From Tenacibaculum sp. 190524A02b (GTDB taxonomy: Bacteria > Bacteroidota > Bacteroidia > Flavobacteriales > Flavobacteriaceae), in NCBI RefSeq assembly GCF_964036645.1, contig NZ_OZ038525.1, forward strand, positions 3,166,001 to 3,230,000: 64,000 nucleotides of DNA. Direction: 5' to 3'. Made by a program: the position numbers and the translations under genes. Below the pieces are notes generated by a model. It had not been told where the DNA came from, did no database searches, and saw only the letters and a list, made by a program, of their open reading frames with translations. Below, piece by piece: positions 1-64,000 of the stretch; the stretch's first letter is position 1; each line of letters starts with the position of its first letter.

Positions 1-1
1 G

Positions 2-238
2 AATGAAGACCATTATGAAATTAATAACTTTCTCATTAGCAACCACAATGAAGTAAAAAGTCTTAAAAAAGACAACCCATATATATACATATTATATAAT
101 TATATGTACCTCTTAGCTTCGGAGGTTGAGAATAAAAAGCTTTTTAAATTTTACGATAAAAAATTAAATAATTATTTATCTACTTCATTGTACCCTCCGT
201 TACGATCTGAACAGGAAATAGAAGAAAAGTTAGGGTAA
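2..238 (+). CDS. C-terminal fragment of an unknown protein (5' end outside window)
   Basis: Frame 2 is open from the first base to a TAA at 236-238, giving about 78 residues with no stop. The fragment is rich in Asn, Lys, Tyr and Leu, contains a Tyr-rich stretch (YIYILYNYMYLL) and ends in EEKLG. I recognise no domain. It is the only gene at this edge on the plus strand and runs convergently into the minus-strand operon ending at 270, leaving only about 30 bases between them. It could be the tail of a helical, repeat-type protein, but too little is visible to assign a function. Confidence 0.5.
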   Translation, partial: NEDHYEINNFLISNHNEVKSLKKDNPYIYILYNYMYLLASEVENKKLFKFYDKKLNNYLSTSLYPPLRSEQEIEEKLG

Positions 239-269
239 ACCTTTTGAGTAATATGCATACTTACAATAT

Positions 270-956
270 TTAGGAATTATTTTCATAATCTACAAAAGGC
301 TCAACAAAACCTATAAATTCAAGATTATTCTTTTTCCATCTTGCCCCGTGTCCTGAAGCAATGCGTACTTCGTAAATGAGTTCGTGCTTGTAATGATAAA
401 ATACATTCCACCATGTTTTATGAGTTAGTATTTGAGTTACTAACTGCCTTACATGGTTTTCTTTTTGTTGGGGTGATCCTTTTACTTGTCCCCAAAAGCT
501 ATTGGTGCTTCGCTCTGCATGTTTTTCAAAGGCTCTTACTGCTTTGGTTACATGCGTATTATAGGCTGTAAAACTTGCTTTGCAAACAGTTTCATTTACT
601 GGTGGTAGTCCTTTTTCGTTTCTTATTGTAGCTGGAGTGAGTCGTTGTCCTAATACCATAAGAAAGTTTTCAATACTTGTTTTTTGAAAATTGTTTGCCA
701 CCTCAACAAAGGGATTCTCTTTTTTAAAAAAGGAATAGGAGTCGTAAATCTGTTTTCTGTCTAGTATTACTTCTTCTTCAAATGTAGGTTGAGTGAACTT
801 AGTAAGGTACTCTGGATTTACCCAATAAGTTGCTATGTTATTGGCAAATTCTTGTAAATGTTCTGTTGTACATTTTAGAATAAAATGTTCCTTTTTTTGT
901 TGTTGGCAGTGTTCTTGTATTTGTAATAACTGATGGTATATTTTTTCTTTTTGCAT
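270..956 (-). CDS. Uncharacterised 228-residue protein, last gene of the rtcB operon
   Basis: A soluble protein with no signal peptide or membrane segment. The N-terminal third is charged and Gln-rich. The C-terminal end carries a conserved-looking block (SGHGARW followed by FIGFVEPF) that suggests a real folded family, but I do not recognise the domain. It starts at an ATG 58 bases after the stop of the DUF434 gene and is co-directional with rtcB and the small genes between, so it is probably the last gene of that operon. I looked for a release-factor GGQ motif, because PrfH often accompanies RtcB, and found none. A role in RNA repair is only guilt by association. Confidence 0.75.
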   Translation of the reverse strand: MQKEKIYHQLLQIQEHCQQQKKEHFILKCTTEHLQEFANNIATYWVNPEYLTKFTQPTFEEEVILDRKQIYDSYSFFKKENPFVEVANNFQKTSIENFLMVLGQRLTPATIRNEKGLPPVNETVCKASFTAYNTHVTKAVRAFEKHAERSTNSFWGQVKGSPQQKENHVRQLVTQILTHKTWWNVFYHYKHELIYEVRIASGHGARWKKNNLEFIGFVEPFVDYENNS

Positions 957-1014
957 TTTATTCTATTTTTTGTTACTCAATTCAAGGAGATGAATCCCCT
1001 TGGTTTCTCTAGCA

Positions 1015-1716
1015 TTACCTAGTAATTAAACAGGGGTAGTTTTTAGGTAACAACGCTTCTACTAAATTAAACCAGTGGTTTACTCGGTCTAGAATCCATG
1101 CGTCTGATGTTATGGCTATTGATTGGCTCTTGGCTATTATTTTATCTGGATTATTTTCTAATTGTATTTCCCAATGGTAGCCTTGTTCTGCGGCATAAGC
1201 TCCTAATTTGGTTTTCATGCGTCCACTATTAGAAACAGGCTTGTCAAATATCCATGTTACTTTGCTTACTTTTTGTTCTTGCAAAAATGCTCCTATCATT
1301 TGTAGGGCTTCTTCGGTTTGATTGACGCTTTTATAAGTTCCGTGTAATGAGGATAAATCACGATAGGCTCCGTCTTTTCCTTGGAATAAATAGGCTTCTG
1401 ACAACATGCTTTCTAAAAGAATTATTTGATTGAATCCGTCAATGATTACTTCTTTGTTTGCTAATTGTTCTTGGGTCAACTTTTTTTCGGTTCTATTTTT
1501 TACTGCCGTTACTCCTGCTGCCATCCCTTTAATGGCTTGTTGTTGGCGTTTATTGAGCTTATACCTGTTTCCTACTAATTCACAGGAAGAGAATTCTCCG
1601 TAGCCTCTTTCTAATAGGAAAGACATATCATACACGGCTTCTTTTATTTTTCGCTGCATAAAGTCTTGTCCGAATAGTTTCTCGTCTTTTCCTTCTTTTC
1701 CTCTGTTTTTAGGCAT
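1015..1716 (-). CDS. DUF434 (DUF5616-type) protein
   Basis: The protein matches the DUF434 family as I know it. The N-terminus has the family's RG...D..LF pattern, then MSFLLERGYG, LVGNRY and KRQQQA, then the IDGFNQIILLE segment, the RDLSSLHGTYK segment and the VSNSGRMK segment. The Asp-containing IDGFN and DKPVSNSG motifs suggest a PIN/NYN-like nuclease or nucleotide-binding fold, but this is inference. I place the start at the ATG at 1716 because family members begin with this motif. An in-frame ATG at 1761 would add 15 residues (248 in total) that fit the family poorly. It lies in the rtcB operon, so a part in RNA processing or repair is plausible. Confidence 0.85.
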   Translation of the reverse strand: MPKNRGKEGKDEKLFGQDFMQRKIKEAVYDMSFLLERGYGEFSSCELVGNRYKLNKRQQQAIKGMAAGVTAVKNRTEKKLTQEQLANKEVIIDGFNQIILLESMLSEAYLFQGKDGAYRDLSSLHGTYKSVNQTEEALQMIGAFLQEQKVSKVTWIFDKPVSNSGRMKTKLGAYAAEQGYHWEIQLENNPDKIIAKSQSIAITSDAWILDRVNHWFNLVEALLPKNYPCLITR

Positions 1717-1777
1717 GTTGTTGATTTTTAAAATCTCACAGGTAAAATTTACTTTACCCATGAGATGATAACTAAAT

Positions 1778-2002
1778 TTAGTATTCCCACCATAATGTTT
1801 TTCTATATAGTGGAAACTCTATTTCTTTTCCTTTTAGCTGTTCTTTTAAAACTATTTTACATTTTGTTCTGTATTGTTGTCTTAAAAATCTTCTATACTC
1901 CCAAGTATTACTTTTCCAATAAATTTTTGCTGATTTTGTACGTTTCTTTCTCTTATGAGACTTTTTGAAATTGTAATACTTCTTATTACTGTACGATTTC
2001 AT
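1778..2002 (-). CDS. Small, strongly basic uncharacterised protein
   Basis: 74 residues, dominated by Lys, Arg, Tyr and Trp (for example the run KKSHKRKKRTK), with one Cys. No recognised domain; the composition suggests nucleic-acid or ribosome binding. It lies between the 211-residue gene and the DUF434 gene of the rtcB operon, on the same strand. A competing plus-strand reading frame over the same bases (1765-1968) is a hydrophobic low-complexity translation and was judged a shadow. Confidence 0.6.
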   Translation of the reverse strand: MKSYSNKKYYNFKKSHKRKKRTKSAKIYWKSNTWEYRRFLRQQYRTKCKIVLKEQLKGKEIEFPLYRKTLWWEY

Positions 2003-2069
2003 TTTGTATTAAGTTATTATTAAAAACTTAATACAGCGTTCCTTTTTTGATTTGCATTTACTTTATATT

Positions 2070-2705
2070 TTATCTAATTCCTATTATTCCTTTCAAAAAA
2101 CCTAATACCTTACTTAATAAACTTTTATCTTGTTTTTTTGTAACAACAATAGGTTTTTCAATTTTAATTTCCCTTTTTTCTTTTTTTATTACACAATTTA
2201 AAAAATCATTCCAATCTTCAGTTCTCTTATATAAATTGAACTTCAATATTACTTTTTTTGAAAAGTCTTTTGCTCTAGTTATTGCTTCTTCATCCGTTAA
2301 ATGATTATAATAGTACCATTCTGATTCCATACGATCATTCAACATATAAAATTCCATTAAAATATCATAGACATAATCTGTTTTTATATTTAGTTTAGAC
2401 AAATTATCTATTAAATTTAAAGTTTCTTTATCATTAATAGAAGTTGATAAACTTAAACACAGAGCATATATTTCGTAACATAAAAGTTCATCCTCTCCAC
2501 TTTTATCTTTAATTAAGTTAAGTAAGTATTTCTTATAATTTGATTTTTTATAATTAATATCTACCAAATCAAACAACAACGATTCACTATTTATCTCATT
2601 TTTTTCTACTAACTGATATAGGTACTTTTCAAAAGCATCTACATCAATTTTATCTATTAGAAGCTCAAATGCTTTTTGTTTTAACTCTTGTTCTAGCCTT
2701 TTCAT
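2070..2705 (-). CDS. Uncharacterised helical protein, rtcB operon
   Basis: 211 residues, mostly predicted helix, with many Asp, Glu, Lys and Leu residues. The pattern resembles short helical-repeat proteins (LLFDLVDI..., LCLSLSTSI...). A basic linker (KKQDKS) leads to a short hydrophobic, Gly-containing C-terminal tail (FLKGIIGIR) that could touch a membrane or a partner. No catalytic motif is visible. It starts 7 bases after the stop of the Cys-rich 121-residue gene, so the two are very probably co-translated. Its function is unknown. Confidence 0.7.
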   Translation of the reverse strand: MKRLEQELKQKAFELLIDKIDVDAFEKYLYQLVEKNEINSESLLFDLVDINYKKSNYKKYLLNLIKDKSGEDELLCYEIYALCLSLSTSINDKETLNLIDNLSKLNIKTDYVYDILMEFYMLNDRMESEWYYYNHLTDEEAITRAKDFSKKVILKFNLYKRTEDWNDFLNCVIKKEKREIKIEKPIVVTKKQDKSLLSKVLGFLKGIIGIR

Positions 2706-2712
2706 ATCTTAA

Positions 2713-3078
2713 TTACCATAATGGTTTTAAAGAAACCTTACTCATATCTATTCCTATAAATCTCGGTGTCCAGCAATCAGCTACTAAAACTCCTACTTCA
2801 TAATTACATTTAGGACAAAGTTGATTTAAACCATCTAAACCAGAAGATCCACAACAGCCTTGAAGCCTTACACTTTTATGATGATCTTTCAATTTCATAC
2901 TGTTACTATTTATTAAATAATCTATCTCTAAATCTTCAAAGTTCCAGACATCTTTATTCACTATATATTTTCCTTCAGGAATTAAATCACACTCATCTGC
3001 ATAAATAACTTCCCTATTTTTAGCTTCATTTAATCCCTCTACTAATAACTCATTACATTTTTTACAATACAATTCCAT
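2713..3078 (-). CDS. Cys-rich (zinc-ribbon-like) uncharacterised protein
   Basis: 121 residues. Two CxxC pairs, CKKC at residues 5-8 and CPKC near residue 90, plus a GCCGSSG motif between them, suggest a zinc-binding fold. The spacing fits a split zinc ribbon with a central beta insert. It lies 3 bases downstream of rtcB and 7 bases upstream of the 211-residue gene on the same strand, so it is translationally linked to both. A role as an RtcB partner or a toxin-immunity-like protein is possible, but nothing in the sequence decides it. Confidence 0.7.
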   Translation of the reverse strand: MELYCKKCNELLVEGLNEAKNREVIYADECDLIPEGKYIVNKDVWNFEDLEIDYLINSNSMKLKDHHKSVRLQGCCGSSGLDGLNQLCPKCNYEVGVLVADCWTPRFIGIDMSKVSLKPLW

Positions 3079-3081
3079 AGT

Positions 3082-4625
<1,544 letters not shown>

Positions 4626-5234
4626 ATGAATTTAGAAAATCGTTTTAAAAATCTTATTACTAGCTACTCCAATACAGCAAGCTTAACGGAAGAGTTATGG
4701 AATGTACTCCTTAAAAAATATACGGAACCTCATAGAGCTTACCATAATTTTAAGCATTTAGAAGAATTGTTTAAATATTTTGATGTGCATCAAAACTCAT
4801 TAGAACATCCAGATATAGTTGCTTTTTCTATATTTTATCATGATGTAATTTATAACATCTGGAAAAAGGATAATGAGGAAAAGAGTGCCGAGTTAGCTAC
4901 TACTGAATTGACCAAGCTAAATCTACCTTTTGTAAATAGTGTTGCGCAGCAAATTATAGCGACCAAAACACACCATGCTACTGATAATGATACTAAATAT
5001 TTAGTGGATTTTGATTTGGCTATTTTGGGTCAATCAGAAAAAACATATCAACACTACACACAATTGATTAGGAAAGAGTATAAACTAGTTCCTTCTTTAC
5101 TTTATAAAAGTGGTAGAAAAAAAGTGCTTGCCCATTTTTTAAACAAATCATCTATTTATGCTACGGACAGGTTTAGAAATTTATACGAAGTACAGGCTAG
5201 GGAAAATTTAACAACTGAATTAAACACTTTATAA
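4626..5234 (+). CDS. HD-superfamily metal-dependent phosphohydrolase
   Basis: 202 residues from the chosen start. The protein has the pattern of the COG4339 HD family: H-N-F-x-H-L near the N-terminus, FYHDVIY (the HD dyad), a helix with EEKSAEL, a TKTHHAT motif, then DFDLAILG. Such proteins are thought to hydrolyse phosphate esters of nucleotides, but their substrates are unknown. I chose the ATG at 4626 because the family starts with this 'N-R-F' segment. The upstream in-frame ATG at 4566 would add 20 hydrophobic residues of low plausibility. Its stop codon directly abuts the ATG of the WYL regulator (5235), so the two are translationally coupled. Confidence 0.85.
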   Translation: MNLENRFKNLITSYSNTASLTEELWNVLLKKYTEPHRAYHNFKHLEELFKYFDVHQNSLEHPDIVAFSIFYHDVIYNIWKKDNEEKSAELATTELTKLNLPFVNSVAQQIIATKTHHATDNDTKYLVDFDLAILGQSEKTYQHYTQLIRKEYKLVPSLLYKSGRKKVLAHFLNKSSIYATDRFRNLYEVQARENLTTELNTL

Positions 5235-6254
5235 ATGGCTTCTAACAAAAACGCACTCATTCGTTATAAGACAATTGACCAATGTTTACGCAATACCATG
5301 CGCAAATGGACTTTGGATGATTTAATTGAGGCCTGTTCTGATGCTTTGTATGAATATGAAGGTAAAGATGTGTATGTAAGCAAACGTACGGTTCAGCTAG
5401 ACATTCAACACATGCGTAGCGATAAATTAGGATACAATGCGCCTATTGAAGTTTATAACAGGAAGTACTATAAATATTCAGAAGAAGATTATAGTATTAA
5501 AAACATTCCCGTAACGGATGCCGATGTAAAGGTTATGAACGAAGCGATTGAGGTATTACGCCAGTTTAAAGATTTTTCACTTTTTAAAGAAATGGATGGT
5601 GTGTTACAGCGTTTAGAAGATTCAGTGTACTCTTCTAAAAAAGACAATAGAGCCATTATTCATTTAGATAAAAATGAGCGCTTAAAAGGTTTGCATCATA
5701 TAGATGCCTTGTACAATGCCATTCAAAAGAAAAAAGTTTTAAAAATAACCTATCAATCGTTTAAGGCAAAGAATGCTTCCGACATGGTGATTCATCCGCA
5801 GTTGATAAAAGAATACAACAATCGATGGTTTTTACTGGCTTTTGTTAAAGGAAAAGACATCACACTGGCTTTGGATAGAATGTTGCATATTGAAATAGCC
5901 GAGGATGTAGTATACATGGATTATAATATTGATGGAGATGTGTTTTATAAGGATGTAGTTGGCGCTACAGTACCGAACACTCGCCCAGAAAGAATTCAGT
6001 TTTGGATTGAAAAAAAACATGCTCCGTATGTAATTACGAAACCTTTTCACAGGTCACAACGATTGATAAAACATACTGATGACGGTGTAATTTTTAACAT
6101 TTTTGTAAAGATGAATTTTGAACTGGAACGTTTGATTTTAGGGTATGGCGATGCTATTGAAATATTAAAACCAGCACGTCTTAGAAAACAAATTCAACGT
6201 AAATTACATATGGCTATTCATAATTATAGTTCTAATACTGATAGTGAACAGTAA
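5235..6254 (+). CDS. WYL-domain transcriptional regulator
   Basis: 339 residues. The N-terminal ~90 residues form a winged-helix/HTH of the Bacteroidota WYL type (RYKTIDQCLRN, then KRTVQLDIQHMR). The middle and C-terminal part form the WYL domain (KKKVLKITYQSF, YNNRWFLLAF, LALDRM) and a C-terminal extension (LGYGDAIEILKP). WYL proteins sense ligands such as nucleic acids or small nucleotides and regulate DNA-repair, RNA-repair and defence genes. It is coupled to the HD hydrolase and divergent from rtcB, so RtcB expression is the obvious candidate target (inference). Confidence 0.9.
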   Translation: MASNKNALIRYKTIDQCLRNTMRKWTLDDLIEACSDALYEYEGKDVYVSKRTVQLDIQHMRSDKLGYNAPIEVYNRKYYKYSEEDYSIKNIPVTDADVKVMNEAIEVLRQFKDFSLFKEMDGVLQRLEDSVYSSKKDNRAIIHLDKNERLKGLHHIDALYNAIQKKKVLKITYQSFKAKNASDMVIHPQLIKEYNNRWFLLAFVKGKDITLALDRMLHIEIAEDVVYMDYNIDGDVFYKDVVGATVPNTRPERIQFWIEKKHAPYVITKPFHRSQRLIKHTDDGVIFNIFVKMNFELERLILGYGDAIEILKPARLRKQIQRKLHMAIHNYSSNTDSEQ

Positions 6255-6341
6255 ACCACCTTGAGCTTACCCTCTATGACGTCAACTATAAATTCTTGTT
6301 TTCTTTTTCATTTTTTTACATTAACTAAGATGGTATAAAAG

Positions 6342-6349
6342 TATATTTG
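6342..6349 (+). promoter_or_regulatory. Flavobacterial -7 element of the EamA gene
   Basis: TATATTTG matches the Bacteroidota -7 consensus TAnnTTTG exactly and ends only 5 bases before the ATG at 6355. A clear TTG -33 element at the usual spacing is not seen. If the element is functional, transcription would begin almost at the start codon, giving a leaderless or nearly leaderless mRNA. Confidence 0.5.
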
Positions 6350-6354
6350 CGCCC

Positions 6355-7257
6355 ATGTGGATGTATTTAGGACTTTTAGCGGCTTTATTTTTAGGATTGC
6401 ATAATTTATGTAAAAAACATGCTTTGCAAGGTAATGAGGTTTTTCCTGTATTATTGGGTACTACCAGTGCTGGTTTACTTATGCTTTTACCTTTGTATTT
6501 ATTATCTAGGCTTGATCCAGAAAGTGTGCAAAGTATTGGATTGTATATTACAGTTATTCCCTGGAAAACACACTTTTTTATTGCTATTAAGTCTATGATT
6601 ATGGCAGGTTCTTGGGTATTAGCTTATCAAGCCTTAAAACATTTACCCATTACCATAGTTACGCCTATACGTTCGGCTGGCCCTTTTTTTACTTTTATAG
6701 GGGCTATTTTAATTTATAATGAGCAACCTAATTTTTTACAATGGATTGGTTTTTTCTTAATCATTTTTTCGGTACTTCTATATTCTCGTGTTGGTAAGAA
6801 AGAGGGTATTAACTTTAAACGTAATAAATGGATTTTTGCCATTATAGGAGCTACTTTTTTAGGTGCTTCAAGTGGTTTATATGATAAATTTTTAATTCAA
6901 CATATTGCTTTAGCTCCGCAAACATTACAGTTTTGGTTTTGCTGGTATGTGGTAATTATTCTTTTAATTATTTTAGGGATTACTTGGTTTCCTAATGCTG
7001 AAAAAAGAGCTGCTTTTAAATGGCGATGGAGCATTCCTGCGGTAGGGATTTTACTACAAACTGCAGATTATTTTTATTTTAAAGCGCTTTCTGATCCTGA
7101 AGCTTTAATTATGTTACTTTCTGCCATTAAAAGGAGTCAAATATTAATTGCTGTTCTTATTGGTGGTATTATTTTTAAGGAAAAAAACAAGCGAAAAAAG
7201 TTAGTCCCGCTTATTGGTATTTTAATTGGTGTTGCTTTGATATTGTATTCAAAGTAA
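6355..7257 (+). CDS. EamA/DMT-superfamily permease
   Basis: 300 residues with about ten hydrophobic segments in two halves, as in EamA (drug/metabolite transporter) permeases. The end of each half shows the family's pattern (AGPFFTFIGAILIYNE in the first half; KRSQILIAVLIGGIIFKE in the second). It sits in the inner membrane and would move a small solute. The substrate cannot be told from sequence. It has its own -7 element at 6342-6349 and runs convergently into the TonB-type receptor gene, with 32 bases between the stops. It is not obviously linked to either neighbour. Confidence 0.85.
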   Translation: MWMYLGLLAALFLGLHNLCKKHALQGNEVFPVLLGTTSAGLLMLLPLYLLSRLDPESVQSIGLYITVIPWKTHFFIAIKSMIMAGSWVLAYQALKHLPITIVTPIRSAGPFFTFIGAILIYNEQPNFLQWIGFFLIIFSVLLYSRVGKKEGINFKRNKWIFAIIGATFLGASSGLYDKFLIQHIALAPQTLQFWFCWYVVIILLIILGITWFPNAEKRAAFKWRWSIPAVGILLQTADYFYFKALSDPEALIMLLSAIKRSQILIAVLIGGIIFKEKNKRKKLVPLIGILIGVALILYSK

Positions 7258-7289
7258 TTTAAGGTTTTAATAATGGATTATTGCTATCT

Positions 7290-9686
7290 TTAATTTACAA
7301 TATCAAAATCATCGTACTGGTTTCCTTGTTTCCCTTTATGTTTCTTTTGATTAAATCTGTATGTCAAGGATAAACTTATTTGGCGTACTCTGTATTGCAA
7401 TTCTAAATCACGCGTAAAATCTTTACCAAAAGTTGTTACTATGCGCTTATTAGAGTTAAAAACATCCCTAACGTTAAATGTAACGGAACCGTTGCCGTTA
7501 AATAGGTTATTGCTAATTCCTATATTCATTCCATAAAACCCTTTTCGTCTGTATTGACCTGTTTCTATTGGACCTCTGTAAAAATTTTGTATTTGAAATT
7601 TCATAGATTTAAAAAAGGTAAAGGTTAGGTTATATCTTCCAGAAATCATTAAACCATCTCCATTAAAACTTGCTCCTTTATATGATCCTCTTTGTTTAAA
7701 ACCATTTAAAACAATTTCTCCATACATCGTATACCAATTAAATGGTTTGTATGAAACACCTAACTCTGTACCATATGCTGTATAGTTTCCAATATTTGCT
7801 ATGGTAGAGGTAAAAACATCTTTCATTTCATTCCCTATGGTTATCTGTTGTTTTTCTACAAAAAACTCCATTTCATCAGTTGTTTTTCTATAATATAGAG
7901 TTGGATAAAAACTTAATTTGTTGGAAACTTTAGTTGTATAACTTAATTCTGTAGCTACAATATAAGATGGGTTAATATCTGAATTTCCTACAAAGATATT
8001 TCGTTCATCAGTAAATGTAGAGAAAGGTACAATCATCCAACTTCCTGGGCGATTTATTCTTCTAGATGCTGAAAATTGAAGTTTGTTTCTTTCATTAAAC
8101 GTATAATTAACAAATGTTGATGGAAACCAGTTGGTATAATTTTTACTATTATTAAAATTATTAGTTTCAGAACTTATATTAATAGCAGATACTTCTGTCC
8201 TTAATCCAAATTTTACAGATAATTTTTTAAATTCTTTTGAAAGTTGCCCATAAAAAGCATGCACTTTTTCTTTATAAATAGTATGGTCTGTAAATCTTGG
8301 TATAATAAAAGACACTCCATTTAATTGTCTCTTTACAGAAAAACTATTTTGTATAGATGATAAATCACTTCGATACCCCAGTTCAAGTGTATAATTATTT
8401 TTCATTGGCAGTACATAATCTGCTGACAACACATACCTATCTAGCTCTTCTTTATTAGTTGTTACATCTTTATTTAGATTTTGTACTACTGGAAATGATT
8501 TTAATGTACTTATTACAGCTGCATCATTACCCTTGGTATATTCTCCACTCACATTAATATTTAATCGATGCCCTTCTTTTTTAAATTTATGTTCAAACGA
8601 TAGATTTCCATTGATAAAGTTATTGGTTTCTTCTTCTTTTTCATCACGATTTGAACTATTTACAAGTACTCCCTTATCTAAATCTTTATAAAAGATGGTA
8701 TTAAAATTATCTGATTGTGCACCTCTATATGTAAGACTACCTGACAAACTATTTTGATTAAAATCTTTAGTTCCTCCTATATTTATTAAATAATAATATT
8801 GATTTCTAATTCTGTCTGATTTTTGGCTACTTGTCTCTGAAGTTGCATTCAAATTTTGTAAGTATATATCATTAACTGCTTTGGGTTCTGAATACCCTAT
8901 TCCTGCATTAGCATACCATGAACCAGTTTCTCCACTTTGAGCAATGTTAGCGTTAACTCCTGCTGTAAGTCTATATCCTGTAAACACTTCTATACTACTG
9001 TTAAGTCTCTTTTTTTGTCCTTTTTTCAAAACTACGTTAATAATACCAGCAGTACCTTGCGCGGCATATTTTGAAGATGGATTGGTTATTACCTCTACTT
9101 TTTCAATTGAACTAGATGGAATTGTTGCAAATAGTTCTGCTGAACTAGCTAGTCCACTGGGTTTCCCGTCTATTAAGATTCTTACATTTTGGTCTCCTCT
9201 TATACTCACATTCCCATCAGATTCTACCTGAACAGACGGAAGGTTTTGCATTACATCTGTTAATGTACCTCCCTTGGCAACAATATCTTGTGCTACATTG
9301 TATGTTTTTTTATCTAAACCAACTTTATATGCTGTTTTGTTTCCTTTAATTACTACTTCATCTAAAGACACTTCTGTAATCACTTTTATCACTCCCATAT
9401 CTAAAGCTGATTCTTCATTGGTAAAATCTGCTTTGATAAACTTTGGTTCAATGCCAACAACGGAAATTTCGAGTATATAAGCATCTCTAGGTACTTCAAT
9501 AGTAAAACTTCCATTTTCTTCTCCTATAGTTCCATATATTTTTGAGCTATTTGTAACACTCTTAAATACTATACTGGCAAAAGGCACTTCTAGGTTTTGA
9601 TGGTCTTTTATTTGTCCTTTTACTTCAATTTTTTGCGCTACAACTGTTATTGATAATAATAACAATACTACTATTAGTTTCTTCAC
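7290..9686 (-). CDS. Outer-membrane beta-barrel / TonB-dependent receptor-like protein
   Basis: 798 residues. A signal peptide (first ~18 residues, ending VVAQ) is followed by a CarboxypepD_reg-like beta domain (~20-100), a plug-like region (~115-220, with DVMQNLPSVQVE, GNVSIRG and VRILIDGKPSG) and a long beta-strand barrel ending in aromatic-rich strands. This is the common Bacteroidota Omp_b-brl_3/TonB-receptor architecture and would lie in the outer membrane. It is 96 bases downstream of the last small gene of the biosynthetic operon, on the same strand. It could therefore serve product uptake or release, but the family is abundant and the link is not proven. Confidence 0.85.
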   Translation of the reverse strand: MKKLIVVLLLLSITVVAQKIEVKGQIKDHQNLEVPFASIVFKSVTNSSKIYGTIGEENGSFTIEVPRDAYILEISVVGIEPKFIKADFTNEESALDMGVIKVITEVSLDEVVIKGNKTAYKVGLDKKTYNVAQDIVAKGGTLTDVMQNLPSVQVESDGNVSIRGDQNVRILIDGKPSGLASSAELFATIPSSSIEKVEVITNPSSKYAAQGTAGIINVVLKKGQKKRLNSSIEVFTGYRLTAGVNANIAQSGETGSWYANAGIGYSEPKAVNDIYLQNLNATSETSSQKSDRIRNQYYYLINIGGTKDFNQNSLSGSLTYRGAQSDNFNTIFYKDLDKGVLVNSSNRDEKEEETNNFINGNLSFEHKFKKEGHRLNINVSGEYTKGNDAAVISTLKSFPVVQNLNKDVTTNKEELDRYVLSADYVLPMKNNYTLELGYRSDLSSIQNSFSVKRQLNGVSFIIPRFTDHTIYKEKVHAFYGQLSKEFKKLSVKFGLRTEVSAINISSETNNFNNSKNYTNWFPSTFVNYTFNERNKLQFSASRRINRPGSWMIVPFSTFTDERNIFVGNSDINPSYIVATELSYTTKVSNKLSFYPTLYYRKTTDEMEFFVEKQQITIGNEMKDVFTSTIANIGNYTAYGTELGVSYKPFNWYTMYGEIVLNGFKQRGSYKGASFNGDGLMISGRYNLTFTFFKSMKFQIQNFYRGPIETGQYRRKGFYGMNIGISNNLFNGNGSVTFNVRDVFNSNKRIVTTFGKDFTRDLELQYRVRQISLSLTYRFNQKKHKGKQGNQYDDFDIVN

Positions 9687-9782
9687 TTTTAAAAAAATTA
9701 AATTTTTACGCCTTATATGATCTCTTTCAATTAGGCTGTTTTGATTACTTTTTTAGAGAATTTTATTATTTGTATCTAAAAA

Positions 9783-10154
9783 TTAATTTATGTAGCTTTT
9801 AGAGGGTGTGTTGTTAAAAACTAATTTTTGAAATCTGTAACCAAATAAAAATAGAATTGAAATATTTAAAGTATTGAATAAAATAAATATAATTGTTATT
9901 AGGAAAGCAGGAAGCTTTAAGTTTTCAGCAACATTATTTAGATAAGAAATATTATCCTTTGTAAAATAAAATATTATTGAGAAAAATATAAGTTGGATAA
10001 TTAACATCTTTGAAAAAATTTTCTTGTCTTCTTGAATCCAAGCTCCAATAAAGCCTATTATAATTGTAATGATTAATACATAGATATATTTTTCAAATAG
10101 AAGTTGTGGCACTAATGCTAGTATAAATGGTAATGTGTTTTTAATACGTTTCAT
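9783..10154 (-). CDS. Small four-helix membrane protein at the end of the biosynthetic operon
   Basis: 123 residues with about four hydrophobic helices (NTLPFILALVPQ, YVLIITIIIGFIG, LIIQLIFFSIIFYF, PAFLITIIFILF). No known domain recognised. Its ATG overlaps the stop of the acylase gene by one base (TAATG), so it is translated with it. By position it probably helps the exporter/acylase step, for example as a small membrane partner, or confers immunity. Neither can be decided from sequence. Confidence 0.7.
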   Translation of the reverse strand: MKRIKNTLPFILALVPQLLFEKYIYVLIITIIIGFIGAWIQEDKKIFSKMLIIQLIFFSIIFYFTKDNISYLNNVAENLKLPAFLITIIFILFNTLNISILFLFGYRFQKLVFNNTPSKSYIN

Positions 10155-12460
10155 TACTTGAAATTTATAGTATTGATAATATTTTTTAAGTCTTCTGGAT
10201 TTTCTGCAAACTGTGTTTTCTTATAACGTCCTTTTTTCCAATAGTCAATCTGATCTGAATAATTATTTGAGTTAATTTTTCCACTTTGACCTCCAGCCAT
10301 GATTGTATAACCTTTAATATTTCCTTTTTCCATTTCATAAATAGATCTAAAAACTGGGTGAACAGAAGCATTTAAGTTAATGGTGTTTTTATTTCCTCCT
10401 GCATTTACTATTTTATTTCCAAAACCTGGTAAAAAAGAAATGTTGTAAATATTTATAGTGCTAATTTGGCTATACTCCCTTTTTACTAACTGATTTTCAA
10501 CACTTAAAATAGAGTCTGTTTTTTTTAGAATATTATTAATAATGATTTCTTTTGTACTGTATAGTTTACTGGAAGAAACCTCGCTATTTAAATAATTCAA
10601 GAATGATTTCATAGAAGGTACTTGCTGTACTTTTAACTCTTCATTTGCAAAACGTTTTGCTTCCTCTTCTACATTTTTTCTTAATGTTTCATATATAAAG
10701 GCTTTTTCAGAGTTATTTTTCATGTTTCCATCCCAGTTGGAAAACAACTCTGTGAGATTATTATATTTTTTAGTTATACTATTATTTTTAAACACTTTTT
10801 TTAAGTGAAAAAATGAAAGATCTACCTCATCTAATTGCATTGACTTTATTGCTGGAACACTCCAATCATCTTTCTCTTTTAACAACTTATCAATACGGTT
10901 AACTCTATAATCATCTTTATGCCAATGAGCTCCAAAATAATGCTTGTTTTGAGCAGGTAATTGATTTGCTGAAAAAAGATAGTTCTGTTCTGGATTACTA
11001 GTTTCCCATTGCGTAGCTATAAACTCACTTTTCAAAGGCTTTTTTGTACCATCTAGCAGTCCTCCATTAAAACCTTGGGGTCTTTTTGGCAGCTTTCCTG
11101 CACAAACAATTCCTATGGTATCATTGACATCTGCATAAATAAAGTTTTGAGGTGGGTAATCATATTCTTTTAATGCGTTTTTAAACCCATTATACGAATC
11201 TGTTTTCATTATATTAAACAATGCTTTCATAGAATAGTTCTTTTCAGAAGGATGCCATTTTTGAGCATAATAAGTACTGTCTTCTTTATTAACTATTCCA
11301 TGAACAGTACGTTTAACCTTGAATTTTTTTTCTCCTTTACCTCTTATATTGATACTGTATTCTTTTTCTTGAAATGGAATCCAATTTCCTTGAAATAAAT
11401 ATAGGCTATCCTTTTTTGTTTTTAATAAATAACTATCCATTAAATCCCACTCTCCATTAGTAATACCCCAAGAAATGTTGGTATTATGACCACTAACTAC
11501 TAAAGGAACTCCTGGAATACTATATCCATAAACTTTAATGGTGTTTCCTATTAAACTTGTTTCATAAAAAGCTCCTGGTAAGGTTAAAAACAAATGTGGA
11601 TCATTAACAATTAGTGAGCTTGCTTTGTTTGTTTTTTTACTATTTATTGCCCAATTGTTACTTCCTATATCTGTATTAAATTTAGATAAGATAACTTTTC
11701 TGTTATTTAAAGTAATATTTTCTATTACTGATGAATCAATAGGAGTTTGAGTAGTTATTACTGAAGGTAAGATTGTTTTTAATGCTTCAAATTTTTGAGG
11801 ATATAGTTTATTCAGTAGCTTTTGGGGTAGTTTATCTAATAATTCCTGACGCTCTGCATGGTAATCAAAATAAGCTAAATTCCAACTCATATACCACGCT
11901 GTTAAAATGCAATATTCTGGTTTCCAATTTTGAGGTTTTAAATTAAATATAGTGTATAACGGATCGTTTACTTTATTTTCTTCTAAAAATGCGTTAATAC
12001 CATCACTATAATTTACTAAATAAGCGTAAAGTTCATGAGAATTTGCTTTATATTCTTCTAATATTTCCTTTGCTTTTCTATGAAACTCATAGGGTTTCCA
12101 AAACTTATCTGACTGAATTACTCTCCCTCCCAACATTGATGATAATTCTCCTTTCACCATTTTAGACATGAGCTCCATTTGAAAATAGCGGTCTTTAGCA
12201 TGCATATACCCAAGACCATAAGCCAAATTAGAATCTTTACTAGCATAGATATATGGAATTCCTAATGTGTCTATTTTAATTACTAACTCTTTTCCTTTAT
12301 TAAGTTTTGGGTAAATTTTATTTGTTTTTTTTATTCCTAAAAGACCTGTTTTATACGTTAATAGACTACCAATATTATTTATTGGAAAAAATTTATAATT
12401 TGTAATAAATATCCATAATAAGGATATTAATAAGACTATTGAAAGTTTACTGATTTTCAT
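10154..12460 (-). CDS. Penicillin-acylase-family (PvdQ-like) N-terminal-nucleophile acylase
   Basis: 768 residues. An N-terminal hydrophobic segment (~6-20) would send it across the inner membrane. The precursor has the penicillin acylase layout: alpha chain with GYMHAKDRYFQMEL, a spacer, then the autocleavage site in the IGSNNWAI motif, where Ser267 would become the N-terminal nucleophile of the beta chain. VNDPHL and SGHNTNISWGITNG follow as in the family. These enzymes hydrolyse amides such as penicillin G, acyl-homoserine lactones or, for PvdQ, the fatty acyl chain of the pyoverdine precursor. It is coupled (one-base overlap) to the PvdE/SyrD-type exporter upstream, so removal of an N-acyl group from the exported peptide is the best guess. 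Confidence 0.88.
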   Translation of the reverse strand: MKISKLSIVLLISLLWIFITNYKFFPINNIGSLLTYKTGLLGIKKTNKIYPKLNKGKELVIKIDTLGIPYIYASKDSNLAYGLGYMHAKDRYFQMELMSKMVKGELSSMLGGRVIQSDKFWKPYEFHRKAKEILEEYKANSHELYAYLVNYSDGINAFLEENKVNDPLYTIFNLKPQNWKPEYCILTAWYMSWNLAYFDYHAERQELLDKLPQKLLNKLYPQKFEALKTILPSVITTQTPIDSSVIENITLNNRKVILSKFNTDIGSNNWAINSKKTNKASSLIVNDPHLFLTLPGAFYETSLIGNTIKVYGYSIPGVPLVVSGHNTNISWGITNGEWDLMDSYLLKTKKDSLYLFQGNWIPFQEKEYSINIRGKGEKKFKVKRTVHGIVNKEDSTYYAQKWHPSEKNYSMKALFNIMKTDSYNGFKNALKEYDYPPQNFIYADVNDTIGIVCAGKLPKRPQGFNGGLLDGTKKPLKSEFIATQWETSNPEQNYLFSANQLPAQNKHYFGAHWHKDDYRVNRIDKLLKEKDDWSVPAIKSMQLDEVDLSFFHLKKVFKNNSITKKYNNLTELFSNWDGNMKNNSEKAFIYETLRKNVEEEAKRFANEELKVQQVPSMKSFLNYLNSEVSSSKLYSTKEIIINNILKKTDSILSVENQLVKREYSQISTINIYNISFLPGFGNKIVNAGGNKNTINLNASVHPVFRSIYEMEKGNIKGYTIMAGGQSGKINSNNYSDQIDYWKKGRYKKTQFAENPEDLKNIINTINFK

Positions 12461-14097
12461 TATATAGTTAAGGTCTCTTTGGTTGGTGTAATATTATTTT
12501 TTATTTCTTCCAATTTTCCATAATTCATTTTAAAAAGTCTATTAGCTTCATGGTAATAGCTATCGTCATGAGTAATGGCAATTATTGTTTTATTTTCTTC
12601 TTTTACTATTTTGTGTATAATTTCTGAATAGAATTTTTTTCTAAAATAAGGATCTTGATCAGCAGCCCATTCATCTAAAACTAAAATGGGACGGTCTTCA
12701 AGAATAGCTGTGATTAATGCTAATCGTTTTCTTTGTCCTGTTGAAAGATCTGTAGTAGAAAAATATCCGTTTTCGATTTTTACTTTATCCGCTATTTCAA
12801 ACAATAATAATAATGAATTCAATTTCTGATTATCTATATTTTTAATTCCATAAAAATCATCAAAGAGGTAAAAATCATTAAATACTGGGGCAAATAATTG
12901 GTTAATTTTTTCAGGGGTTTCAAATAGCTTATCATTAAAATAGACTTCTCCTTGTTTAGGAGCGTATATATTTAGTAATAAATTAATAAAAGTGGTTTTT
13001 CCTGCTCCATTTCCTCCATGAATAAATATAATTTCATTAGCATGCACGGATAGGTTAACAGGTCCAATTTGAAACGAGTTTTCTTCATATTCAAAACTAT
13101 AATCCTTGAACGTTAGTTTTTCAAATTTTTTCACAAAATTATCATGTAATGAATCTTGATAAAAAAAGGTGTCATCTCCATTATCTGCTAATTCTTCTTT
13201 TAAATATTTTAACTTATTATAAGAAACAATTCCTTGATTTAAAGGTGGAATAGCTAGCATTATAGTTACTATTGGGTTTAATAAAAATAATAATGCAAAA
13301 ACAAAGCTAATTGAGGTTTCTATAGAAACCTTAAAATACATACCTGCATATAATAGAATAAATGTTATAATAATATAAAATAACATTTGACTAATTAATT
13401 GACTATTTAAATACCCTATATAAGCAAGTGTGTTTTTTTCTTTCCCTTCTATTAATAACAAAGAAACTTTCTTATTATATATTTCTTTCCCTTTTTCTTG
13501 ATTTACTTTTATTTCTTTATTACCATTCAATACTCCATTAAAATAGTGCATGAATTTTTGTTCAATAGCTCTTACCTCCATAAAGTTTTTATTTCCTTTG
13601 CGAGAACTATATAAATAAGCTAAAGTGCCTGTTAAAATAATTAGCAAACTAACTATAAATAAAGGAACAGATAAATACACTAAATAAATAAATGAGGCTA
13701 ATACTAATATTATAGCAGAAGTAAAACTAATAATTACTAAAGAGGCATTTGTAATATTATTAACATCAACTGTCAATGCTGAATATAATTCATCTTTAGT
13801 TTGTTTCACTTTAGGATAAGGTGCTTTAATAATTGCTTTAACTACATAGGCTCTTATGTCCCAAAATATTTTTTGAGAAATTTCAATAATTCCTTCTGAA
13901 AGTAGTCTTCTAGAGATAAAAAACACCGTTATAACAGTTGCAAATAATAACAAATAATTATGTTCACTGGGCAGTTTAGAATTAATAATTGTGCTTATTA
14001 CTTCATTGACTAACGTAATAAACATAAATCCAGAAAATCCGGAAAACAACGCGATAAAGAGATATACAATTAGTATACTCCTGCTTATAAACTTCAT
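12460..14097 (-). CDS. Cyclic-peptide-type ABC exporter (PvdE/SyrD family), fused permease-ATPase
   Basis: 545 residues. Six transmembrane helices occupy about residues 1-290. The ATPase follows, with Walker A GGNGAGKTT (~360), signature LSTGQRKRLAL (~451) and Walker B LVLDEWAADQDP (~472). The DEWAADQDP form is typical of the PvdE/SyrD exporters of nonribosomal peptides. It would move the assembled peptide across the inner membrane as a homodimer. It lies 25 bases after the methyltransferase, and its stop overlaps the acylase ATG (TAATG), giving a co-translated export-plus-maturation pair as in pyoverdine systems, where PvdE and PvdQ play these parts. Confidence 0.92.
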   Translation of the reverse strand: MKFISRSILIVYLFIALFSGFSGFMFITLVNEVISTIINSKLPSEHNYLLLFATVITVFFISRRLLSEGIIEISQKIFWDIRAYVVKAIIKAPYPKVKQTKDELYSALTVDVNNITNASLVIISFTSAIILVLASFIYLVYLSVPLFIVSLLIILTGTLAYLYSSRKGNKNFMEVRAIEQKFMHYFNGVLNGNKEIKVNQEKGKEIYNKKVSLLLIEGKEKNTLAYIGYLNSQLISQMLFYIIITFILLYAGMYFKVSIETSISFVFALLFLLNPIVTIMLAIPPLNQGIVSYNKLKYLKEELADNGDDTFFYQDSLHDNFVKKFEKLTFKDYSFEYEENSFQIGPVNLSVHANEIIFIHGGNGAGKTTFINLLLNIYAPKQGEVYFNDKLFETPEKINQLFAPVFNDFYLFDDFYGIKNIDNQKLNSLLLLFEIADKVKIENGYFSTTDLSTGQRKRLALITAILEDRPILVLDEWAADQDPYFRKKFYSEIIHKIVKEENKTIIAITHDDSYYHEANRLFKMNYGKLEEIKNNITPTKETLTI

Positions 14098-14122
14098 CTA
14101 TTAAATAAGGTTAAATGTAAAA

Positions 14123-14908
14123 CTATTGCTTTTTAGAAATACAGATGTAAGATAATGGAAAGGCTGCATCTTCTTTTTCTATATCAGATTTTAGGTTTGA
14201 TATATCAAAAGGAAATTCTTCAAATGATTGAATATTTAAGCCATGTTTAATTTGTAAATTAAACAGCTCTCCTAATGTATAATTAAATGTATAGTTATCA
14301 CTACCCTCATACTCTTTATTACCTAAATAATCTAATCCTCCTTTTTCTTTATATGGCCCTTTTTTAAAGTACAAATCTGTTTTAGAAAGTTTCATTTCTT
14401 CATCAATTATCCAGCTAAAAGGGTGTTGCTCTTGAATAACTAATTGTGATCCAGCATGCATGAAATTAGACAGTGTGCTAAAAAGCTTATCTAAATCTGG
14501 TAACCATACCAAAGCGCCAACTGTTATTAATACAAAATCAAATGTTTCAGAAATATGATTTTCAATATTATAAACATTTTCAGTATGAAATTTACAGTCT
14601 AATTGTAATTTTTCATTTAATTCTATAGCTGAAGTAATGGCGTCTATAGAAAGGTCTACCCCTACACATTTCCCTGCTCCTTTCTTCTTTAACGATATTA
14701 ACTCTTCTCCATCGTTACAACAAACGTGTAAAATACTTTTATTGGCAAAGTTCAAACGATTCATTGTTTGAAGTAACTTTTCATCAATAGCCACAAAGTC
14801 TTTATCTTGAATAAATTTTTCTTTGTATTTTTCTTTAAACTCTTGATGAAGGGTGTTGACTTCTGACCAAGCAATTTTATTTGCTTCTATATAATTTATA
14901 TCATTCAT
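14123..14908 (-). CDS. SAM-dependent methyltransferase (class I)
   Basis: 261 residues with a Rossmann-type methyltransferase core. Motif I appears as ILHVCCNDGEE (a divergent form of the G-rich loop), followed by the acidic end of strand 2 in CVGVDLS, motif II-like FDFVLITVGAL, and a segment near IQEQHPFSWIID typical of small-molecule methyltransferases. It is the second methyltransferase of the cluster; the other is embedded in the terminal NRPS. Position in the operon (31 bases after the carbamoyltransferase gene, 25 before the exporter) argues for a late tailoring step on the product or a precursor. The acceptor atom is unknown. Confidence 0.87.
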   Translation of the reverse strand: MNDINYIEANKIAWSEVNTLHQEFKEKYKEKFIQDKDFVAIDEKLLQTMNRLNFANKSILHVCCNDGEELISLKKKGAGKCVGVDLSIDAITSAIELNEKLQLDCKFHTENVYNIENHISETFDFVLITVGALVWLPDLDKLFSTLSNFMHAGSQLVIQEQHPFSWIIDEEMKLSKTDLYFKKGPYKEKGGLDYLGNKEYEGSDNYTFNYTLGELFNLQIKHGLNIQSFEEFPFDISNLKSDIEKEDAAFPLSYICISKKQ

Positions 14909-14938
14909 TAAAAAAAAATTTAATATTCATTAAAAGCA

Positions 14939-16702
14939 TTATGCTTCTAAGCCTTGTAAAGATAGTTTTTGTTCAGCTGATTTTAAATGTACATTTTCTT
15001 CTTTTAACATAAGGTTATTTCCTAAAACTAAAACATCTATTTTTGTCTTTAAAAAAGTGTTAATTGCGTTTTCTGGAGTACATACAATAGGCTCTCTATC
15101 ATTGAATGAAGTATTTAATAACAAAGGAACTCCTGTTAATTCTTTAAACTTTGTGATTAACTTATGGTATTTAGGATTAGTACTTTTTTGTACTTTTTGA
15201 ATTCTTGATGTTCCATCAACGTGAACTACCGCAGGAATATTTTCTTTTTTGTTTTTATTTACTGGATAAGCCATTAACATATAATCTGCTGCTGTTGCTT
15301 CCTTTCCTATATTAAACCATTCAGCTGCATCTTCTGCTAAAACACTAGGACAGAAAGGTCTATGGTCTTCACGGTGCTTTACTACTGAGTTTAATTTTTT
15401 TACCATTCCTGGGTCTCTAGGATCAGCTAATAAACTTCTATTTCCTAATGCTCTTGGTCCAAACTCCATAGCCCCTTGAAACCATCCTATTACTTTTCCT
15501 TCTGTTAATAATTCTGCTACGATTTCTTCAATATTTTCATGTTCTCTATATACTAACCCTTTAGCTTCTATAGCAGCCTGTATATCATTATTATTAAAAG
15601 ATGGCCCTAAATATGTATGATTCAGCGTTATTCTTTCATTACCTTCTAGTCCTTCAGTATACAATTTTAGTGCTGCACCTAGTGCTGTTCCTGCATCGTT
15701 TGCTGCTGGTTGAATATATATATCTTCAAATTTACTATTTTCAAAAATGATTCTATTAGTTACACAATTAAGCGCTACTCCACCTGCTAAACACAGTTTT
15801 TTTGATTGTGTTTTTTCATAAGCTTTCTGTACCATATTCATTACAATAGTTGTTGTAATTTCTTGTAATGATGCTGCAATATCTTGATGAACTTTTAGAA
15901 GTGGATCATTAAATGATCGTTTAGGAATTCCAAAAATTTCTTCTAAATCAGTATAGTCTTCAATTCTAAACTTAATTATATCTTTATCAATTTTGAAGAA
16001 TGTATCATTATTCAGCGTAATAAATTTTTCATATGCGCTCATGAACTTCTCTGGCTCTCCAAATGATGCTATACTCATTACTTTACAGGCATCATATTCA
16101 GAATAGCCTAAAAATTTTGCCATTTTTTCCCAAAGAAACCCTATTGAGTTTGGGTATTCTACTTGTTGAATTTTTGTGATTGTACTTCCTTTTCCATGTG
16201 CTATTGTAGATGACTCAATTTCACCAATACCATCTATAGAAACTATGGCTGCATCTTCAAAACCAGAAGGATAAAAAGTTGAAGCTGCGTGAGCTATTGC
16301 ATGTTCTATGTAAACAAACTCTCCTTTAAATCCTAACTCTTTTAATTGATAAGGAACTTCCTTTAATTTTAAATAAAATAATTCTTCTCCTTCCTTACTT
16401 CCCCAGTTTTCTGCTTCGTAAAAATCGTCTACTTTTAAGTTTTCATCTAATCTTCTCTGAGGCTCAAAAGAAAACCCAATTTCATCTATATCCGAAAGGG
16501 TTAAGTTTCCTATTCTAAGACATTCATTTATTGCCTGCATTGGAAGTTCATTAGGGTTATCTATCTTGGCTTCTTTAGCATGTTTGATTCTTGATAATCT
16601 TTCCTCTTCAATTGCTGCAACCAATTTACCGTTTACTACTAAACATGCTGATGATTCATGGTAAACAGAATTTATCCCTAGTATTGCTTTTGTCGTTTTC
16701 AT
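14939..16702 (-). CDS. NodU/CmcH-type carbamoyltransferase
   Basis: 587 residues, the normal family length. The N-terminal kinase-like fold shows ILGINSVYHESSACLV, AAIEEERLSRIKH, the EHAIAHAAS histidine motif and IVSIDGIGE. The C-terminal YrdC-related domain shows GAMEFGPRALGNRSLL, ADPRDP and REDHRPFCPSV. Relatives (TobZ, NodU, CmcH) make carbamoyl-adenylate from carbamoyl phosphate and ATP and pass the carbamoyl group to a hydroxyl of an antibiotic or sugar. It starts 1 base after the NRPS gene stop, so translation is coupled. It most likely carbamoylates a hydroxyl, or less typically an amine, of the peptide. Confidence 0.92.
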   Translation of the reverse strand: MKTTKAILGINSVYHESSACLVVNGKLVAAIEEERLSRIKHAKEAKIDNPNELPMQAINECLRIGNLTLSDIDEIGFSFEPQRRLDENLKVDDFYEAENWGSKEGEELFYLKLKEVPYQLKELGFKGEFVYIEHAIAHAASTFYPSGFEDAAIVSIDGIGEIESSTIAHGKGSTITKIQQVEYPNSIGFLWEKMAKFLGYSEYDACKVMSIASFGEPEKFMSAYEKFITLNNDTFFKIDKDIIKFRIEDYTDLEEIFGIPKRSFNDPLLKVHQDIAASLQEITTTIVMNMVQKAYEKTQSKKLCLAGGVALNCVTNRIIFENSKFEDIYIQPAANDAGTALGAALKLYTEGLEGNERITLNHTYLGPSFNNNDIQAAIEAKGLVYREHENIEEIVAELLTEGKVIGWFQGAMEFGPRALGNRSLLADPRDPGMVKKLNSVVKHREDHRPFCPSVLAEDAAEWFNIGKEATAADYMLMAYPVNKNKKENIPAVVHVDGTSRIQKVQKSTNPKYHKLITKFKELTGVPLLLNTSFNDREPIVCTPENAINTFLKTKIDVLVLGNNLMLKEENVHLKSAEQKLSLQGLEA

Positions 16703-16703
16703 T

Positions 16704-19700
16704 TTATTTGTTGTTTATTTTTAATTTTAATATTTGGCTGTTTTTCTTTACAAATTTGTTTTTAAGTATCTCATAGTGGTTTCCTTTAAACTCAGAAAAA
16801 GATATACTTTTTTGTGTTAGTTTTTCCCATCCCTGTTGTTTGCTCTTATCTGCTTCTTCACTTGCAAAAACATAAAAAGGAACATTAATTTTTTCTCTAC
16901 CAGCTACGTAAGAAGCTAGTTCAGCGTATTTCCAAACCCTGTTACTTATTTGCTCTTTTTCTTGATTACTAAAATCTTCTAGTATATTTAATGACATGAA
17001 TTCATCTACTTCAGCATCTTTATAATTAACCAACTTACTGGTAACCTCATCCTTTCTTGGTGCTTCCATGTCTAAAATGATAAATTTATCTACTTGTAAT
17101 TCTTCTTTAAATTCGCTTAAAAGTTCATATGCTATATGGCTACCTGCCGAATACCCTAATACATCAAAGGTTTGATTTGCATTTACATCAAAAATCATAT
17201 CCTTACATTTTTGAATAATTTCCTTTTTATCCTGATATACATCACTATAGGCATCTAATAACGAAAAATCAAATGCATATAAATTGTACCCTTTTAACTC
17301 CTTTGCTAACTCAATAAAGTCTGCCACTGTAGCTGAAATTGAAGGAAAGCAAAAAATATTTTTTTCTCCACCAGAAGATAGTTGTTGTAAGTAAGCACTG
17401 GTATTTACTATTCTATTTTCATGAGCATCAACGTAGTTCCCTATATGATAAGGGGTTTGATTGTTAAACACTTCTGGAATGGGCATTTTAATGCTGAATT
17501 CTTTTTCTACTCTTGCTATAAGCTGAATCATGTTAATAGAGTGTCCTCCTAATTCAAAAAAGCTATCATGAGCAGAAATAGTATCCTTTTTCAAAATTTC
17601 TTGGAAAATTACATTTACTTTTTCTTGAGTTTCTGTTAGTTCTAATTCTTTTTTAAATTGCTTACTAACATTTAGTTTTTTCAAGATATTCTTATCAACT
17701 TTTCCACTATTATTTAACGCAATTCTATCTTTTATCACAATATTATTTGGAATCATATATTGAGGTAAATACTCTGATAAGTATTGTTTTATTTCTTCTT
17801 TTGATATTGTTTTTTTGAAGTTTGTATTACCTGCTGTGATTTCAGATATTTTGGTATTACTTTCAAGAAAAAGCTTTTTATTTTCAGTAGTTACTAATTG
17901 CTTGTATAAACTACCTATTTCATCTTTACATAACTCTAATAGCATGGTATCTTTTTTAACACATTCTACTATGAGTGTGGCATTCAAATCTTGTTCACTG
18001 TTTAAGATTTCTTTAAAAATAACCTGCTGATTTTCTTCTAATTTTTTCAAAAAAGAAATAGGACAAGCTAGAGTTACAGCAACAAGTTCTCCGTTAACAA
18101 ACAAACATAACTGATATTCTGGGAATTGATAAATTAGGTCTTGATATAACTTTTTTATTACTGGATTAGCTTTGGCATATCTCTCTACAAATTGTTCAAA
18201 CTCACCTTTTATTGTTATATCATCATTTAAAGATAATACCCTAACTTTTTCTGAATTTTTAGTTATGAATTGATTTACTTGTTTTTCTGGCTCTACAAAG
18301 GCAATTAGTTGCTCATAACTTCCTTTTTTATCAAGAATTACGGCTCCATTATATAGCCCTTCACAGTTTAATAAAAGCGACTCAATTTCCTCTATTTCAA
18401 TTCTATTTCCATTTAACTTAATTTGATTATCTAACCTTCCATATACTACATAGTTTCCTTTATGTAACAGTGCAACTTTATCTCCTGTTTTATACAGCAC
18501 TTGACTAATACCGTCATTAAATGGGTTTTTAATAAATGCCTTATTGGTTTTCTCTACATCGTTTAAATACCCTTTTGCTGATCCAATAGAAGCTATATAT
18601 AGTTCTCCTGGTACACCAACCGGTACTTGTTGTAAGTTTTTATCTAAAACATATAACTTTGTATTAGCTACTGGTATACCTATTGGCGCAAATATTTGTG
18701 ATTCAATATTACTTATTTCACATTTATACCTTGTTGAATCTACAGTTGTTTCTGTAGGTCCATAACAATTATATAAATCTATTTTAAACTCATTAAGGAA
18801 TCTGTTACTTAATTTAGTATTTAAAATAGCTCCTCCAACGACGACTCTTTTTAAGGATTGTAGTTGGTTTATTTCCTTCCTCTCAATTGCGTTTACAAAA
18901 GACTCTAGAAGTAATGGAACACTTTGAATATGAGTAATTTTATTTTTATTAATTAGTTCTTCATAATTCAGTATGCTTTTTTCCATTGTATTAGGCATTA
19001 CTACAATACCTGCTCCTGCTACCAATGGCCACAGATAATCCATTATAGACGCATCAAAAACTGTAGCTGTATGGAAAAGTACTTTTTCATCTGGCGTAAA
19101 ATTAAAATCATTAATTGTGGATTGGATAATATTTATTGCACCAACATGTTTGATATCTATTCCTTTGGGTTTTCCAGTAGATCCAGAAGTAAATATGGTA
19201 TAAATCAAATCTTCATTACTAACAGAAATAGAGGTTTCTTCTTTTGATATTGTACTAAAATCAATTTCATCTAACAACACTAAACTATCTGCAAATGGGG
19301 CTTTTAAAAATTCTTGATTAAAAAAACCACTAACTGTTATAATTTTTTGAATTTCAGCTTGATTTATAATTTCTTGTACTCTTTGTTCTGGATAATCTTT
19401 ACTAAGAGGTACAAATATTGCCCCAGAGTTAAGTATTCCTAAAACACTCGCTATAAAGTCAATTGACCTAGGTAATAATACTCCTACTCTATCTTGTTTT
19501 TGAACTTTGTTTTTTAGTAAAAAATTTGCTATTTGATAGGAATACTCTTTTAATTCTCCATAAGTAATTTCTTTATCTTCTTCTTTAACAGCTACTTTAT
19601 TAGAATATTTAGTAGCTGTTTCATTAATGATGGTATGCAAACCAACATCTGGAATTGTAAATTTGGTAGGACTAACTGAAACTTCTTCTATTAAACTTTT

Positions 19701-22700
19701 TTCTTTCTTTATAAGGAAATTATAATCTAAAAGGTTTTTAGATGAATTTTCAATTATTTGCTTAACAAGTTCTTTATATCTAGTTAAAAAGTTATTGGCT
19801 GTTTCTTCTTTAAACAAATCCGTATTGTAACGTAAAGTAAACCACATATTATCTTTGTTGTGATCTACCTGAAGTGTAAAGTCAAATACAGAAGTATTTT
19901 TTACTGCGGTGTCTAATTCATTACTAACATCTTTAACATCCAATCCATTTAAATTCACATCTTTTAATTCTGTTTCATCATTTTGAACACCAAAAAATAC
20001 TGAGATAACTTTTTGTCTCGAAAAATCTGTAATTGGATTTAACTCCTCAATAATTTTATTAAATGGATATAAATGGTTTTCATAAGCTTCTAATGAATTG
20101 GTTTTGGTATGTGACAGTAAATCATTAAATGTCCAATCTTTACCTAATGTGCATCGAATTGGAATTCCTGATGCAAATAAACCTAATACTTTATCAAGAT
20201 GCTCTTGATCTCTATTCCATATTGGTGTTCCAACTACAAAATCTTCTTGGTTCGTTAACCTATAAAGTAAGAGGTTTAATACAGATATTAAGAAAATTTG
20301 ATAGGTAACTCCATTTTCATGACAGAATTCTGAGATTTCATTTTTAAACTCTAATCCTAAGGTTTCAAAAATAAATTTTCCATTGAATGAATGAATTAAT
20401 GGTCTAGGATAATCTGTAGGTAATTCAAGCGTTTCTGGTAGTTTTTGATACTTATTTAACCAGTACTTACGTTGTTTTTCTAGTTTTCCAGAATCAATTA
20501 ATTCATTAATCCACTCTGTATAATCAGAATAATTAACTTTTAACTCTGGCAAGAAAATTTCTTCCCTTTTATTTAAAGTATTATATGTTTGAATAAACTC
20601 TCTATAGAAGTTAAACGTTGATATTTGATCCCATACAATATGATGTGTTTCAAAAACAAAAACATGTCTTTTCTCATTAATCTTGATTAATTTAACATTA
20701 ACCATTCCTTGTGTAAAATCAAAAATTGTATTGAAATAAGGTAGTACTATTTCTTGAAGGTTTATTTCATCTTTACCTAAATGAGAATAATCAACAACTA
20801 TATCATTTATATCAACAAAAGACTTTTCTTTTAATACTTGATATGGTACTCCATCTTCTTCTATAATTGTAAACTTAAATATATCATGCCTATCACTTAG
20901 GTGACTGATAGTTTCTAAAAATGCTTCTTGATTTAGGTTTCCTGTGAGTTCAAGTATAAATCCAATATTGTAAAAAGTACTATTAGCATTTAACTTTTGA
21001 AGATACCATTCAGCATATTGAACTGGAGATATTTTGTATTTTGCTTTATTTGTTTTCTTTACAATTGATGTGATTAAAGAATTATTATCTTCTTTTTTAT
21101 ATTTTTCTATTGCTTCTGCTAATTTTTCTACTGTTGGATGCTCAAATAATTCTTTTAGAGGTAGGTTAATATCATACTCGTTTTTTATTTTACTAATTGC
21201 TTGGATAGCTGAAACTGAATGTCCTCCTAATGTAAAGAAGTTATCATTTCTACCAATAGGTTTTACTCCTATTACTTTCTCCCATACTTCTGATATAGCT
21301 TTTTCCAATTCTCCTATTGGAGCTACAAAGTTTTCTACGCTTTGACTTTCCTGATTGTTCATCATTTGTTTCAAAACATTTTTATCAGTTTTTCCATTAT
21401 GATTCAATGGAAATTCTTTTAAAAACTTAATAACTCCCGGAACCATATATTCTGGTAATTCTAACTGAATTTGCTCTTTTATATAATCTCCATTCAAGTT
21501 ATCATCAGAAGTCATTACAAAGGCACATAGATAACTCAGTTCATTACTATCTTTTCCTACCAACACTACAGCGTTAACTACTCCTTTACTTTTAGTTATT
21601 GCTATTTCAATTTCCTCTAATTCAATTCGGTATCCTCTAATCTTTACTTGTGTATCTTTTCTTCCAAAAAAATCAATAGTTCCATCCTCAAGTACTCTAC
21701 CAATATCACCTGTTTTATACATTCTTCTATTAGGGAAAAATGGATCTTGCATAAATGCTTTCTTAGTTTTCTCTTCATCGTTGACATACCCTAGTCCAAC
21801 TCCTATACCAGAAAGACAAATTTCTCCTTTTGCTCCTATTGGCACACGATTATAATCATTATCAAGAAAATGAAATCTAAAGTTTTGTATTGGTTTATTT
21901 CCAATAGGTATCCTTAAATCTGGACTTGGCTTTTCATAAAGAAAATAATGTGTTACATCATCTGAAGCTTCAGTGGGTCCATAACAGTTTATAAGAGGTA
22001 TTTGTGTATAATGGTCAAACCACTTTCTAGCAAGTCTTGGTTTTAGTGTTTCCCCATTAACTAAGTAATAAGTTAAACTACTCATTGGACTATCTGTTCT
22101 ACGTTCCTCACAATCTAATAACACTTGCATATATGAAGGCACTACCTCAAAAATTGTTATTTGGTCTTCTTTGAGTTTTGTTAACAGTAAATCGGGGTTT
22201 AATACTACTTCATTACTATAAACATAAGTTTGCCCTCCTACCATTAAAGCATTCACATATTGCCAAATTGAAATATCAAAACATTGTGAGGCATTCTGAA
22301 CAATTTTACTTTGCTTATTAAGTTCTAAGTCATTTTTCTTAGCTTCTAAATGGTTCAACATTCCTATGTGTTGTACTATAGCCCCCTTTGGTTTACCTGT
22401 TGAACCAGAGGTATAAATTATATACGAAACATCTTGTGGTAATGCTAAATTGGGGTAGTTATTACCTTGTTGAGATTCAATATGAGACAAATCAAATTGA
22501 TATTTGATTGTTCCTTTTATCTTTTTCGTTTTAGGTTTTTCTTTATCAATTTCAAGTACTGCATCAAATCTGAATTTTTTTAATTCATTTTGAATCCTCC
22601 CCAATTTATCTGAATAAGTAACTTTTGTTTTAATATCCTTTGATTCAATATAATTATCTATAAATGATTTTGAAACAAACAACTCTTCATCCCATTCCAG

Positions 22701-25700
22701 TTTAGTATTGGCTTTAGGGTTGGCTTTTTTAAACTCCTTAAGATCTTCAATTAAGTCTTGTTTTTTATCTTGATTAATAAGGTCTCCTAAAAACAGAATA
22801 CCTTCAGTATTTAGTTTTGCTATTGACTTATCTAAAACTTCTCTTAAATAATTATGCCCATTAAAATTTTGGATAACACTATTTATAATAATTATATCAA
22901 AATCTTTTTCTTTTAACTGGTCTATTTCATGCGCAAATAATTTATACATTTTTAGGTTGGTTATACCTTCTTTTTCGCAAACAGCTTGGTTTTTATCAAG
23001 AATTACCTGACTTAAATCAATACCTACATAAGATTCTACTTTATTCACTAAAGAGAACATCGTTAACCCTGAAGCACAACCTATTTCTAAAACTTTTTTA
23101 TCTTTATCTACATAGGGCAATAACTTATGAATAGTATTGTCTCTATATTCATTCATTTCTTGTCTGGTAAACGCTTCTCCATCATAACTATTAAACCATC
23201 CTCCTCCAGTAATATCATCATGAGCTTTACTTCCAATATATTCCCATAGCTCTACATCCATGGTTTTATTTTCTGTCTCGGCCAACTCATGTATGTTATA
23301 GCTATCCATAACAGCAATGGTTTGTAAAGAGTTACATGACCATTGTAGTTTATTTGCTACTTTTATATTTTGTTTATCTGTAAATAATAAGCTGGCTTCA
23401 CTGTTATCTAAGATATATTTTAAGCGCTCTGTTGGAAAATCTGGGTCTAATGGTATATAAACTGCTCCTGCCTTCCAAGCTCCTAATAGTGCTGCTAGTG
23501 TATAACAACTTCTATCCATAAATACACCTACTCGATACTGCTTTTCTCCTTGGTGATGTTGTGTTAAGAAGTTTGCTATTTTGTTTGAAAACGTCCATAG
23601 TTCTTTATAAGTCATTTTAACATTTTCATATGTAATAGCAATATCATTAGGTGTTTGTTGTACATGTTTCTCTATTAACTCTAACACCGTTCCATCTACA
23701 GGTAATGGTTTTTCTGTTTTAGCAAACTCTTCCAATTTTTCTATTTCTGCGGAAGATAGAATTTCAAATGTTTTTATTTTTTCGTCTGGTGTTGCAGTTA
23801 TTTTATCAATTAACAATGTAAAATGCTCTATTAGCGAATTGATTTTTTTGTCTTCAAACTGCTCTGTATCATACCTAACTTCTATAGATATTTTTTCATT
23901 ACTCTCGATAAACATTACGTTTATCCCGAAAATAGTAGTCTCATTATCTTGAGTTAAAGGTGCTATTTTTAATTTTTTCTCTCCAATGATTTTTTCTTCA
24001 GAAATAAATCTATCATTGTAATTAAAATATTCTACAAACACATCAAAAAGAGGATTCATACCTACCTCTTCATTCATTAATCCTAGATCTGCTACTAAAA
24101 GCTCAAAAGGATAAATATCATGATCAAAATCATTTAATAGGTTATTAGATAGTTCCTGTAATTGTTGTACAAAGTTATATTCAGGGTTTATTGTATTTTT
24201 AATCGGTATAGTATTTACATAAAACCCTATTTGCCCTTCCAAGTCTGGATGATTTCTTCCTGCAACTGATGTTCCAACAGTAATATCTTTTTGTCCTGAA
24301 TATTTATAAAGTAATGTTTTAAAATAAGTTAATACAACAGAAAACATTGTTGTTTGTGTTCTCTGCGAGATTTCTTTAAATATGTAATAGTATTTACTAT
24401 CTAACTCATACCTATTTACTTTACCATGAAAACTTTGCTGTGGTCTTCTTTTTTGAAAGGCAGTTAAATCTACTTTAGGAGATCGTTCTGCAAACTTTGT
24501 ATTCCAATAATCTTTAAACTGATTTACCTTATCAGTAAGTAAAATATCATTATGCCAATGTGCATAATCTTTATATTGTATTGGTAACTCTTGAAAGGCT
24601 ATATCTAAATCATTTGCAAGCTCATAATAGGTCATTATTAATTCATTAAACAATACTACTTGTGACCATCCATCTGAAATAATGTGATGCATATTAATCA
24701 TTATAATATACTCATTGTTGTCCGTTTTTAGCAGATTTACTCTAATTAGAACATCTTCTGCTAAATTGAACCTATATTTAGATTCTTTTAATAATGTTTT
24801 CTCTATTTCAATTGCTTCTTTTTGAGAGAAATCATCTAGCTTTACTTGAACCTGTACCTTATTTATTGGATGTATTAATTGCTTAGGATCCCCTTTAACA
24901 GTAATAAATGAGGTTCTAAGAATTTCATGCCTATTAGTTAGCCTTTTTACCGCTTTATTTAGAAGCTCAACATCAATTTCTCCAGTAATTTTCATTGCAT
25001 TAAATTCGTTATATGCTACTGAAGTTTCTTCATTTTGACTTAGTATCCATAAACGAAGTTGTGCTGATGAAAGTTCATAATACTCTTCTTCTTGTAAAGT
25101 GTCTATACTTAAATAATCAACCCTCTCTTTTAATGAGATTAATTTTGCTAACTCTTTTATTACTGAATTTTTAAATAATTCTTTAAGCGTTAGTTTTACA
25201 CCAAACTCTTTGTGTATTCTTGATGTTAACTGTACAGCTAACAAACTGTTTCCTCCTATTTCAAAAAAGTTATCTAGTATATTTATAGCATCATCATCCA
25301 ATAATTCTTTAAATACGTTAAGTAACTGTTTTTCTACTTGTGTCATTTCAGTAGACACTGGTACATTAAAATTGTTATTTTGATGAACTAATAAGCTTTC
25401 TTTTTCTAATTCTGAAAGCTTTTTATTACCTATAATATAACGTATATTTTCATCCTCTCTACCTATTAAATTGTTAATAGCATTACGTAGTGTTTTTTCA
25501 TCCCATTGATTTGTGCCCTCTTGGACATAAATCGTGGTTATGTTTTCTTTTTGGGTTATTTTAAATTGATTTTTAGAAAATAGATACAATAGCGCTATTT
25601 CATAATTTTCTAACTCATCTTCTTCAAGTTGAAGAACTAATGTTTTCTCTATAATTGTTCCTAAATAAGGTAAACCTGTAGCTTGCTTTCCTATAAAAAT

Positions 25701-26048
25701 TTTTCCTAAAACCCCTTTAGGTGCTTTTAAACCTAACTTGGTTCTTATACTTACATCCGATGAAACTTCACTAAGATTACTTCTCCAATCATCTGCATAC
25801 TTTTCAGAAGCAATAAAACGTGTAATTCCAATAACTTCATTATTATTTGTAGTTAATGTGAAATAAAGCAAGTCTGTTGGCTTCGCTTTTATTTGCCAAC
25901 TATTAACATCCACATTACTTAATATTTTACTATCTTGTATGTGTATAATAGAAGGTAGTTCTTCAGACTTTAAAAATTCTCTAAATGTATTTAAAGAAAG
26001 GATGTGTTTTTCTTCTTTCACGTTGGAAAAGTTCATTTTTTCAATCAT
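16704..26048 (-). CDS. Terminal NRPS: X-T-C-A(MT)-T-C-A(insert)-T-TE
   Basis: 3114 residues. Order (approximate residues): unidentified domain 1-235; carrier T1 (GGNSL ~266); C (HHIISDG ~457); A ~785-1560 interrupted by a methyltransferase ~940-1180 between A2 and A3 (SAM motif VLEIGCASG ~991; A3 TSGSTGKPKG ~1213); T2 (GGHSV ~1613); C (HHIVWDQ ~1805, last Gly replaced by Gln); A ~2120-2790 with a ~150-residue insert between A8 and A9 (~2595-2740); T3 (GGHSI ~2834); thioesterase ~2890-3114 with GYSAGS (Ser2967), ILDMEAP and GNHYE as the likely Ser-Asp-His triad. Hand-aligned pocket codes are DIWELNCDDK (diaminobutyrate-like) and DAMQVGCVDK (polar, unclear). The TE makes this the release subunit. 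The upstream KS protein ends in a C domain, yet this protein begins with no A domain, leaving T1 without a loading domain in cis. ATG at 26048; a second in-frame ATG at 26036 is possible. Confidence 0.93.
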   Translation of the reverse strand: MIEKMNFSNVKEEKHILSLNTFREFLKSEELPSIIHIQDSKILSNVDVNSWQIKAKPTDLLYFTLTTNNNEVIGITRFIASEKYADDWRSNLSEVSSDVSIRTKLGLKAPKGVLGKIFIGKQATGLPYLGTIIEKTLVLQLEEDELENYEIALLYLFSKNQFKITQKENITTIYVQEGTNQWDEKTLRNAINNLIGREDENIRYIIGNKKLSELEKESLLVHQNNNFNVPVSTEMTQVEKQLLNVFKELLDDDAINILDNFFEIGGNSLLAVQLTSRIHKEFGVKLTLKELFKNSVIKELAKLISLKERVDYLSIDTLQEEEYYELSSAQLRLWILSQNEETSVAYNEFNAMKITGEIDVELLNKAVKRLTNRHEILRTSFITVKGDPKQLIHPINKVQVQVKLDDFSQKEAIEIEKTLLKESKYRFNLAEDVLIRVNLLKTDNNEYIIMINMHHIISDGWSQVVLFNELIMTYYELANDLDIAFQELPIQYKDYAHWHNDILLTDKVNQFKDYWNTKFAERSPKVDLTAFQKRRPQQSFHGKVNRYELDSKYYYIFKEISQRTQTTMFSVVLTYFKTLLYKYSGQKDITVGTSVAGRNHPDLEGQIGFYVNTIPIKNTINPEYNFVQQLQELSNNLLNDFDHDIYPFELLVADLGLMNEEVGMNPLFDVFVEYFNYNDRFISEEKIIGEKKLKIAPLTQDNETTIFGINVMFIESNEKISIEVRYDTEQFEDKKINSLIEHFTLLIDKITATPDEKIKTFEILSSAEIEKLEEFAKTEKPLPVDGTVLELIEKHVQQTPNDIAITYENVKMTYKELWTFSNKIANFLTQHHQGEKQYRVGVFMDRSCYTLAALLGAWKAGAVYIPLDPDFPTERLKYILDNSEASLLFTDKQNIKVANKLQWSCNSLQTIAVMDSYNIHELAETENKTMDVELWEYIGSKAHDDITGGGWFNSYDGEAFTRQEMNEYRDNTIHKLLPYVDKDKKVLEIGCASGLTMFSLVNKVESYVGIDLSQVILDKNQAVCEKEGITNLKMYKLFAHEIDQLKEKDFDIIIINSVIQNFNGHNYLREVLDKSIAKLNTEGILFLGDLINQDKKQDLIEDLKEFKKANPKANTKLEWDEELFVSKSFIDNYIESKDIKTKVTYSDKLGRIQNELKKFRFDAVLEIDKEKPKTKKIKGTIKYQFDLSHIESQQGNNYPNLALPQDVSYIIYTSGSTGKPKGAIVQHIGMLNHLEAKKNDLELNKQSKIVQNASQCFDISIWQYVNALMVGGQTYVYSNEVVLNPDLLLTKLKEDQITIFEVVPSYMQVLLDCEERRTDSPMSSLTYYLVNGETLKPRLARKWFDHYTQIPLINCYGPTEASDDVTHYFLYEKPSPDLRIPIGNKPIQNFRFHFLDNDYNRVPIGAKGEICLSGIGVGLGYVNDEEKTKKAFMQDPFFPNRRMYKTGDIGRVLEDGTIDFFGRKDTQVKIRGYRIELEEIEIAITKSKGVVNAVVLVGKDSNELSYLCAFVMTSDDNLNGDYIKEQIQLELPEYMVPGVIKFLKEFPLNHNGKTDKNVLKQMMNNQESQSVENFVAPIGELEKAISEVWEKVIGVKPIGRNDNFFTLGGHSVSAIQAISKIKNEYDINLPLKELFEHPTVEKLAEAIEKYKKEDNNSLITSIVKKTNKAKYKISPVQYAEWYLQKLNANSTFYNIGFILELTGNLNQEAFLETISHLSDRHDIFKFTIIEEDGVPYQVLKEKSFVDINDIVVDYSHLGKDEINLQEIVLPYFNTIFDFTQGMVNVKLIKINEKRHVFVFETHHIVWDQISTFNFYREFIQTYNTLNKREEIFLPELKVNYSDYTEWINELIDSGKLEKQRKYWLNKYQKLPETLELPTDYPRPLIHSFNGKFIFETLGLEFKNEISEFCHENGVTYQIFLISVLNLLLYRLTNQEDFVVGTPIWNRDQEHLDKVLGLFASGIPIRCTLGKDWTFNDLLSHTKTNSLEAYENHLYPFNKIIEELNPITDFSRQKVISVFFGVQNDETELKDVNLNGLDVKDVSNELDTAVKNTSVFDFTLQVDHNKDNMWFTLRYNTDLFKEETANNFLTRYKELVKQIIENSSKNLLDYNFLIKKEKSLIEEVSVSPTKFTIPDVGLHTIINETATKYSNKVAVKEEDKEITYGELKEYSYQIANFLLKNKVQKQDRVGVLLPRSIDFIASVLGILNSGAIFVPLSKDYPEQRVQEIINQAEIQKIITVSGFFNQEFLKAPFADSLVLLDEIDFSTISKEETSISVSNEDLIYTIFTSGSTGKPKGIDIKHVGAINIIQSTINDFNFTPDEKVLFHTATVFDASIMDYLWPLVAGAGIVVMPNTMEKSILNYEELINKNKITHIQSVPLLLESFVNAIERKEINQLQSLKRVVVGGAILNTKLSNRFLNEFKIDLYNCYGPTETTVDSTRYKCEISNIESQIFAPIGIPVANTKLYVLDKNLQQVPVGVPGELYIASIGSAKGYLNDVEKTNKAFIKNPFNDGISQVLYKTGDKVALLHKGNYVVYGRLDNQIKLNGNRIEIEEIESLLLNCEGLYNGAVILDKKGSYEQLIAFVEPEKQVNQFITKNSEKVRVLSLNDDITIKGEFEQFVERYAKANPVIKKLYQDLIYQFPEYQLCLFVNGELVAVTLACPISFLKKLEENQQVIFKEILNSEQDLNATLIVECVKKDTMLLELCKDEIGSLYKQLVTTENKKLFLESNTKISEITAGNTNFKKTISKEEIKQYLSEYLPQYMIPNNIVIKDRIALNNSGKVDKNILKKLNVSKQFKKELELTETQEKVNVIFQEILKKDTISAHDSFFELGGHSINMIQLIARVEKEFSIKMPIPEVFNNQTPYHIGNYVDAHENRIVNTSAYLQQLSSGGEKNIFCFPSISATVADFIELAKELKGYNLYAFDFSLLDAYSDVYQDKKEIIQKCKDMIFDVNANQTFDVLGYSAGSHIAYELLSEFKEELQVDKFIILDMEAPRKDEVTSKLVNYKDAEVDEFMSLNILEDFSNQEKEQISNRVWKYAELASYVAGREKINVPFYVFASEEADKSKQQGWEKLTQKSISFSEFKGNHYEILKNKFVKKNSQILKLKINNK

Positions 26049-26085
26049 GAGTCAATGCTATTTTATAAGTATTTTACGTTATTGT

Positions 26086-26104
26086 TTACTAATTTACTTA
26101 GTAA
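26086..26104 (-). repeat. Short inverted repeat between the KS gene and the terminal NRPS gene
   Basis: A perfect 7-bp inverted repeat (TTACTAA / TTAGTAA, 5-base loop) lies in the 80-base gap between these genes, the widest gap inside the biosynthetic operon. It has no T-run, so it is not a classical terminator. It could be an mRNA processing or translation-control hairpin; the evidence is only the palindrome. Confidence 0.3.
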
Positions 26105-26128
26105 GATTTCTTAGGTAAGAAGTGTTAT

Positions 26129-29100
26129 TTATAAGGCTATATTTTCAGTCAGCAGCTTTTTTAAAGGCAATGTTTCATTCTTAATAAAGTTCTTTACTAT
26201 ATCTTTGTACAAAGAAGTCCATTCTTGAATACTGGCTTCATCATACTTATTTGTGTTGTACTCTACTCTAAACACAATACTTTCTTTCTTTTCTAATGCA
26301 TCAAAAAATAAATCGTACTTATTTTTATTCTCAATTATCATAGTATTGTCACCATCTTTATTTTCGCTTTGGTTTGTAGAAATAGATTTATCTAAATTAA
26401 AAACAACCAATTCTTCGTATAGGCAATTTTTTCGAGTTGTTTTATCTTCTATTAGTGTATTTATAGGAATTACGGGATATTTAAGAATGTTTAAATTTTT
26501 ACGCATTATATTATTAACGTATTCAAGTGGTGTTAACTCTATATCTAAAGAACTAATAAACGGTATCATTTGAACACACTGCCCTACAACATCGTACAAT
26601 CTACTATTTAATTGACCTGCATAAGGTATTCCTACTCTAAAAGCTTCATTTCCACTCAAAGCACACAACATTAACTTGTAAGCACTTAACAATGTACTAA
26701 AAAGGGAAACTTTATGTAATGAATTCCATTCTCTAACCTCTTTTACTAAATTACCTTCTAAGTTAAAGTAAATTAATCCTGAATTATTGCTCGCTTTTTT
26801 TACACCAAGCATTGGTATTTCAAACCTTGGCACTTCAATGGAGAACTCTTTTTTCCAAAACATCAAGTTTTCCTCTTTTACATTTCCATTTAACTGTTGA
26901 TGAATCCAGTTTACATAAGTACTGAATTGGGGCGCTTTGGGTAAAGAAGTATTAATATTATGGCTATAATTAGTGTAAATTTCATTCAATTCTTTTAATA
27001 ATACATTTAATGACCATCCATCAACAACTATGTGATGTGCTACTAATTGGACTATAAATGTTTCTGCTGATGTTTTTAAGACATAACATCTTAAAAAAGG
27101 GCCATTTTTTAAATCAAATGGGAGCATTACATTTTTAGAAACCCAATTTTCTATAGCTTCTTTTGACATTTCATCTTTTAAACTGTCTGTATACTTTACA
27201 GAAAAATTTATTCGAGATTTTATAATTTGTTTTTGCTCATCTATAGAAACAATTCTTAATGTTTCATGTCTTGAAGTCACTAAATCTAATGTTTCTTGAA
27301 GCATTTTTTCATTTAGTTCTTTATGTACTTCAACAATTACAGTTTCATTAAAAGCAACGGTTTCTCTAGGATTCATTTCAAGCTTAGCATACATCCTTTT
27401 TTGCTCAATTGTTAAAGGTAGATGAAAAGTTTTATCAAAATTTTTATCCTTGTCTTTTTTAAGATCATTTGTAATGGTTTCATTAAGAAACCCTCCTTCC
27501 ATTATTTGGTAAATTGATTTTTTTACTGCATTAATAAAGAATTGTATATCATCATCCGTATGGGCTTCAGAAATAAAACATGTTGCTCCTTCCCAAACAA
27601 ATACATTGTTGTGTAACAAATGATACTTTAATAACGCTAGTATTTCTAAATTGCTTTTGGGTTTAATATTAAACATTGACCCAAAATTATTAGCTTTAAG
27701 AGGTAATGCATACGTAGTAAAAAAGGCATTCAATTCATTGACTAATTTATTTGTTTTTCTATTAAGAGTATACTGTACTACATTTCCTTTTTCTTTAAGA
27801 TAAGTAAGCATTTTTGCCATTACCTTCATGGTTAATGGATGATGACAAAAAGTTCCTGCAACAATTACTCTTTGAACACTAGGATAGGAATCATCTCCAT
27901 AATTCCATGCCCCGCCATCAATTAAATCTAAATAATCGGATTTACCTGCTACTACACCTATTGGCATTCCTCCTCCTATAATTTTTCCGTAGGTTACTAT
28001 ATCTGCTTTTATTTCAAAATGTTCTTGTGCGCCTCCAGGAGCTATTCTGAAACCTGTTATAACCTCATCAAAAATCAATGCAATACTTTCTTCTTTAGTA
28101 ATTTCTCTCAATTCTTGTAAATAATCTTTTGGTTGAAAATCTACTCTTCTGCTTTGAACCGGTTCTACTAAAACAGCTGCAATTTCATCTTTTTGTTCTT
28201 TAATAATATCTATTGCTTCCCTTGTCCCGTAATTTAACACCAGTACATCTTCCACCATGCCTGGAAGTGTACCTATTGTTAAAGGAACTGCTGAATAATC
28301 AGCGGCTTGATCTACATTAACACCATCAAACGTACCATGGTATGATCCTGCAAAAACTACTACTTTCTTTTTATTAGTTGCTCCTCTGGCTAACCGAAGT
28401 GCTACCATTACAGCTTCAGTTCCTGAGTTATAAAAAGCAACTCTATCTACTCCTGTAATTTCATGAATTAAATTTGCTACATCTTCCGCATCCGTTGAAA
28501 TAGGTCCTAGAAAATTGTGTGTTGTACCTTGTTCTAAAAGAACTTCTTTTCCAAAAGAATGATTATACCCTAAGAGATATACTCCAAAACCCATAGAAAA
28601 ATCTACATATTTATTACCATCTAAATCCCACATATAAGCCCCTTTAGCTTCTTTAGCTATGATAGGATACGTTAACTCTTTCCAATCATGATTATATAAT
28701 GATATATTTCTATTATTTGCCCATCTGTAACGATTTTTAGCTGCAAACTTTTTAGAGGAAATTGTTTTTTCTTCATAAGCCTTAACAAAAGTATTTAAGT
28801 AAGATTCTTGCTTTGGAGGGTATGTGTTTTTGGTTTTAACAATTTTCTTAAATGATTTAAAATGATTTGACTTAGAAAGTTCTTTTTGCTTAGGTTTTGT
28901 TACTTGTTTAGAGTTTTCTAATACCTCACCATTATTAAAATAATTATTGATTACTTGAAGTTGATTATTTAAAATTTCAAATTGTTTATCAAAAATATCT
29001 TTAAACGGGTGTGTATGTGTAGCATTAACATTATTAGTCACTGTTAACTCTTTAGTTTCTGTTTTTACAGCCTTGTTTTTAGACTCTAAGCTTTCTGTTT

Positions 29101-31273
29101 CATTTTGTTGATATACTGTTCTTTCATTTTCAGTATTTTGAGCTACAAATTGAGTAAGAGTTTCTACTGTGTTTAAATCCTGATATAATTGTTCAAGACT
29201 TAGCTCTAAATCATATTTATTTTTAATATGTTGTTGAAGTTGAATAATTGATATAGAATCAAATCCAAGCTCAAAAAAGGATTGTTGAAAGTTGATTTTT
29301 TCTGAGTCAAATATAGATTTTATGTAATTTGAAATATCTTGATAGAGTTCATCAATATTAAATGATGAACTTTTAGTTGCTACATCATTGCTAGGCACCT
29401 TTCTTTCAGTCATCTCGTAATTAATAGTATTAGTTTGGTTTGGTTTTTCAACTTTATTTAATTCATTTTCTCCAGGCCAACAAGCGGTTGGTTTATCAGG
29501 AAATACAGGAAAGTGTATTGGAGAGGCATTTTCTTTTTTATAATAATCTTTTAAACTACTTTCTCTTCCTTCCAAATAATCGGCTATCATTTCTTTTTCT
29601 CGTTCATCAATAACTTCTTGTAACTTATTACTTGAATAGATTTCTTTTTTTGTGATTTCTTTATCTACAAGCAAATATTGTTGGGTTACTTTTAAAAGTT
29701 CTTCTTTGTTTTGAATAACAAATATGCTTCGTTCTATGCCATGAATTCTGTTTGTTAAATTGTGCCCTAAACTATACAAATCAATAGTTGAGTTTTTCAA
29801 CAATGCTCGTTGTACTAGCTTCACTACTTTTTTCAATCCTTCTTGGTTATAAGAAGATATTGGCAAAATATAGTATTCTTTCTCTTCAATAGTATTTGAT
29901 AATAAAGCTGGTGCTTCTTCTAATATTAAATGGCAATTTGTACCACTTATGCCAAAAGAGCTAACACCACAGAATCTTTTTTCTTCTGAAATCCAATCTC
30001 TTTCAATTGTATTTACATACAATGGAGAGTCTACAAAATTGATTTCCTTGTTAGGATATGTAAAATGAATTTGTTTGGGAATTTTTTTATGTTTAAGAGC
30101 CAAACATGTTTTTATAAATCCTGCAATTCCCGCTACCGAATCTAAATGTCCTAAATTAGTTTTGACACTTGATATTGCACAGAATTGTTTTTTACTTGTG
30201 TATTTTTTGAATGCTTCTTTTATACTATTTATTTCAATAGGGTCTCCAATCTTTGTTCCTGTTCCGTGAGCTTCTATATATGTTATTTGTTCTGGAGATA
30301 CTCCTGTATTCTTCCATGCTTTTTCTAGTACTTCTTTCTGCGATTTTCCGCTTGGAGCTGTTATTCCAATTGATTTTCCATCTTGGTTTATGGCTCCTCC
30401 TTTTAGAACACCATAAATTGGGTTTTTATCTTTTATAGCTTTTTCTAAAGGCTTCATTAAAATACAAGCAACTCCTTCTCCCATGCCTGTTCCTGAAGAT
30501 GATTCATCAAAAGTTCTTGTTTTTCCATCTACAGATTCTATCCCCATTTTCATATCTCCAGACTCGTCTTGTGGATAATACATTAAACGTACACCTCCTG
30601 CTAAAGCCATATCACAAGTTCCATCAATTATTGATTGATATGCTTTATATATTGCAACCATAGAAGATGAACAAGCAGTGTCAATTAGTAAAGACGGTCC
30701 TTTTAAATCTAATAAATAAGAGATTCTACTAGGAATAATTGCTTCAATATTTCCTGGAACAGACATTTGGAAATATTCTTTTTTTAATCCTTTAAGAAAA
30801 TCGGCATATCTATACCCATAAGAAGAATGCCCTACATACACCCCAGTATTTGTTTCTTTCATTTGAGAGATTGGTATCCCTGCATCTTCAATGGCTTGAT
30901 GGGCCACTTCTAGAAATAGTCTCTGTTTAGGGCTCATTAACGTTGCTTCAGATTTTGTGAGTTTATATTTCCCGTGATCAAAACAACTAATTTGGTCTAA
31001 ATACGATGCCTCTTTGAATTTATTTGCTTTAGAAATAGAACTATCTCCAAAAGCTATTAATTGATTCATTTCTTCTTTTCTTTCGGCAGGAAACTTTGTG
31101 ATTTTATCTTTTCCATTTTGAATTAAATCCCAATATTCCATAGGGTTATTACAACCTGAAAATTTTAACCCTATACCAATAATTGCCACATCTTTCTTGT
31201 TTCCCTTGGTTATATTCCAATTTCTCTCAACCTTAGTTTTCGAATTAGGCATATTAAATAAGTTATTTTTCAT
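26129..31273 (-). CDS. PKS-NRPS hybrid: KS-ACP-aminotransferase-C (iturin/mycosubtilin type)
   Basis: 1714 residues. KS domain ~25-460 with catalytic Cys201 in DTACSSS, His in EAHGTGT (~333) and NLGHLDS (~378). A linker follows, then ACP ~640-715 with Ser673 in LGFDSIS, a long Lys/Asn-rich linker, a class-III PLP aminotransferase ~860-1285 (FDEVITGFR; YGKIIGGG with PLP-binding Lys1097), and a C domain ~1295-1714 (HHIVVDG ~1417). There is no AT domain; malonyl is expected from the discrete acyltransferase encoded just upstream. This is the domain set by which iturin-family synthases convert a beta-keto thioester on the ACP to a beta-amino one and then acylate it into the peptide. Here no acyl-ligase loading domain precedes the KS, so it more likely extends the peptide handed on from the NRPS of 37233-43331. 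Confidence 0.93.
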   Translation of the reverse strand: MKNNLFNMPNSKTKVERNWNITKGNKKDVAIIGIGLKFSGCNNPMEYWDLIQNGKDKITKFPAERKEEMNQLIAFGDSSISKANKFKEASYLDQISCFDHGKYKLTKSEATLMSPKQRLFLEVAHQAIEDAGIPISQMKETNTGVYVGHSSYGYRYADFLKGLKKEYFQMSVPGNIEAIIPSRISYLLDLKGPSLLIDTACSSSMVAIYKAYQSIIDGTCDMALAGGVRLMYYPQDESGDMKMGIESVDGKTRTFDESSSGTGMGEGVACILMKPLEKAIKDKNPIYGVLKGGAINQDGKSIGITAPSGKSQKEVLEKAWKNTGVSPEQITYIEAHGTGTKIGDPIEINSIKEAFKKYTSKKQFCAISSVKTNLGHLDSVAGIAGFIKTCLALKHKKIPKQIHFTYPNKEINFVDSPLYVNTIERDWISEEKRFCGVSSFGISGTNCHLILEEAPALLSNTIEEKEYYILPISSYNQEGLKKVVKLVQRALLKNSTIDLYSLGHNLTNRIHGIERSIFVIQNKEELLKVTQQYLLVDKEITKKEIYSSNKLQEVIDEREKEMIADYLEGRESSLKDYYKKENASPIHFPVFPDKPTACWPGENELNKVEKPNQTNTINYEMTERKVPSNDVATKSSSFNIDELYQDISNYIKSIFDSEKINFQQSFFELGFDSISIIQLQQHIKNKYDLELSLEQLYQDLNTVETLTQFVAQNTENERTVYQQNETESLESKNKAVKTETKELTVTNNVNATHTHPFKDIFDKQFEILNNQLQVINNYFNNGEVLENSKQVTKPKQKELSKSNHFKSFKKIVKTKNTYPPKQESYLNTFVKAYEEKTISSKKFAAKNRYRWANNRNISLYNHDWKELTYPIIAKEAKGAYMWDLDGNKYVDFSMGFGVYLLGYNHSFGKEVLLEQGTTHNFLGPISTDAEDVANLIHEITGVDRVAFYNSGTEAVMVALRLARGATNKKKVVVFAGSYHGTFDGVNVDQAADYSAVPLTIGTLPGMVEDVLVLNYGTREAIDIIKEQKDEIAAVLVEPVQSRRVDFQPKDYLQELREITKEESIALIFDEVITGFRIAPGGAQEHFEIKADIVTYGKIIGGGMPIGVVAGKSDYLDLIDGGAWNYGDDSYPSVQRVIVAGTFCHHPLTMKVMAKMLTYLKEKGNVVQYTLNRKTNKLVNELNAFFTTYALPLKANNFGSMFNIKPKSNLEILALLKYHLLHNNVFVWEGATCFISEAHTDDDIQFFINAVKKSIYQIMEGGFLNETITNDLKKDKDKNFDKTFHLPLTIEQKRMYAKLEMNPRETVAFNETVIVEVHKELNEKMLQETLDLVTSRHETLRIVSIDEQKQIIKSRINFSVKYTDSLKDEMSKEAIENWVSKNVMLPFDLKNGPFLRCYVLKTSAETFIVQLVAHHIVVDGWSLNVLLKELNEIYTNYSHNINTSLPKAPQFSTYVNWIHQQLNGNVKEENLMFWKKEFSIEVPRFEIPMLGVKKASNNSGLIYFNLEGNLVKEVREWNSLHKVSLFSTLLSAYKLMLCALSGNEAFRVGIPYAGQLNSRLYDVVGQCVQMIPFISSLDIELTPLEYVNNIMRKNLNILKYPVIPINTLIEDKTTRKNCLYEELVVFNLDKSISTNQSENKDGDNTMIIENKNKYDLFFDALEKKESIVFRVEYNTNKYDEASIQEWTSLYKDIVKNFIKNETLPLKKLLTENIAL

Positions 31274-31298
31274 ACGTAGTTTATTAAATAGCTTGGGG

Positions 31299-32501
31299 TT
31301 ATGTATTTGAACTTAATGATACTCCTGTCTCTTTTTTTATAGCCATTAGTTCTTTTTCTACTTCGGCTTTTTCATAGCCTTTAGCCAATAGCAATTTTTT
31401 TAAAAGATCTTCTATATTGTGCCAATCAATTTCATTGGTTTGTAAAAACGATTCTCTTTGTTGTTGTATTTCTTCAAAAGTTGAAATCACAACATCTACT
31501 TGTTTCTGACACTTATTAGGAAATGTAACAGCCGTTCGAATTGCTGCTGCAGAAAAATCAAATATTTGCTCTTTTGAATTGTTTATTTCTTGTAAAATAC
31601 CATGGGTTGCATTGTATTCTGAAGTAGCTATTACAGTATGATTACTTAGTAATCTTTTTAAAACAGTTTTACCCCCTACTTCAATCCCAAACCAATTATA
31701 ATTTTCATTTAAAAAACCAACTGCTTTTGCCCATAACACTGGAGATGTAATCTGCTCTGACAAAGCTTTTTTTATTTGCTCTGGTTGTAAAATCACCTCT
31801 CCAATTATTGATGAGACAACGGTGTTCTTTGGCGGTGAAAAAGTTATTTTTTCTATATAAGACCTAAACTTTTCTTCAATGTCTTTATATAATCTTGAAT
31901 GAAAAGGACCGCCTACATTTAATAATGTAAATCTTATTTTTTCATCTTTTAATTGATTAACTATAGAAAGAATTTGTGCTTTATGTCCGCTAAGTACTAT
32001 TTGCTCTTTTGAATTATATGCTGCTATATCTACAACGCTAGTGGTAGTATTATTTTGGTTTAACAACTGTGTTATTTTATCAATATCTGCACCAATAATA
32101 CTCGCCATAGCTGTTTCTTCTATAGAAGTATATTCAGCCATTAATTCTCCTCTTTTAGCTACAATTTCTAAACCTTGATTAAAAGTAATAGCTTCAGAAG
32201 CAACTAAGGCACAGTACTCTCCTAAACTATGTCCCAAAAAAATTGAAGGCTTTAATTTATTACTATTAAATAAGGTGTAATACATTGCCATATTTAATGT
32301 GTAAATTAATGGTTGCGCTATATTTGTTTGTGCTAGTTCTTGATAACTCAGTTCTCTTAAATAACAATCAATATTCCAAGAAAGGATTTTTTCAGCTTCT
32401 TCAAATATTAATTGTGATATTTTAGATGAATACCACTCTTTATTTACCACATCTTTATCTATAGTTCCTTGACCAGGAAACAAACAGGTAAGCCTTTTCA
32501 C
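31299..32501 (-). CDS. Discrete (trans-acting) malonyl acyltransferase, FenF/ItuD-like
   Basis: 400 residues. The first ~290 form an acyltransferase: LFPGQGT near the N-terminus, Ser92 in GHSLGEYCAL, QRxxG-like region, and GGPFHS with the catalytic-type His. The remaining ~110 residues are a C-terminal extension (KCQKQVDV..., LLKKLLLAKGYEKAEVEKE), giving the same overall size as the discrete FenF/ItuD enzymes of mycosubtilin and iturin clusters. It would load malonyl onto the ACP of the neighbouring KS protein, which lacks its own AT. The start codon is GTG at 32501, its G shared with the TAG stop of the upstream fusion gene. Confidence 0.93.
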   Translation of the reverse strand: MKRLTCLFPGQGTIDKDVVNKEWYSSKISQLIFEEAEKILSWNIDCYLRELSYQELAQTNIAQPLIYTLNMAMYYTLFNSNKLKPSIFLGHSLGEYCALVASEAITFNQGLEIVAKRGELMAEYTSIEETAMASIIGADIDKITQLLNQNNTTTSVVDIAAYNSKEQIVLSGHKAQILSIVNQLKDEKIRFTLLNVGGPFHSRLYKDIEEKFRSYIEKITFSPPKNTVVSSIIGEVILQPEQIKKALSEQITSPVLWAKAVGFLNENYNWFGIEVGGKTVLKRLLSNHTVIATSEYNATHGILQEINNSKEQIFDFSAAAIRTAVTFPNKCQKQVDVVISTFEEIQQQRESFLQTNEIDWHNIEDLLKKLLLAKGYEKAEVEKELMAIKKETGVSLSSNT

Positions 32502-35173
32502 TAGACGTATTTTTTTTCTGTTATACTATTGGTTTTGTCTTCCATACGTTTAAAAGCACCTTCCATTTGAGAGATATGAGTATGTAGTTTTGATTGACAG
32601 TCTTGTAATATTCCAGTTAAGTAACGTCCATTCTCTAGTATTTTTATCTCTGAAGCGCCTCCTCCAAATTTTGTTGAGTCTACAACTTCCTGAATTGAAG
32701 AAGCTAGTTCATATGAAGCTAATGTTGTTGTTGCTTCTAATGTTGTATTTTTTTCAATAGCTTCCGCTACAGCTTTCCCTACAATAAAATGTGCTTGTCT
32801 AAACGGAATATTGTGTTCTAATACTAATTTGTTAGCATATTCAGTTGCCATGGTATGTGAAGCTATAGCTTTACTTTTCATTACTTCTTCATTAGGTATG
32901 GCATGATTAATAAATATTTGTAGAAGATTAATTGAGTCAATAAATTCATTTTTAGTTTTTTTCAATAACATTTTTGACTCTGTACCTACACTAATAGAAT
33001 TAGTAAATGGTGTTTTTTGCATAGCAGTCACTGCACCTATGAAAGACGCTGCGATAACCCCAGATTTTCCTTGTATATTTTCTAAAACAAATGGATTTCT
33101 TTTATTTGGCATTATAGAACTAGACCCCACTACTGTATCTGAAAGCTTAAAGAAATTAAACTCTTGCGTATTCCATAACATAAAGTCTGAGGCTATTCTA
33201 CTTATTAATACATTTGCTATAGAAATTTGGCTCAACAAACTCAATATAAAATCTCTAGACGCTACTCCATAAAGCGCATTGTTTACTGTATATTTAAACC
33301 CTAAATAAGAAGCTGTTGTTTTTTGATTAATTGGTATTGATGTTCCTCCTACTGAACAACTTCCTAATGGTGATACATCTACTGTATCTATCACTGTTAA
33401 AAAACCTTGAATTGACTCAATTAACGATGTTATTACCCCTTGAAGATAAAAACCATATGTAATAGGTACAGCTGGTTGATAATGTGTATAAGATGACATA
33501 ATTGTCTTCTTATATTTATTAGATAGACCTAAAAGGTCATTAGTAAAACTAAGTAATGTTTTTACAATTTCTATCGCATAGTTTTTTACTTGCATCCTTG
33601 CTAAAGTAGCATTCATATCATTTCTTGATCTTCCTATATGCATGCTCCCTGCTATTTCCATTCCTAATTTATCTATTAGATATTGCTCATAAAGCATGTA
33701 TAATCCTCGGGGTGTATTTTTATTCATTAATGGTGAAAACCCAATATTTTCTAGTTCTTTGATTTCAACCATTAACTTTTCAGTAAATGCTTCATTTAAG
33801 ATTCCTTCTTCTTGAAGCATTATTATATGTGCCTTGTTTATTAAAGATATATACTTTAATTCTTCTACATCTTCATTTTCAACCTTTTCCCCAAAAATTA
33901 CTTTTCGTATTCCTTTGTGTATTCCTTTTGAAATTCTTCCTGTATTATTAGCTTCGATATAGGTTAAGCTTGCCTGAATTTTTTTACATAATTGTTCTAC
34001 TTCATCAATAGCTTGCTGCTTGTTATTATTTGACGCTATGACATGACCTATACGATCCCTAAAATCAAAATTTCTTTTATAGTTACTTAAATTTTTTCCA
34101 TACGATTTTATTTGAATTTTAGAGCTATAATTATCAGTTGTTACTTTTTCAATGTCTTCTTGAATTTCTCCTGAATTCTCAGGAATTACAAATCGAATAC
34201 TTGCATAATTTTTAGGTATAAAGTTTACTTCATCTAATCTTCCTGTAATATTTTTAAGAGATAATTCTAATAAATCAACCCCTAATGATTCTTTTATTAA
34301 AATTGGAATACAACCACCTGCTAACCTAGGGTTCATTTCTACAATGAATAGTTCTTTTGATGTTTTTATAAATTCAATATGAAAAGCTCCCCATGAAAGA
34401 TCAAAGCTCTTCTTAAGGTTTTTGATTGTTTCCGTTACTTTTTTCAAAAACTCTTCATTGGGTTCGTACGGAAAATCATGACCTACTTCAACAAAGTGTG
34501 GTAATTCACCTTTATATTTCCTAGTAATTCCAACAACTTCTCCATTAAAGAGTTCTAATGAAAATTCTTCTCCTGCTATAAATTCTTCTATCAGGATTGC
34601 ACTATTTATTTTTTGACCTCTTTCGTTTATTTTCTTACTCAATAGTGCTAATCCATGAGATGCTAACTCTTTTCGTTCTGATATCAACTGCACACCAATA
34701 CTTCCTGATCCTTGAACTGGCTTAACAACAAAAGGATAATTGATTGTTGGTTGATTTAAAAAATGATTAAGTTCTTTTTCATTTTGAATAACTTTAAAAC
34801 TAGGAGTTAATAAGTTATTCTTTCTCATATGTTCTCTAAAATAATGTTTATTACGACATAATTTTATAGTTGTTAAAGAAGGAGATGGATAATTAAATTC
34901 TTGTGCTAACTTAGCTACCATTTCCATATAGTAATCGGATGTAGATGTTATTCCATCTATATCATAACTATTAAAAAGTGATGCTAACTTATCTTTTACT
35001 TCCTCATAATTATTGGTATTAATAATATGAGGTTCTATAAAATCTCCAAAATTGTATCGAGAAAGATTATTGGTTATTACTAATGGTTGATAACCTTTTT
35101 GATAAGCTATAGATGCCAATATGTATCCAGTACCTGATGTATTACTTTCTACGAAAACGATTGCTTTTCTCAT
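32501..35173 (-). CDS. ATP-grasp / argininosuccinate-lyase-superfamily fusion
   Basis: Residues ~1-410 form an ATP-grasp ligase (FVVKPVQGSGSIGV ~153; VEMNPRLAGG ~280, the metal-binding end). Residues ~430-890 form an argininosuccinate lyase fold with MHIGRSRND, SYTHYQPAVP and the family signature GSSSIMPNKRNP (~690). Lyases of this group release fumarate from N-succinyl-type adducts. Next to a PduX-like kinase and a cysteine-synthase-like enzyme it would split an aspartate adduct to leave a free 2,3-diamino acid; the ATP-grasp half could ligate or activate a carboxylate. I choose the ATG at 35173 (MRKAIVFVE, 890 residues). The in-frame ATG at 35254 would overlap the upstream gene by 73 bases and add an unlikely 27 residues. 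Confidence 0.9.
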   Translation of the reverse strand: MRKAIVFVESNTSGTGYILASIAYQKGYQPLVITNNLSRYNFGDFIEPHIINTNNYEEVKDKLASLFNSYDIDGITSTSDYYMEMVAKLAQEFNYPSPSLTTIKLCRNKHYFREHMRKNNLLTPSFKVIQNEKELNHFLNQPTINYPFVVKPVQGSGSIGVQLISERKELASHGLALLSKKINERGQKINSAILIEEFIAGEEFSLELFNGEVVGITRKYKGELPHFVEVGHDFPYEPNEEFLKKVTETIKNLKKSFDLSWGAFHIEFIKTSKELFIVEMNPRLAGGCIPILIKESLGVDLLELSLKNITGRLDEVNFIPKNYASIRFVIPENSGEIQEDIEKVTTDNYSSKIQIKSYGKNLSNYKRNFDFRDRIGHVIASNNNKQQAIDEVEQLCKKIQASLTYIEANNTGRISKGIHKGIRKVIFGEKVENEDVEELKYISLINKAHIIMLQEEGILNEAFTEKLMVEIKELENIGFSPLMNKNTPRGLYMLYEQYLIDKLGMEIAGSMHIGRSRNDMNATLARMQVKNYAIEIVKTLLSFTNDLLGLSNKYKKTIMSSYTHYQPAVPITYGFYLQGVITSLIESIQGFLTVIDTVDVSPLGSCSVGGTSIPINQKTTASYLGFKYTVNNALYGVASRDFILSLLSQISIANVLISRIASDFMLWNTQEFNFFKLSDTVVGSSSIMPNKRNPFVLENIQGKSGVIAASFIGAVTAMQKTPFTNSISVGTESKMLLKKTKNEFIDSINLLQIFINHAIPNEEVMKSKAIASHTMATEYANKLVLEHNIPFRQAHFIVGKAVAEAIEKNTTLEATTTLASYELASSIQEVVDSTKFGGGASEIKILENGRYLTGILQDCQSKLHTHISQMEGAFKRMEDKTNSITEKKYV

Positions 35174-35181
35174 AAAGGTAT

Positions 35182-36216
35182 TTATTTTGCTAAACTCAAA
35201 CTTGCTGTTTGTACAGATTCTAATTTTCTTTGATTCCAGTTCATATATGACCAATCGTCTTTTTTACATTCTAAAGGGTGTGTTACCAGCGTTGGTTCTT
35301 GTGGTACTTTATCTGTATATAATTTATTTTCTTTTAACCATTGCTCATTAAATATTGTTTCTTCATATCGATATCCTTCATCAGGAAAAAGTAATACACC
35401 TATCTTATCAGGATTATTTTCTGCCCACCATTTACCTACTAAATAAGTTGCTCCGCTAGTACCTCCCATAAAAACACCAGACTCTTTAAACAACTCATTA
35501 CTAGAATAAAAAGCATCAGAAGCATTGAGCCAATGCACTTCATCAAACAAATCTTGTTTTAAGTTTTTAGGAAACCCACTGTTCCCTAATCCTCTTAATG
35601 CTCTAGGAAAATCTTCTTGTCCAAATAACACACTACCATGTGTATCAATTCCAATCATATCCAAATCTTCATTTTTCTTTCTTAAATGAGTTCCAATTCC
35701 GCACATTGATCCTCCAGAACCAACAGGTCCAATAAGAGCATCTACTGTTCCAAAACATTTTTCTAGTTGCTCTCCTACAATACTATACGACACTGGATTA
35801 TCTGGGTTATCATATTGTTCGGTCCAGAAAGTATTTTTTAATTCTCTTCTTATTTGATAAAGTCTTTCTAATCTTTTGGTTTGAATTCCTATACCTGGTG
35901 AAGGTGGTACTATTTCTACTTTAGCCCCTAATAATTCTAATTTCCGTTTTAATTTTTCATCAATTGCTGGATCTCCTATAATGATTAAGTTAAGATTATA
36001 TTTTGCACAAACTAAGGCTAATCCAAGTGCAAAGGTTCCAGAACTTGTTTCAATTACTGTCATATCTTGAGTTAACTCTCCTGTTTCAAGTGCTCGCTCA
36101 ATGATATATTTAGCTGGAATTAATTTCATCAAATTAAATTTGACTGCATATAAACTTGATGCTAACTTGATAATGTTTGGTACTAAGGTTAAATCAATAG
36201 AATGGTTATAAATCAT
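35182..36216 (-). CDS. Cysteine-synthase-like PLP enzyme (amino-acid beta-replacement)
   Basis: 344 residues, fold type II. The expected PLP lysine is Lys31 in NLMKLIPAK. ETSSGTFALGLA matches the substrate-binding TSGN-type loop, and GPVGSGGSMCGIG is the phosphate-binding loop of PLP. The overall plan is that of cysteine synthase/SbnA enzymes, which displace an acetyl or phosphate group from the beta carbon of serine-type substrates by an amine or thiol. Flanked by a threonine-kinase-like gene (6-base gap) and an argininosuccinate-lyase fusion (8-base gap), it would put an amine, probably that of aspartate, on C3 of O-phosphothreonine or O-phosphoserine. The substrate is inferred from context. 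Confidence 0.88.
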   Translation of the reverse strand: MIYNHSIDLTLVPNIIKLASSLYAVKFNLMKLIPAKYIIERALETGELTQDMTVIETSSGTFALGLALVCAKYNLNLIIIGDPAIDEKLKRKLELLGAKVEIVPPSPGIGIQTKRLERLYQIRRELKNTFWTEQYDNPDNPVSYSIVGEQLEKCFGTVDALIGPVGSGGSMCGIGTHLRKKNEDLDMIGIDTHGSVLFGQEDFPRALRGLGNSGFPKNLKQDLFDEVHWLNASDAFYSSNELFKESGVFMGGTSGATYLVGKWWAENNPDKIGVLLFPDEGYRYEETIFNEQWLKENKLYTDKVPQEPTLVTHPLECKKDDWSYMNWNQRKLESVQTASLSLAK

Positions 36217-36222
36217 AGTTAT

Positions 36223-37158
36223 CTAAGTTTCAAATATCCAAAAGGATTTAATATTTATATTTTTTAATTTTTGTTTACTTTCTTCAATTCTTTCATGCAA
36301 AAAAGGGGTAGTTGGATCCCATATCAATCCTACTAAGTCTCCTGAGTGAGAAATTTGTACTCCCGAAGCTTTCTTTTCATCTTTTATTTGTATAATTTTT
36401 TCGAGGTTTTTTTTAGGGTAATATTTTTGGTTCACCAGTGCTGATCTGGTAGCTACTTCTCCCAACAAGTTTACATCCTGCTTTTCTGCTGCCTCTGAAA
36501 GTAATAATCTGAGTTTCTGAAATTCTGCTTTTTCTTGTGTTGAATACTGTAATGGCTTCATGCTTACAGTATCAAACCCATTGTTTTCTGGGGCTTCGTC
36601 AAAACCTAGCACTATCATTGTTGGTAATTTCTTTTTAAACTCCTCAATTACAACGCCTTTTTTTTGAGCAAATAGAATATCATTTTGATACATAATACTA
36701 TCACTTGCTATTTCAGATTTCACAGCTAGCTTGGCCAAAACATCTTCGGTTAACTCTACCTCATACAAATCACTTATAGCAAGCATGGTACTTAAAATAT
36801 CTGCCGTTGAAGACCCAAAACCTAATTTTGGTATTATATTACTTTGTATAAAAATGTCTCCTCCTACATTCTTATTTAGATACTTAATCATTAACTCAGC
36901 TGCCTTCTTAGACTTTTTATTTACAGTAGGTGTTATGTTTATTTTCCCCGTATTATTAGGAATAAACATTGCTCTAGAAGAAAATAAATTACATTTTAAT
37001 GTTGTTAATCCGTACACATATTCTTGGAGGTTTTCACAATAAAACACACCTTGTAATAGTTCTCCATGATGGCAAAAAGAGTGTCCTTTCCCTATAATTT
37101 TATTTGGAGATATTTCTACATGATTATCTAACAAAAGTGTCTTTTCTTTATATTTCAT
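36223..37158 (-). CDS. GHMP-superfamily kinase, PduX (L-threonine kinase)-like
   Basis: 311 residues from the ATG at 37158; an in-frame TTG at 37176 would add six. Visible features are the PduX-type HHGELLQG motif near residue 30, the GHMP phosphate-binding motif PKLGFGSSTA (~110) and a C-terminal GVQISHSGDLVGL segment. PduX phosphorylates L-threonine to O-phospho-L-threonine. With the PLP enzyme and lyase directly downstream it would activate the hydroxyl of threonine (or serine) for replacement by nitrogen. It is separated from the upstream NRPS by a 56-base gap on the same strand. Homoserine kinase activity is an alternative, but the GELLQG motif favours a PduX relative. Confidence 0.87.
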   Translation of the reverse strand: MKYKEKTLLLDNHVEISPNKIIGKGHSFCHHGELLQGVFYCENLQEYVYGLTTLKCNLFSSRAMFIPNNTGKINITPTVNKKSKKAAELMIKYLNKNVGGDIFIQSNIIPKLGFGSSTADILSTMLAISDLYEVELTEDVLAKLAVKSEIASDSIMYQNDILFAQKKGVVIEEFKKKLPTMIVLGFDEAPENNGFDTVSMKPLQYSTQEKAEFQKLRLLLSEAAEKQDVNLLGEVATRSALVNQKYYPKKNLEKIIQIKDEKKASGVQISHSGDLVGLIWDPTTPFLHERIEESKQKLKNINIKSFWIFET

Positions 37159-37232
37159 TTTTAAATTTTTACCCAATGAGCATCCCTGCTTCTTTAATTA
37201 AGATGCCTTGAATAATTTTATTTTTTAATTGT

Positions 37233-40200
37233 TTATTGAGGATTTTCTACCTCTGCGAAAGACTCTATAATACTCATAATCATATCAACAAGGTCTAAGC
37301 ATATTTCTTCAGGAATATATGCTTCTCTCCATAAAATATTAATTTGTGATTTGCTTGTTTTTATTAAAATATCAAAGACACTTTGAACTGTTTCAGAGTC
37401 AGCATTTTCTTGAACACTTACCATGATTAGACCATGATCACTTCTTTGGTAATTTTCTACTCTAATATTTTCAATAGCATATTGTAGCTTAGCATTATCT
37501 GCCTTAAAACTATTAAGAAATGTATGAATGAATTCTTCTTTTGTTTGAATTTCTGTGAAGCTCAACTGTAAACTTGAAACAATATCGTTTTCTATAAATG
37601 CATAATTAATTGCTTCTTTTTCTAGTATATTAGCAAGTCCATAACATGCAAAGGCATTAATTAACTTCGCTTGTTTTACTTGATATTGCTGACACAAGTT
37701 TTCTAAAATTTCACAATTCTCTTCATTTATATTTACTGTTAATTCATCATAAACATCATTTGTTAATGATCTTTTTGTTTCAGCTGTAAATTCATTTTCC
37801 CACAAGGTAAAATCAATACTTTTTGTAATTCCTTTATTATCTATAAACTCTGCTAAACTTCTAATACTTGTGTAAGTAAAAAAATCTGTAATTGCTACTT
37901 TGAAAAAAGTTTCACTTACTAATTTTTCTAGTTTTATTAAGTTCATAGAATCAATTCCTAAATCAAAGTAGTTGTCTTCTACAGAAACTTCTTCTAATTT
38001 GATTAATTCTTTAATCATATTGGTAAGAACTTTCTCCGTTTCAGTTTGATGTGCTACATAAACATATCCAGATTTTGGAACTTCTCCATAAGAAAGGTTA
38101 AGTTCTTTTTTATTTACTTTTCCACTGGTATTAAACGGAATTTCTCTTATTAGTCTATACGCAGTAGGTTGGGCATATGATGGGATTTCTTTTTTTACTA
38201 CTTCTTGAATTTCTTTTAATGTAATATTTTGACTTGTATGTAAAAAAACAACTAAAATATTGTTCTCTTCCTCTTCTAAAACTTTTGCTATTGCCGTTTG
38301 AACCCCAAAAATAGCTGAAGTCACAGCTTCAATTTCTGATAAATCTATCCTTACACCTTTAACTTTTACTACATTTCCTTTTCTTCCATGAAAAATTACA
38401 TTCCCATTTTCGTCCCATGAAACAACATCATTTGTTCTATACCATTTTTTATGTGAAACATCTAGTACAAAAGGTTGTTCTTCTTGGTTTATATATCCAT
38501 TAAAAATTAGCTTACCTTTTATATATAACTCTCCTTTAATTCCTATTGGTACTCGTTTTCCTGAATCATTAATAATTTTAATTGTGGTATTACATACAGG
38601 GTTTCCAATACTTTTAATTTCTTCTTTTTCTTGAATTTGTTTGACTAATGTGTAAGCTGTTGTTTCTGATGCTCCATAAACATTATATAACTTACATGTA
38701 AGATCATGATAACTAGTAATTTTATTTCCTGATAATAATAAATGATTTAACGACTCAGGAATACTTTGTATTTGTGAGTAAAAATGATCAAATATTTCAG
38801 GGACAAACTGAATATGTGTTACTTGAATGTTTTTCAACCAAATATTTAATGCTTCAGTGTTTTTTACAATTCCTTCTTCCGGTCTTAAGTATACTGTTCC
38901 AGATGTTATACATAAAGGAATTAAAAATTCAGCTATGCTATCAACAAAACTAATATTTGTCTTTTGAGGGAATACTGATTTATTTCCCAGTTGAAAATAA
39001 TCGGCAAACCAAAATAACATGTTTACTATATTTTCATGAGATAGTAAAACTCCTTTGGGTTTTCCTGTAGAACCAGATGTAAAAATTAACCAAGCTCCTT
39101 CTTCTGAATGTACTTTAACTTTTGGTATACTAATTTTTTTATCACTATACTTAGGTAATAAAACGCTTTTATCTTCGGTATATATTTCAGATAGGGCATC
39201 AGTTATACATATAGAAACCTTAGCTTCTTCTAAAATTACTTTCTTTCTTTCTAAAGGAAAATCTGGTTGTATAGGAAGTACTATTCCTCCATGTCTTAAA
39301 ACTCCTAAAATAGCTGCAACTCTACCTACTCCATTAGGTAAATCAATAGCTATCACTAGCTTTTCTTCAGAAATACTTATATCCTTTTGTACTAATGCTT
39401 CGTGAATTATTTTAGCATATTGATTACAATAAGCATAGCTATATTCTGCTTCCTTATGGTGAATTGCATTTTTGAAAACATTCCTGTGTATATTCTTTTC
39501 AAAAAGTTCAAATAAAGTAAACGGAAGTATGTCTTCTTTTATTCCTACTTCAAATTTTTGAATATCTTTTTCTTCTTCTTTATCAAGAATTGAAATATTG
39601 TCTATTAAAATATTAGCATCATTAATTACTACATCAATAATTTTTTCAAAATGCTTCCATAACCTGACTACTTCATTGTCTGATATTTTATCTTTTTGAT
39701 ATTCTATAAAAAATTCTAAATTTTCTGCTTTTTCATAAAAATATATTGATAAGGGATGTTTTGCATATTTAATAGGACATGAAATTACCTCTACATTGTT
39801 TTCTAATTTTTTTTGTTGAAAGTTTCCGTATTGTTGATAGGCTATAAAAACATCAAAATCTCCTTTATTTTTATGTGAGTTTTCTTTTAATAGAGCATCT
39901 AAAGGAAATTCTTGATTAGCTATTGATTCGGTAATTTCTGTTTTTGTCTTTTTTAATAAATTACTAAAAGGGATATTTTCATCTAATGATAGATGAAAAA
40001 ATAAAACATCTAAAAATAAACCTGGTATGTCTTCTAATACTTCAAAAGGTCTGTTTGCTGAAGGCATACCAACCATTATATTTTTTTCATTCCCATACCT
40101 CCTAAATAAAACACCCAATATACTTGCTATACCTTGAAATAAACTTGAATGATGCTCCCTAAAAACCTTAGTTAACTCTTTAAATTTTATTGTTCCTAAA

Positions 40201-43200
40201 GTAGCTATATGTGTTCCTCCTATAGTTGATTTTTCTTTTTTACTATCAAATAATTGAAGAGGTTCTTTTATTAAATTTAATTTTTGTTTCCAATACTCTT
40301 TTTCTTTAGACTTGTTGAGAAGTTTTTGATGATAATATTCACTATAGTCTTTGAATTGATATTGCCCACTTTTATTTTCTTCACTTTCATGATAATACTT
40401 TAAAAGCTTTTTAAATATCAGCTCTAAAGACCATCCGTCAATTATACTATGGTGAAAATTAAATAGAATATAGAACAGTGATTCTGCTTCTTGTATTACT
40501 TTAATATTTGCTAATGCATCTTGTTCTAAATTTTTTCCAGAAGTAAAAAACGAGGTTTTATAAACTTCTGATAGGTTTACATCTTTTATATAATCTACCT
40601 CAATAGTAACTGGAGTAAAAATGTTTATTTTTTGAAATAATTGTTCTTTTTCATAAATAAAATTGGTTCGTAAAATCTCATTCTTTTCTAATAAGGTATT
40701 CCATGCTTGTTCTAAACGTACTAGATCTAAAGCTTTATTCCATTTTATAATAGATGGAATATGAAACAATTCTGGTTTTTCTTTATTAAACTTAGTGTTT
40801 AGCCAAAAACGTTCTTGTGAAAAAGTTGCTGGGTATAATTCTTTTTTACTAGCTCGGCGTAAAGGTTCTTTTTGTTTTCCGTAATTTAATTTTATTGATT
40901 CTGAAATAGCTATAGGTGTAGCTTCCTCAAATAATTCATTAATTTTTATACTTACTCCAAAATCTTTTTCAATCCTTACTAAAAGCTTTATAAAATCAAT
41001 ACTTGAGAAACCTACTTCGTAAAGATTCATAGTAGGTACTATTTTTTTATTAGCGATAGTACCAATTATATTTAATAGCTTATTTAATGTTTCATTACTT
41101 GAGTTATTGTTTAATTCTGAAACATTTTTACGTCCACAAAACTCTTTTAATCTCTTAGTATCTATTTTTCCATTTGGTGTTCTAAAAATATCTTTAAAAT
41201 AAATGAATTCTTGAGGAATCATGTATTTAGGAATCACCTGTAAACAATGTGTATATAAGGCTTTGTGCGAAATTTCTTGTTCTGATTGATAACAGGCTAT
41301 AATTTTAGCGTTATTATTTGCGCCTTGTACAAAAACTTTTATTTGTTGAATTTGATCATGTTGGCTTAATGCTTGTTCTATTTCATTAAGTTCAATTCTA
41401 AACCCTCTAATTTTAACTTGAGTATCTGATCTGCCTAAAAACTTTAATGTTTGGTCATGCTTCCAAGTAACTATATCTCCTGTTTTATAAAATATCCCTT
41501 GTTCTTCTGCCTCTGGAATTGTAATAAATTTTTCATTGTTTAACTCTGGTCTATTCCAATATCCATTACTAACTCCTGTTCCTCCAATAAACAACTCTCC
41601 TGGATAACCATAAGGAACAGGCTGAAAATCTTCATTTAATACCAAAGTAGTAGTATTATATATAGGTTTACCTATACAATTTCCTTCAAAATTATCTTTT
41701 GCAAACTGCTTCCCTGTAGAATACGTAGTAGTTTCAGACGGACCGTATAAATTCCAAACCTTTTTTACATTATTTTGTTCAGCATGTAGTTGATGAATTA
41801 AACTTTCTTGAATGGGTTCTCCTGCAAGGTTAATTACCTCTAAATTTTTAGGTAGTTTATGGTTATTAACTAATTCTTGAACTAGAGAAGGAATGCTATT
41901 AATTAATGATATTTCAGGAAGTTTTTCCATGGTCATTAATTCCATAATATTTTCCACTAACACTACCGTACCTCCTATTGTTAAAGGTAAAAAAATCTCA
42001 AAAATTGATAAATCAAAGCAAATGGAAGTAGATGCTAATATATTTGAAAATTCATTAGTATTGTACTGATCTTTTGCCCACTCACAAAGGTTAGTTACAT
42101 TCTTTTGGGTAATTTGACAACCTTTAGGTAATCCGGTACTTCCTGAGGTATAAACTACATAAAAGTCTTCACACTGTTTTTTTATATTCAATAAAATAGA
42201 ATTGTCTAACTCATTACTTTCTAATGTTTCTATCGCTATTAAATTAGTTGGCTCAATTGCTTGATAAATCTGCCCTACATTAACTAATAAGATATCTACT
42301 CCACTATCTTTATATATGAACTTAATTCTGTCTTCAGGGTAATTTACATCTAATGGAATATAAGATGCTCCTGCCTTATGAATTGCTAATAATGATAGTA
42401 TCAGATATTCATTTCTTTGTAACAATACCCCAACCTTATCTCCATAGTTGACATTGTATTTTTGATGTAAAACATTAGCTATTTTATTACTTCTTTCATG
42501 AAGCTCTTTATATGACCACTTTTTCCCGTTAAAATTCAATGCTGTTTTTAATGGTGTTTTTTGAACTTGATCTATAAACTGCTCTATAATTGATTTAGAA
42601 GGTAATTCAATAGTCTTTCCTCTTCCAATATGAAGCATTTCTAAAAAATGCTTTTTGTATAGTTTAGGAGGTTTCTCATGAGTTTTACCTAACTGATTTT
42701 CTATATCTTTCAAATAAGCTTCCAGTAAGTATACATATCCATATAACTGTGCTTCATCAACTTGATTTGAAAATGAAGACACGTTACAATGTAATCCTTT
42801 CTCTTGCTTATCTATTAGAATTGAAAACACTTCATTATTAGATGCTATTTCTTGGGTATAATTGTGATAATGAAATACAACTCCCTTTTCTGAATGTAAA
42901 AGTTTTTGAACTGTTTCTTTGAAGTATTTGTTTTTAAAAAATTCATTATCATGGAGAATTAAAGCGTCCTCTTGAAAGTTCTTTTCAATTGTTTTAATTG
43001 TTTCTTTTACAGAGTTACCAATAGCTATTTCTGTAAGAGCTATTGGTAATTCATTTAAGCTATCAACCTGTTTAAGAATGCTTTTGACAAAAGGAATACT
43101 TCCAAACATATGTTTATATGAAAGGACAATAAAACTTACTAAAAGTAAATATTCTAGCTTTTCACTATCATTGCTGAACTTATAGAATTTTTCCAATTCA

Positions 43201-43331
43201 TTATTAGTGCCCAGTATTGTATATTCAATTGATACTGGTTGTTTTCTTTTATTGAATTGAGGTAAACTACTTACCGTTGAAATCTTATTTTCTAATAAGT
43301 TTATTGCTTGTATTTCTTTAATCTCTTGCAT
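37233..43331 (-). CDS. NRPS: partial-C-like – A-T – C-A-T – partial-C-like
   Basis: 2032 residues. Residues 1-225 look like the C-terminal half of a C domain without an HHxxxDG motif. A1 ~255-740 (TSGSTGLPKG ~395; pocket DLFNNALTYK, Ala-like by hand alignment); T1 (VGFSSID ~775); C ~835-1270 (HHSIIDG ~962); A2 ~1290-1760 (TSGSTGKPKG ~1419) with pocket VDAQLSVAYK. Asp at position 236 instead of 235 and the V-D...S...A pattern are features of beta-alanine/beta-amino-acid A domains. T2 (LGIDSMN ~1790), then a ~190-residue tail (1840-2032) again resembling a C-domain C-terminal half. The gene for aspartate decarboxylase ends 3 bases upstream, which supports beta-alanine as the A2 substrate. The C domain serving A1 is probably the last domain of the NRPS encoded at 43728-48308. 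Confidence 0.93.
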   Translation of the reverse strand: MQEIKEIQAINLLENKISTVSSLPQFNKRKQPVSIEYTILGTNNELEKFYKFSNDSEKLEYLLLVSFIVLSYKHMFGSIPFVKSILKQVDSLNELPIALTEIAIGNSVKETIKTIEKNFQEDALILHDNEFFKNKYFKETVQKLLHSEKGVVFHYHNYTQEIASNNEVFSILIDKQEKGLHCNVSSFSNQVDEAQLYGYVYLLEAYLKDIENQLGKTHEKPPKLYKKHFLEMLHIGRGKTIELPSKSIIEQFIDQVQKTPLKTALNFNGKKWSYKELHERSNKIANVLHQKYNVNYGDKVGVLLQRNEYLILSLLAIHKAGASYIPLDVNYPEDRIKFIYKDSGVDILLVNVGQIYQAIEPTNLIAIETLESNELDNSILLNIKKQCEDFYVVYTSGSTGLPKGCQITQKNVTNLCEWAKDQYNTNEFSNILASTSICFDLSIFEIFLPLTIGGTVVLVENIMELMTMEKLPEISLINSIPSLVQELVNNHKLPKNLEVINLAGEPIQESLIHQLHAEQNNVKKVWNLYGPSETTTYSTGKQFAKDNFEGNCIGKPIYNTTTLVLNEDFQPVPYGYPGELFIGGTGVSNGYWNRPELNNEKFITIPEAEEQGIFYKTGDIVTWKHDQTLKFLGRSDTQVKIRGFRIELNEIEQALSQHDQIQQIKVFVQGANNNAKIIACYQSEQEISHKALYTHCLQVIPKYMIPQEFIYFKDIFRTPNGKIDTKRLKEFCGRKNVSELNNNSSNETLNKLLNIIGTIANKKIVPTMNLYEVGFSSIDFIKLLVRIEKDFGVSIKINELFEEATPIAISESIKLNYGKQKEPLRRASKKELYPATFSQERFWLNTKFNKEKPELFHIPSIIKWNKALDLVRLEQAWNTLLEKNEILRTNFIYEKEQLFQKINIFTPVTIEVDYIKDVNLSEVYKTSFFTSGKNLEQDALANIKVIQEAESLFYILFNFHHSIIDGWSLELIFKKLLKYYHESEENKSGQYQFKDYSEYYHQKLLNKSKEKEYWKQKLNLIKEPLQLFDSKKEKSTIGGTHIATLGTIKFKELTKVFREHHSSLFQGIASILGVLFRRYGNEKNIMVGMPSANRPFEVLEDIPGLFLDVLFFHLSLDENIPFSNLLKKTKTEITESIANQEFPLDALLKENSHKNKGDFDVFIAYQQYGNFQQKKLENNVEVISCPIKYAKHPLSIYFYEKAENLEFFIEYQKDKISDNEVVRLWKHFEKIIDVVINDANILIDNISILDKEEEKDIQKFEVGIKEDILPFTLFELFEKNIHRNVFKNAIHHKEAEYSYAYCNQYAKIIHEALVQKDISISEEKLVIAIDLPNGVGRVAAILGVLRHGGIVLPIQPDFPLERKKVILEEAKVSICITDALSEIYTEDKSVLLPKYSDKKISIPKVKVHSEEGAWLIFTSGSTGKPKGVLLSHENIVNMLFWFADYFQLGNKSVFPQKTNISFVDSIAEFLIPLCITSGTVYLRPEEGIVKNTEALNIWLKNIQVTHIQFVPEIFDHFYSQIQSIPESLNHLLLSGNKITSYHDLTCKLYNVYGASETTAYTLVKQIQEKEEIKSIGNPVCNTTIKIINDSGKRVPIGIKGELYIKGKLIFNGYINQEEQPFVLDVSHKKWYRTNDVVSWDENGNVIFHGRKGNVVKVKGVRIDLSEIEAVTSAIFGVQTAIAKVLEEEENNILVVFLHTSQNITLKEIQEVVKKEIPSYAQPTAYRLIREIPFNTSGKVNKKELNLSYGEVPKSGYVYVAHQTETEKVLTNMIKELIKLEEVSVEDNYFDLGIDSMNLIKLEKLVSETFFKVAITDFFTYTSIRSLAEFIDNKGITKSIDFTLWENEFTAETKRSLTNDVYDELTVNINEENCEILENLCQQYQVKQAKLINAFACYGLANILEKEAINYAFIENDIVSSLQLSFTEIQTKEEFIHTFLNSFKADNAKLQYAIENIRVENYQRSDHGLIMVSVQENADSETVQSVFDILIKTSKSQINILWREAYIPEEICLDLVDMIMSIIESFAEVENPQ

Positions 43332-43334
43332 AAT

Positions 43335-43724
43335 TTATAAAGCCTCTTGAAATGCCTCTATTTTGTTATCAACACTAATAATCATATTTGTTTTCTCATC
43401 TGGGAATACAACTTTTGGTTGATGCGTTTTAACATCTTTAATGTCAATGGTTGCATATCCAATAATAATTACCAAGTCTCCAACACTTACTCTTCTAGCC
43501 GCTGCTCCATTTAGGCATATAACTCCAGACTTCCTTTCTCCTTTTATTACATAGGTTTCTATTCGTTCTCCATTGTTAATATTAACAATTTGAACCTTTT
43601 CATACTCATGTAGTCCTGAAGCATCCATTAAGTCTTCATCAATGGTAATACTTCCTACATAATTCAAATCTGCTTGAGTTACTCTTGCTCTGTGAATTTT
43701 CGATTTACAAACTTCTATTTCCAT
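43335..43724 (-). CDS. panD: Aspartate 1-decarboxylase (PanD-like), beta-alanine supply
   Basis: 129 residues, the PanD size. The self-cleavage site Gly24-Ser25 lies in YVGSITID; cleavage turns Ser25 into the pyruvoyl cofactor. Other family features are the N-terminal [26 protein letters not shown], the NGAAARR segment and [10 protein letters not shown]. The enzyme decarboxylates L-aspartate to beta-alanine, normally for pantothenate. It sits between two NRPS genes (3-base gaps each side), and the next NRPS carries an A domain with a beta-alanine-like pocket. I infer it is a dedicated supplier for the peptide. No pantothenate gene is nearby. Confidence 0.93.
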
Positions 43725-43727
43725 ATT

Positions 43728-46700
43728 TTAAAAAATAAATTCTGATTTTATATTCGTTAATTGTTTTTCTGTTTCTAGTAACACACTTAATTCATGAACA
43801 TTACTAGTTTTTTTTGTTATTATTTGGTTACAGATATTAGTGAATCTAATAGCCAAAAGGTCAATATCTGTTTTAAGGTATTTGGCTGCATCGTATTGTA
43901 TTGCCCCTAAATATTTATGTGCTTTTTTTGTTACTATTAAGGCTAAAGAAAATTTTCCTAAATCGTTTTCTTGAATTTTGTTTTCAGAGGATGATTCCTC
44001 TACTTCATTATAGATTATAAAGTATTGATCTAAAGTTTTTTTTACTTCTGAAGACAAGAAAAACTCAGTAGGTAAATTATTATCTATACTCTCAATAATG
44101 TCTTGAAAATTGTCTTGTATTGCTTGTTTTATTAACTTATCCTTACTTATCTCTATAGGTATTTGTAAGGTATTTAAGAATAAACCTGGTTGATTTTTTA
44201 GTGTTTGATGAAATCTAGTATTTACAGGTGATGAAACAATAACTGTTTGTTTTTCTGCTAACAAAGACAATGTTGTTCCCCAAACAAAAACCCAAAATGA
44301 AAAAGGAGTTACATTTAATTCTTTACAGGTGTTTACTATTTTTTCTTTTTCTAAAAAAGACATTTTTACCTCTGCTATTCTAGGTGTAAATTCAGTATTT
44401 TTTAGTTGTTTTTTTACTATGGGTAATTCTACCTTTTCTACATTCTCAAATAATTTAGTTACCTTATTTTTTAACTTATTACCTTTTTCTGTACCTAATT
44501 GATTATGCATCCAACTCACATAATCTAAAAAATCAATTTTATTTTCTTTTATTACCTCTGAAAATGGTTCTAGTAACTCTTTTTTTAATATTTCTAAGGT
44601 TACTCTATCAGCAATTATATGATGAATATTAAATATTATGGCATTGGTTTTTCCTGAAGTAACTATGTTGATTCTAAATAACCCTGGATGTTCTAAATTA
44701 AATTCGTATGTTTTTTCGTTCTCTTCAACTTGACAAATACGTTCTTGAATAACTTCGTTTGTTCCTGATAGTTCAATTCTATTCAATACTTGTTCTATAT
44801 TGAGTGAAGGTACTATGCTTTGTGTTAATTTACCTTTATCATACTTAAAAAAAGCTCTTAAAATTCGGTGTTTTTGAATAAAATCTTGAACATTTTTTGT
44901 AAACAATTCATAAGTAAAGTTTGGTATATTTTGCAATGTCATTACCATATTATATGACGTTTTCCTTGACTTTACTTGGCATGTATACCATATTTTTTCT
45001 TGTAATGGTGTTAATGGAATATTCTCTTCTAAATTTATTTTCTGAATGCTTATCAGGGTCTTTTCTTTTGATGCTATTTTAACTGCCAGAGATTGAATAT
45101 CCATATTCATTATTATGTCTGACAATTGCAACTCAACATTAAATACTTCTTTAATTTTTGAGTTGAGTTGTATTAAGTGAAGGCTATTTCCTCCTACTTC
45201 AAAAAAGCTTTTATTAATTCCTATTTTTTTTATTCGTAAAATCTTTTCCCAAATTATTACTAGCTTTTCTTGTATTTTATTTTCTGGAGCAAGGTATTCA
45301 TCTTCCAAAATTTCATCTAAATTAACCTTTGGTAATGCTGTTCTTGCTATTTTTCCATTAGGTGTTACTGGTATTTCATCTATTTGAACAAAATAATTAG
45401 GAATCATGTAATCAGGTAAAAACTCCTTAAGTGATTCCTTTATACTCTTAATATTCAATGTTGTTCTACTTACCAGATAACCAACTAGGTATTCTACTAG
45501 AGATTTCTTTTCTACTATAACAACCGCTTGCAAAATTTGCTTTAATGAAATTAATGTATTTTCTATCTCTCCTAATTCAATTCTATGACCACGTATTTTA
45601 ACTTGCGTATCCTTTCTTCCTATAAACTCAATAACACCATTAGGTAATCTTCTTGCTAAATCTCCAGTTCTATACATTCGTTTTCCTTTTATAAACGGAT
45701 GTGCAATAAATTTTTCTTGTGTAAGTGATAAGTTATTAAGGTACCCGCGAGCTACTCCTTTTCCAGAAATACATAATTCTCCAATAACTCCTTTAGGTTG
45801 TAATTGGTTAATTGTTTCATTTACAATATATACTTGATAATTTTTTAATGGAGTTCCTATAGGAATATTAGGTGTTTTTATTTCTTCAAGACTGTCAACT
45901 TTATATTTGGTAGCACAAATAGTACATTCAGTTGGTCCATAAGCATTTATAATCTTTACATCATTTTTAAAATACCACTGAATGGAACTAGGTTTAATTG
46001 CTTCAACCCCTATTAAAATTTGTTTTAAATATACTTCATCATAAATAGCCAATTGCTCTGCTATGCCTTCTAAAAACATAGGGTGTATATAACAATGAGT
46101 TATTTTGTTTTTATACAGAAAATCAGCGTACTTTTTTGGATTGTAAATTGTCTTTTCTTCAGGAATAAACAATGTACTTCCTGAAGTAACAGTTCCTATT
46201 ATTTCAAATACTGATACATCAAAAATAGTTTTACAAGTAAGTGATGTATTATGAATATCCAACTGATAATCAAAAAGAAAGTTAACAATATTTCTATGTT
46301 CAACCATTACTCCTTTTGGATTTCCTGTGGAACCTGAGGTATAGATTACATAAGCTAAATAGTTAGGTGTGACTTTAATATTTGGAGCAAATGTATTTTT
46401 AACTTGTAATTCAAATTCTTTTATAAAACTACTATTGATTACAATATCACATTTACTATCCTGAATAATAAAATTGATACGTTTATCAGGAAAATTTGGA
46501 TCAATAGATAAATAAGCCGCTCCAGCTTTTAAAATAGCTAACATACTTATTACAATCCATTCACTTCTTTCTAATTGTATTCCTATTACACTATCATTAA
46601 CAACATTATTGTCAAGTATATAGTTAGCCATTGCATTGGACAAACTATCCAACTCTTGATAAGTTATTTGTTTGTTTTCATACACAATTGCAATAGCTTC

Positions 46701-48308
46701 TGGGTTTTTAGCTACTTGTTCCCTAAATAAGTCTACCAATGTTTTATTGTTGGGATAATCTACATCTGTGTCATTAAAATCGTACAATAGTTCATTCTCT
46801 TCTTCTGATGTAAGATACCCTAAATTACTTATCTTTTCATTAGGAAAATCAATCCCCGATTCTATAAATCGCTCTAAATGCTCACAAAGCTCATCTATCT
46901 GAAATGCTTCATAGATATCTGTATTGTATTCCAATCGAAGACATAATCTTGAATCTACTTCTGAAAAAGAAAATGTCATATCAAATTGACTTACCTGCCT
47001 TGATACTTCATTATATGGACTTATGTTTACATCTTTAAGGGTTATTGCTGTTTCTTGCTGATTTTGTAAAACAACTAACACATCAAACAAAGCTGATCGA
47101 GAAGTATCTCGTTGTAAACCTAGCTCGTCTACTATACTACTAAATGGGTACTCTTGGTGTTCGTAAGCTTCTAATAATGTAACTTTTTGTTTTGCTAATA
47201 AACTTATAAAACTATCATCTCCTTCAAAACGTGTTCGGATTGCTAAAGTATTCAAATACAAACCTATTTGATTCGCTAAATCTGAATGAGAACGCCCTGC
47301 TATTGGTCCTCCTAATAGAATATCTGTTAAACCTGTATATCTATAAAATAAGCCATTAATTCCTGATAACAAACTCATGTACAAGGTAACACCTTGTGAT
47401 TGGTTAAATGTTTTGAGTTTATCACTAAATGATTTTGAGAAATTATACAATTTAGTAGCTCCATGATAACTCTTAACTAAAGGTCGTTTTTTATAACTTG
47501 GGAGTTCTAAAACTGGTAATTCACCTGCTAATTTATTTTGCCAATAAGACCCTTGTATAGTTAATCGTTCTTGACTTTCATCGCTTTCTAACCAAAGTGT
47601 GTAATCTTTATATTGTATTCTTAATGTTGGTAAATCAATATTTTCTTTATTTAAAAGTTGATTATACACATACATTAACTCTTTGGTAAAAACTTCCATT
47701 GACCAACCATCTCCTATAATATGATGAATGGCAAATAGTAAATAATATGAATCTTCACCTGTTTGTAATAGTTGAGATTTTAATAAAGGTGCCTGACTTA
47801 AATCAAATTTTTCTTCGTAAAAACTGGTTATTATTTCCTTTACGTCTTCTTTTATAACTTTCTTATTCTCTATAGTAAAAGCAAGCGCATCTTCATTTAT
47901 AACTTCTTGATATACTCCCTCTTCTATCTCTACAAAACGTGTACGTAAACTCTCATGACGTTTGAGTAGGTATTGAAAAGATTGTTGTAATACTTCAACA
48001 TTCAAATTGCCTTCCATTTCAAAAACACCTGGAATATTGTATGCTTTATTTCCTCCTTCAAATTGGCTTAAAACCCATAATCGTTGTTGTGAAGAACTTA
48101 ATGGATAATAGGGTCTTGATGGATAATTAGGGATAACATTGTTACTATCAATTGATCTTGACATTAACATTAACAAAGCTTCTTTTTCTTCCTTAATTTG
48201 AGTAACTAACTCCTTAGTCAAAGTTCCTTTAGGAGCTTTAATTTTTAAGTCATTATTATCCTTGATAAGTTGGATTCCTAACTCACCCAGTTTTTTTATA
48301 AGTTCCAA
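43728..48308 (-). CDS. NRPS with TubC docking domain: C-A-T-C
   Basis: 1526 residues. The start is a TTG at 48308: an in-frame stop lies two codons upstream, and the N-terminal TubC-type docking domain (residues 1-~52, LIKKLGELGIQLI, KAPKGTLTKEL) begins right there. Then C ~65-490 (HHIIGDG ~198), A ~510-1000 (TSGSTGNPKG ~661; hand-aligned pocket DVFYLGAICK, aliphatic or other hydrophobic, not resolved), T (GGNSL ~1036) and a terminal C ~1090-1526 in which HHxxxDG reads HHIIADR. The first C domain and start of A are, at protein level, identical to those of module 3 of the preceding NRPS. The docking domain should bind the short acidic tail of that NRPS; the terminal C should pass the chain to the A-T of the next NRPS. 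Confidence 0.93.
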   Translation of the reverse strand: MELIKKLGELGIQLIKDNNDLKIKAPKGTLTKELVTQIKEEKEALLMLMSRSIDSNNVIPNYPSRPYYPLSSSQQRLWVLSQFEGGNKAYNIPGVFEMEGNLNVEVLQQSFQYLLKRHESLRTRFVEIEEGVYQEVINEDALAFTIENKKVIKEDVKEIITSFYEEKFDLSQAPLLKSQLLQTGEDSYYLLFAIHHIIGDGWSMEVFTKELMYVYNQLLNKENIDLPTLRIQYKDYTLWLESDESQERLTIQGSYWQNKLAGELPVLELPSYKKRPLVKSYHGATKLYNFSKSFSDKLKTFNQSQGVTLYMSLLSGINGLFYRYTGLTDILLGGPIAGRSHSDLANQIGLYLNTLAIRTRFEGDDSFISLLAKQKVTLLEAYEHQEYPFSSIVDELGLQRDTSRSALFDVLVVLQNQQETAITLKDVNISPYNEVSRQVSQFDMTFSFSEVDSRLCLRLEYNTDIYEAFQIDELCEHLERFIESGIDFPNEKISNLGYLTSEEENELLYDFNDTDVDYPNNKTLVDLFREQVAKNPEAIAIVYENKQITYQELDSLSNAMANYILDNNVVNDSVIGIQLERSEWIVISMLAILKAGAAYLSIDPNFPDKRINFIIQDSKCDIVINSSFIKEFELQVKNTFAPNIKVTPNYLAYVIYTSGSTGNPKGVMVEHRNIVNFLFDYQLDIHNTSLTCKTIFDVSVFEIIGTVTSGSTLFIPEEKTIYNPKKYADFLYKNKITHCYIHPMFLEGIAEQLAIYDEVYLKQILIGVEAIKPSSIQWYFKNDVKIINAYGPTECTICATKYKVDSLEEIKTPNIPIGTPLKNYQVYIVNETINQLQPKGVIGELCISGKGVARGYLNNLSLTQEKFIAHPFIKGKRMYRTGDLARRLPNGVIEFIGRKDTQVKIRGHRIELGEIENTLISLKQILQAVVIVEKKSLVEYLVGYLVSRTTLNIKSIKESLKEFLPDYMIPNYFVQIDEIPVTPNGKIARTALPKVNLDEILEDEYLAPENKIQEKLVIIWEKILRIKKIGINKSFFEVGGNSLHLIQLNSKIKEVFNVELQLSDIIMNMDIQSLAVKIASKEKTLISIQKINLEENIPLTPLQEKIWYTCQVKSRKTSYNMVMTLQNIPNFTYELFTKNVQDFIQKHRILRAFFKYDKGKLTQSIVPSLNIEQVLNRIELSGTNEVIQERICQVEENEKTYEFNLEHPGLFRINIVTSGKTNAIIFNIHHIIADRVTLEILKKELLEPFSEVIKENKIDFLDYVSWMHNQLGTEKGNKLKNKVTKLFENVEKVELPIVKKQLKNTEFTPRIAEVKMSFLEKEKIVNTCKELNVTPFSFWVFVWGTTLSLLAEKQTVIVSSPVNTRFHQTLKNQPGLFLNTLQIPIEISKDKLIKQAIQDNFQDIIESIDNNLPTEFFLSSEVKKTLDQYFIIYNEVEESSSENKIQENDLGKFSLALIVTKKAHKYLGAIQYDAAKYLKTDIDLLAIRFTNICNQIITKKTSNVHELSVLLETEKQLTNIKSEFIF
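46624..48118. repeat. Near-perfect 1.5-kb direct repeat, copy 1
   Basis: Covers a whole C domain and the first ~60 residues of the next A domain in the TubC-containing NRPS. It aligns to 49928-51422 at a constant offset of 3304 bases. I found one mismatch (A at 47091 against G at 50395), and the translated segments are identical. Similarity tails off over the next ~18 bases beyond 48118. Confidence 0.95.
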
Positions 48309-48324
48309 TATTTAATACGTTTTT

Positions 48325-51300
48325 TTAGATAGTTATTTCTTCTACCTCCTCATTAAAGTCAAAGTTTGTTGACTGTTGTGAAGACAAAACAGATATAATT
48401 TTTGAGATGTTTTGTATTATAGGCTCTTGAAAGAAAGTGGTTATTTGAATGGTGATATCAAACTGCTTATCAATTCGATTTTTAATAGTAACTGCTTTTA
48501 TACTATTCCCCCCTAATCCAAAGAAATTATCTGTAATCCCTACTTTTTCTACACCTAATACTTCTTGCCAGATTAAAACCAACTTTTCTTCTATTTCATT
48601 ACTTGGCGCTACATATGGATCTACCAATGCCTCTTTTGTTATTACTTCTTCCAACGATTTTTTGTCTACTTTTCCATTAGGTGTTAATGGAATTATAGGT
48701 ATTTGCATAAAATGATTAGGAATCATATAGTCTGGCAAATATTTCCCAAGGAAACTCTTAACTTCATTTAGCTCTAATTCTTCTTGTCCAACTAAATAAG
48801 CCACTAAATATTTTTCTTGCTTATCTTTTACTGTACTAACCACAGCTTGTGTTATACTATGGTTCTCTAACAAAACTCGCTCAATTTCTCCCAACTCAAT
48901 ACGATATCCTCTTATTTTTACCTGAGTATCTTTTCTCCCTATAAATTCAAGATTTCCATTAGGTAACCACCTTGCTAAATCTCCTGTTTTATATAAACGT
49001 TCTCCTTCTTTGTACGGGTTTTTGATAAATTTTTCGTTTGTAAGTTCTAAACTGTTTAAATATCCTCTAGATAATCCAGCTCCAGATATACATAACTCAC
49101 CAATTACCCCTTTAGGTTGTAATTGATTCGTATTAGATAATATACATATTTGTGTATTATCTATTGGTGTTCCTATTGGTATTACACTTGTGCTTTCTTC
49201 ATTTATTTTATAATAAGTTGTATAAGTTGTATCTTCAGAAGGACCGTATAAATTATAAACATTTAGATTAGTTAATGGTAATAGTTTTGTAAATCTAGGA
49301 GGAATTATTTCCCCTGCCATGTTTAATATTGATACATTAGATAAATCTACGTTATTCTCTATAAAAGACTCTATCACAGACGGTACAGTATTGATAAGTA
49401 TATTTTTATCAATATCTAAATAATTAGGAATTGACAAGCCATTTTCTACTACTCTTATTTGTTTTCCTGCACTTAATGTATAAAAAACTTCATATACAGA
49501 AAGATCAAAACAATGTGAAGTTGAAAAATAGGTAATATCAAAACTATCAGTATTAAATTCTTTTAACGACCAATTAATTAATGCTGAAGCATTTCTATGC
49601 TCAACCATTACTCCTTTGGGGTTCCCTGTTGATCCTGAAGTATATATAACATAAGCTAGTTGATTATTAACTATTTCAACTTGTGGCGTATGAATATTTT
49701 GCTCCTTTCTTTTGAATTCTTCTATATAGTTTTCCGTGATTACAAAAGTACATTCACTATCTTTCTTAATATAGTTGATTCTTTCTTGAGGATAAAGTGG
49801 ATCAATAGGAACATAAGCACTTCCCGTTTTTAACACTGCCAATAAACTTACCACTAGCCAATCATTACGTTTCAACTCTACTCCTATAAATGTTTCCTTC
49901 TCTATTAAACCTGTCCCCAATAAATCATTAGCCATTGCATTGGACAAACTATCCAACTCTTGATAAGTTATTTGTTTGTTTTCATACACAATTGCAATAG
50001 CTTCTGGGTTTTTAGCTACTTGTTCCCTAAATAAGTCTACCAATGTTTTATTGTTGGGATAATCTACATCTGTGTCATTAAAATCGTACAATAGTTCATT
50101 CTCTTCTTCTGATGTAAGATACCCTAAATTACTTATCTTTTCATTAGGAAAATCAATCCCCGATTCTATAAATCGCTCTAAATGCTCACAAAGCTCATCT
50201 ATCTGAAATGCTTCATAGATATCTGTATTGTATTCCAATCGAAGACATAATCTTGAATCTACTTCTGAAAAAGAAAATGTCATATCAAATTGACTTACCT
50301 GCCTTGATACTTCATTATATGGACTTATGTTTACATCTTTAAGGGTTATTGCTGTTTCTTGCTGATTTTGTAAAACAACTAACACATCAAACAAGGCTGA
50401 TCGAGAAGTATCTCGTTGTAAACCTAGCTCGTCTACTATACTACTAAATGGGTACTCTTGGTGTTCGTAAGCTTCTAATAATGTAACTTTTTGTTTTGCT
50501 AATAAACTTATAAAACTATCATCTCCTTCAAAACGTGTTCGGATTGCTAAAGTATTCAAATACAAACCTATTTGATTCGCTAAATCTGAATGAGAACGCC
50601 CTGCTATTGGTCCTCCTAATAGAATATCTGTTAAACCTGTATATCTATAAAATAAGCCATTAATTCCTGATAACAAACTCATGTACAAGGTAACACCTTG
50701 TGATTGGTTAAATGTTTTGAGTTTATCACTAAATGATTTTGAGAAATTATACAATTTAGTAGCTCCATGATAACTCTTAACTAAAGGTCGTTTTTTATAA
50801 CTTGGGAGTTCTAAAACTGGTAATTCACCTGCTAATTTATTTTGCCAATAAGACCCTTGTATAGTTAATCGTTCTTGACTTTCATCGCTTTCTAACCAAA
50901 GTGTGTAATCTTTATATTGTATTCTTAATGTTGGTAAATCAATATTTTCTTTATTTAAAAGTTGATTATACACATACATTAACTCTTTGGTAAAAACTTC
51001 CATTGACCAACCATCTCCTATAATATGATGAATGGCAAATAGTAAATAATATGAATCTTCACCTGTTTGTAATAGTTGAGATTTTAATAAAGGTGCCTGA
51101 CTTAAATCAAATTTTTCTTCGTAAAAACTGGTTATTATTTCCTTTACGTCTTCTTTTATAACTTTCTTATTCTCTATAGTAAAAGCAAGCGCATCTTCAT
51201 TTATAACTTCTTGATATACTCCCTCTTCTATCTCTACAAAACGTGTACGTAAACTCTCATGACGTTTGAGTAGGTATTGAAAAGATTGTTGTAATACTTC

Positions 51301-54300
51301 AACATTCAAATTGCCTTCCATTTCAAAAACACCTGGAATATTGTATGCTTTATTTCCTCCTTCAAATTGGCTTAAAACCCATAATCGTTGTTGTGAAGAA
51401 CTTAATGGATAATAGGGTCTTGGTGGAAAATTAGGGATGTTTACTATTTTATCTCTCTTTATTTTTTCTGATAAATATGCTATGGTAGGATTTGTAAATA
51501 CTTCTTTTACTTTAACAGTTGATGACAATACTTTATTCACCTCATTTATTAACTGTGTAACCTTTAAACTATGCCCTCCTAAGTCAAAGAAATCATCTGT
51601 AACTCCAATTTTTTCAACGTCTAATAAATTTTGCCATATTTCCACCAACTTACTTTCTATTTCATTTCTGGGGGCTACATATTCTCTTACCTCATCTAAT
51701 TCAACTTTAGGTAATAACTCTTTATTAATTTTACCATTTGGTGTTAATGGAACTTCATCTATTTGTGCAAAATAACTAGGAATCATATAGCTTGGTAAAT
51801 AACTATGAAGCTTTTGTTTAACTATTTCCAACTCCAAAATTCCTTTTCCTTTTACATAAGCTACTAAATGTTTTTCTTCTTTCTTTTCTATTATTGTAAC
51901 AACTGCTTCAGATATTTTCTCTTGACTTGTTAATGCGTATTCGATTTCCCCTAATTCAATACGGTATCCTCTTATTTTAACTTGAGCATCTTTTCTTCCT
52001 ATAAATTCAATATCTCCGCTAGGCAACAATCTTGCTAAATCTCCTGTTTTATATAAACGTTCTCCTTGTTTAAAAGGATGTACAATGAAACTTTTATTAG
52101 TGAGTTCTGGACGGTTTAAGTATCCTCTAGATAATCCTGCCCCTGATATACATAACTCACCAATTACCCCTTTAGGTTGTAGTTTATTTGTTTGCTGATC
52201 TAATATAAATATATCTGTATTGGCTACTGGACGCCCTATAGGAAGTGGAAGTTCATCTTTTTTAGATACTTTATAACTTGTGGTTACAACTGTATTTTCG
52301 GTTGGTCCGTAGTTATTATACAATTCACAACCTTCAATATACTTTACTGCTAAAGCTTCTCCTCCTGATAAAATTTTCAATCCTTGTGGCAATAAGGTGT
52401 TTTTTAATTCACCAATAACTTTAGGGGGCAAATAACAATGGGTTATTTGATTTGCTGTTAAAAATGATGACAGCCTAAGTGTATCTAATCGAATATCATT
52501 ATTTGAAATTGGGAATAGAGAGCCTCCAAAACATAGGTAAGGAAAAACCTCCCAAACTGAAGCATCGAAGGCTACAGAAGAATATAATGTACTTTTTGTA
52601 TTTTCACTTAAATTATATTCATTTTTATGCCAAAAACATAAGTTTGTTAAACTTTTATGTTCTATCATTACCCCTTTAGGGCGTCCAGTTGAACCTGAAG
52701 TGTAAATAACATAGGCTAGTTGATTACTAGTTACCTCTATTTTTGGTTCACTTATATTTGGTTGCTTTTGTCTTAACTCTTCTATATATTCTTTTGTAAT
52801 TACAAAAGTACATTGGCTATCTTCTTTAATATAATTAATTCTTTGCTCAGGATATGATGGATCAATAGGAACATAAGCTGCTCCTGTTTTTAGTATTGCC
52901 AATAAACTAATTACAAACCAATCACTACGTTCTAATTCTACCCCTATAAGCACCTCTTTATAAACCAGTTGTGTCGATAACAAATCATTAGCCATCATAT
53001 TAGAAAAATCTTCTAAATCTTGGTACGTAAGTTCTTTACCTTCATATACTATTGCTGTACCATTTGGTGATTTTTTTACTTGATTTTTAAATAAATCTAA
53101 AACTGTTATATCACTTGGGTAATCTATTTGTGAATTATTTAATATATTTAATAACTCTTTTTCTTGCGCTACAGATACACACGATACTTGTTTATAAGGA
53201 GTTTCTGGAGAAGAAACTAATGCTTCTAGAATATCAAAGTATGCATCTAGCATTTGATTCATAACATCATCTGCATAAATATCAGAATTGTATTCCCATT
53301 CAACTATAATTGTTTTATTAGTTTCTTCCATTCCTTCTAAGGCTGCTTGCTCTAGAGGTGTTACGACAACTATATTTATATCAAATTTTGCTGATCGGTT
53401 ATGTGAATCTACAATTTCTAATTCAAGGTTAGGAAGAAATAAATCTCTTGATGGTGTATTCATAAAACTGAAAGCGTACTGAAACAAAGGCATAATACCT
53501 AAACTTCTAACTGGGGATACATGTTCTACTACTTTTCCAAAAGGTGTATCTTCATAGCTATATGCCTCAAAACAAGTTTCTTTTACTTTATCTAACATAT
53601 CCTTTAAAGAATCATTATTATCTAGCTTTGTTCGTAAAGCCATCGTATTAATAATCATTCCCAACATATTATCTAAAGAAGCCAATCGTCTATTTGCAAC
53701 AGCTGTTCCTACACATATATCCGTTTCATTACTAAACTTGCTTAACGTTATTTTAAACGCTGTTAACATAGTAATGAATAATGTAGAATTATTTTCTAAA
53801 CTAAAAGCTCTTATTTTATCTGATAACTCTTCATTTATTGTTTTAATTAATAATTCTCCATTTCCAGAAATCTCATTAGGTCTTTTATTTTTTTGAGGTA
53901 ATGGTAATACAGGAATATGTCCTTTTAATTTTTCTTTCCAAAAAGAAATATGATTATTTAGTCTTTCATCATTAAAAAACTCTTTTTGCCAATAAGAAAA
54001 ATCTTTAAACTGAAGTTCTAATTGAGAAAGCTTATAATTTCTATTATGAGATAGCTTTGTGTATGTATCAATAAACTCTCTAAGTAAAATTCCTTGTGTC
54101 CATCCATCATGAATAAGATGATGTTCACAAAAGACAAGGATATTATTTTTTTCTGATTTTTGAAGAATATACACTCTAAGTAGTGGTCCGTTTTCTAAAT
54201 CAAAATCTAAATTTCCTTCTTTTAAAATAAAATCATGTATTTCTTGTTCTTGCTCTTCTTCAGAGAATCCTACCAAAGAGATTAAAGGTATATGAAAATA

Positions 54301-57300
54301 ATATGGTGCTACTATTTTTTGATATGGAACACCTTCAATAACAGGAAATACTGTTCTTAATATTTCATGCTTTTCAATAAGCAATGTAAATGTTTCCTCT
54401 ATAAGTGAAATATCTAATTCCCCTGACATTTTGATTGCCCTTGGAACATAGTATGCTTTATTTTCCTTATTCAGCTGATCTAAAAACCATAAACGTTCTT
54501 GTGGAAATGACAACGGATATAATTCTTGTTCAGGTGCTTTTTGTAATTCAAATACAGTAGAAACTTCTTTGTTTTCTATTACCTTAACTACCTCACATAT
54601 TGTTGGTGCTTCATAAAATTCTTTTAATGAAATATCCTGTTTTCTATGTTCTCTAATTATTCCAATAAATTGATTTGCCAACAAAGAATGCCCTCCTAAC
54701 TCAAAAAAGCTAGTATGTATATCAATTTCATCTAAATGTAAAAGTTCTTTCCAAATATTAGTAATTTCATGCTCAGCTTCAGTTTTTGCTAATACTACCT
54801 CTTGTTTTATAAAATTCTTTTTAGGTAAAGGCAATTGTTTTACATCTACTTTTCCACTTGTATTTAAAGGAAAGTCCTCTAATACTACCACATGATTTGG
54901 AATCATATAAGCAGGTAATTTAACTTTAAGTTGCTTTATTAAAGAAGTTTCTTCAACATTAATGTTACCCGATAAATAAGCAACAAGTACTGGGTTATTT
55001 TGTAGTTCCTTTATCGTTACAATACAGTTTCTTATTAACGGATTGAGAGATTTAATAGCTTGCTCTATTTCCTTAGGCTCAATTCGATACCCTTTAAAAC
55101 TCAATTGACTATCCTTTCTTCCTAAAAAGATTACATTGTCTTGATTATCCCATTTTCCAACATCACCTGTTTTATAAACACGCTCTCCATCTAATTCAAC
55201 AAAAAAAGTATCTGTTAATGTTTTATTATTAAGATAACCAATCGCCAATCCTTTTCCTCCTAAAGCTATTTCTCCAACAGCTCCTTTTGGTAAAAGTTTA
55301 CCATTATTGATGATAAAAACATTTCTATTTGTTATTGGTTTACCAATAGGTAATGTAGTATCTTTTGGGTTTACTTTATGGTAAGTAGCACATACCGTAC
55401 TCTCTGTTGGACCATATGTATTGTATACATCAATATTATTTAACAGGTTATTTACCTGCTCTTTTTTCAATACATCACCACCACTGATAATGTGTTTTAA
55501 AGACAACTTGTACCTACCTTTATTTTCATTCAAATACTGAACAACAAAAGGATTAGTACTCAGCAATGTAACATGATTTTTACTACACTCTTGAAGTAAG
55601 CTATGAAAGTCTTTTGGGTTCTCAGAAATTACTAATTTTCCTCCTATACTTAATATTGGGAAAATCTCTTCAATTGAAGTATCAAATACAAACGATGATT
55701 GTTGAATAACACAATCTATATCACTTAGTTTAAAATATTCTGAAAAAGTTAATGCATAATCTATCAATGACTCATGCCTAATTAGTACTCCTTTAGGTTT
55801 CCCTGTTGAACCAGATGTATAAATTATATAAGCTTCATCTTCTTTCGATATTTTCACCTTTTCTAATAAAGGTTGAGAATCTTGTTCTAAAACACTATCA
55901 ACCAAAACAGTCGGTTCAAACCTATATGTTATTTTTTCATCATCAGTTATCAGTAACTTAATTTCACTATCTTGGATAATAAACTCAATTCTATCTTCAG
56001 GAAAAGTTTTATCTATAGGTACATAAGTAGCTCCTGATTTTAATACGCCTAAAATTACTGGAATTATATTTATTGATCGATCTATTAAAACTCCTACTCG
56101 ATCTCCTTTACAAATTCCTTGAGCATTTAAGAATCCTACTATTTTTTCTATCTTAACATTTGCTTTATTATAGTTTAAAGTTTCCTCTTTATACCTTAAT
56201 GCTTCATTCAAAGGGAAATTATTAACATTCTCATTCCATAACTCTAAAAAGTTTTCATGCTTAAATGGCCTAGTTACCCCCTTTGAAATTTTTTCTATTT
56301 CTTTTTTCTGCGTCTTATTAATTATAGGTATTTCCTTTACTCCTGTATTAAGTATAGTACTTGTATTTTCAAGTATGTAATGTAATGACTCTATAAACTC
56401 ATTAGCAATGTATTCAGGCACATAACTACCATTAATATCAAAACGAAACTTTAATCCTTCATTATTATAATCCATAATGTGAACAGATATTGGATCTTCT
56501 TCACTGGAGTTAGATAGTGCTACAATTTCTGATTCAAATTTTGAGAACGTATTTTGGTAATCAAAGCTTTCGTAAGATATTCTAATATCATACAATCTAT
56601 TCCCTTTATAGGATAAAGACTTTATAATTTCTGCTTGTTGAAATTTTTGATGCCTAAACATGGTAAAAATATCCTTTTTAACCTGTTTAATAAGTTCTAA
56701 AAAAGAAATGTCTTTATCTAGCTGTACTTGCAATGGAAGTAAATTGATAAAAGGACCGAATATTTTTCTATCCAATCTACTCAGCCTATTAAGAACAGGA
56801 GTTCCTATATTAATCTGATTTGTAAAATAGAATTTAGAAAATACAATAGAAAAACTAGCCAGTAATATATGAAATACACTTATGTTTTCCTCTTTAGATA
56901 GTGACTTCATTTTCTGTAATACATCTTCAGACAAGTAAAGTTCTTTATCATAAAAATTACATTCTTGATATTTTTTATGATAAATCAATTCAGGAAAAAC
57001 TGTATATTTATTTTGCCAATATTCTTTATCTTTAAAAAAAGCACTTGAATTATAGTACCCTACTTCTTCTTCAATATGATTGCTAAACTCTTTAACATTA
57101 ATTTTCTCATAGGTACTAATATCATTATTTAATAAAGAGTTATATATAGTACTGACCTCATTAAACAACAATTGAAATGAATATCCATCCGCAATAAGGT
57201 GGTGTAACTTTGTATACCAAATAAAAGTATTAGCACTTATTTTTACTAACCATATTTTGAATATTTTTTTATCTTCTTCAAGATTAAAAGGCTTTTTAAA

Positions 57301-57603
57301 ATCTTTACGAATTAAATCTAAGATTTCTTGTTTATTTCTTTTCTCAATAAAATTAACCCCTTCGTTAAACTCCTTTTCATCTTCATTAATTAATAAAAAC
57401 GGCTTTCCATTTTCTTCTCTAAAAACACTTTTCAATATTTTATGTTTATCAGAAAAAATAGACAACGCTTCTTTAAATAAGTTAAAATCTACATAACCGT
57501 CAATAACCGCATATCCTCCAATATTGTATTTAGGAGATTCAGGAGTTAGTTTTTGATCTAACCAAAGATATTTTTGTAGGGAAGAAATTTCACTCTTATT
57601 CAT
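48325..57603 (-). CDS. First NRPS subunit: C-A-T, C-A-T, C-A-T
   Basis: 3092 residues, first gene of the operon. Module 1: C (HHLIADG ~134), A (TSGSTGKPKG ~599; pocket DTESIGTVCK, close to the lysine code of bacitracin synthetase), T (GGHSL ~971). Module 2: C (HHLIHDG ~1163), A (TSGSTGRPKG ~1638; pocket DAWYLGNVVK, close to leucine codes), T (GGHSL ~2009). Module 3: C (HHIIGDG ~2194), A (TSGSTGNPKG ~2658; pocket DLYNNALTYK, Ala-like), T (GGNSI ~3031). It begins with a C domain, so the first residue is probably acylated (starter C), which fits the PvdQ-like acylase in the cluster. The C-terminus (NFDFNEEVEEITI) looks like a short acidic docking motif for a TubC-type partner. No epimerisation domain. 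All pocket codes were aligned by eye. Confidence 0.94.
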   Translation of the reverse strand: MNKSEISSLQKYLWLDQKLTPESPKYNIGGYAVIDGYVDFNLFKEALSIFSDKHKILKSVFREENGKPFLLINEDEKEFNEGVNFIEKRNKQEILDLIRKDFKKPFNLEEDKKIFKIWLVKISANTFIWYTKLHHLIADGYSFQLLFNEVSTIYNSLLNNDISTYEKINVKEFSNHIEEEVGYYNSSAFFKDKEYWQNKYTVFPELIYHKKYQECNFYDKELYLSEDVLQKMKSLSKEENISVFHILLASFSIVFSKFYFTNQINIGTPVLNRLSRLDRKIFGPFINLLPLQVQLDKDISFLELIKQVKKDIFTMFRHQKFQQAEIIKSLSYKGNRLYDIRISYESFDYQNTFSKFESEIVALSNSSEEDPISVHIMDYNNEGLKFRFDINGSYVPEYIANEFIESLHYILENTSTILNTGVKEIPIINKTQKKEIEKISKGVTRPFKHENFLELWNENVNNFPLNEALRYKEETLNYNKANVKIEKIVGFLNAQGICKGDRVGVLIDRSINIIPVILGVLKSGATYVPIDKTFPEDRIEFIIQDSEIKLLITDDEKITYRFEPTVLVDSVLEQDSQPLLEKVKISKEDEAYIIYTSGSTGKPKGVLIRHESLIDYALTFSEYFKLSDIDCVIQQSSFVFDTSIEEIFPILSIGGKLVISENPKDFHSLLQECSKNHVTLLSTNPFVVQYLNENKGRYKLSLKHIISGGDVLKKEQVNNLLNNIDVYNTYGPTESTVCATYHKVNPKDTTLPIGKPITNRNVFIINNGKLLPKGAVGEIALGGKGLAIGYLNNKTLTDTFFVELDGERVYKTGDVGKWDNQDNVIFLGRKDSQLSFKGYRIEPKEIEQAIKSLNPLIRNCIVTIKELQNNPVLVAYLSGNINVEETSLIKQLKVKLPAYMIPNHVVVLEDFPLNTSGKVDVKQLPLPKKNFIKQEVVLAKTEAEHEITNIWKELLHLDEIDIHTSFFELGGHSLLANQFIGIIREHRKQDISLKEFYEAPTICEVVKVIENKEVSTVFELQKAPEQELYPLSFPQERLWFLDQLNKENKAYYVPRAIKMSGELDISLIEETFTLLIEKHEILRTVFPVIEGVPYQKIVAPYYFHIPLISLVGFSEEEQEQEIHDFILKEGNLDFDLENGPLLRVYILQKSEKNNILVFCEHHLIHDGWTQGILLREFIDTYTKLSHNRNYKLSQLELQFKDFSYWQKEFFNDERLNNHISFWKEKLKGHIPVLPLPQKNKRPNEISGNGELLIKTINEELSDKIRAFSLENNSTLFITMLTAFKITLSKFSNETDICVGTAVANRRLASLDNMLGMIINTMALRTKLDNNDSLKDMLDKVKETCFEAYSYEDTPFGKVVEHVSPVRSLGIMPLFQYAFSFMNTPSRDLFLPNLELEIVDSHNRSAKFDINIVVVTPLEQAALEGMEETNKTIIVEWEYNSDIYADDVMNQMLDAYFDILEALVSSPETPYKQVSCVSVAQEKELLNILNNSQIDYPSDITVLDLFKNQVKKSPNGTAIVYEGKELTYQDLEDFSNMMANDLLSTQLVYKEVLIGVELERSDWFVISLLAILKTGAAYVPIDPSYPEQRINYIKEDSQCTFVITKEYIEELRQKQPNISEPKIEVTSNQLAYVIYTSGSTGRPKGVMIEHKSLTNLCFWHKNEYNLSENTKSTLYSSVAFDASVWEVFPYLCFGGSLFPISNNDIRLDTLRLSSFLTANQITHCYLPPKVIGELKNTLLPQGLKILSGGEALAVKYIEGCELYNNYGPTENTVVTTSYKVSKKDELPLPIGRPVANTDIFILDQQTNKLQPKGVIGELCISGAGLSRGYLNRPELTNKSFIVHPFKQGERLYKTGDLARLLPSGDIEFIGRKDAQVKIRGYRIELGEIEYALTSQEKISEAVVTIIEKKEEKHLVAYVKGKGILELEIVKQKLHSYLPSYMIPSYFAQIDEVPLTPNGKINKELLPKVELDEVREYVAPRNEIESKLVEIWQNLLDVEKIGVTDDFFDLGGHSLKVTQLINEVNKVLSSTVKVKEVFTNPTIAYLSEKIKRDKIVNIPNFPPRPYYPLSSSQQRLWVLSQFEGGNKAYNIPGVFEMEGNLNVEVLQQSFQYLLKRHESLRTRFVEIEEGVYQEVINEDALAFTIENKKVIKEDVKEIITSFYEEKFDLSQAPLLKSQLLQTGEDSYYLLFAIHHIIGDGWSMEVFTKELMYVYNQLLNKENIDLPTLRIQYKDYTLWLESDESQERLTIQGSYWQNKLAGELPVLELPSYKKRPLVKSYHGATKLYNFSKSFSDKLKTFNQSQGVTLYMSLLSGINGLFYRYTGLTDILLGGPIAGRSHSDLANQIGLYLNTLAIRTRFEGDDSFISLLAKQKVTLLEAYEHQEYPFSSIVDELGLQRDTSRSALFDVLVVLQNQQETAITLKDVNISPYNEVSRQVSQFDMTFSFSEVDSRLCLRLEYNTDIYEAFQIDELCEHLERFIESGIDFPNEKISNLGYLTSEEENELLYDFNDTDVDYPNNKTLVDLFREQVAKNPEAIAIVYENKQITYQELDSLSNAMANDLLGTGLIEKETFIGVELKRNDWLVVSLLAVLKTGSAYVPIDPLYPQERINYIKKDSECTFVITENYIEEFKRKEQNIHTPQVEIVNNQLAYVIYTSGSTGNPKGVMVEHRNASALINWSLKEFNTDSFDITYFSTSHCFDLSVYEVFYTLSAGKQIRVVENGLSIPNYLDIDKNILINTVPSVIESFIENNVDLSNVSILNMAGEIIPPRFTKLLPLTNLNVYNLYGPSEDTTYTTYYKINEESTSVIPIGTPIDNTQICILSNTNQLQPKGVIGELCISGAGLSRGYLNSLELTNEKFIKNPYKEGERLYKTGDLARWLPNGNLEFIGRKDTQVKIRGYRIELGEIERVLLENHSITQAVVSTVKDKQEKYLVAYLVGQEELELNEVKSFLGKYLPDYMIPNHFMQIPIIPLTPNGKVDKKSLEEVITKEALVDPYVAPSNEIEEKLVLIWQEVLGVEKVGITDNFFGLGGNSIKAVTIKNRIDKQFDITIQITTFFQEPIIQNISKIISVLSSQQSTNFDFNEEVEEITI
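49928..51422. repeat. Near-perfect 1.5-kb direct repeat, copy 2
   Basis: Second copy of the 46624-48118 segment, within module 3 (C domain and start of A) of the first NRPS. The boundaries fall at about the C-domain start and after A1, before A-domain specificity residues, so the duplication carries the C domain but not the substrate pocket. Confidence 0.95.
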
Positions 57604-58206
57604 ATAATAGATAATTTTGATAGAACATATTATAGAGTGCTACCATAGTATTCTATGGCAACAAACCGATTCTCACAATAGTTTTGTTTTGATTATTAGC
57701 CTAAATACTTAAGCTGTATAAGAATTTTTATTTTTTTGTAATAGATATAAAAAAGTTATATCATAACAGTAGTTTTTTAACTTCTAAAAGTTTTATTAAT
57801 TAGTTTAGAAAATTTAATCTGAAAAAGATAGGGCTTCGCCACTCTCCGTCACACAGGAGTTATATTAAAAGAATTAAAACACTAAGGCTTAGTCTTTTTC
57901 TTGTCAAATTTAAACAAGCAGTAAAGAAAATAGAAATAACAATTATTTTTTATTTTGCTTTCAGTATTAGTAAACCTTCACCTATTTCCAAATATATATA
58001 TTCGAAATCATTTTTTTTAAAAAAAAGTAAAGTTTAATTAAATTTTAACATTTTTTAATATTAAAATAACTTCTTAGATTGTAAATTCTATTTGAGTACT
58101 AATGAAATAGAAGTTGTCTGAAAAGTAGTTTTCAGACAGTTTTTTTAGATTCAACTTTTAGTTTTGATTTTTACTTTTCTTTAAAAGCTCTTTTAGCAGC
58201 TTCTTT
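57604..58206 (-). promoter_or_regulatory. Upstream region of the biosynthetic operon
   Basis: About 600 bases without a gene before the first NRPS, read towards the minus strand. The only distinctive element near the start is a hairpin (CCATAG/CTATGG, 57643-57658), 40-55 bases upstream of the ATG, which could sit in the 5' leader. No exact TAnnTTTG/TTG pair was found. A short GC-richer patch at about 57826-57862 (with a GGC-TTC-GCC turn) stands out of the AT-rich background and may be a remnant of inserted DNA. The promoter of the 48-kb operon must lie here but cannot be placed by eye. Confidence 0.4.
58115..58146 (+). terminator. Perfect 10-bp hairpin followed by a T-run (terminator or IS edge)
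   Basis: TGTCTGAAAA (58115-58124), loop GTAG, TTTTCAGACA (58129-58138), then seven T. It reads as an intrinsic terminator on the plus strand, although no plus-strand gene precedes it. It lies about 60 bases beyond the stop of the transposase remnant and may be part of the element's end. Confidence 0.45.
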
Positions 58207-58931
58207 TTACTCTAATTGTAGCTTGTATTTCTTCAAATTGTGTGCTAAGGCTATTAATCCAGTTTCTACTTTTACTTTTTTAGTAGCTAAAGCTTGATTA
58301 ATCTTATCAATAGCCTGAATTACTTTCTCTGGAGTAATATTTTCAATATCAGGAGTAGTAATTTCTAAAGCCCCGTGTTTATAAACACTTTCAACATAAA
58401 ACCATTGTTCTCTGAGTTGTTGCTCTATTTTTTTCTTATTGGTTTGGATAGATTTTGCCCAAACAAAAGTGTATTTATTAGCATTAACTTCAAATTTAGT
58501 AGCATCGACATACAAGTCTTTCAAGCTTGAAACTCCTTCAGTATTTAAGAATAATACTACTTGAGAAAAAATATATTGTAATTCGTTTTTCAAACATTTC
58601 CCTCTAAAATTATTAATCGTATTATGATCGGGTGTATTGACTACGCTTAACCACATAAAGCGAACATTTTCCTTTAAAGCTTGTTCTATTTTTCGAGAAA
58701 AATAAGTATTACGCAAATAAGCATAGACAATTACCTTTAATAACATACGAGAGTGACAACTAGAAGTTCCACCTCATCTGTAGGTAGCTTCAATATTATT
58801 TATATCAATACCTCTAAAACTTGATTGATTATACGTACTGGATGATATTGAGAAACATAATCATCATAACTTACAGGAAATAACGTAATTTGATGTTGAT
58901 TATATCCTTTGAAGTGAACTGGACTTTTCAT
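58207..58931 (-). pseudogene. Decayed IS1182-family transposase
   Basis: Reading from the ATG at 58931, the first frame gives an N-terminus typical of IS1182-like transposases (FKGYNQHQ, TLFPVSY, HPVRIIN). The frame is then lost: a one-base shift near 58810-58825 and a TGA just before GGTSSCHSR. From 58746 a 179-residue open frame continues the family (MLLKVIVYAYL, SRKIE, NTINNFRG, YVDATKFE). It ends after ~180 residues with a normal-looking C-terminus (LIALAHNLKKY), so the catalytic middle part seems deleted (the intact protein is ~450-500 residues). The element is non-functional and marks the upstream edge of the biosynthetic cluster. Confidence 0.88.
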
Positions 58932-58959
58932 GCTATAAGATACGAAAATCCTGGACTCT

Positions 58960-59000
58960 GACTAGTCCTAAATAACCGTTACAGTTATTTAGGACTAGTC
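58960..59000. repeat. Perfect 17-bp inverted repeat next to the IS remnant
   Basis: Two 17-base arms (GACTAGTCCTAAATAAC and its complement) enclose a 7-base loop at 58977-58983. It lies 29 bases outside the transposase ATG. There is no T-run. It may be an IS terminal structure or the scar of a second element. Confidence 0.75.
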
Positions 59001-59049
59001 ATATTTATTGTATATTTATAATTCATTAATAAATCCAATCAATTTTAAA

Positions 59050-59218
59050 ATGGGTGAATTTGTAATTAAAAAAAATAACACTAGAGAACTTAGTTTTAAC
59101 CTTAAAGCTAATAGTGGTAAAATTATTGGAAAGAGCGAAATGTATTTTTAGTGCTTAAGCTATGGAAAAAAGAATTATATCTGTAAATAAAAATTCGCTA
59201 GATGCATATAGAAAATAA
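59050..59218 (+). pseudogene. Degenerate DUF1508 (YegP-like) gene
   Basis: The frame from ATG 59050 gives 33 residues with the DUF1508 pattern (FVIKKNNTREL, FNLKANSGKII, SE) and stops at 59151. The second half of the same repeat (MEKRIISVNKNSLDA) follows in another frame from 59162 to 59218. Together they match one ~50-residue DUF1508 unit broken by a frameshift. Together with the neighbouring transposase it marks a decayed stretch. Confidence 0.65.
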
Positions 59219-59352
59219 TTTTTAAAACCGTGAATTGAATTATAAATAATGTTTATTAAAGCGGTTCTTATGAGCTGTTTTGTAGGTTTAATTTATAATA
59301 TACTAAGTTATATATTTCACGCTCTTAGAATAAAAGAAATCTACTTTCTTAT

Positions 59353-62151
59353 ATGAAACCTAAAATCTTGAAAAAAATAATAATAACAATTCTGTTAACT
59401 ATTATTAATTACAGTTTTTCTCAAAACCACAACTATATTAATTTTAATTTAAAAAATGGTCTGCCAAGTAATGAGATATATGATATATACCAAGATGATG
59501 TAAATGGTTATTTGTGGTTTTCAAGTGATCGAGGTTTATCAAAATATAATGGTTATGAATTTAAAAATTATGGGAAGGAGCATGGAATACCTGGTAATGT
59601 AATTTTTGATTTTTTTCCACAAGCGAATAATCAAATTTGGTGCTGGACAAAACATACCAATAAATTATTCTATTTTCAAAAAGGAAGTGATAAGTTTATT
59701 GAATACAAGTATAATTATTTATTGGATCGCATTATTACATCTCCTCATCAAATAATAAAAAACATTTATTTAGATGAAAAAGATAATCTACATTTATCAG
59801 GACAAAAAATTATAGGAAAGGTCATAATTTCTAAAGAAGGAAAGCTCACAAAAAAAACTAATATATTACCTAAAAAAAATGAAAAGCTTTATTTAGCTAT
59901 AGATAAAGATAATAAATATAGTTTTATTGATAATAAAGGTATTTTCAATTACACTCTTAATCTAGGTTTTATTGATAACATTTCATTTAGTAAGGATGTG
60001 TTTGCAGTGCTCTACAATAAAAAAGTTGTTATTGTTAACAACCAAAATAAAAATATAGAGATTGCTAATTTTAAAAACGAGCCAATCACAATAAACAAAG
60101 TTGGAATTAATAAAATTGCTATAAACTTTATAGAAGGAGGGACTTCCATTTATGATTTAAATGGAAACTTAATACAAAGTTATTTTCATAGAAATACATC
60201 TACAAGTTTTTTAGTAGATCATGAAGGAGGTTATTGGTTTAGTACCTTAAAATTTGGAGTATTTTATGTAGCTAGTCCAGAAATAGATTATATAAATATT
60301 GGAAGTGAAGAAGTGAAATCTATGATAAAACTGAATAATGATGATTTAGTTATGGGGTTTTCTAAAGGAAATGTTATAAAAAGAAGTAATAGAGGAAAAC
60401 TTGAAAAAGTTTATGATGCAGAACTTGCTACTCCTTCTTTGGTTGAATATGACATGGATAATGATGATTTATATTTTATATCGGATAATAGGTTGTTTAA
60501 AAATATGAATTATTTAAACTTAAAGTTATATACATTAGGTCTATCTAAGCCTGAAAATGGCACAGTTTTTTTGTCATCAATAGGACAAGTTGTTAAGATT
60601 AAAAATGATAGCATAGAGCGTATAAAGACACCCTATAGATGTCTAGACGCAGTAACTTATAACAATCAAACATTTATTGGAACTCCAAAGGGGTTATTTA
60701 AAGTTGTTAATGGTTCTATTCAAAAAATAAATCATGAAATATTAGATTGTAGAATTCAGGACTTAAAAATTAACAAAAAATTAAATAAATTATTCATTGC
60801 CACGATTGGTAATGGTATTGTATTATATACTAATGATACCATTAAAACATTAACAAAGAAAGATGGTTTGCTTAGTAATAATATTGAAGAAATTTATTTT
60901 GAGAATGATGATAATATTTGGACAATAACAGATAAAGGAATCAATAAAATATCATTTTTGAATAAGAAAAAGTCTATAGAAGGTGTTTCCTTTAAGAATA
61001 TAGGCAACAACAATAAAGTTACTGACCTAGAAGTAGTAGGAGATAGTTTGTTCTTAGGTATAAAAAATGGGCTTCTAAAAATGCATAAGACTATTTTAAA
61101 CAAGCATTACGTTGATAAGCCCCGATTAAAAATTAAAAAAGTAATAATTAATGATTCCATCATTTTAAATCAATCTAATAATGTAGAACTATTACATAAT
61201 CAAAATAGAATTACATTTAATTTAGAAGGTATATCTTTTAAAGATTATTTGACCTATAAATATAGATTACTTGGCTTAAGTAATAAGTGGTATTATTCTA
61301 AAAACAGAGAGATTACATTTGCATCCTTACCACCTGGAAATTATACTTTCAATGCATCTTGCTTGAATCAAAAAGAATTACAAAAAACCGTATCATATAA
61401 GTTCCAAATAAGTAAACCTTACTGGAAACAATGGTGGTTTTATTTTATAATAACAATAATTGTATTATTATTATCAACCTTCTTATTTTATTTAAGACTA
61501 CAGAATGAAAAATCTAAAACTCAAAATGTTATTATTGAACAAAAACTCTTACGTTCGCAAATGACTCCTCATTTTATTTTTAATTCACTTTCTGTATTAC
61601 AGGGTATGATCTTAAATAAAGAAGGAAGTAAGTCTGTTTTATACATATCTAAATTTTCTAAATTACTTCGAATTATTTTAGAGAATTCTAGAGATAAAAT
61701 AGTTTTGTTATCTGAAGAGTTATTAGCGATAGAAAACTATTTAATGCTTCAAAACTTAGAAAATAATATGTATTCATATACTATTTCTATAGAGAATACC
61801 ATAAACACATCGTTATTTAAAATACCCCCTATGTTAATTCAACCCTTTGTTGAGAATGCTATTGAGCACGCATTTTCGAATCAACAAAAAGATAGATTCA
61901 TAGATATTCAGCTTACATATTCAAATAAAAAATTAATTTGCACTATTAAAGACAATGGTATCGGTATTAACTCTTTTGACAAAACTGTTAACACTAATAA
62001 GAAATCATTATCTACAGCTATAACATTAGAACGATTACAAGCACTTTCTAAGGATTTTAAAATGAAAGGTTCTGTTAACTTAGAAGATAGAAAAAAATAT
62101 AACGAGCAAGGAACAATTGCTACCTTAGTAATACCTTACATAAAAAATTGA
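59353..62151 (+). CDS. LytS/YehU-type sensor histidine kinase with Reg_prop sensor
   Basis: 932 residues. A signal peptide (~1-23, IITILLTIINYSFS) is followed by a periplasmic beta-propeller region built from two-component-regulator propeller repeats (NGLPSNEIYDIYQD, GYLWFSSDRGLSKYNG, GLLSNNIEEI). A Y_Y_Y domain (YKYRLLGLSNKWYY, FASLPPGNYTF, ~630-685), one membrane helix (~693-717) and a His_kinase catalytic part follow, with phospho-acceptor His740 in QMTPHFIFNSL, PPMLIQPFVENAIEHAF and DNGIGI (~866). It would sense an extracellular or periplasmic signal and phosphorylate the regulator encoded 8 bases downstream. It is the nearest regulatory system to the NRPS operon, but a direct link is not shown. 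Confidence 0.93.
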   Translation: MKPKILKKIIITILLTIINYSFSQNHNYINFNLKNGLPSNEIYDIYQDDVNGYLWFSSDRGLSKYNGYEFKNYGKEHGIPGNVIFDFFPQANNQIWCWTKHTNKLFYFQKGSDKFIEYKYNYLLDRIITSPHQIIKNIYLDEKDNLHLSGQKIIGKVIISKEGKLTKKTNILPKKNEKLYLAIDKDNKYSFIDNKGIFNYTLNLGFIDNISFSKDVFAVLYNKKVVIVNNQNKNIEIANFKNEPITINKVGINKIAINFIEGGTSIYDLNGNLIQSYFHRNTSTSFLVDHEGGYWFSTLKFGVFYVASPEIDYINIGSEEVKSMIKLNNDDLVMGFSKGNVIKRSNRGKLEKVYDAELATPSLVEYDMDNDDLYFISDNRLFKNMNYLNLKLYTLGLSKPENGTVFLSSIGQVVKIKNDSIERIKTPYRCLDAVTYNNQTFIGTPKGLFKVVNGSIQKINHEILDCRIQDLKINKKLNKLFIATIGNGIVLYTNDTIKTLTKKDGLLSNNIEEIYFENDDNIWTITDKGINKISFLNKKKSIEGVSFKNIGNNNKVTDLEVVGDSLFLGIKNGLLKMHKTILNKHYVDKPRLKIKKVIINDSIILNQSNNVELLHNQNRITFNLEGISFKDYLTYKYRLLGLSNKWYYSKNREITFASLPPGNYTFNASCLNQKELQKTVSYKFQISKPYWKQWWFYFIITIIVLLLSTFLFYLRLQNEKSKTQNVIIEQKLLRSQMTPHFIFNSLSVLQGMILNKEGSKSVLYISKFSKLLRIILENSRDKIVLLSEELLAIENYLMLQNLENNMYSYTISIENTINTSLFKIPPMLIQPFVENAIEHAFSNQQKDRFIDIQLTYSNKKLICTIKDNGIGINSFDKTVNTNKKSLSTAITLERLQALSKDFKMKGSVNLEDRKKYNEQGTIATLVIPYIKN

Positions 62152-62159
62152 TAAATTAA

Positions 62160-62891
62160 GTGAAAACATTAATAATAGAGGATAAAGAATATATAAGAAA
62201 AGGCTTAATTAGTTTGTTACTCTCATTAGAGACCTCAATAGAAGTTGAAGTTATCGGGGAATGCGAATCTGTAAAAGACGCTGTTATTGTAGCAAATGCC
62301 TGTAAACCAGAACTAGTTTTTTTGGACATAAACCTTGTTGATGGTTCTGGATTTGATTTTTTAGAACAAACTGAAAATCTATCATTTAATATCATTTTTA
62401 TTACTGCTTATGAAGAATATGCACTCAAAGCTTTAAAAGTTGGTGCTATAGATTATATCTTAAAACCCGTGGATGTTGAAGAACTACAAGTAGCATTGAA
62501 AAAAATAACTAAATTATCGTTCGCTGAGCAGAAACATCAACTTAATCTAGTAAAACAAGCTTGGAATAATGATGAAACTAAGTTAATTTTATCATTGCAT
62601 AATAGTTTTCAAGTTATAGATTTAAATGAACTCTTGTTTTGTGAGTCAGATAAAGGATATACTACGTTTTATTGTAGTAACAATAAAAAATATGTGGTTT
62701 CAAAAACTTTAAAAGAATTTGAAAAACCTCTTTTCAAAAACAATTTTATACGTCCACATCAATCCTTTATAGTTAATCTAAATTATATAAATAAATATGA
62801 TAAATCTGGAGTTATCTATTTAAAAAACGGCAAAAAAATTCCGGTATCTTCTAGAAAAAGAGAGCAGTTTTTAAATACATTTTTAACTTAA
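62160..62891 (+). CDS. LytTR-family response regulator
   Basis: 243 residues with a GTG start at 62160 that follows the kinase stop by 8 bases. Receiver domain ~1-120: acidic pair in IIEDKE, phospho-acceptor Asp56 in FLDINLVDG, Thr/Ser and Lys positions in FITAYEEYA and YILKPVD. DNA-binding LytTR domain ~140-243 (CESDKGYTTFY, RPHQSFIVNLNYI, KIPVSSRKREQF). It is the partner of the upstream kinase. LytTR regulators bind direct repeats in promoters; such a site should be sought upstream of 57603 and in its own promoter. Confidence 0.93.
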   Translation: MKTLIIEDKEYIRKGLISLLLSLETSIEVEVIGECESVKDAVIVANACKPELVFLDINLVDGSGFDFLEQTENLSFNIIFITAYEEYALKALKVGAIDYILKPVDVEELQVALKKITKLSFAEQKHQLNLVKQAWNNDETKLILSLHNSFQVIDLNELLFCESDKGYTTFYCSNNKKYVVSKTLKEFEKPLFKNNFIRPHQSFIVNLNYINKYDKSGVIYLKNGKKIPVSSRKREQFLNTFLT

Positions 62892-63205
62892 GACAAAGAC
62901 TATTTTACCGAAAATTAACACTCATTTAATTTAAGACAACAGAGTTAATTTGTGAGGTACTTTATTTTAAAAGTACTGAAGTATTTTTAAATAATTCTTT
63001 TGCACTCCAGTAACCTTAAAACGAAAATAAGAAAGAGTTGTTTAGACAATCTTTGTAATTTTTCGTACGGATTAACTTTGATGTAGACTAGTTGTTTAAA
63101 TAATGAGGACTCATAACCGAAGGTTACAAAGTTTGTTTGAATCCTATTACCGTTATTAAAAACAAAAAGCCCTCATTTACGATTGAGAGCTTTTTAGTGT
63201 AAAAA
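62892..63205. other. Intergenic region, convergent
   Basis: 314 bases between the response regulator (plus) and the lipoprotein gene (minus). Apart from the terminator at 63164-63195 I see no gene, RNA or repeat; short frames carry no recognisable sequence. Confidence 0.6.
63164..63195. terminator. Bidirectional intrinsic terminator
   Basis: A 12-bp stem with one mismatch (AAAAAGCCCTCA / TGAGAGCTTTTT, 8-base loop) flanked by A and T runs on both sides. It lies 11 bases beyond the lipoprotein stop on the minus strand and can also end plus-strand transcripts. Confidence 0.8.
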
Positions 63206-64000
63206 TTATTTATATCTAGCATCTATATGGGTAAAACTCCAACCATTCCCAATTAGATATCCACCTACAGCGGACAAACTAGAATCAAACCCTGTATGTT
63301 GGAACAAACACATATTTCCGTTATTTTTAATTGCATAAATATGATTATTGTTCCCTGCAAAGACATGTTTAAAATTCCATCCATTGCCTAATACTTTATA
63401 ATTTCCATCAAACAGCCAATCATTACCTTTATGCACAAATAAAAGCATATCACCATTATCTTTAATTGCATAAATGCGACCATGTGTTCCAGCAAATACA
63501 TGCTTGAAATTCCATCCATTTCCTATTTTTTTTATGGATTTAGTCCATTTTGATCCATCATATTTTGACAAATACATATCACCATTATCTTTAATTGCAT
63601 AAATATGACCATCATATCCTGCAAATACATGTTTGAAGTTCCATCCTGTGCCTATTTTCTTACCTGAATCATCCCAAGAGTTACCATCTCCTAGATGCTT
63701 ATAAAAATACATGTCTCCATTAGGTTTTATACCATATAAAAATCCTAAATCTCCTACAACAATTTGCTTGAAATCCCATCCATCTGCTATTTTTTTATAA
63801 TTACCATTAAACCCCCATTCTGTTCCTTGCTTATGCTTGTAAAGAAGTAAGTCTCCATTATTATTTACTGCATAAATTAAAGATGGATGTACAGAACTAG
63901 TTTTTTTTGACTCAATAACTTCCTTTTTGGTATATGAGGTAATATTTTCTATCTCTTCATTTTCACAAGAAATAGATATAGTTCCTATAACTAAGGCAAG
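63206..64000 (-). CDS. Lipoprotein with tachylectin-2-like repeats (5' end outside window)
   Basis: The frame is open from 64000 to the stop at 63206, giving 264 residues, and continues upstream of the window. The first visible residues are a hydrophobic lipoprotein signal (LALVIGTISISC), so the true start lies only a few codons outside. After a short linker come about five ~40-residue repeats with the pattern GNGWNFKHVFAG...IYAIKDNGDM, each with Trp and Asp-Asn-Gly-Asp positions as in tachylectin-2-like beta-propellers that bind N-acetylated sugars. It should be a lipid-anchored carbohydrate-binding propeller. An internal ATG at 63712 is not the real start. Only the fifth repeat (GYLIGNGWSF) is at the C-terminus, so the propeller looks complete. 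Confidence 0.85.
   Translation of the reverse strand, partial: LALVIGTISISCENEEIENITSYTKKEVIESKKTSSVHPSLIYAVNNNGDLLLYKHKQGTEWGFNGNYKKIADGWDFKQIVVGDLGFLYGIKPNGDMYFYKHLGDGNSWDDSGKKIGTGWNFKHVFAGYDGHIYAIKDNGDMYLSKYDGSKWTKSIKKIGNGWNFKHVFAGTHGRIYAIKDNGDMLLFVHKGNDWLFDGNYKVLGNGWNFKHVFAGNNNHIYAIKNNGNMCLFQHTGFDSSLSAVGGYLIGNGWSFTHIDARYK

What the first reader, a model, noticed from the sequence alone, without database searches (positions are those of the whole stretch)
9783..57603. A ~48-kb hybrid NRPS-PKS operon with its own precursor supply
Fifteen tightly spaced minus-strand genes (gaps 0-80 bases, several stop/start overlaps) encode eight A domains, nine carrier proteins and one ACP, nine C domains, one KS with trans AT, an aminotransferase and a TE. 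Beta-alanine and diamino-acid pathways are interleaved between the synthetase genes. Inferred order: acyl-[Lys-like]-[Leu-like]-[Ala-like]-[hydrophobic]-[Ala-like]-[beta-Ala]-[malonate-derived beta-amino unit]-[unit of unknown loading]-[methylated diamino acid]-[polar]. I know of no described product with this full architecture, but I could not search.
Basis: partly seen in the sequence, partly recalled or inferred. Interest (0 to 1): 0.85.

Follow-up and report, generated by a model that had tools for sequence, protein, structure and literature searches.

The report
Antibiotic assembly line with swapped parts
This flavobacterial operon encodes a 15-gene peptide-and-polyketide assembly line with its own building-block genes, shares its last section and two tailoring genes with a Flavobacterium cluster predicted to make a TAN-1057-like antibiotic, and so likely makes an undescribed relative in which one building block would be made on the line instead of being loaded ready-made.

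Summary
In detail: 15 minus-strand genes (9783-57603), gaps of at most 80 bases, eight A, nine C and nine carrier domains, one ACP, one KS, a separate AT, an aminotransferase and a TE, with panD and a diamino-acid cassette between synthetase genes. The window's operon lacks amidinotransferase and aminomutase. A full adenylation domain of the Flavobacterium line is replaced by 235 residues without A motifs, and a beta-alanine module plus KS-ACP-aminotransferase stands upstream, which would build beta-ornithine on the line. SbnA/SbnB is replaced by a kinase / PLP enzyme / ATP-grasp-lyase cassette, probably for 2,3-diaminobutyrate. Two further contigs show the same combination. Product, leader removal and loading of the A-less carrier are untested. 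New variant of a known kind.

The parts
48325..57603 (-). NRPS A: C-A-T-C-A-T-C-A-T (codes DTESIGTVCK, DAWYLGNVVK, DLYNNALTYK)
43728..48308 (-). NRPS B: TubC-type docking domain-C-A-T-C (code DVFYLGAICK)
43335..43724 (-). aspartate 1-decarboxylase PanD (beta-alanine supply), one of two copies in the genome
37233..43331 (-). NRPS C: ~236-aa unassigned N-terminus, A-T-C-A-T, ~190-aa unassigned tail (codes DLFNNALTYK and beta-Ala-like VDAQLSVAYK)
36223..37176 (-). GHMP kinase, PduX/threonine-kinase-like
35182..36216 (-). SbnA/cysteine-synthase-like PLP enzyme, a lysine aligned with SbnA's MK
32501..35254 (-). ATP-grasp + argininosuccinate-lyase fusion (likely start near 35173)
31299..32501 (-). 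FabD-like acyltransferase, GHSLGE motif
26129..31273 (-). PKS-NRPS D: KS-ACP-aminotransferase-C
16704..26048 (-). NRPS E: A-less region-T-C-A(MT)-T-C-A(GNAT-fold insertion)-T-TE
25344..26048 (-). E residues 1-235: no A motifs; stands where four relatives have a half C domain and a full A domain; residues 139-223 model like the C-terminal subdomain of adenylating enzymes (low confidence)
25119..25343 (-). carrier domain T7 without an adenylation domain in cis; Ser invariant in three orthologues
22509..23261 (-). methyltransferase inserted in A7 upstream of core motif A3
17844..18281 (-). GNAT-fold insertion in A8 between motifs A8 and A10
14939..16702 (-). carbamoyltransferase (nearest solved: NovN, GdmN, TobZ), 62% identical to the Flavobacterium cluster's
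14123..14908 (-). free SAM methyltransferase, 57% identical to the Flavobacterium cluster's
12460..14097 (-). cyclic-peptide-type ABC exporter (TIGR01194 above cut-off)
10154..12460 (-). penicillin-acylase-family Ntn hydrolase, predicted nucleophile Ser267, hydrophobic N-terminus
9783..10154 (-). 123-aa protein without family match, hydrophobic segments
46624..48134 (-). 1511-bp copy of a C-domain stretch (99.8% identical to 49928-51438)
49928..51438 (-). other copy of the 1511-bp C-domain stretch

Best explanation
The operon encodes an NRPS-PKS assembly line that is predicted to build an N-acylated leader peptide (Lys-Leu-Ala-X-Ala-like) followed by a TAN-1057-like basic section, in which beta-ornithine likely made on the line takes the place of amidino-beta-lysine and 2,3-diaminobutyrate likely takes the place of 2,3-diaminopropionate. 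Shown: the genes, the domain order, KS, AT, ACP, aminotransferase, carrier and TE motifs, and collinearity of E, carbamoyltransferase and methyltransferase with a Flavobacterium cluster that has amidinotransferase, lysine 2,3-aminomutase and SbnA/SbnB relatives. Inferred: PanD gives beta-alanine; A6 loads it; C6 puts the peptide on its nitrogen; KS and the trans AT add malonate; the aminotransferase turns the beta-ketone into an amine, giving a 3,5-diaminopentanoyl (beta-ornithine) unit on the ACP. The carrier that in Flavobacterium would receive the ready-made beta-amino acid has no A domain here and would act as a relay, or be loaded in trans. Threonine kinase, PLP enzyme and lyase would turn threonine into DABA, which A7 loads and its inserted methyltransferase alkylates; A8 adds a basic or polar residue; TE releases. 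The exporter and the acylase would remove the acyl group, or the whole leader, in the periplasm, activating the product.
For: Domain and motif tests. E has two close orthologues, 79% and 70% (3112 and 3117 aa, same A-less start), and four relatives at 44-45% with a full A domain, two of them named Flavobacterium. Contig G498:C13 read over 60 kb: NRPS, amidinotransferase (399.8 bits to SxtG), lysine 2,3-aminomutase (516 bits, cut-off 525), E-type protein, carbamoyltransferase 62%, methyltransferase 57%, SbnA, SbnB, NRPS; its E-type protein is 98.9% identical to the one named Flavobacterium tructae. The swap co-occurs: contigs of 41,283 and 31,803 bases (matched by length) carry A-less E, the kinase (84%, 73%) and D (79%, 67%); the 60 kb of G498 show neither kinase nor D. 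A7 code DIWELTADDK or DIWEMTADDK in the full-A relatives, DIWELNCDDK or DVWELNCDDK in the A-less set. The full A domain's code DPCDFGTVDK has two acidic positions, which would fit a basic substrate. Kinase, cysteine synthase, ATP-grasp and argH stand in this order on 4 of 4 plasmids inspected (chosen because both searches hit them; a transporter gene intervenes in one), after adenylation-domain genes on two. Cysteine synthase and argininosuccinate lyase genes are reported in one strain's cluster for gausemycin, which contains 2,3-diaminobutyrate (PMC12471526, passages). TAN-1057: dipeptide blocking peptidyl transfer (PMC11920963, passage), Dap moiety (PMC9248904, passage), guanidinylated beta-amino acid (PMC11552086, passages).
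Confidence: 0.45

Rival explanations
1. An ordinary orphan acyl-peptide hybrid NRPS-PKS: ten units, T7 loaded in trans with a further amino acid by one of the other A domains, the KS-ACP-AMT-C protein simply adding a beta-amino unit as in iturin-type lines, and no TAN-1057 relation beyond shared tailoring genes.
For: KS-ACP-AMT-C proteins are common (several of the 120 listed relatives are named iturin-family or aminotransferase class III); T7 serine and the C7 HHxxxDG motif are intact; the codes of the leader modules differ between the two clusters apart from the Ala-like ones.
Against: E, carbamoyltransferase and methyltransferase stay collinear between genera and a diamino-acid supply accompanies both; the A domain is missing exactly where the other line would load its beta-amino acid and where this line would just have made one.
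Confidence: 0.38
2. A siderophore system: exporter and acylase work as PvdE and PvdQ in pyoverdine, diamino units carry ligands, and the TonB-type receptor next door takes the product back up.
For: TIGR01194 exporter above cut-off; penicillin-acylase family; OMP_b-brl_3/Plug protein at 7290-9686, 96 bases downstream.
Against: No hydroxylase, hydroxamate or catechol gene among the family matches of the operon; PvdQ equivalog score 62.6 against a cut-off of 950, nearest solved relatives are penicillin G acylases. That OMP_b-brl_3 proteins are not specific to siderophores is from recall.
Confidence: 0.08
3. The kinase-PLP-ATP-grasp-lyase cassette makes something other than DABA, for example an amidated or ligated derivative of a phospho-amino acid, and A7 loads that.
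For: ATP-grasp is present in all six cassettes seen (window, L024, four plasmids) and is fused to the lyase in the window and L024; its function is not needed for DABA, and the published DABA route has no lyase (PMC4052310).
Against: A7 code stays close to that of the Dap-linked relatives; the PLP enzyme is SbnA-like.
Confidence: 0.35

Closest known systems
Flavobacterium cluster on G498:C13 (E-type protein 98.9% identical to one named F. tructae)
   Same: E-type terminal synthetase (45%), carbamoyltransferase (62%), methyltransferase (57%), SbnA-type gene, Ala-like leader modules
   Different: amidinotransferase + lysine 2,3-aminomutase + full A domain instead of panD/AT/KS-ACP-AMT; SbnA/SbnB instead of the kinase cassette; no relative of the window's exporter or acylase among ORFs of 120 aa or more on the 60 kb read
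TAN-1057 A-D (Flexibacter antibiotics)
   Same: predicted methylated diamino acid next to an omega-amino beta-amino acid, carbamoyl group
   Different: predicted beta-ornithine instead of beta-homoarginine, DABA instead of Dap, no guanidine source, extra C-terminal residue and N-terminal leader; comparison partly from recall, no cluster for TAN-1057 at hand
Iturin/mycosubtilin-type KS-ACP-aminotransferase-C proteins
   Same: domain make-up of D; 38% identity over 99% to a Brevibacillus protein with the same Pfam domains
   Different: would act on a beta-alanyl peptide with a trans AT instead of a fatty acyl chain (iturin role recalled)
Pyoverdine maturation (PvdE export, PvdQ deacylation)
   Same: exporter family and Ntn acylase gene side by side
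   Different: acylase far below the PvdQ model cut-off and nearer penicillin G acylases

Membership tests
Hybrid NRPS-PKS operon | C, A and carrier domains with core motifs plus KS, ACP and AT | tested here: met
   two C domains (C5, C9) lack the final G of HHxxxDG
TAN-1057-type cluster (as exemplified by the Flavobacterium ingredient set) | carbamoyltransferase, methyltransferase and E-type synthetase collinear | tested here: met
TAN-1057-type cluster (as exemplified by the Flavobacterium ingredient set) | amidinotransferase and lysine 2,3-aminomutase in the operon | tested here: not met
   none among the 15 genes; no amidinotransferase match in the genome (no positive control); aminomutase not searched genome-wide
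TAN-1057-type cluster (as exemplified by the Flavobacterium ingredient set) | product identity | not testable with these tools
   no metabolite data, no MIBiG
SbnA/SbnB Dap pathway | SbnA and SbnB equivalogs | tested here: not met
   SbnA model 207 bits against cut-off 350, no SbnB-type match in the operon; the Flavobacterium pair is also under the cut-offs (304 of 350, 312 of 327)
DABA supply (threonine kinase, PLP beta-replacement, lyase) | the three activities | tested here: inconclusive
   families fit and the order recurs on plasmids; the published DabABC set differs; activity not tested
PvdQ acylase | NF051460 equivalog score | tested here: not met
   62.6 bits against 950
Cyclic-peptide exporter TIGR01194 | score over cut-off | tested here: met
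   325.3 against 286.2 bits
GNAT fold (insertion in A8) | fold of the predicted model | tested here: met
Degenerate A domain (E residues 1-235) | A-domain homology | tested here: inconclusive

The most novel reading that the evidence does not exclude
Two lineages of flavobacteria run versions of one leader-peptide antibiotic line; in one, an imported beta-amino acid and its adenylation domain were replaced by a beta-alanine/PKS/aminotransferase module that builds a shorter homologue on the line, while the neighbouring diamino acid was switched from Dap to DABA by exchanging the supply cassette and a few A-domain residues. The Flavobacterium version is the missing biosynthetic cluster type for TAN-1057.
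Probability: 0.3. Interest if true: 0.8.

Novelty: new variant of a known kind. Interest (0 to 1): 0.6.

Why it matters
If right, it is a natural example of a synthetase module being replaced by a polyketide route to the same kind of residue, and it pairs a natural swap of diamino-acid supply with a change in A-domain code; both would be usable as design lessons. It also points to a candidate gene set for the class of TAN-1057, an anti-MRSA peptidyl-transfer inhibitor, for which no gene cluster was seen in the ten library papers that hold the name (listing of all ten; passages of six), and to a portable kinase/PLP/ATP-grasp/lyase cassette in three phyla.

Tried and rejected
Searching 299 family genomes (own included) with D gave a full-length match only to the window itself; next best was a 37% stretch in G019, whose 1632-residue frame has a KS-ACP-AMT-C order in a different cluster; by the listed matches 12 genomes, G019 included, carry an ACP-AMT stretch of D at 34-37%, most of them with a KS match in the same frame or nearby. 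The kinase was found at E <= 1e-10 only in the own genome among 395 order genomes, with two 28-31% traces besides the own hit among 59 relatives. The E end was in 1 of 249 genomes of the Flavobacterium genus at E <= 1e-200 and in 2 of 395 of the phylum at E <= 1e-180, the own one included. E residues 1-235, the N-terminus of C and its tail matched neither A nor C profiles; the start of the four full-A relatives is a C-domain half (99.5%). No credible Pfam match for these stretches or the 123-aa gene (weak chance hits only). A paper search for the codes gave nothing, one for Tenacibaculum gave nothing, and the listings (titles and starts of abstracts) showed no description of this cluster. A siderophore reading was set aside for lack of ligand genes. 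Starter C subtype: the first C domain matches chain 7c1k, which I recall as the RzmA starter domain, among its three best hits, but at scores tied with other C domains (92.5, 92.3, 92.0 bits), so the N-acyl start is an inference. The 'viral' fold library was not used. The idea that the unassigned ends of C are C-domain halves was dropped.
Full report
What is there. The window is positions 3,166,001-3,230,000 of a single 5.04-Mb contig, unnamed by the tools. A genome told as 'same family' (G498) encodes a protein 98.9% identical to one named Flavobacterium tructae, so the host is taken to be a member of Flavobacteriaceae. Fifteen minus-strand genes run from 57603 down to 9783 with gaps of -73 to 80 bases. 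Order of transcription: NRPS A, NRPS B, panD, NRPS C, GHMP kinase, PLP enzyme, ATP-grasp-lyase, AT, D (KS-ACP-AMT-C), NRPS E, carbamoyltransferase, methyltransferase, ABC exporter, penicillin-acylase-like hydrolase, 123-aa protein. Nine of the genome's 51 condensation-superfamily hits are here.

Module order. A: C-A-T-C-A-T-C-A-T. B: TubC-type dock-C-A-T-C. C: A-T-C-A-T with an N-terminal 236-residue and a C-terminal 190-residue stretch that match nothing tested. D: KS-ACP-AMT-C. E: 235-residue stretch-T-C-A(MT)-T-C-A(insertion)-T-TE. Specificity codes by alignment: DTESIGTVCK, DAWYLGNVVK, DLYNNALTYK, DVFYLGAICK, DLFNNALTYK, VDAQLSVAYK, DIWELNCDDK, DAMQVGCVDK. From recall these read Lys-like, Leu, Ala, hydrophobic, Ala, beta-amino acid, Dap/Dab-like, polar or basic. 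Active-site motifs of KS, AT, ACP, aminotransferase, TE and the inserted methyltransferase are present.

A 1511-bp stretch covering the third C domain of A and the start of its A domain recurs at 99.8% in B: a recent duplication or gene conversion between neighbouring modules.

The Flavobacterium cluster. Contig G498:C13 was read over 60 of 63.6 kb. Its E-type gene is followed by a carbamoyltransferase 62% and a methyltransferase 57% identical to the window's, in the same order; its first NRPS is 41% identical to the window's A. Between that NRPS and the E-type gene lie an L-arginine:glycine-amidinotransferase relative (399.8 bits to SxtG) and a lysine 2,3-aminomutase (516 bits, just under the cut-off of 525); after the methyltransferase come SbnA and SbnB relatives (304 bits against a cut-off of 350, 312 against 327) and an NRPS with two C, one A and one T. 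Amidinotransferase plus lysine 2,3-aminomutase would give beta-homoarginine, SbnA/SbnB would give Dap, and with N-methylation and carbamoylation these are the components I recall for TAN-1057. Papers seen in passages support parts of this: Dap in TAN-1057 (PMC9248904), a guanidinylated beta-amino acid (PMC11552086), a Flexibacter dipeptide blocking peptidyl transfer (PMC11920963). Ten papers of the library hold the name or a related one; neither the titles of the ten nor the passages read in six of them describe its gene cluster.

The swap. The window lacks amidinotransferase and aminomutase in the operon; no amidinotransferase match was found in the genome (no positive control). It has panD, a beta-amino-type A domain, a KS with separate AT, and an aminotransferase. 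Beta-alanine extended by malonate and aminated at the beta-ketone is 3,5-diaminopentanoate, beta-ornithine, one carbon shorter than beta-lysine. It would be made immediately upstream of the place where Flavobacterium has the A domain that the window lacks. The same combination occurs on the two contigs of the close orthologues: kinase 84% and 73%, E with the A-less start, D 79% and 67%, put together by equal contig lengths. The contig lengths of the four full-A relatives do not appear among the 120 listed matches of D or of the kinase (both lists are cut at 120). That is three of three with the swap (window included) and, read directly, one of one without it.

Remaining puzzle: C7 and T7 are still present with intact motifs. 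Either T7 relays the chain without adding a residue or it is loaded in trans with an extra amino acid.

Diamino-acid supply. Three of the kinase's 120 listed relatives are named threonine kinase (P0040, P0073, P0097) and many 'involved in propanediol utilization', which fits PduX (recalled). The PLP enzyme aligns to SbnA with a lysine in place of SbnA's. The third enzyme is an ATP-grasp-lyase fusion (PRK02186, 631.5 against 625). DABA is reported to arise from threonine by PLP-dependent beta-replacement, but with a VioK-like deaminase as partner (PMC4052310, passages); a gausemycin cluster, whose product contains 2,3-diaminobutyrate, holds cysteine synthase and argininosuccinate lyase genes that another gausemycin cluster lacks (PMC12471526, passages). 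Among plasmids, 104 records match the kinase and 595 the lyase. In four that matched both (two Streptomyces, Sulfuriferula, Azospirillum) kinase, cysteine-synthase-like, ATP-grasp and argH genes stand in this order, with a transporter gene before argH in Azospirillum, and after adenylation-domain genes in the two Streptomyces. In L024, a Flavobacteriaceae metagenome contig, the cassette follows a carrier-TE fragment of an NRPS and a TauD-type dioxygenase. A7's code is DIWELNCDDK or DVWELNCDDK in the A-less set and DIWELTADDK or DIWEMTADDK in the full-A relatives. The role of the ATP-grasp part is open.

Export and maturation. The exporter passes the cyclic-peptide family cut-off. The acylase is a penicillin-acylase-family protein with the expected nucleophile Ser267 and a hydrophobic N-terminus; it is not PvdQ by model score. 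Together they suggest an acylated precursor activated outside the cytoplasm. Whether the acylase removes only the acyl group or the whole leader is not shown.

Verdict.

Noticed in passing
G000:C1:3758718-3869506 (outside the window): A ~110-kb NRPS block with 35 of the genome's 51 condensation-superfamily hits and open frames of 4348-8595 residues.
   Followed up: no
window 46624-48134 and 49928-51438: 1511-bp direct repeat, 99.8% identical, carrying one C domain and the start of an A domain in two adjacent synthetase genes.
   Followed up: partly
window 37233-43331: About 236 N-terminal and 190 C-terminal residues of NRPS C give no credible family or profile match and no match among the 240 database proteins held at that time.
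   Followed up: partly
L044, L045, L046, L047 (plasmids) and L024: A kinase / cysteine-synthase-like / ATP-grasp / argH cassette recurs in the same order in Actinomycetota, Pseudomonadota and Bacteroidota, beside NRPS-type genes in three of these five.
   Followed up: partly
L038-L040 (G019:C8): A different flavobacterial NRPS-PKS cluster with a KS-ACP-AMT-C-like protein, two further KS-bearing proteins and a distant carbamoyltransferase (31%).
   Followed up: no
window 58207-58746 and 59353-62891: A transposase-domain ORF (DUF772) and, on the other strand, a two-component system (propeller histidine kinase and LytTR regulator) just upstream of the operon.
   Followed up: no
window 7290-9686: A TonB-type outer-membrane protein (OMP_b-brl_3 with plug) 96 bases downstream of the last operon gene on the same strand; membership of the operon unclear.
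   Followed up: no
window 63206-63712: Tachylectin-like protein.
   Followed up: no
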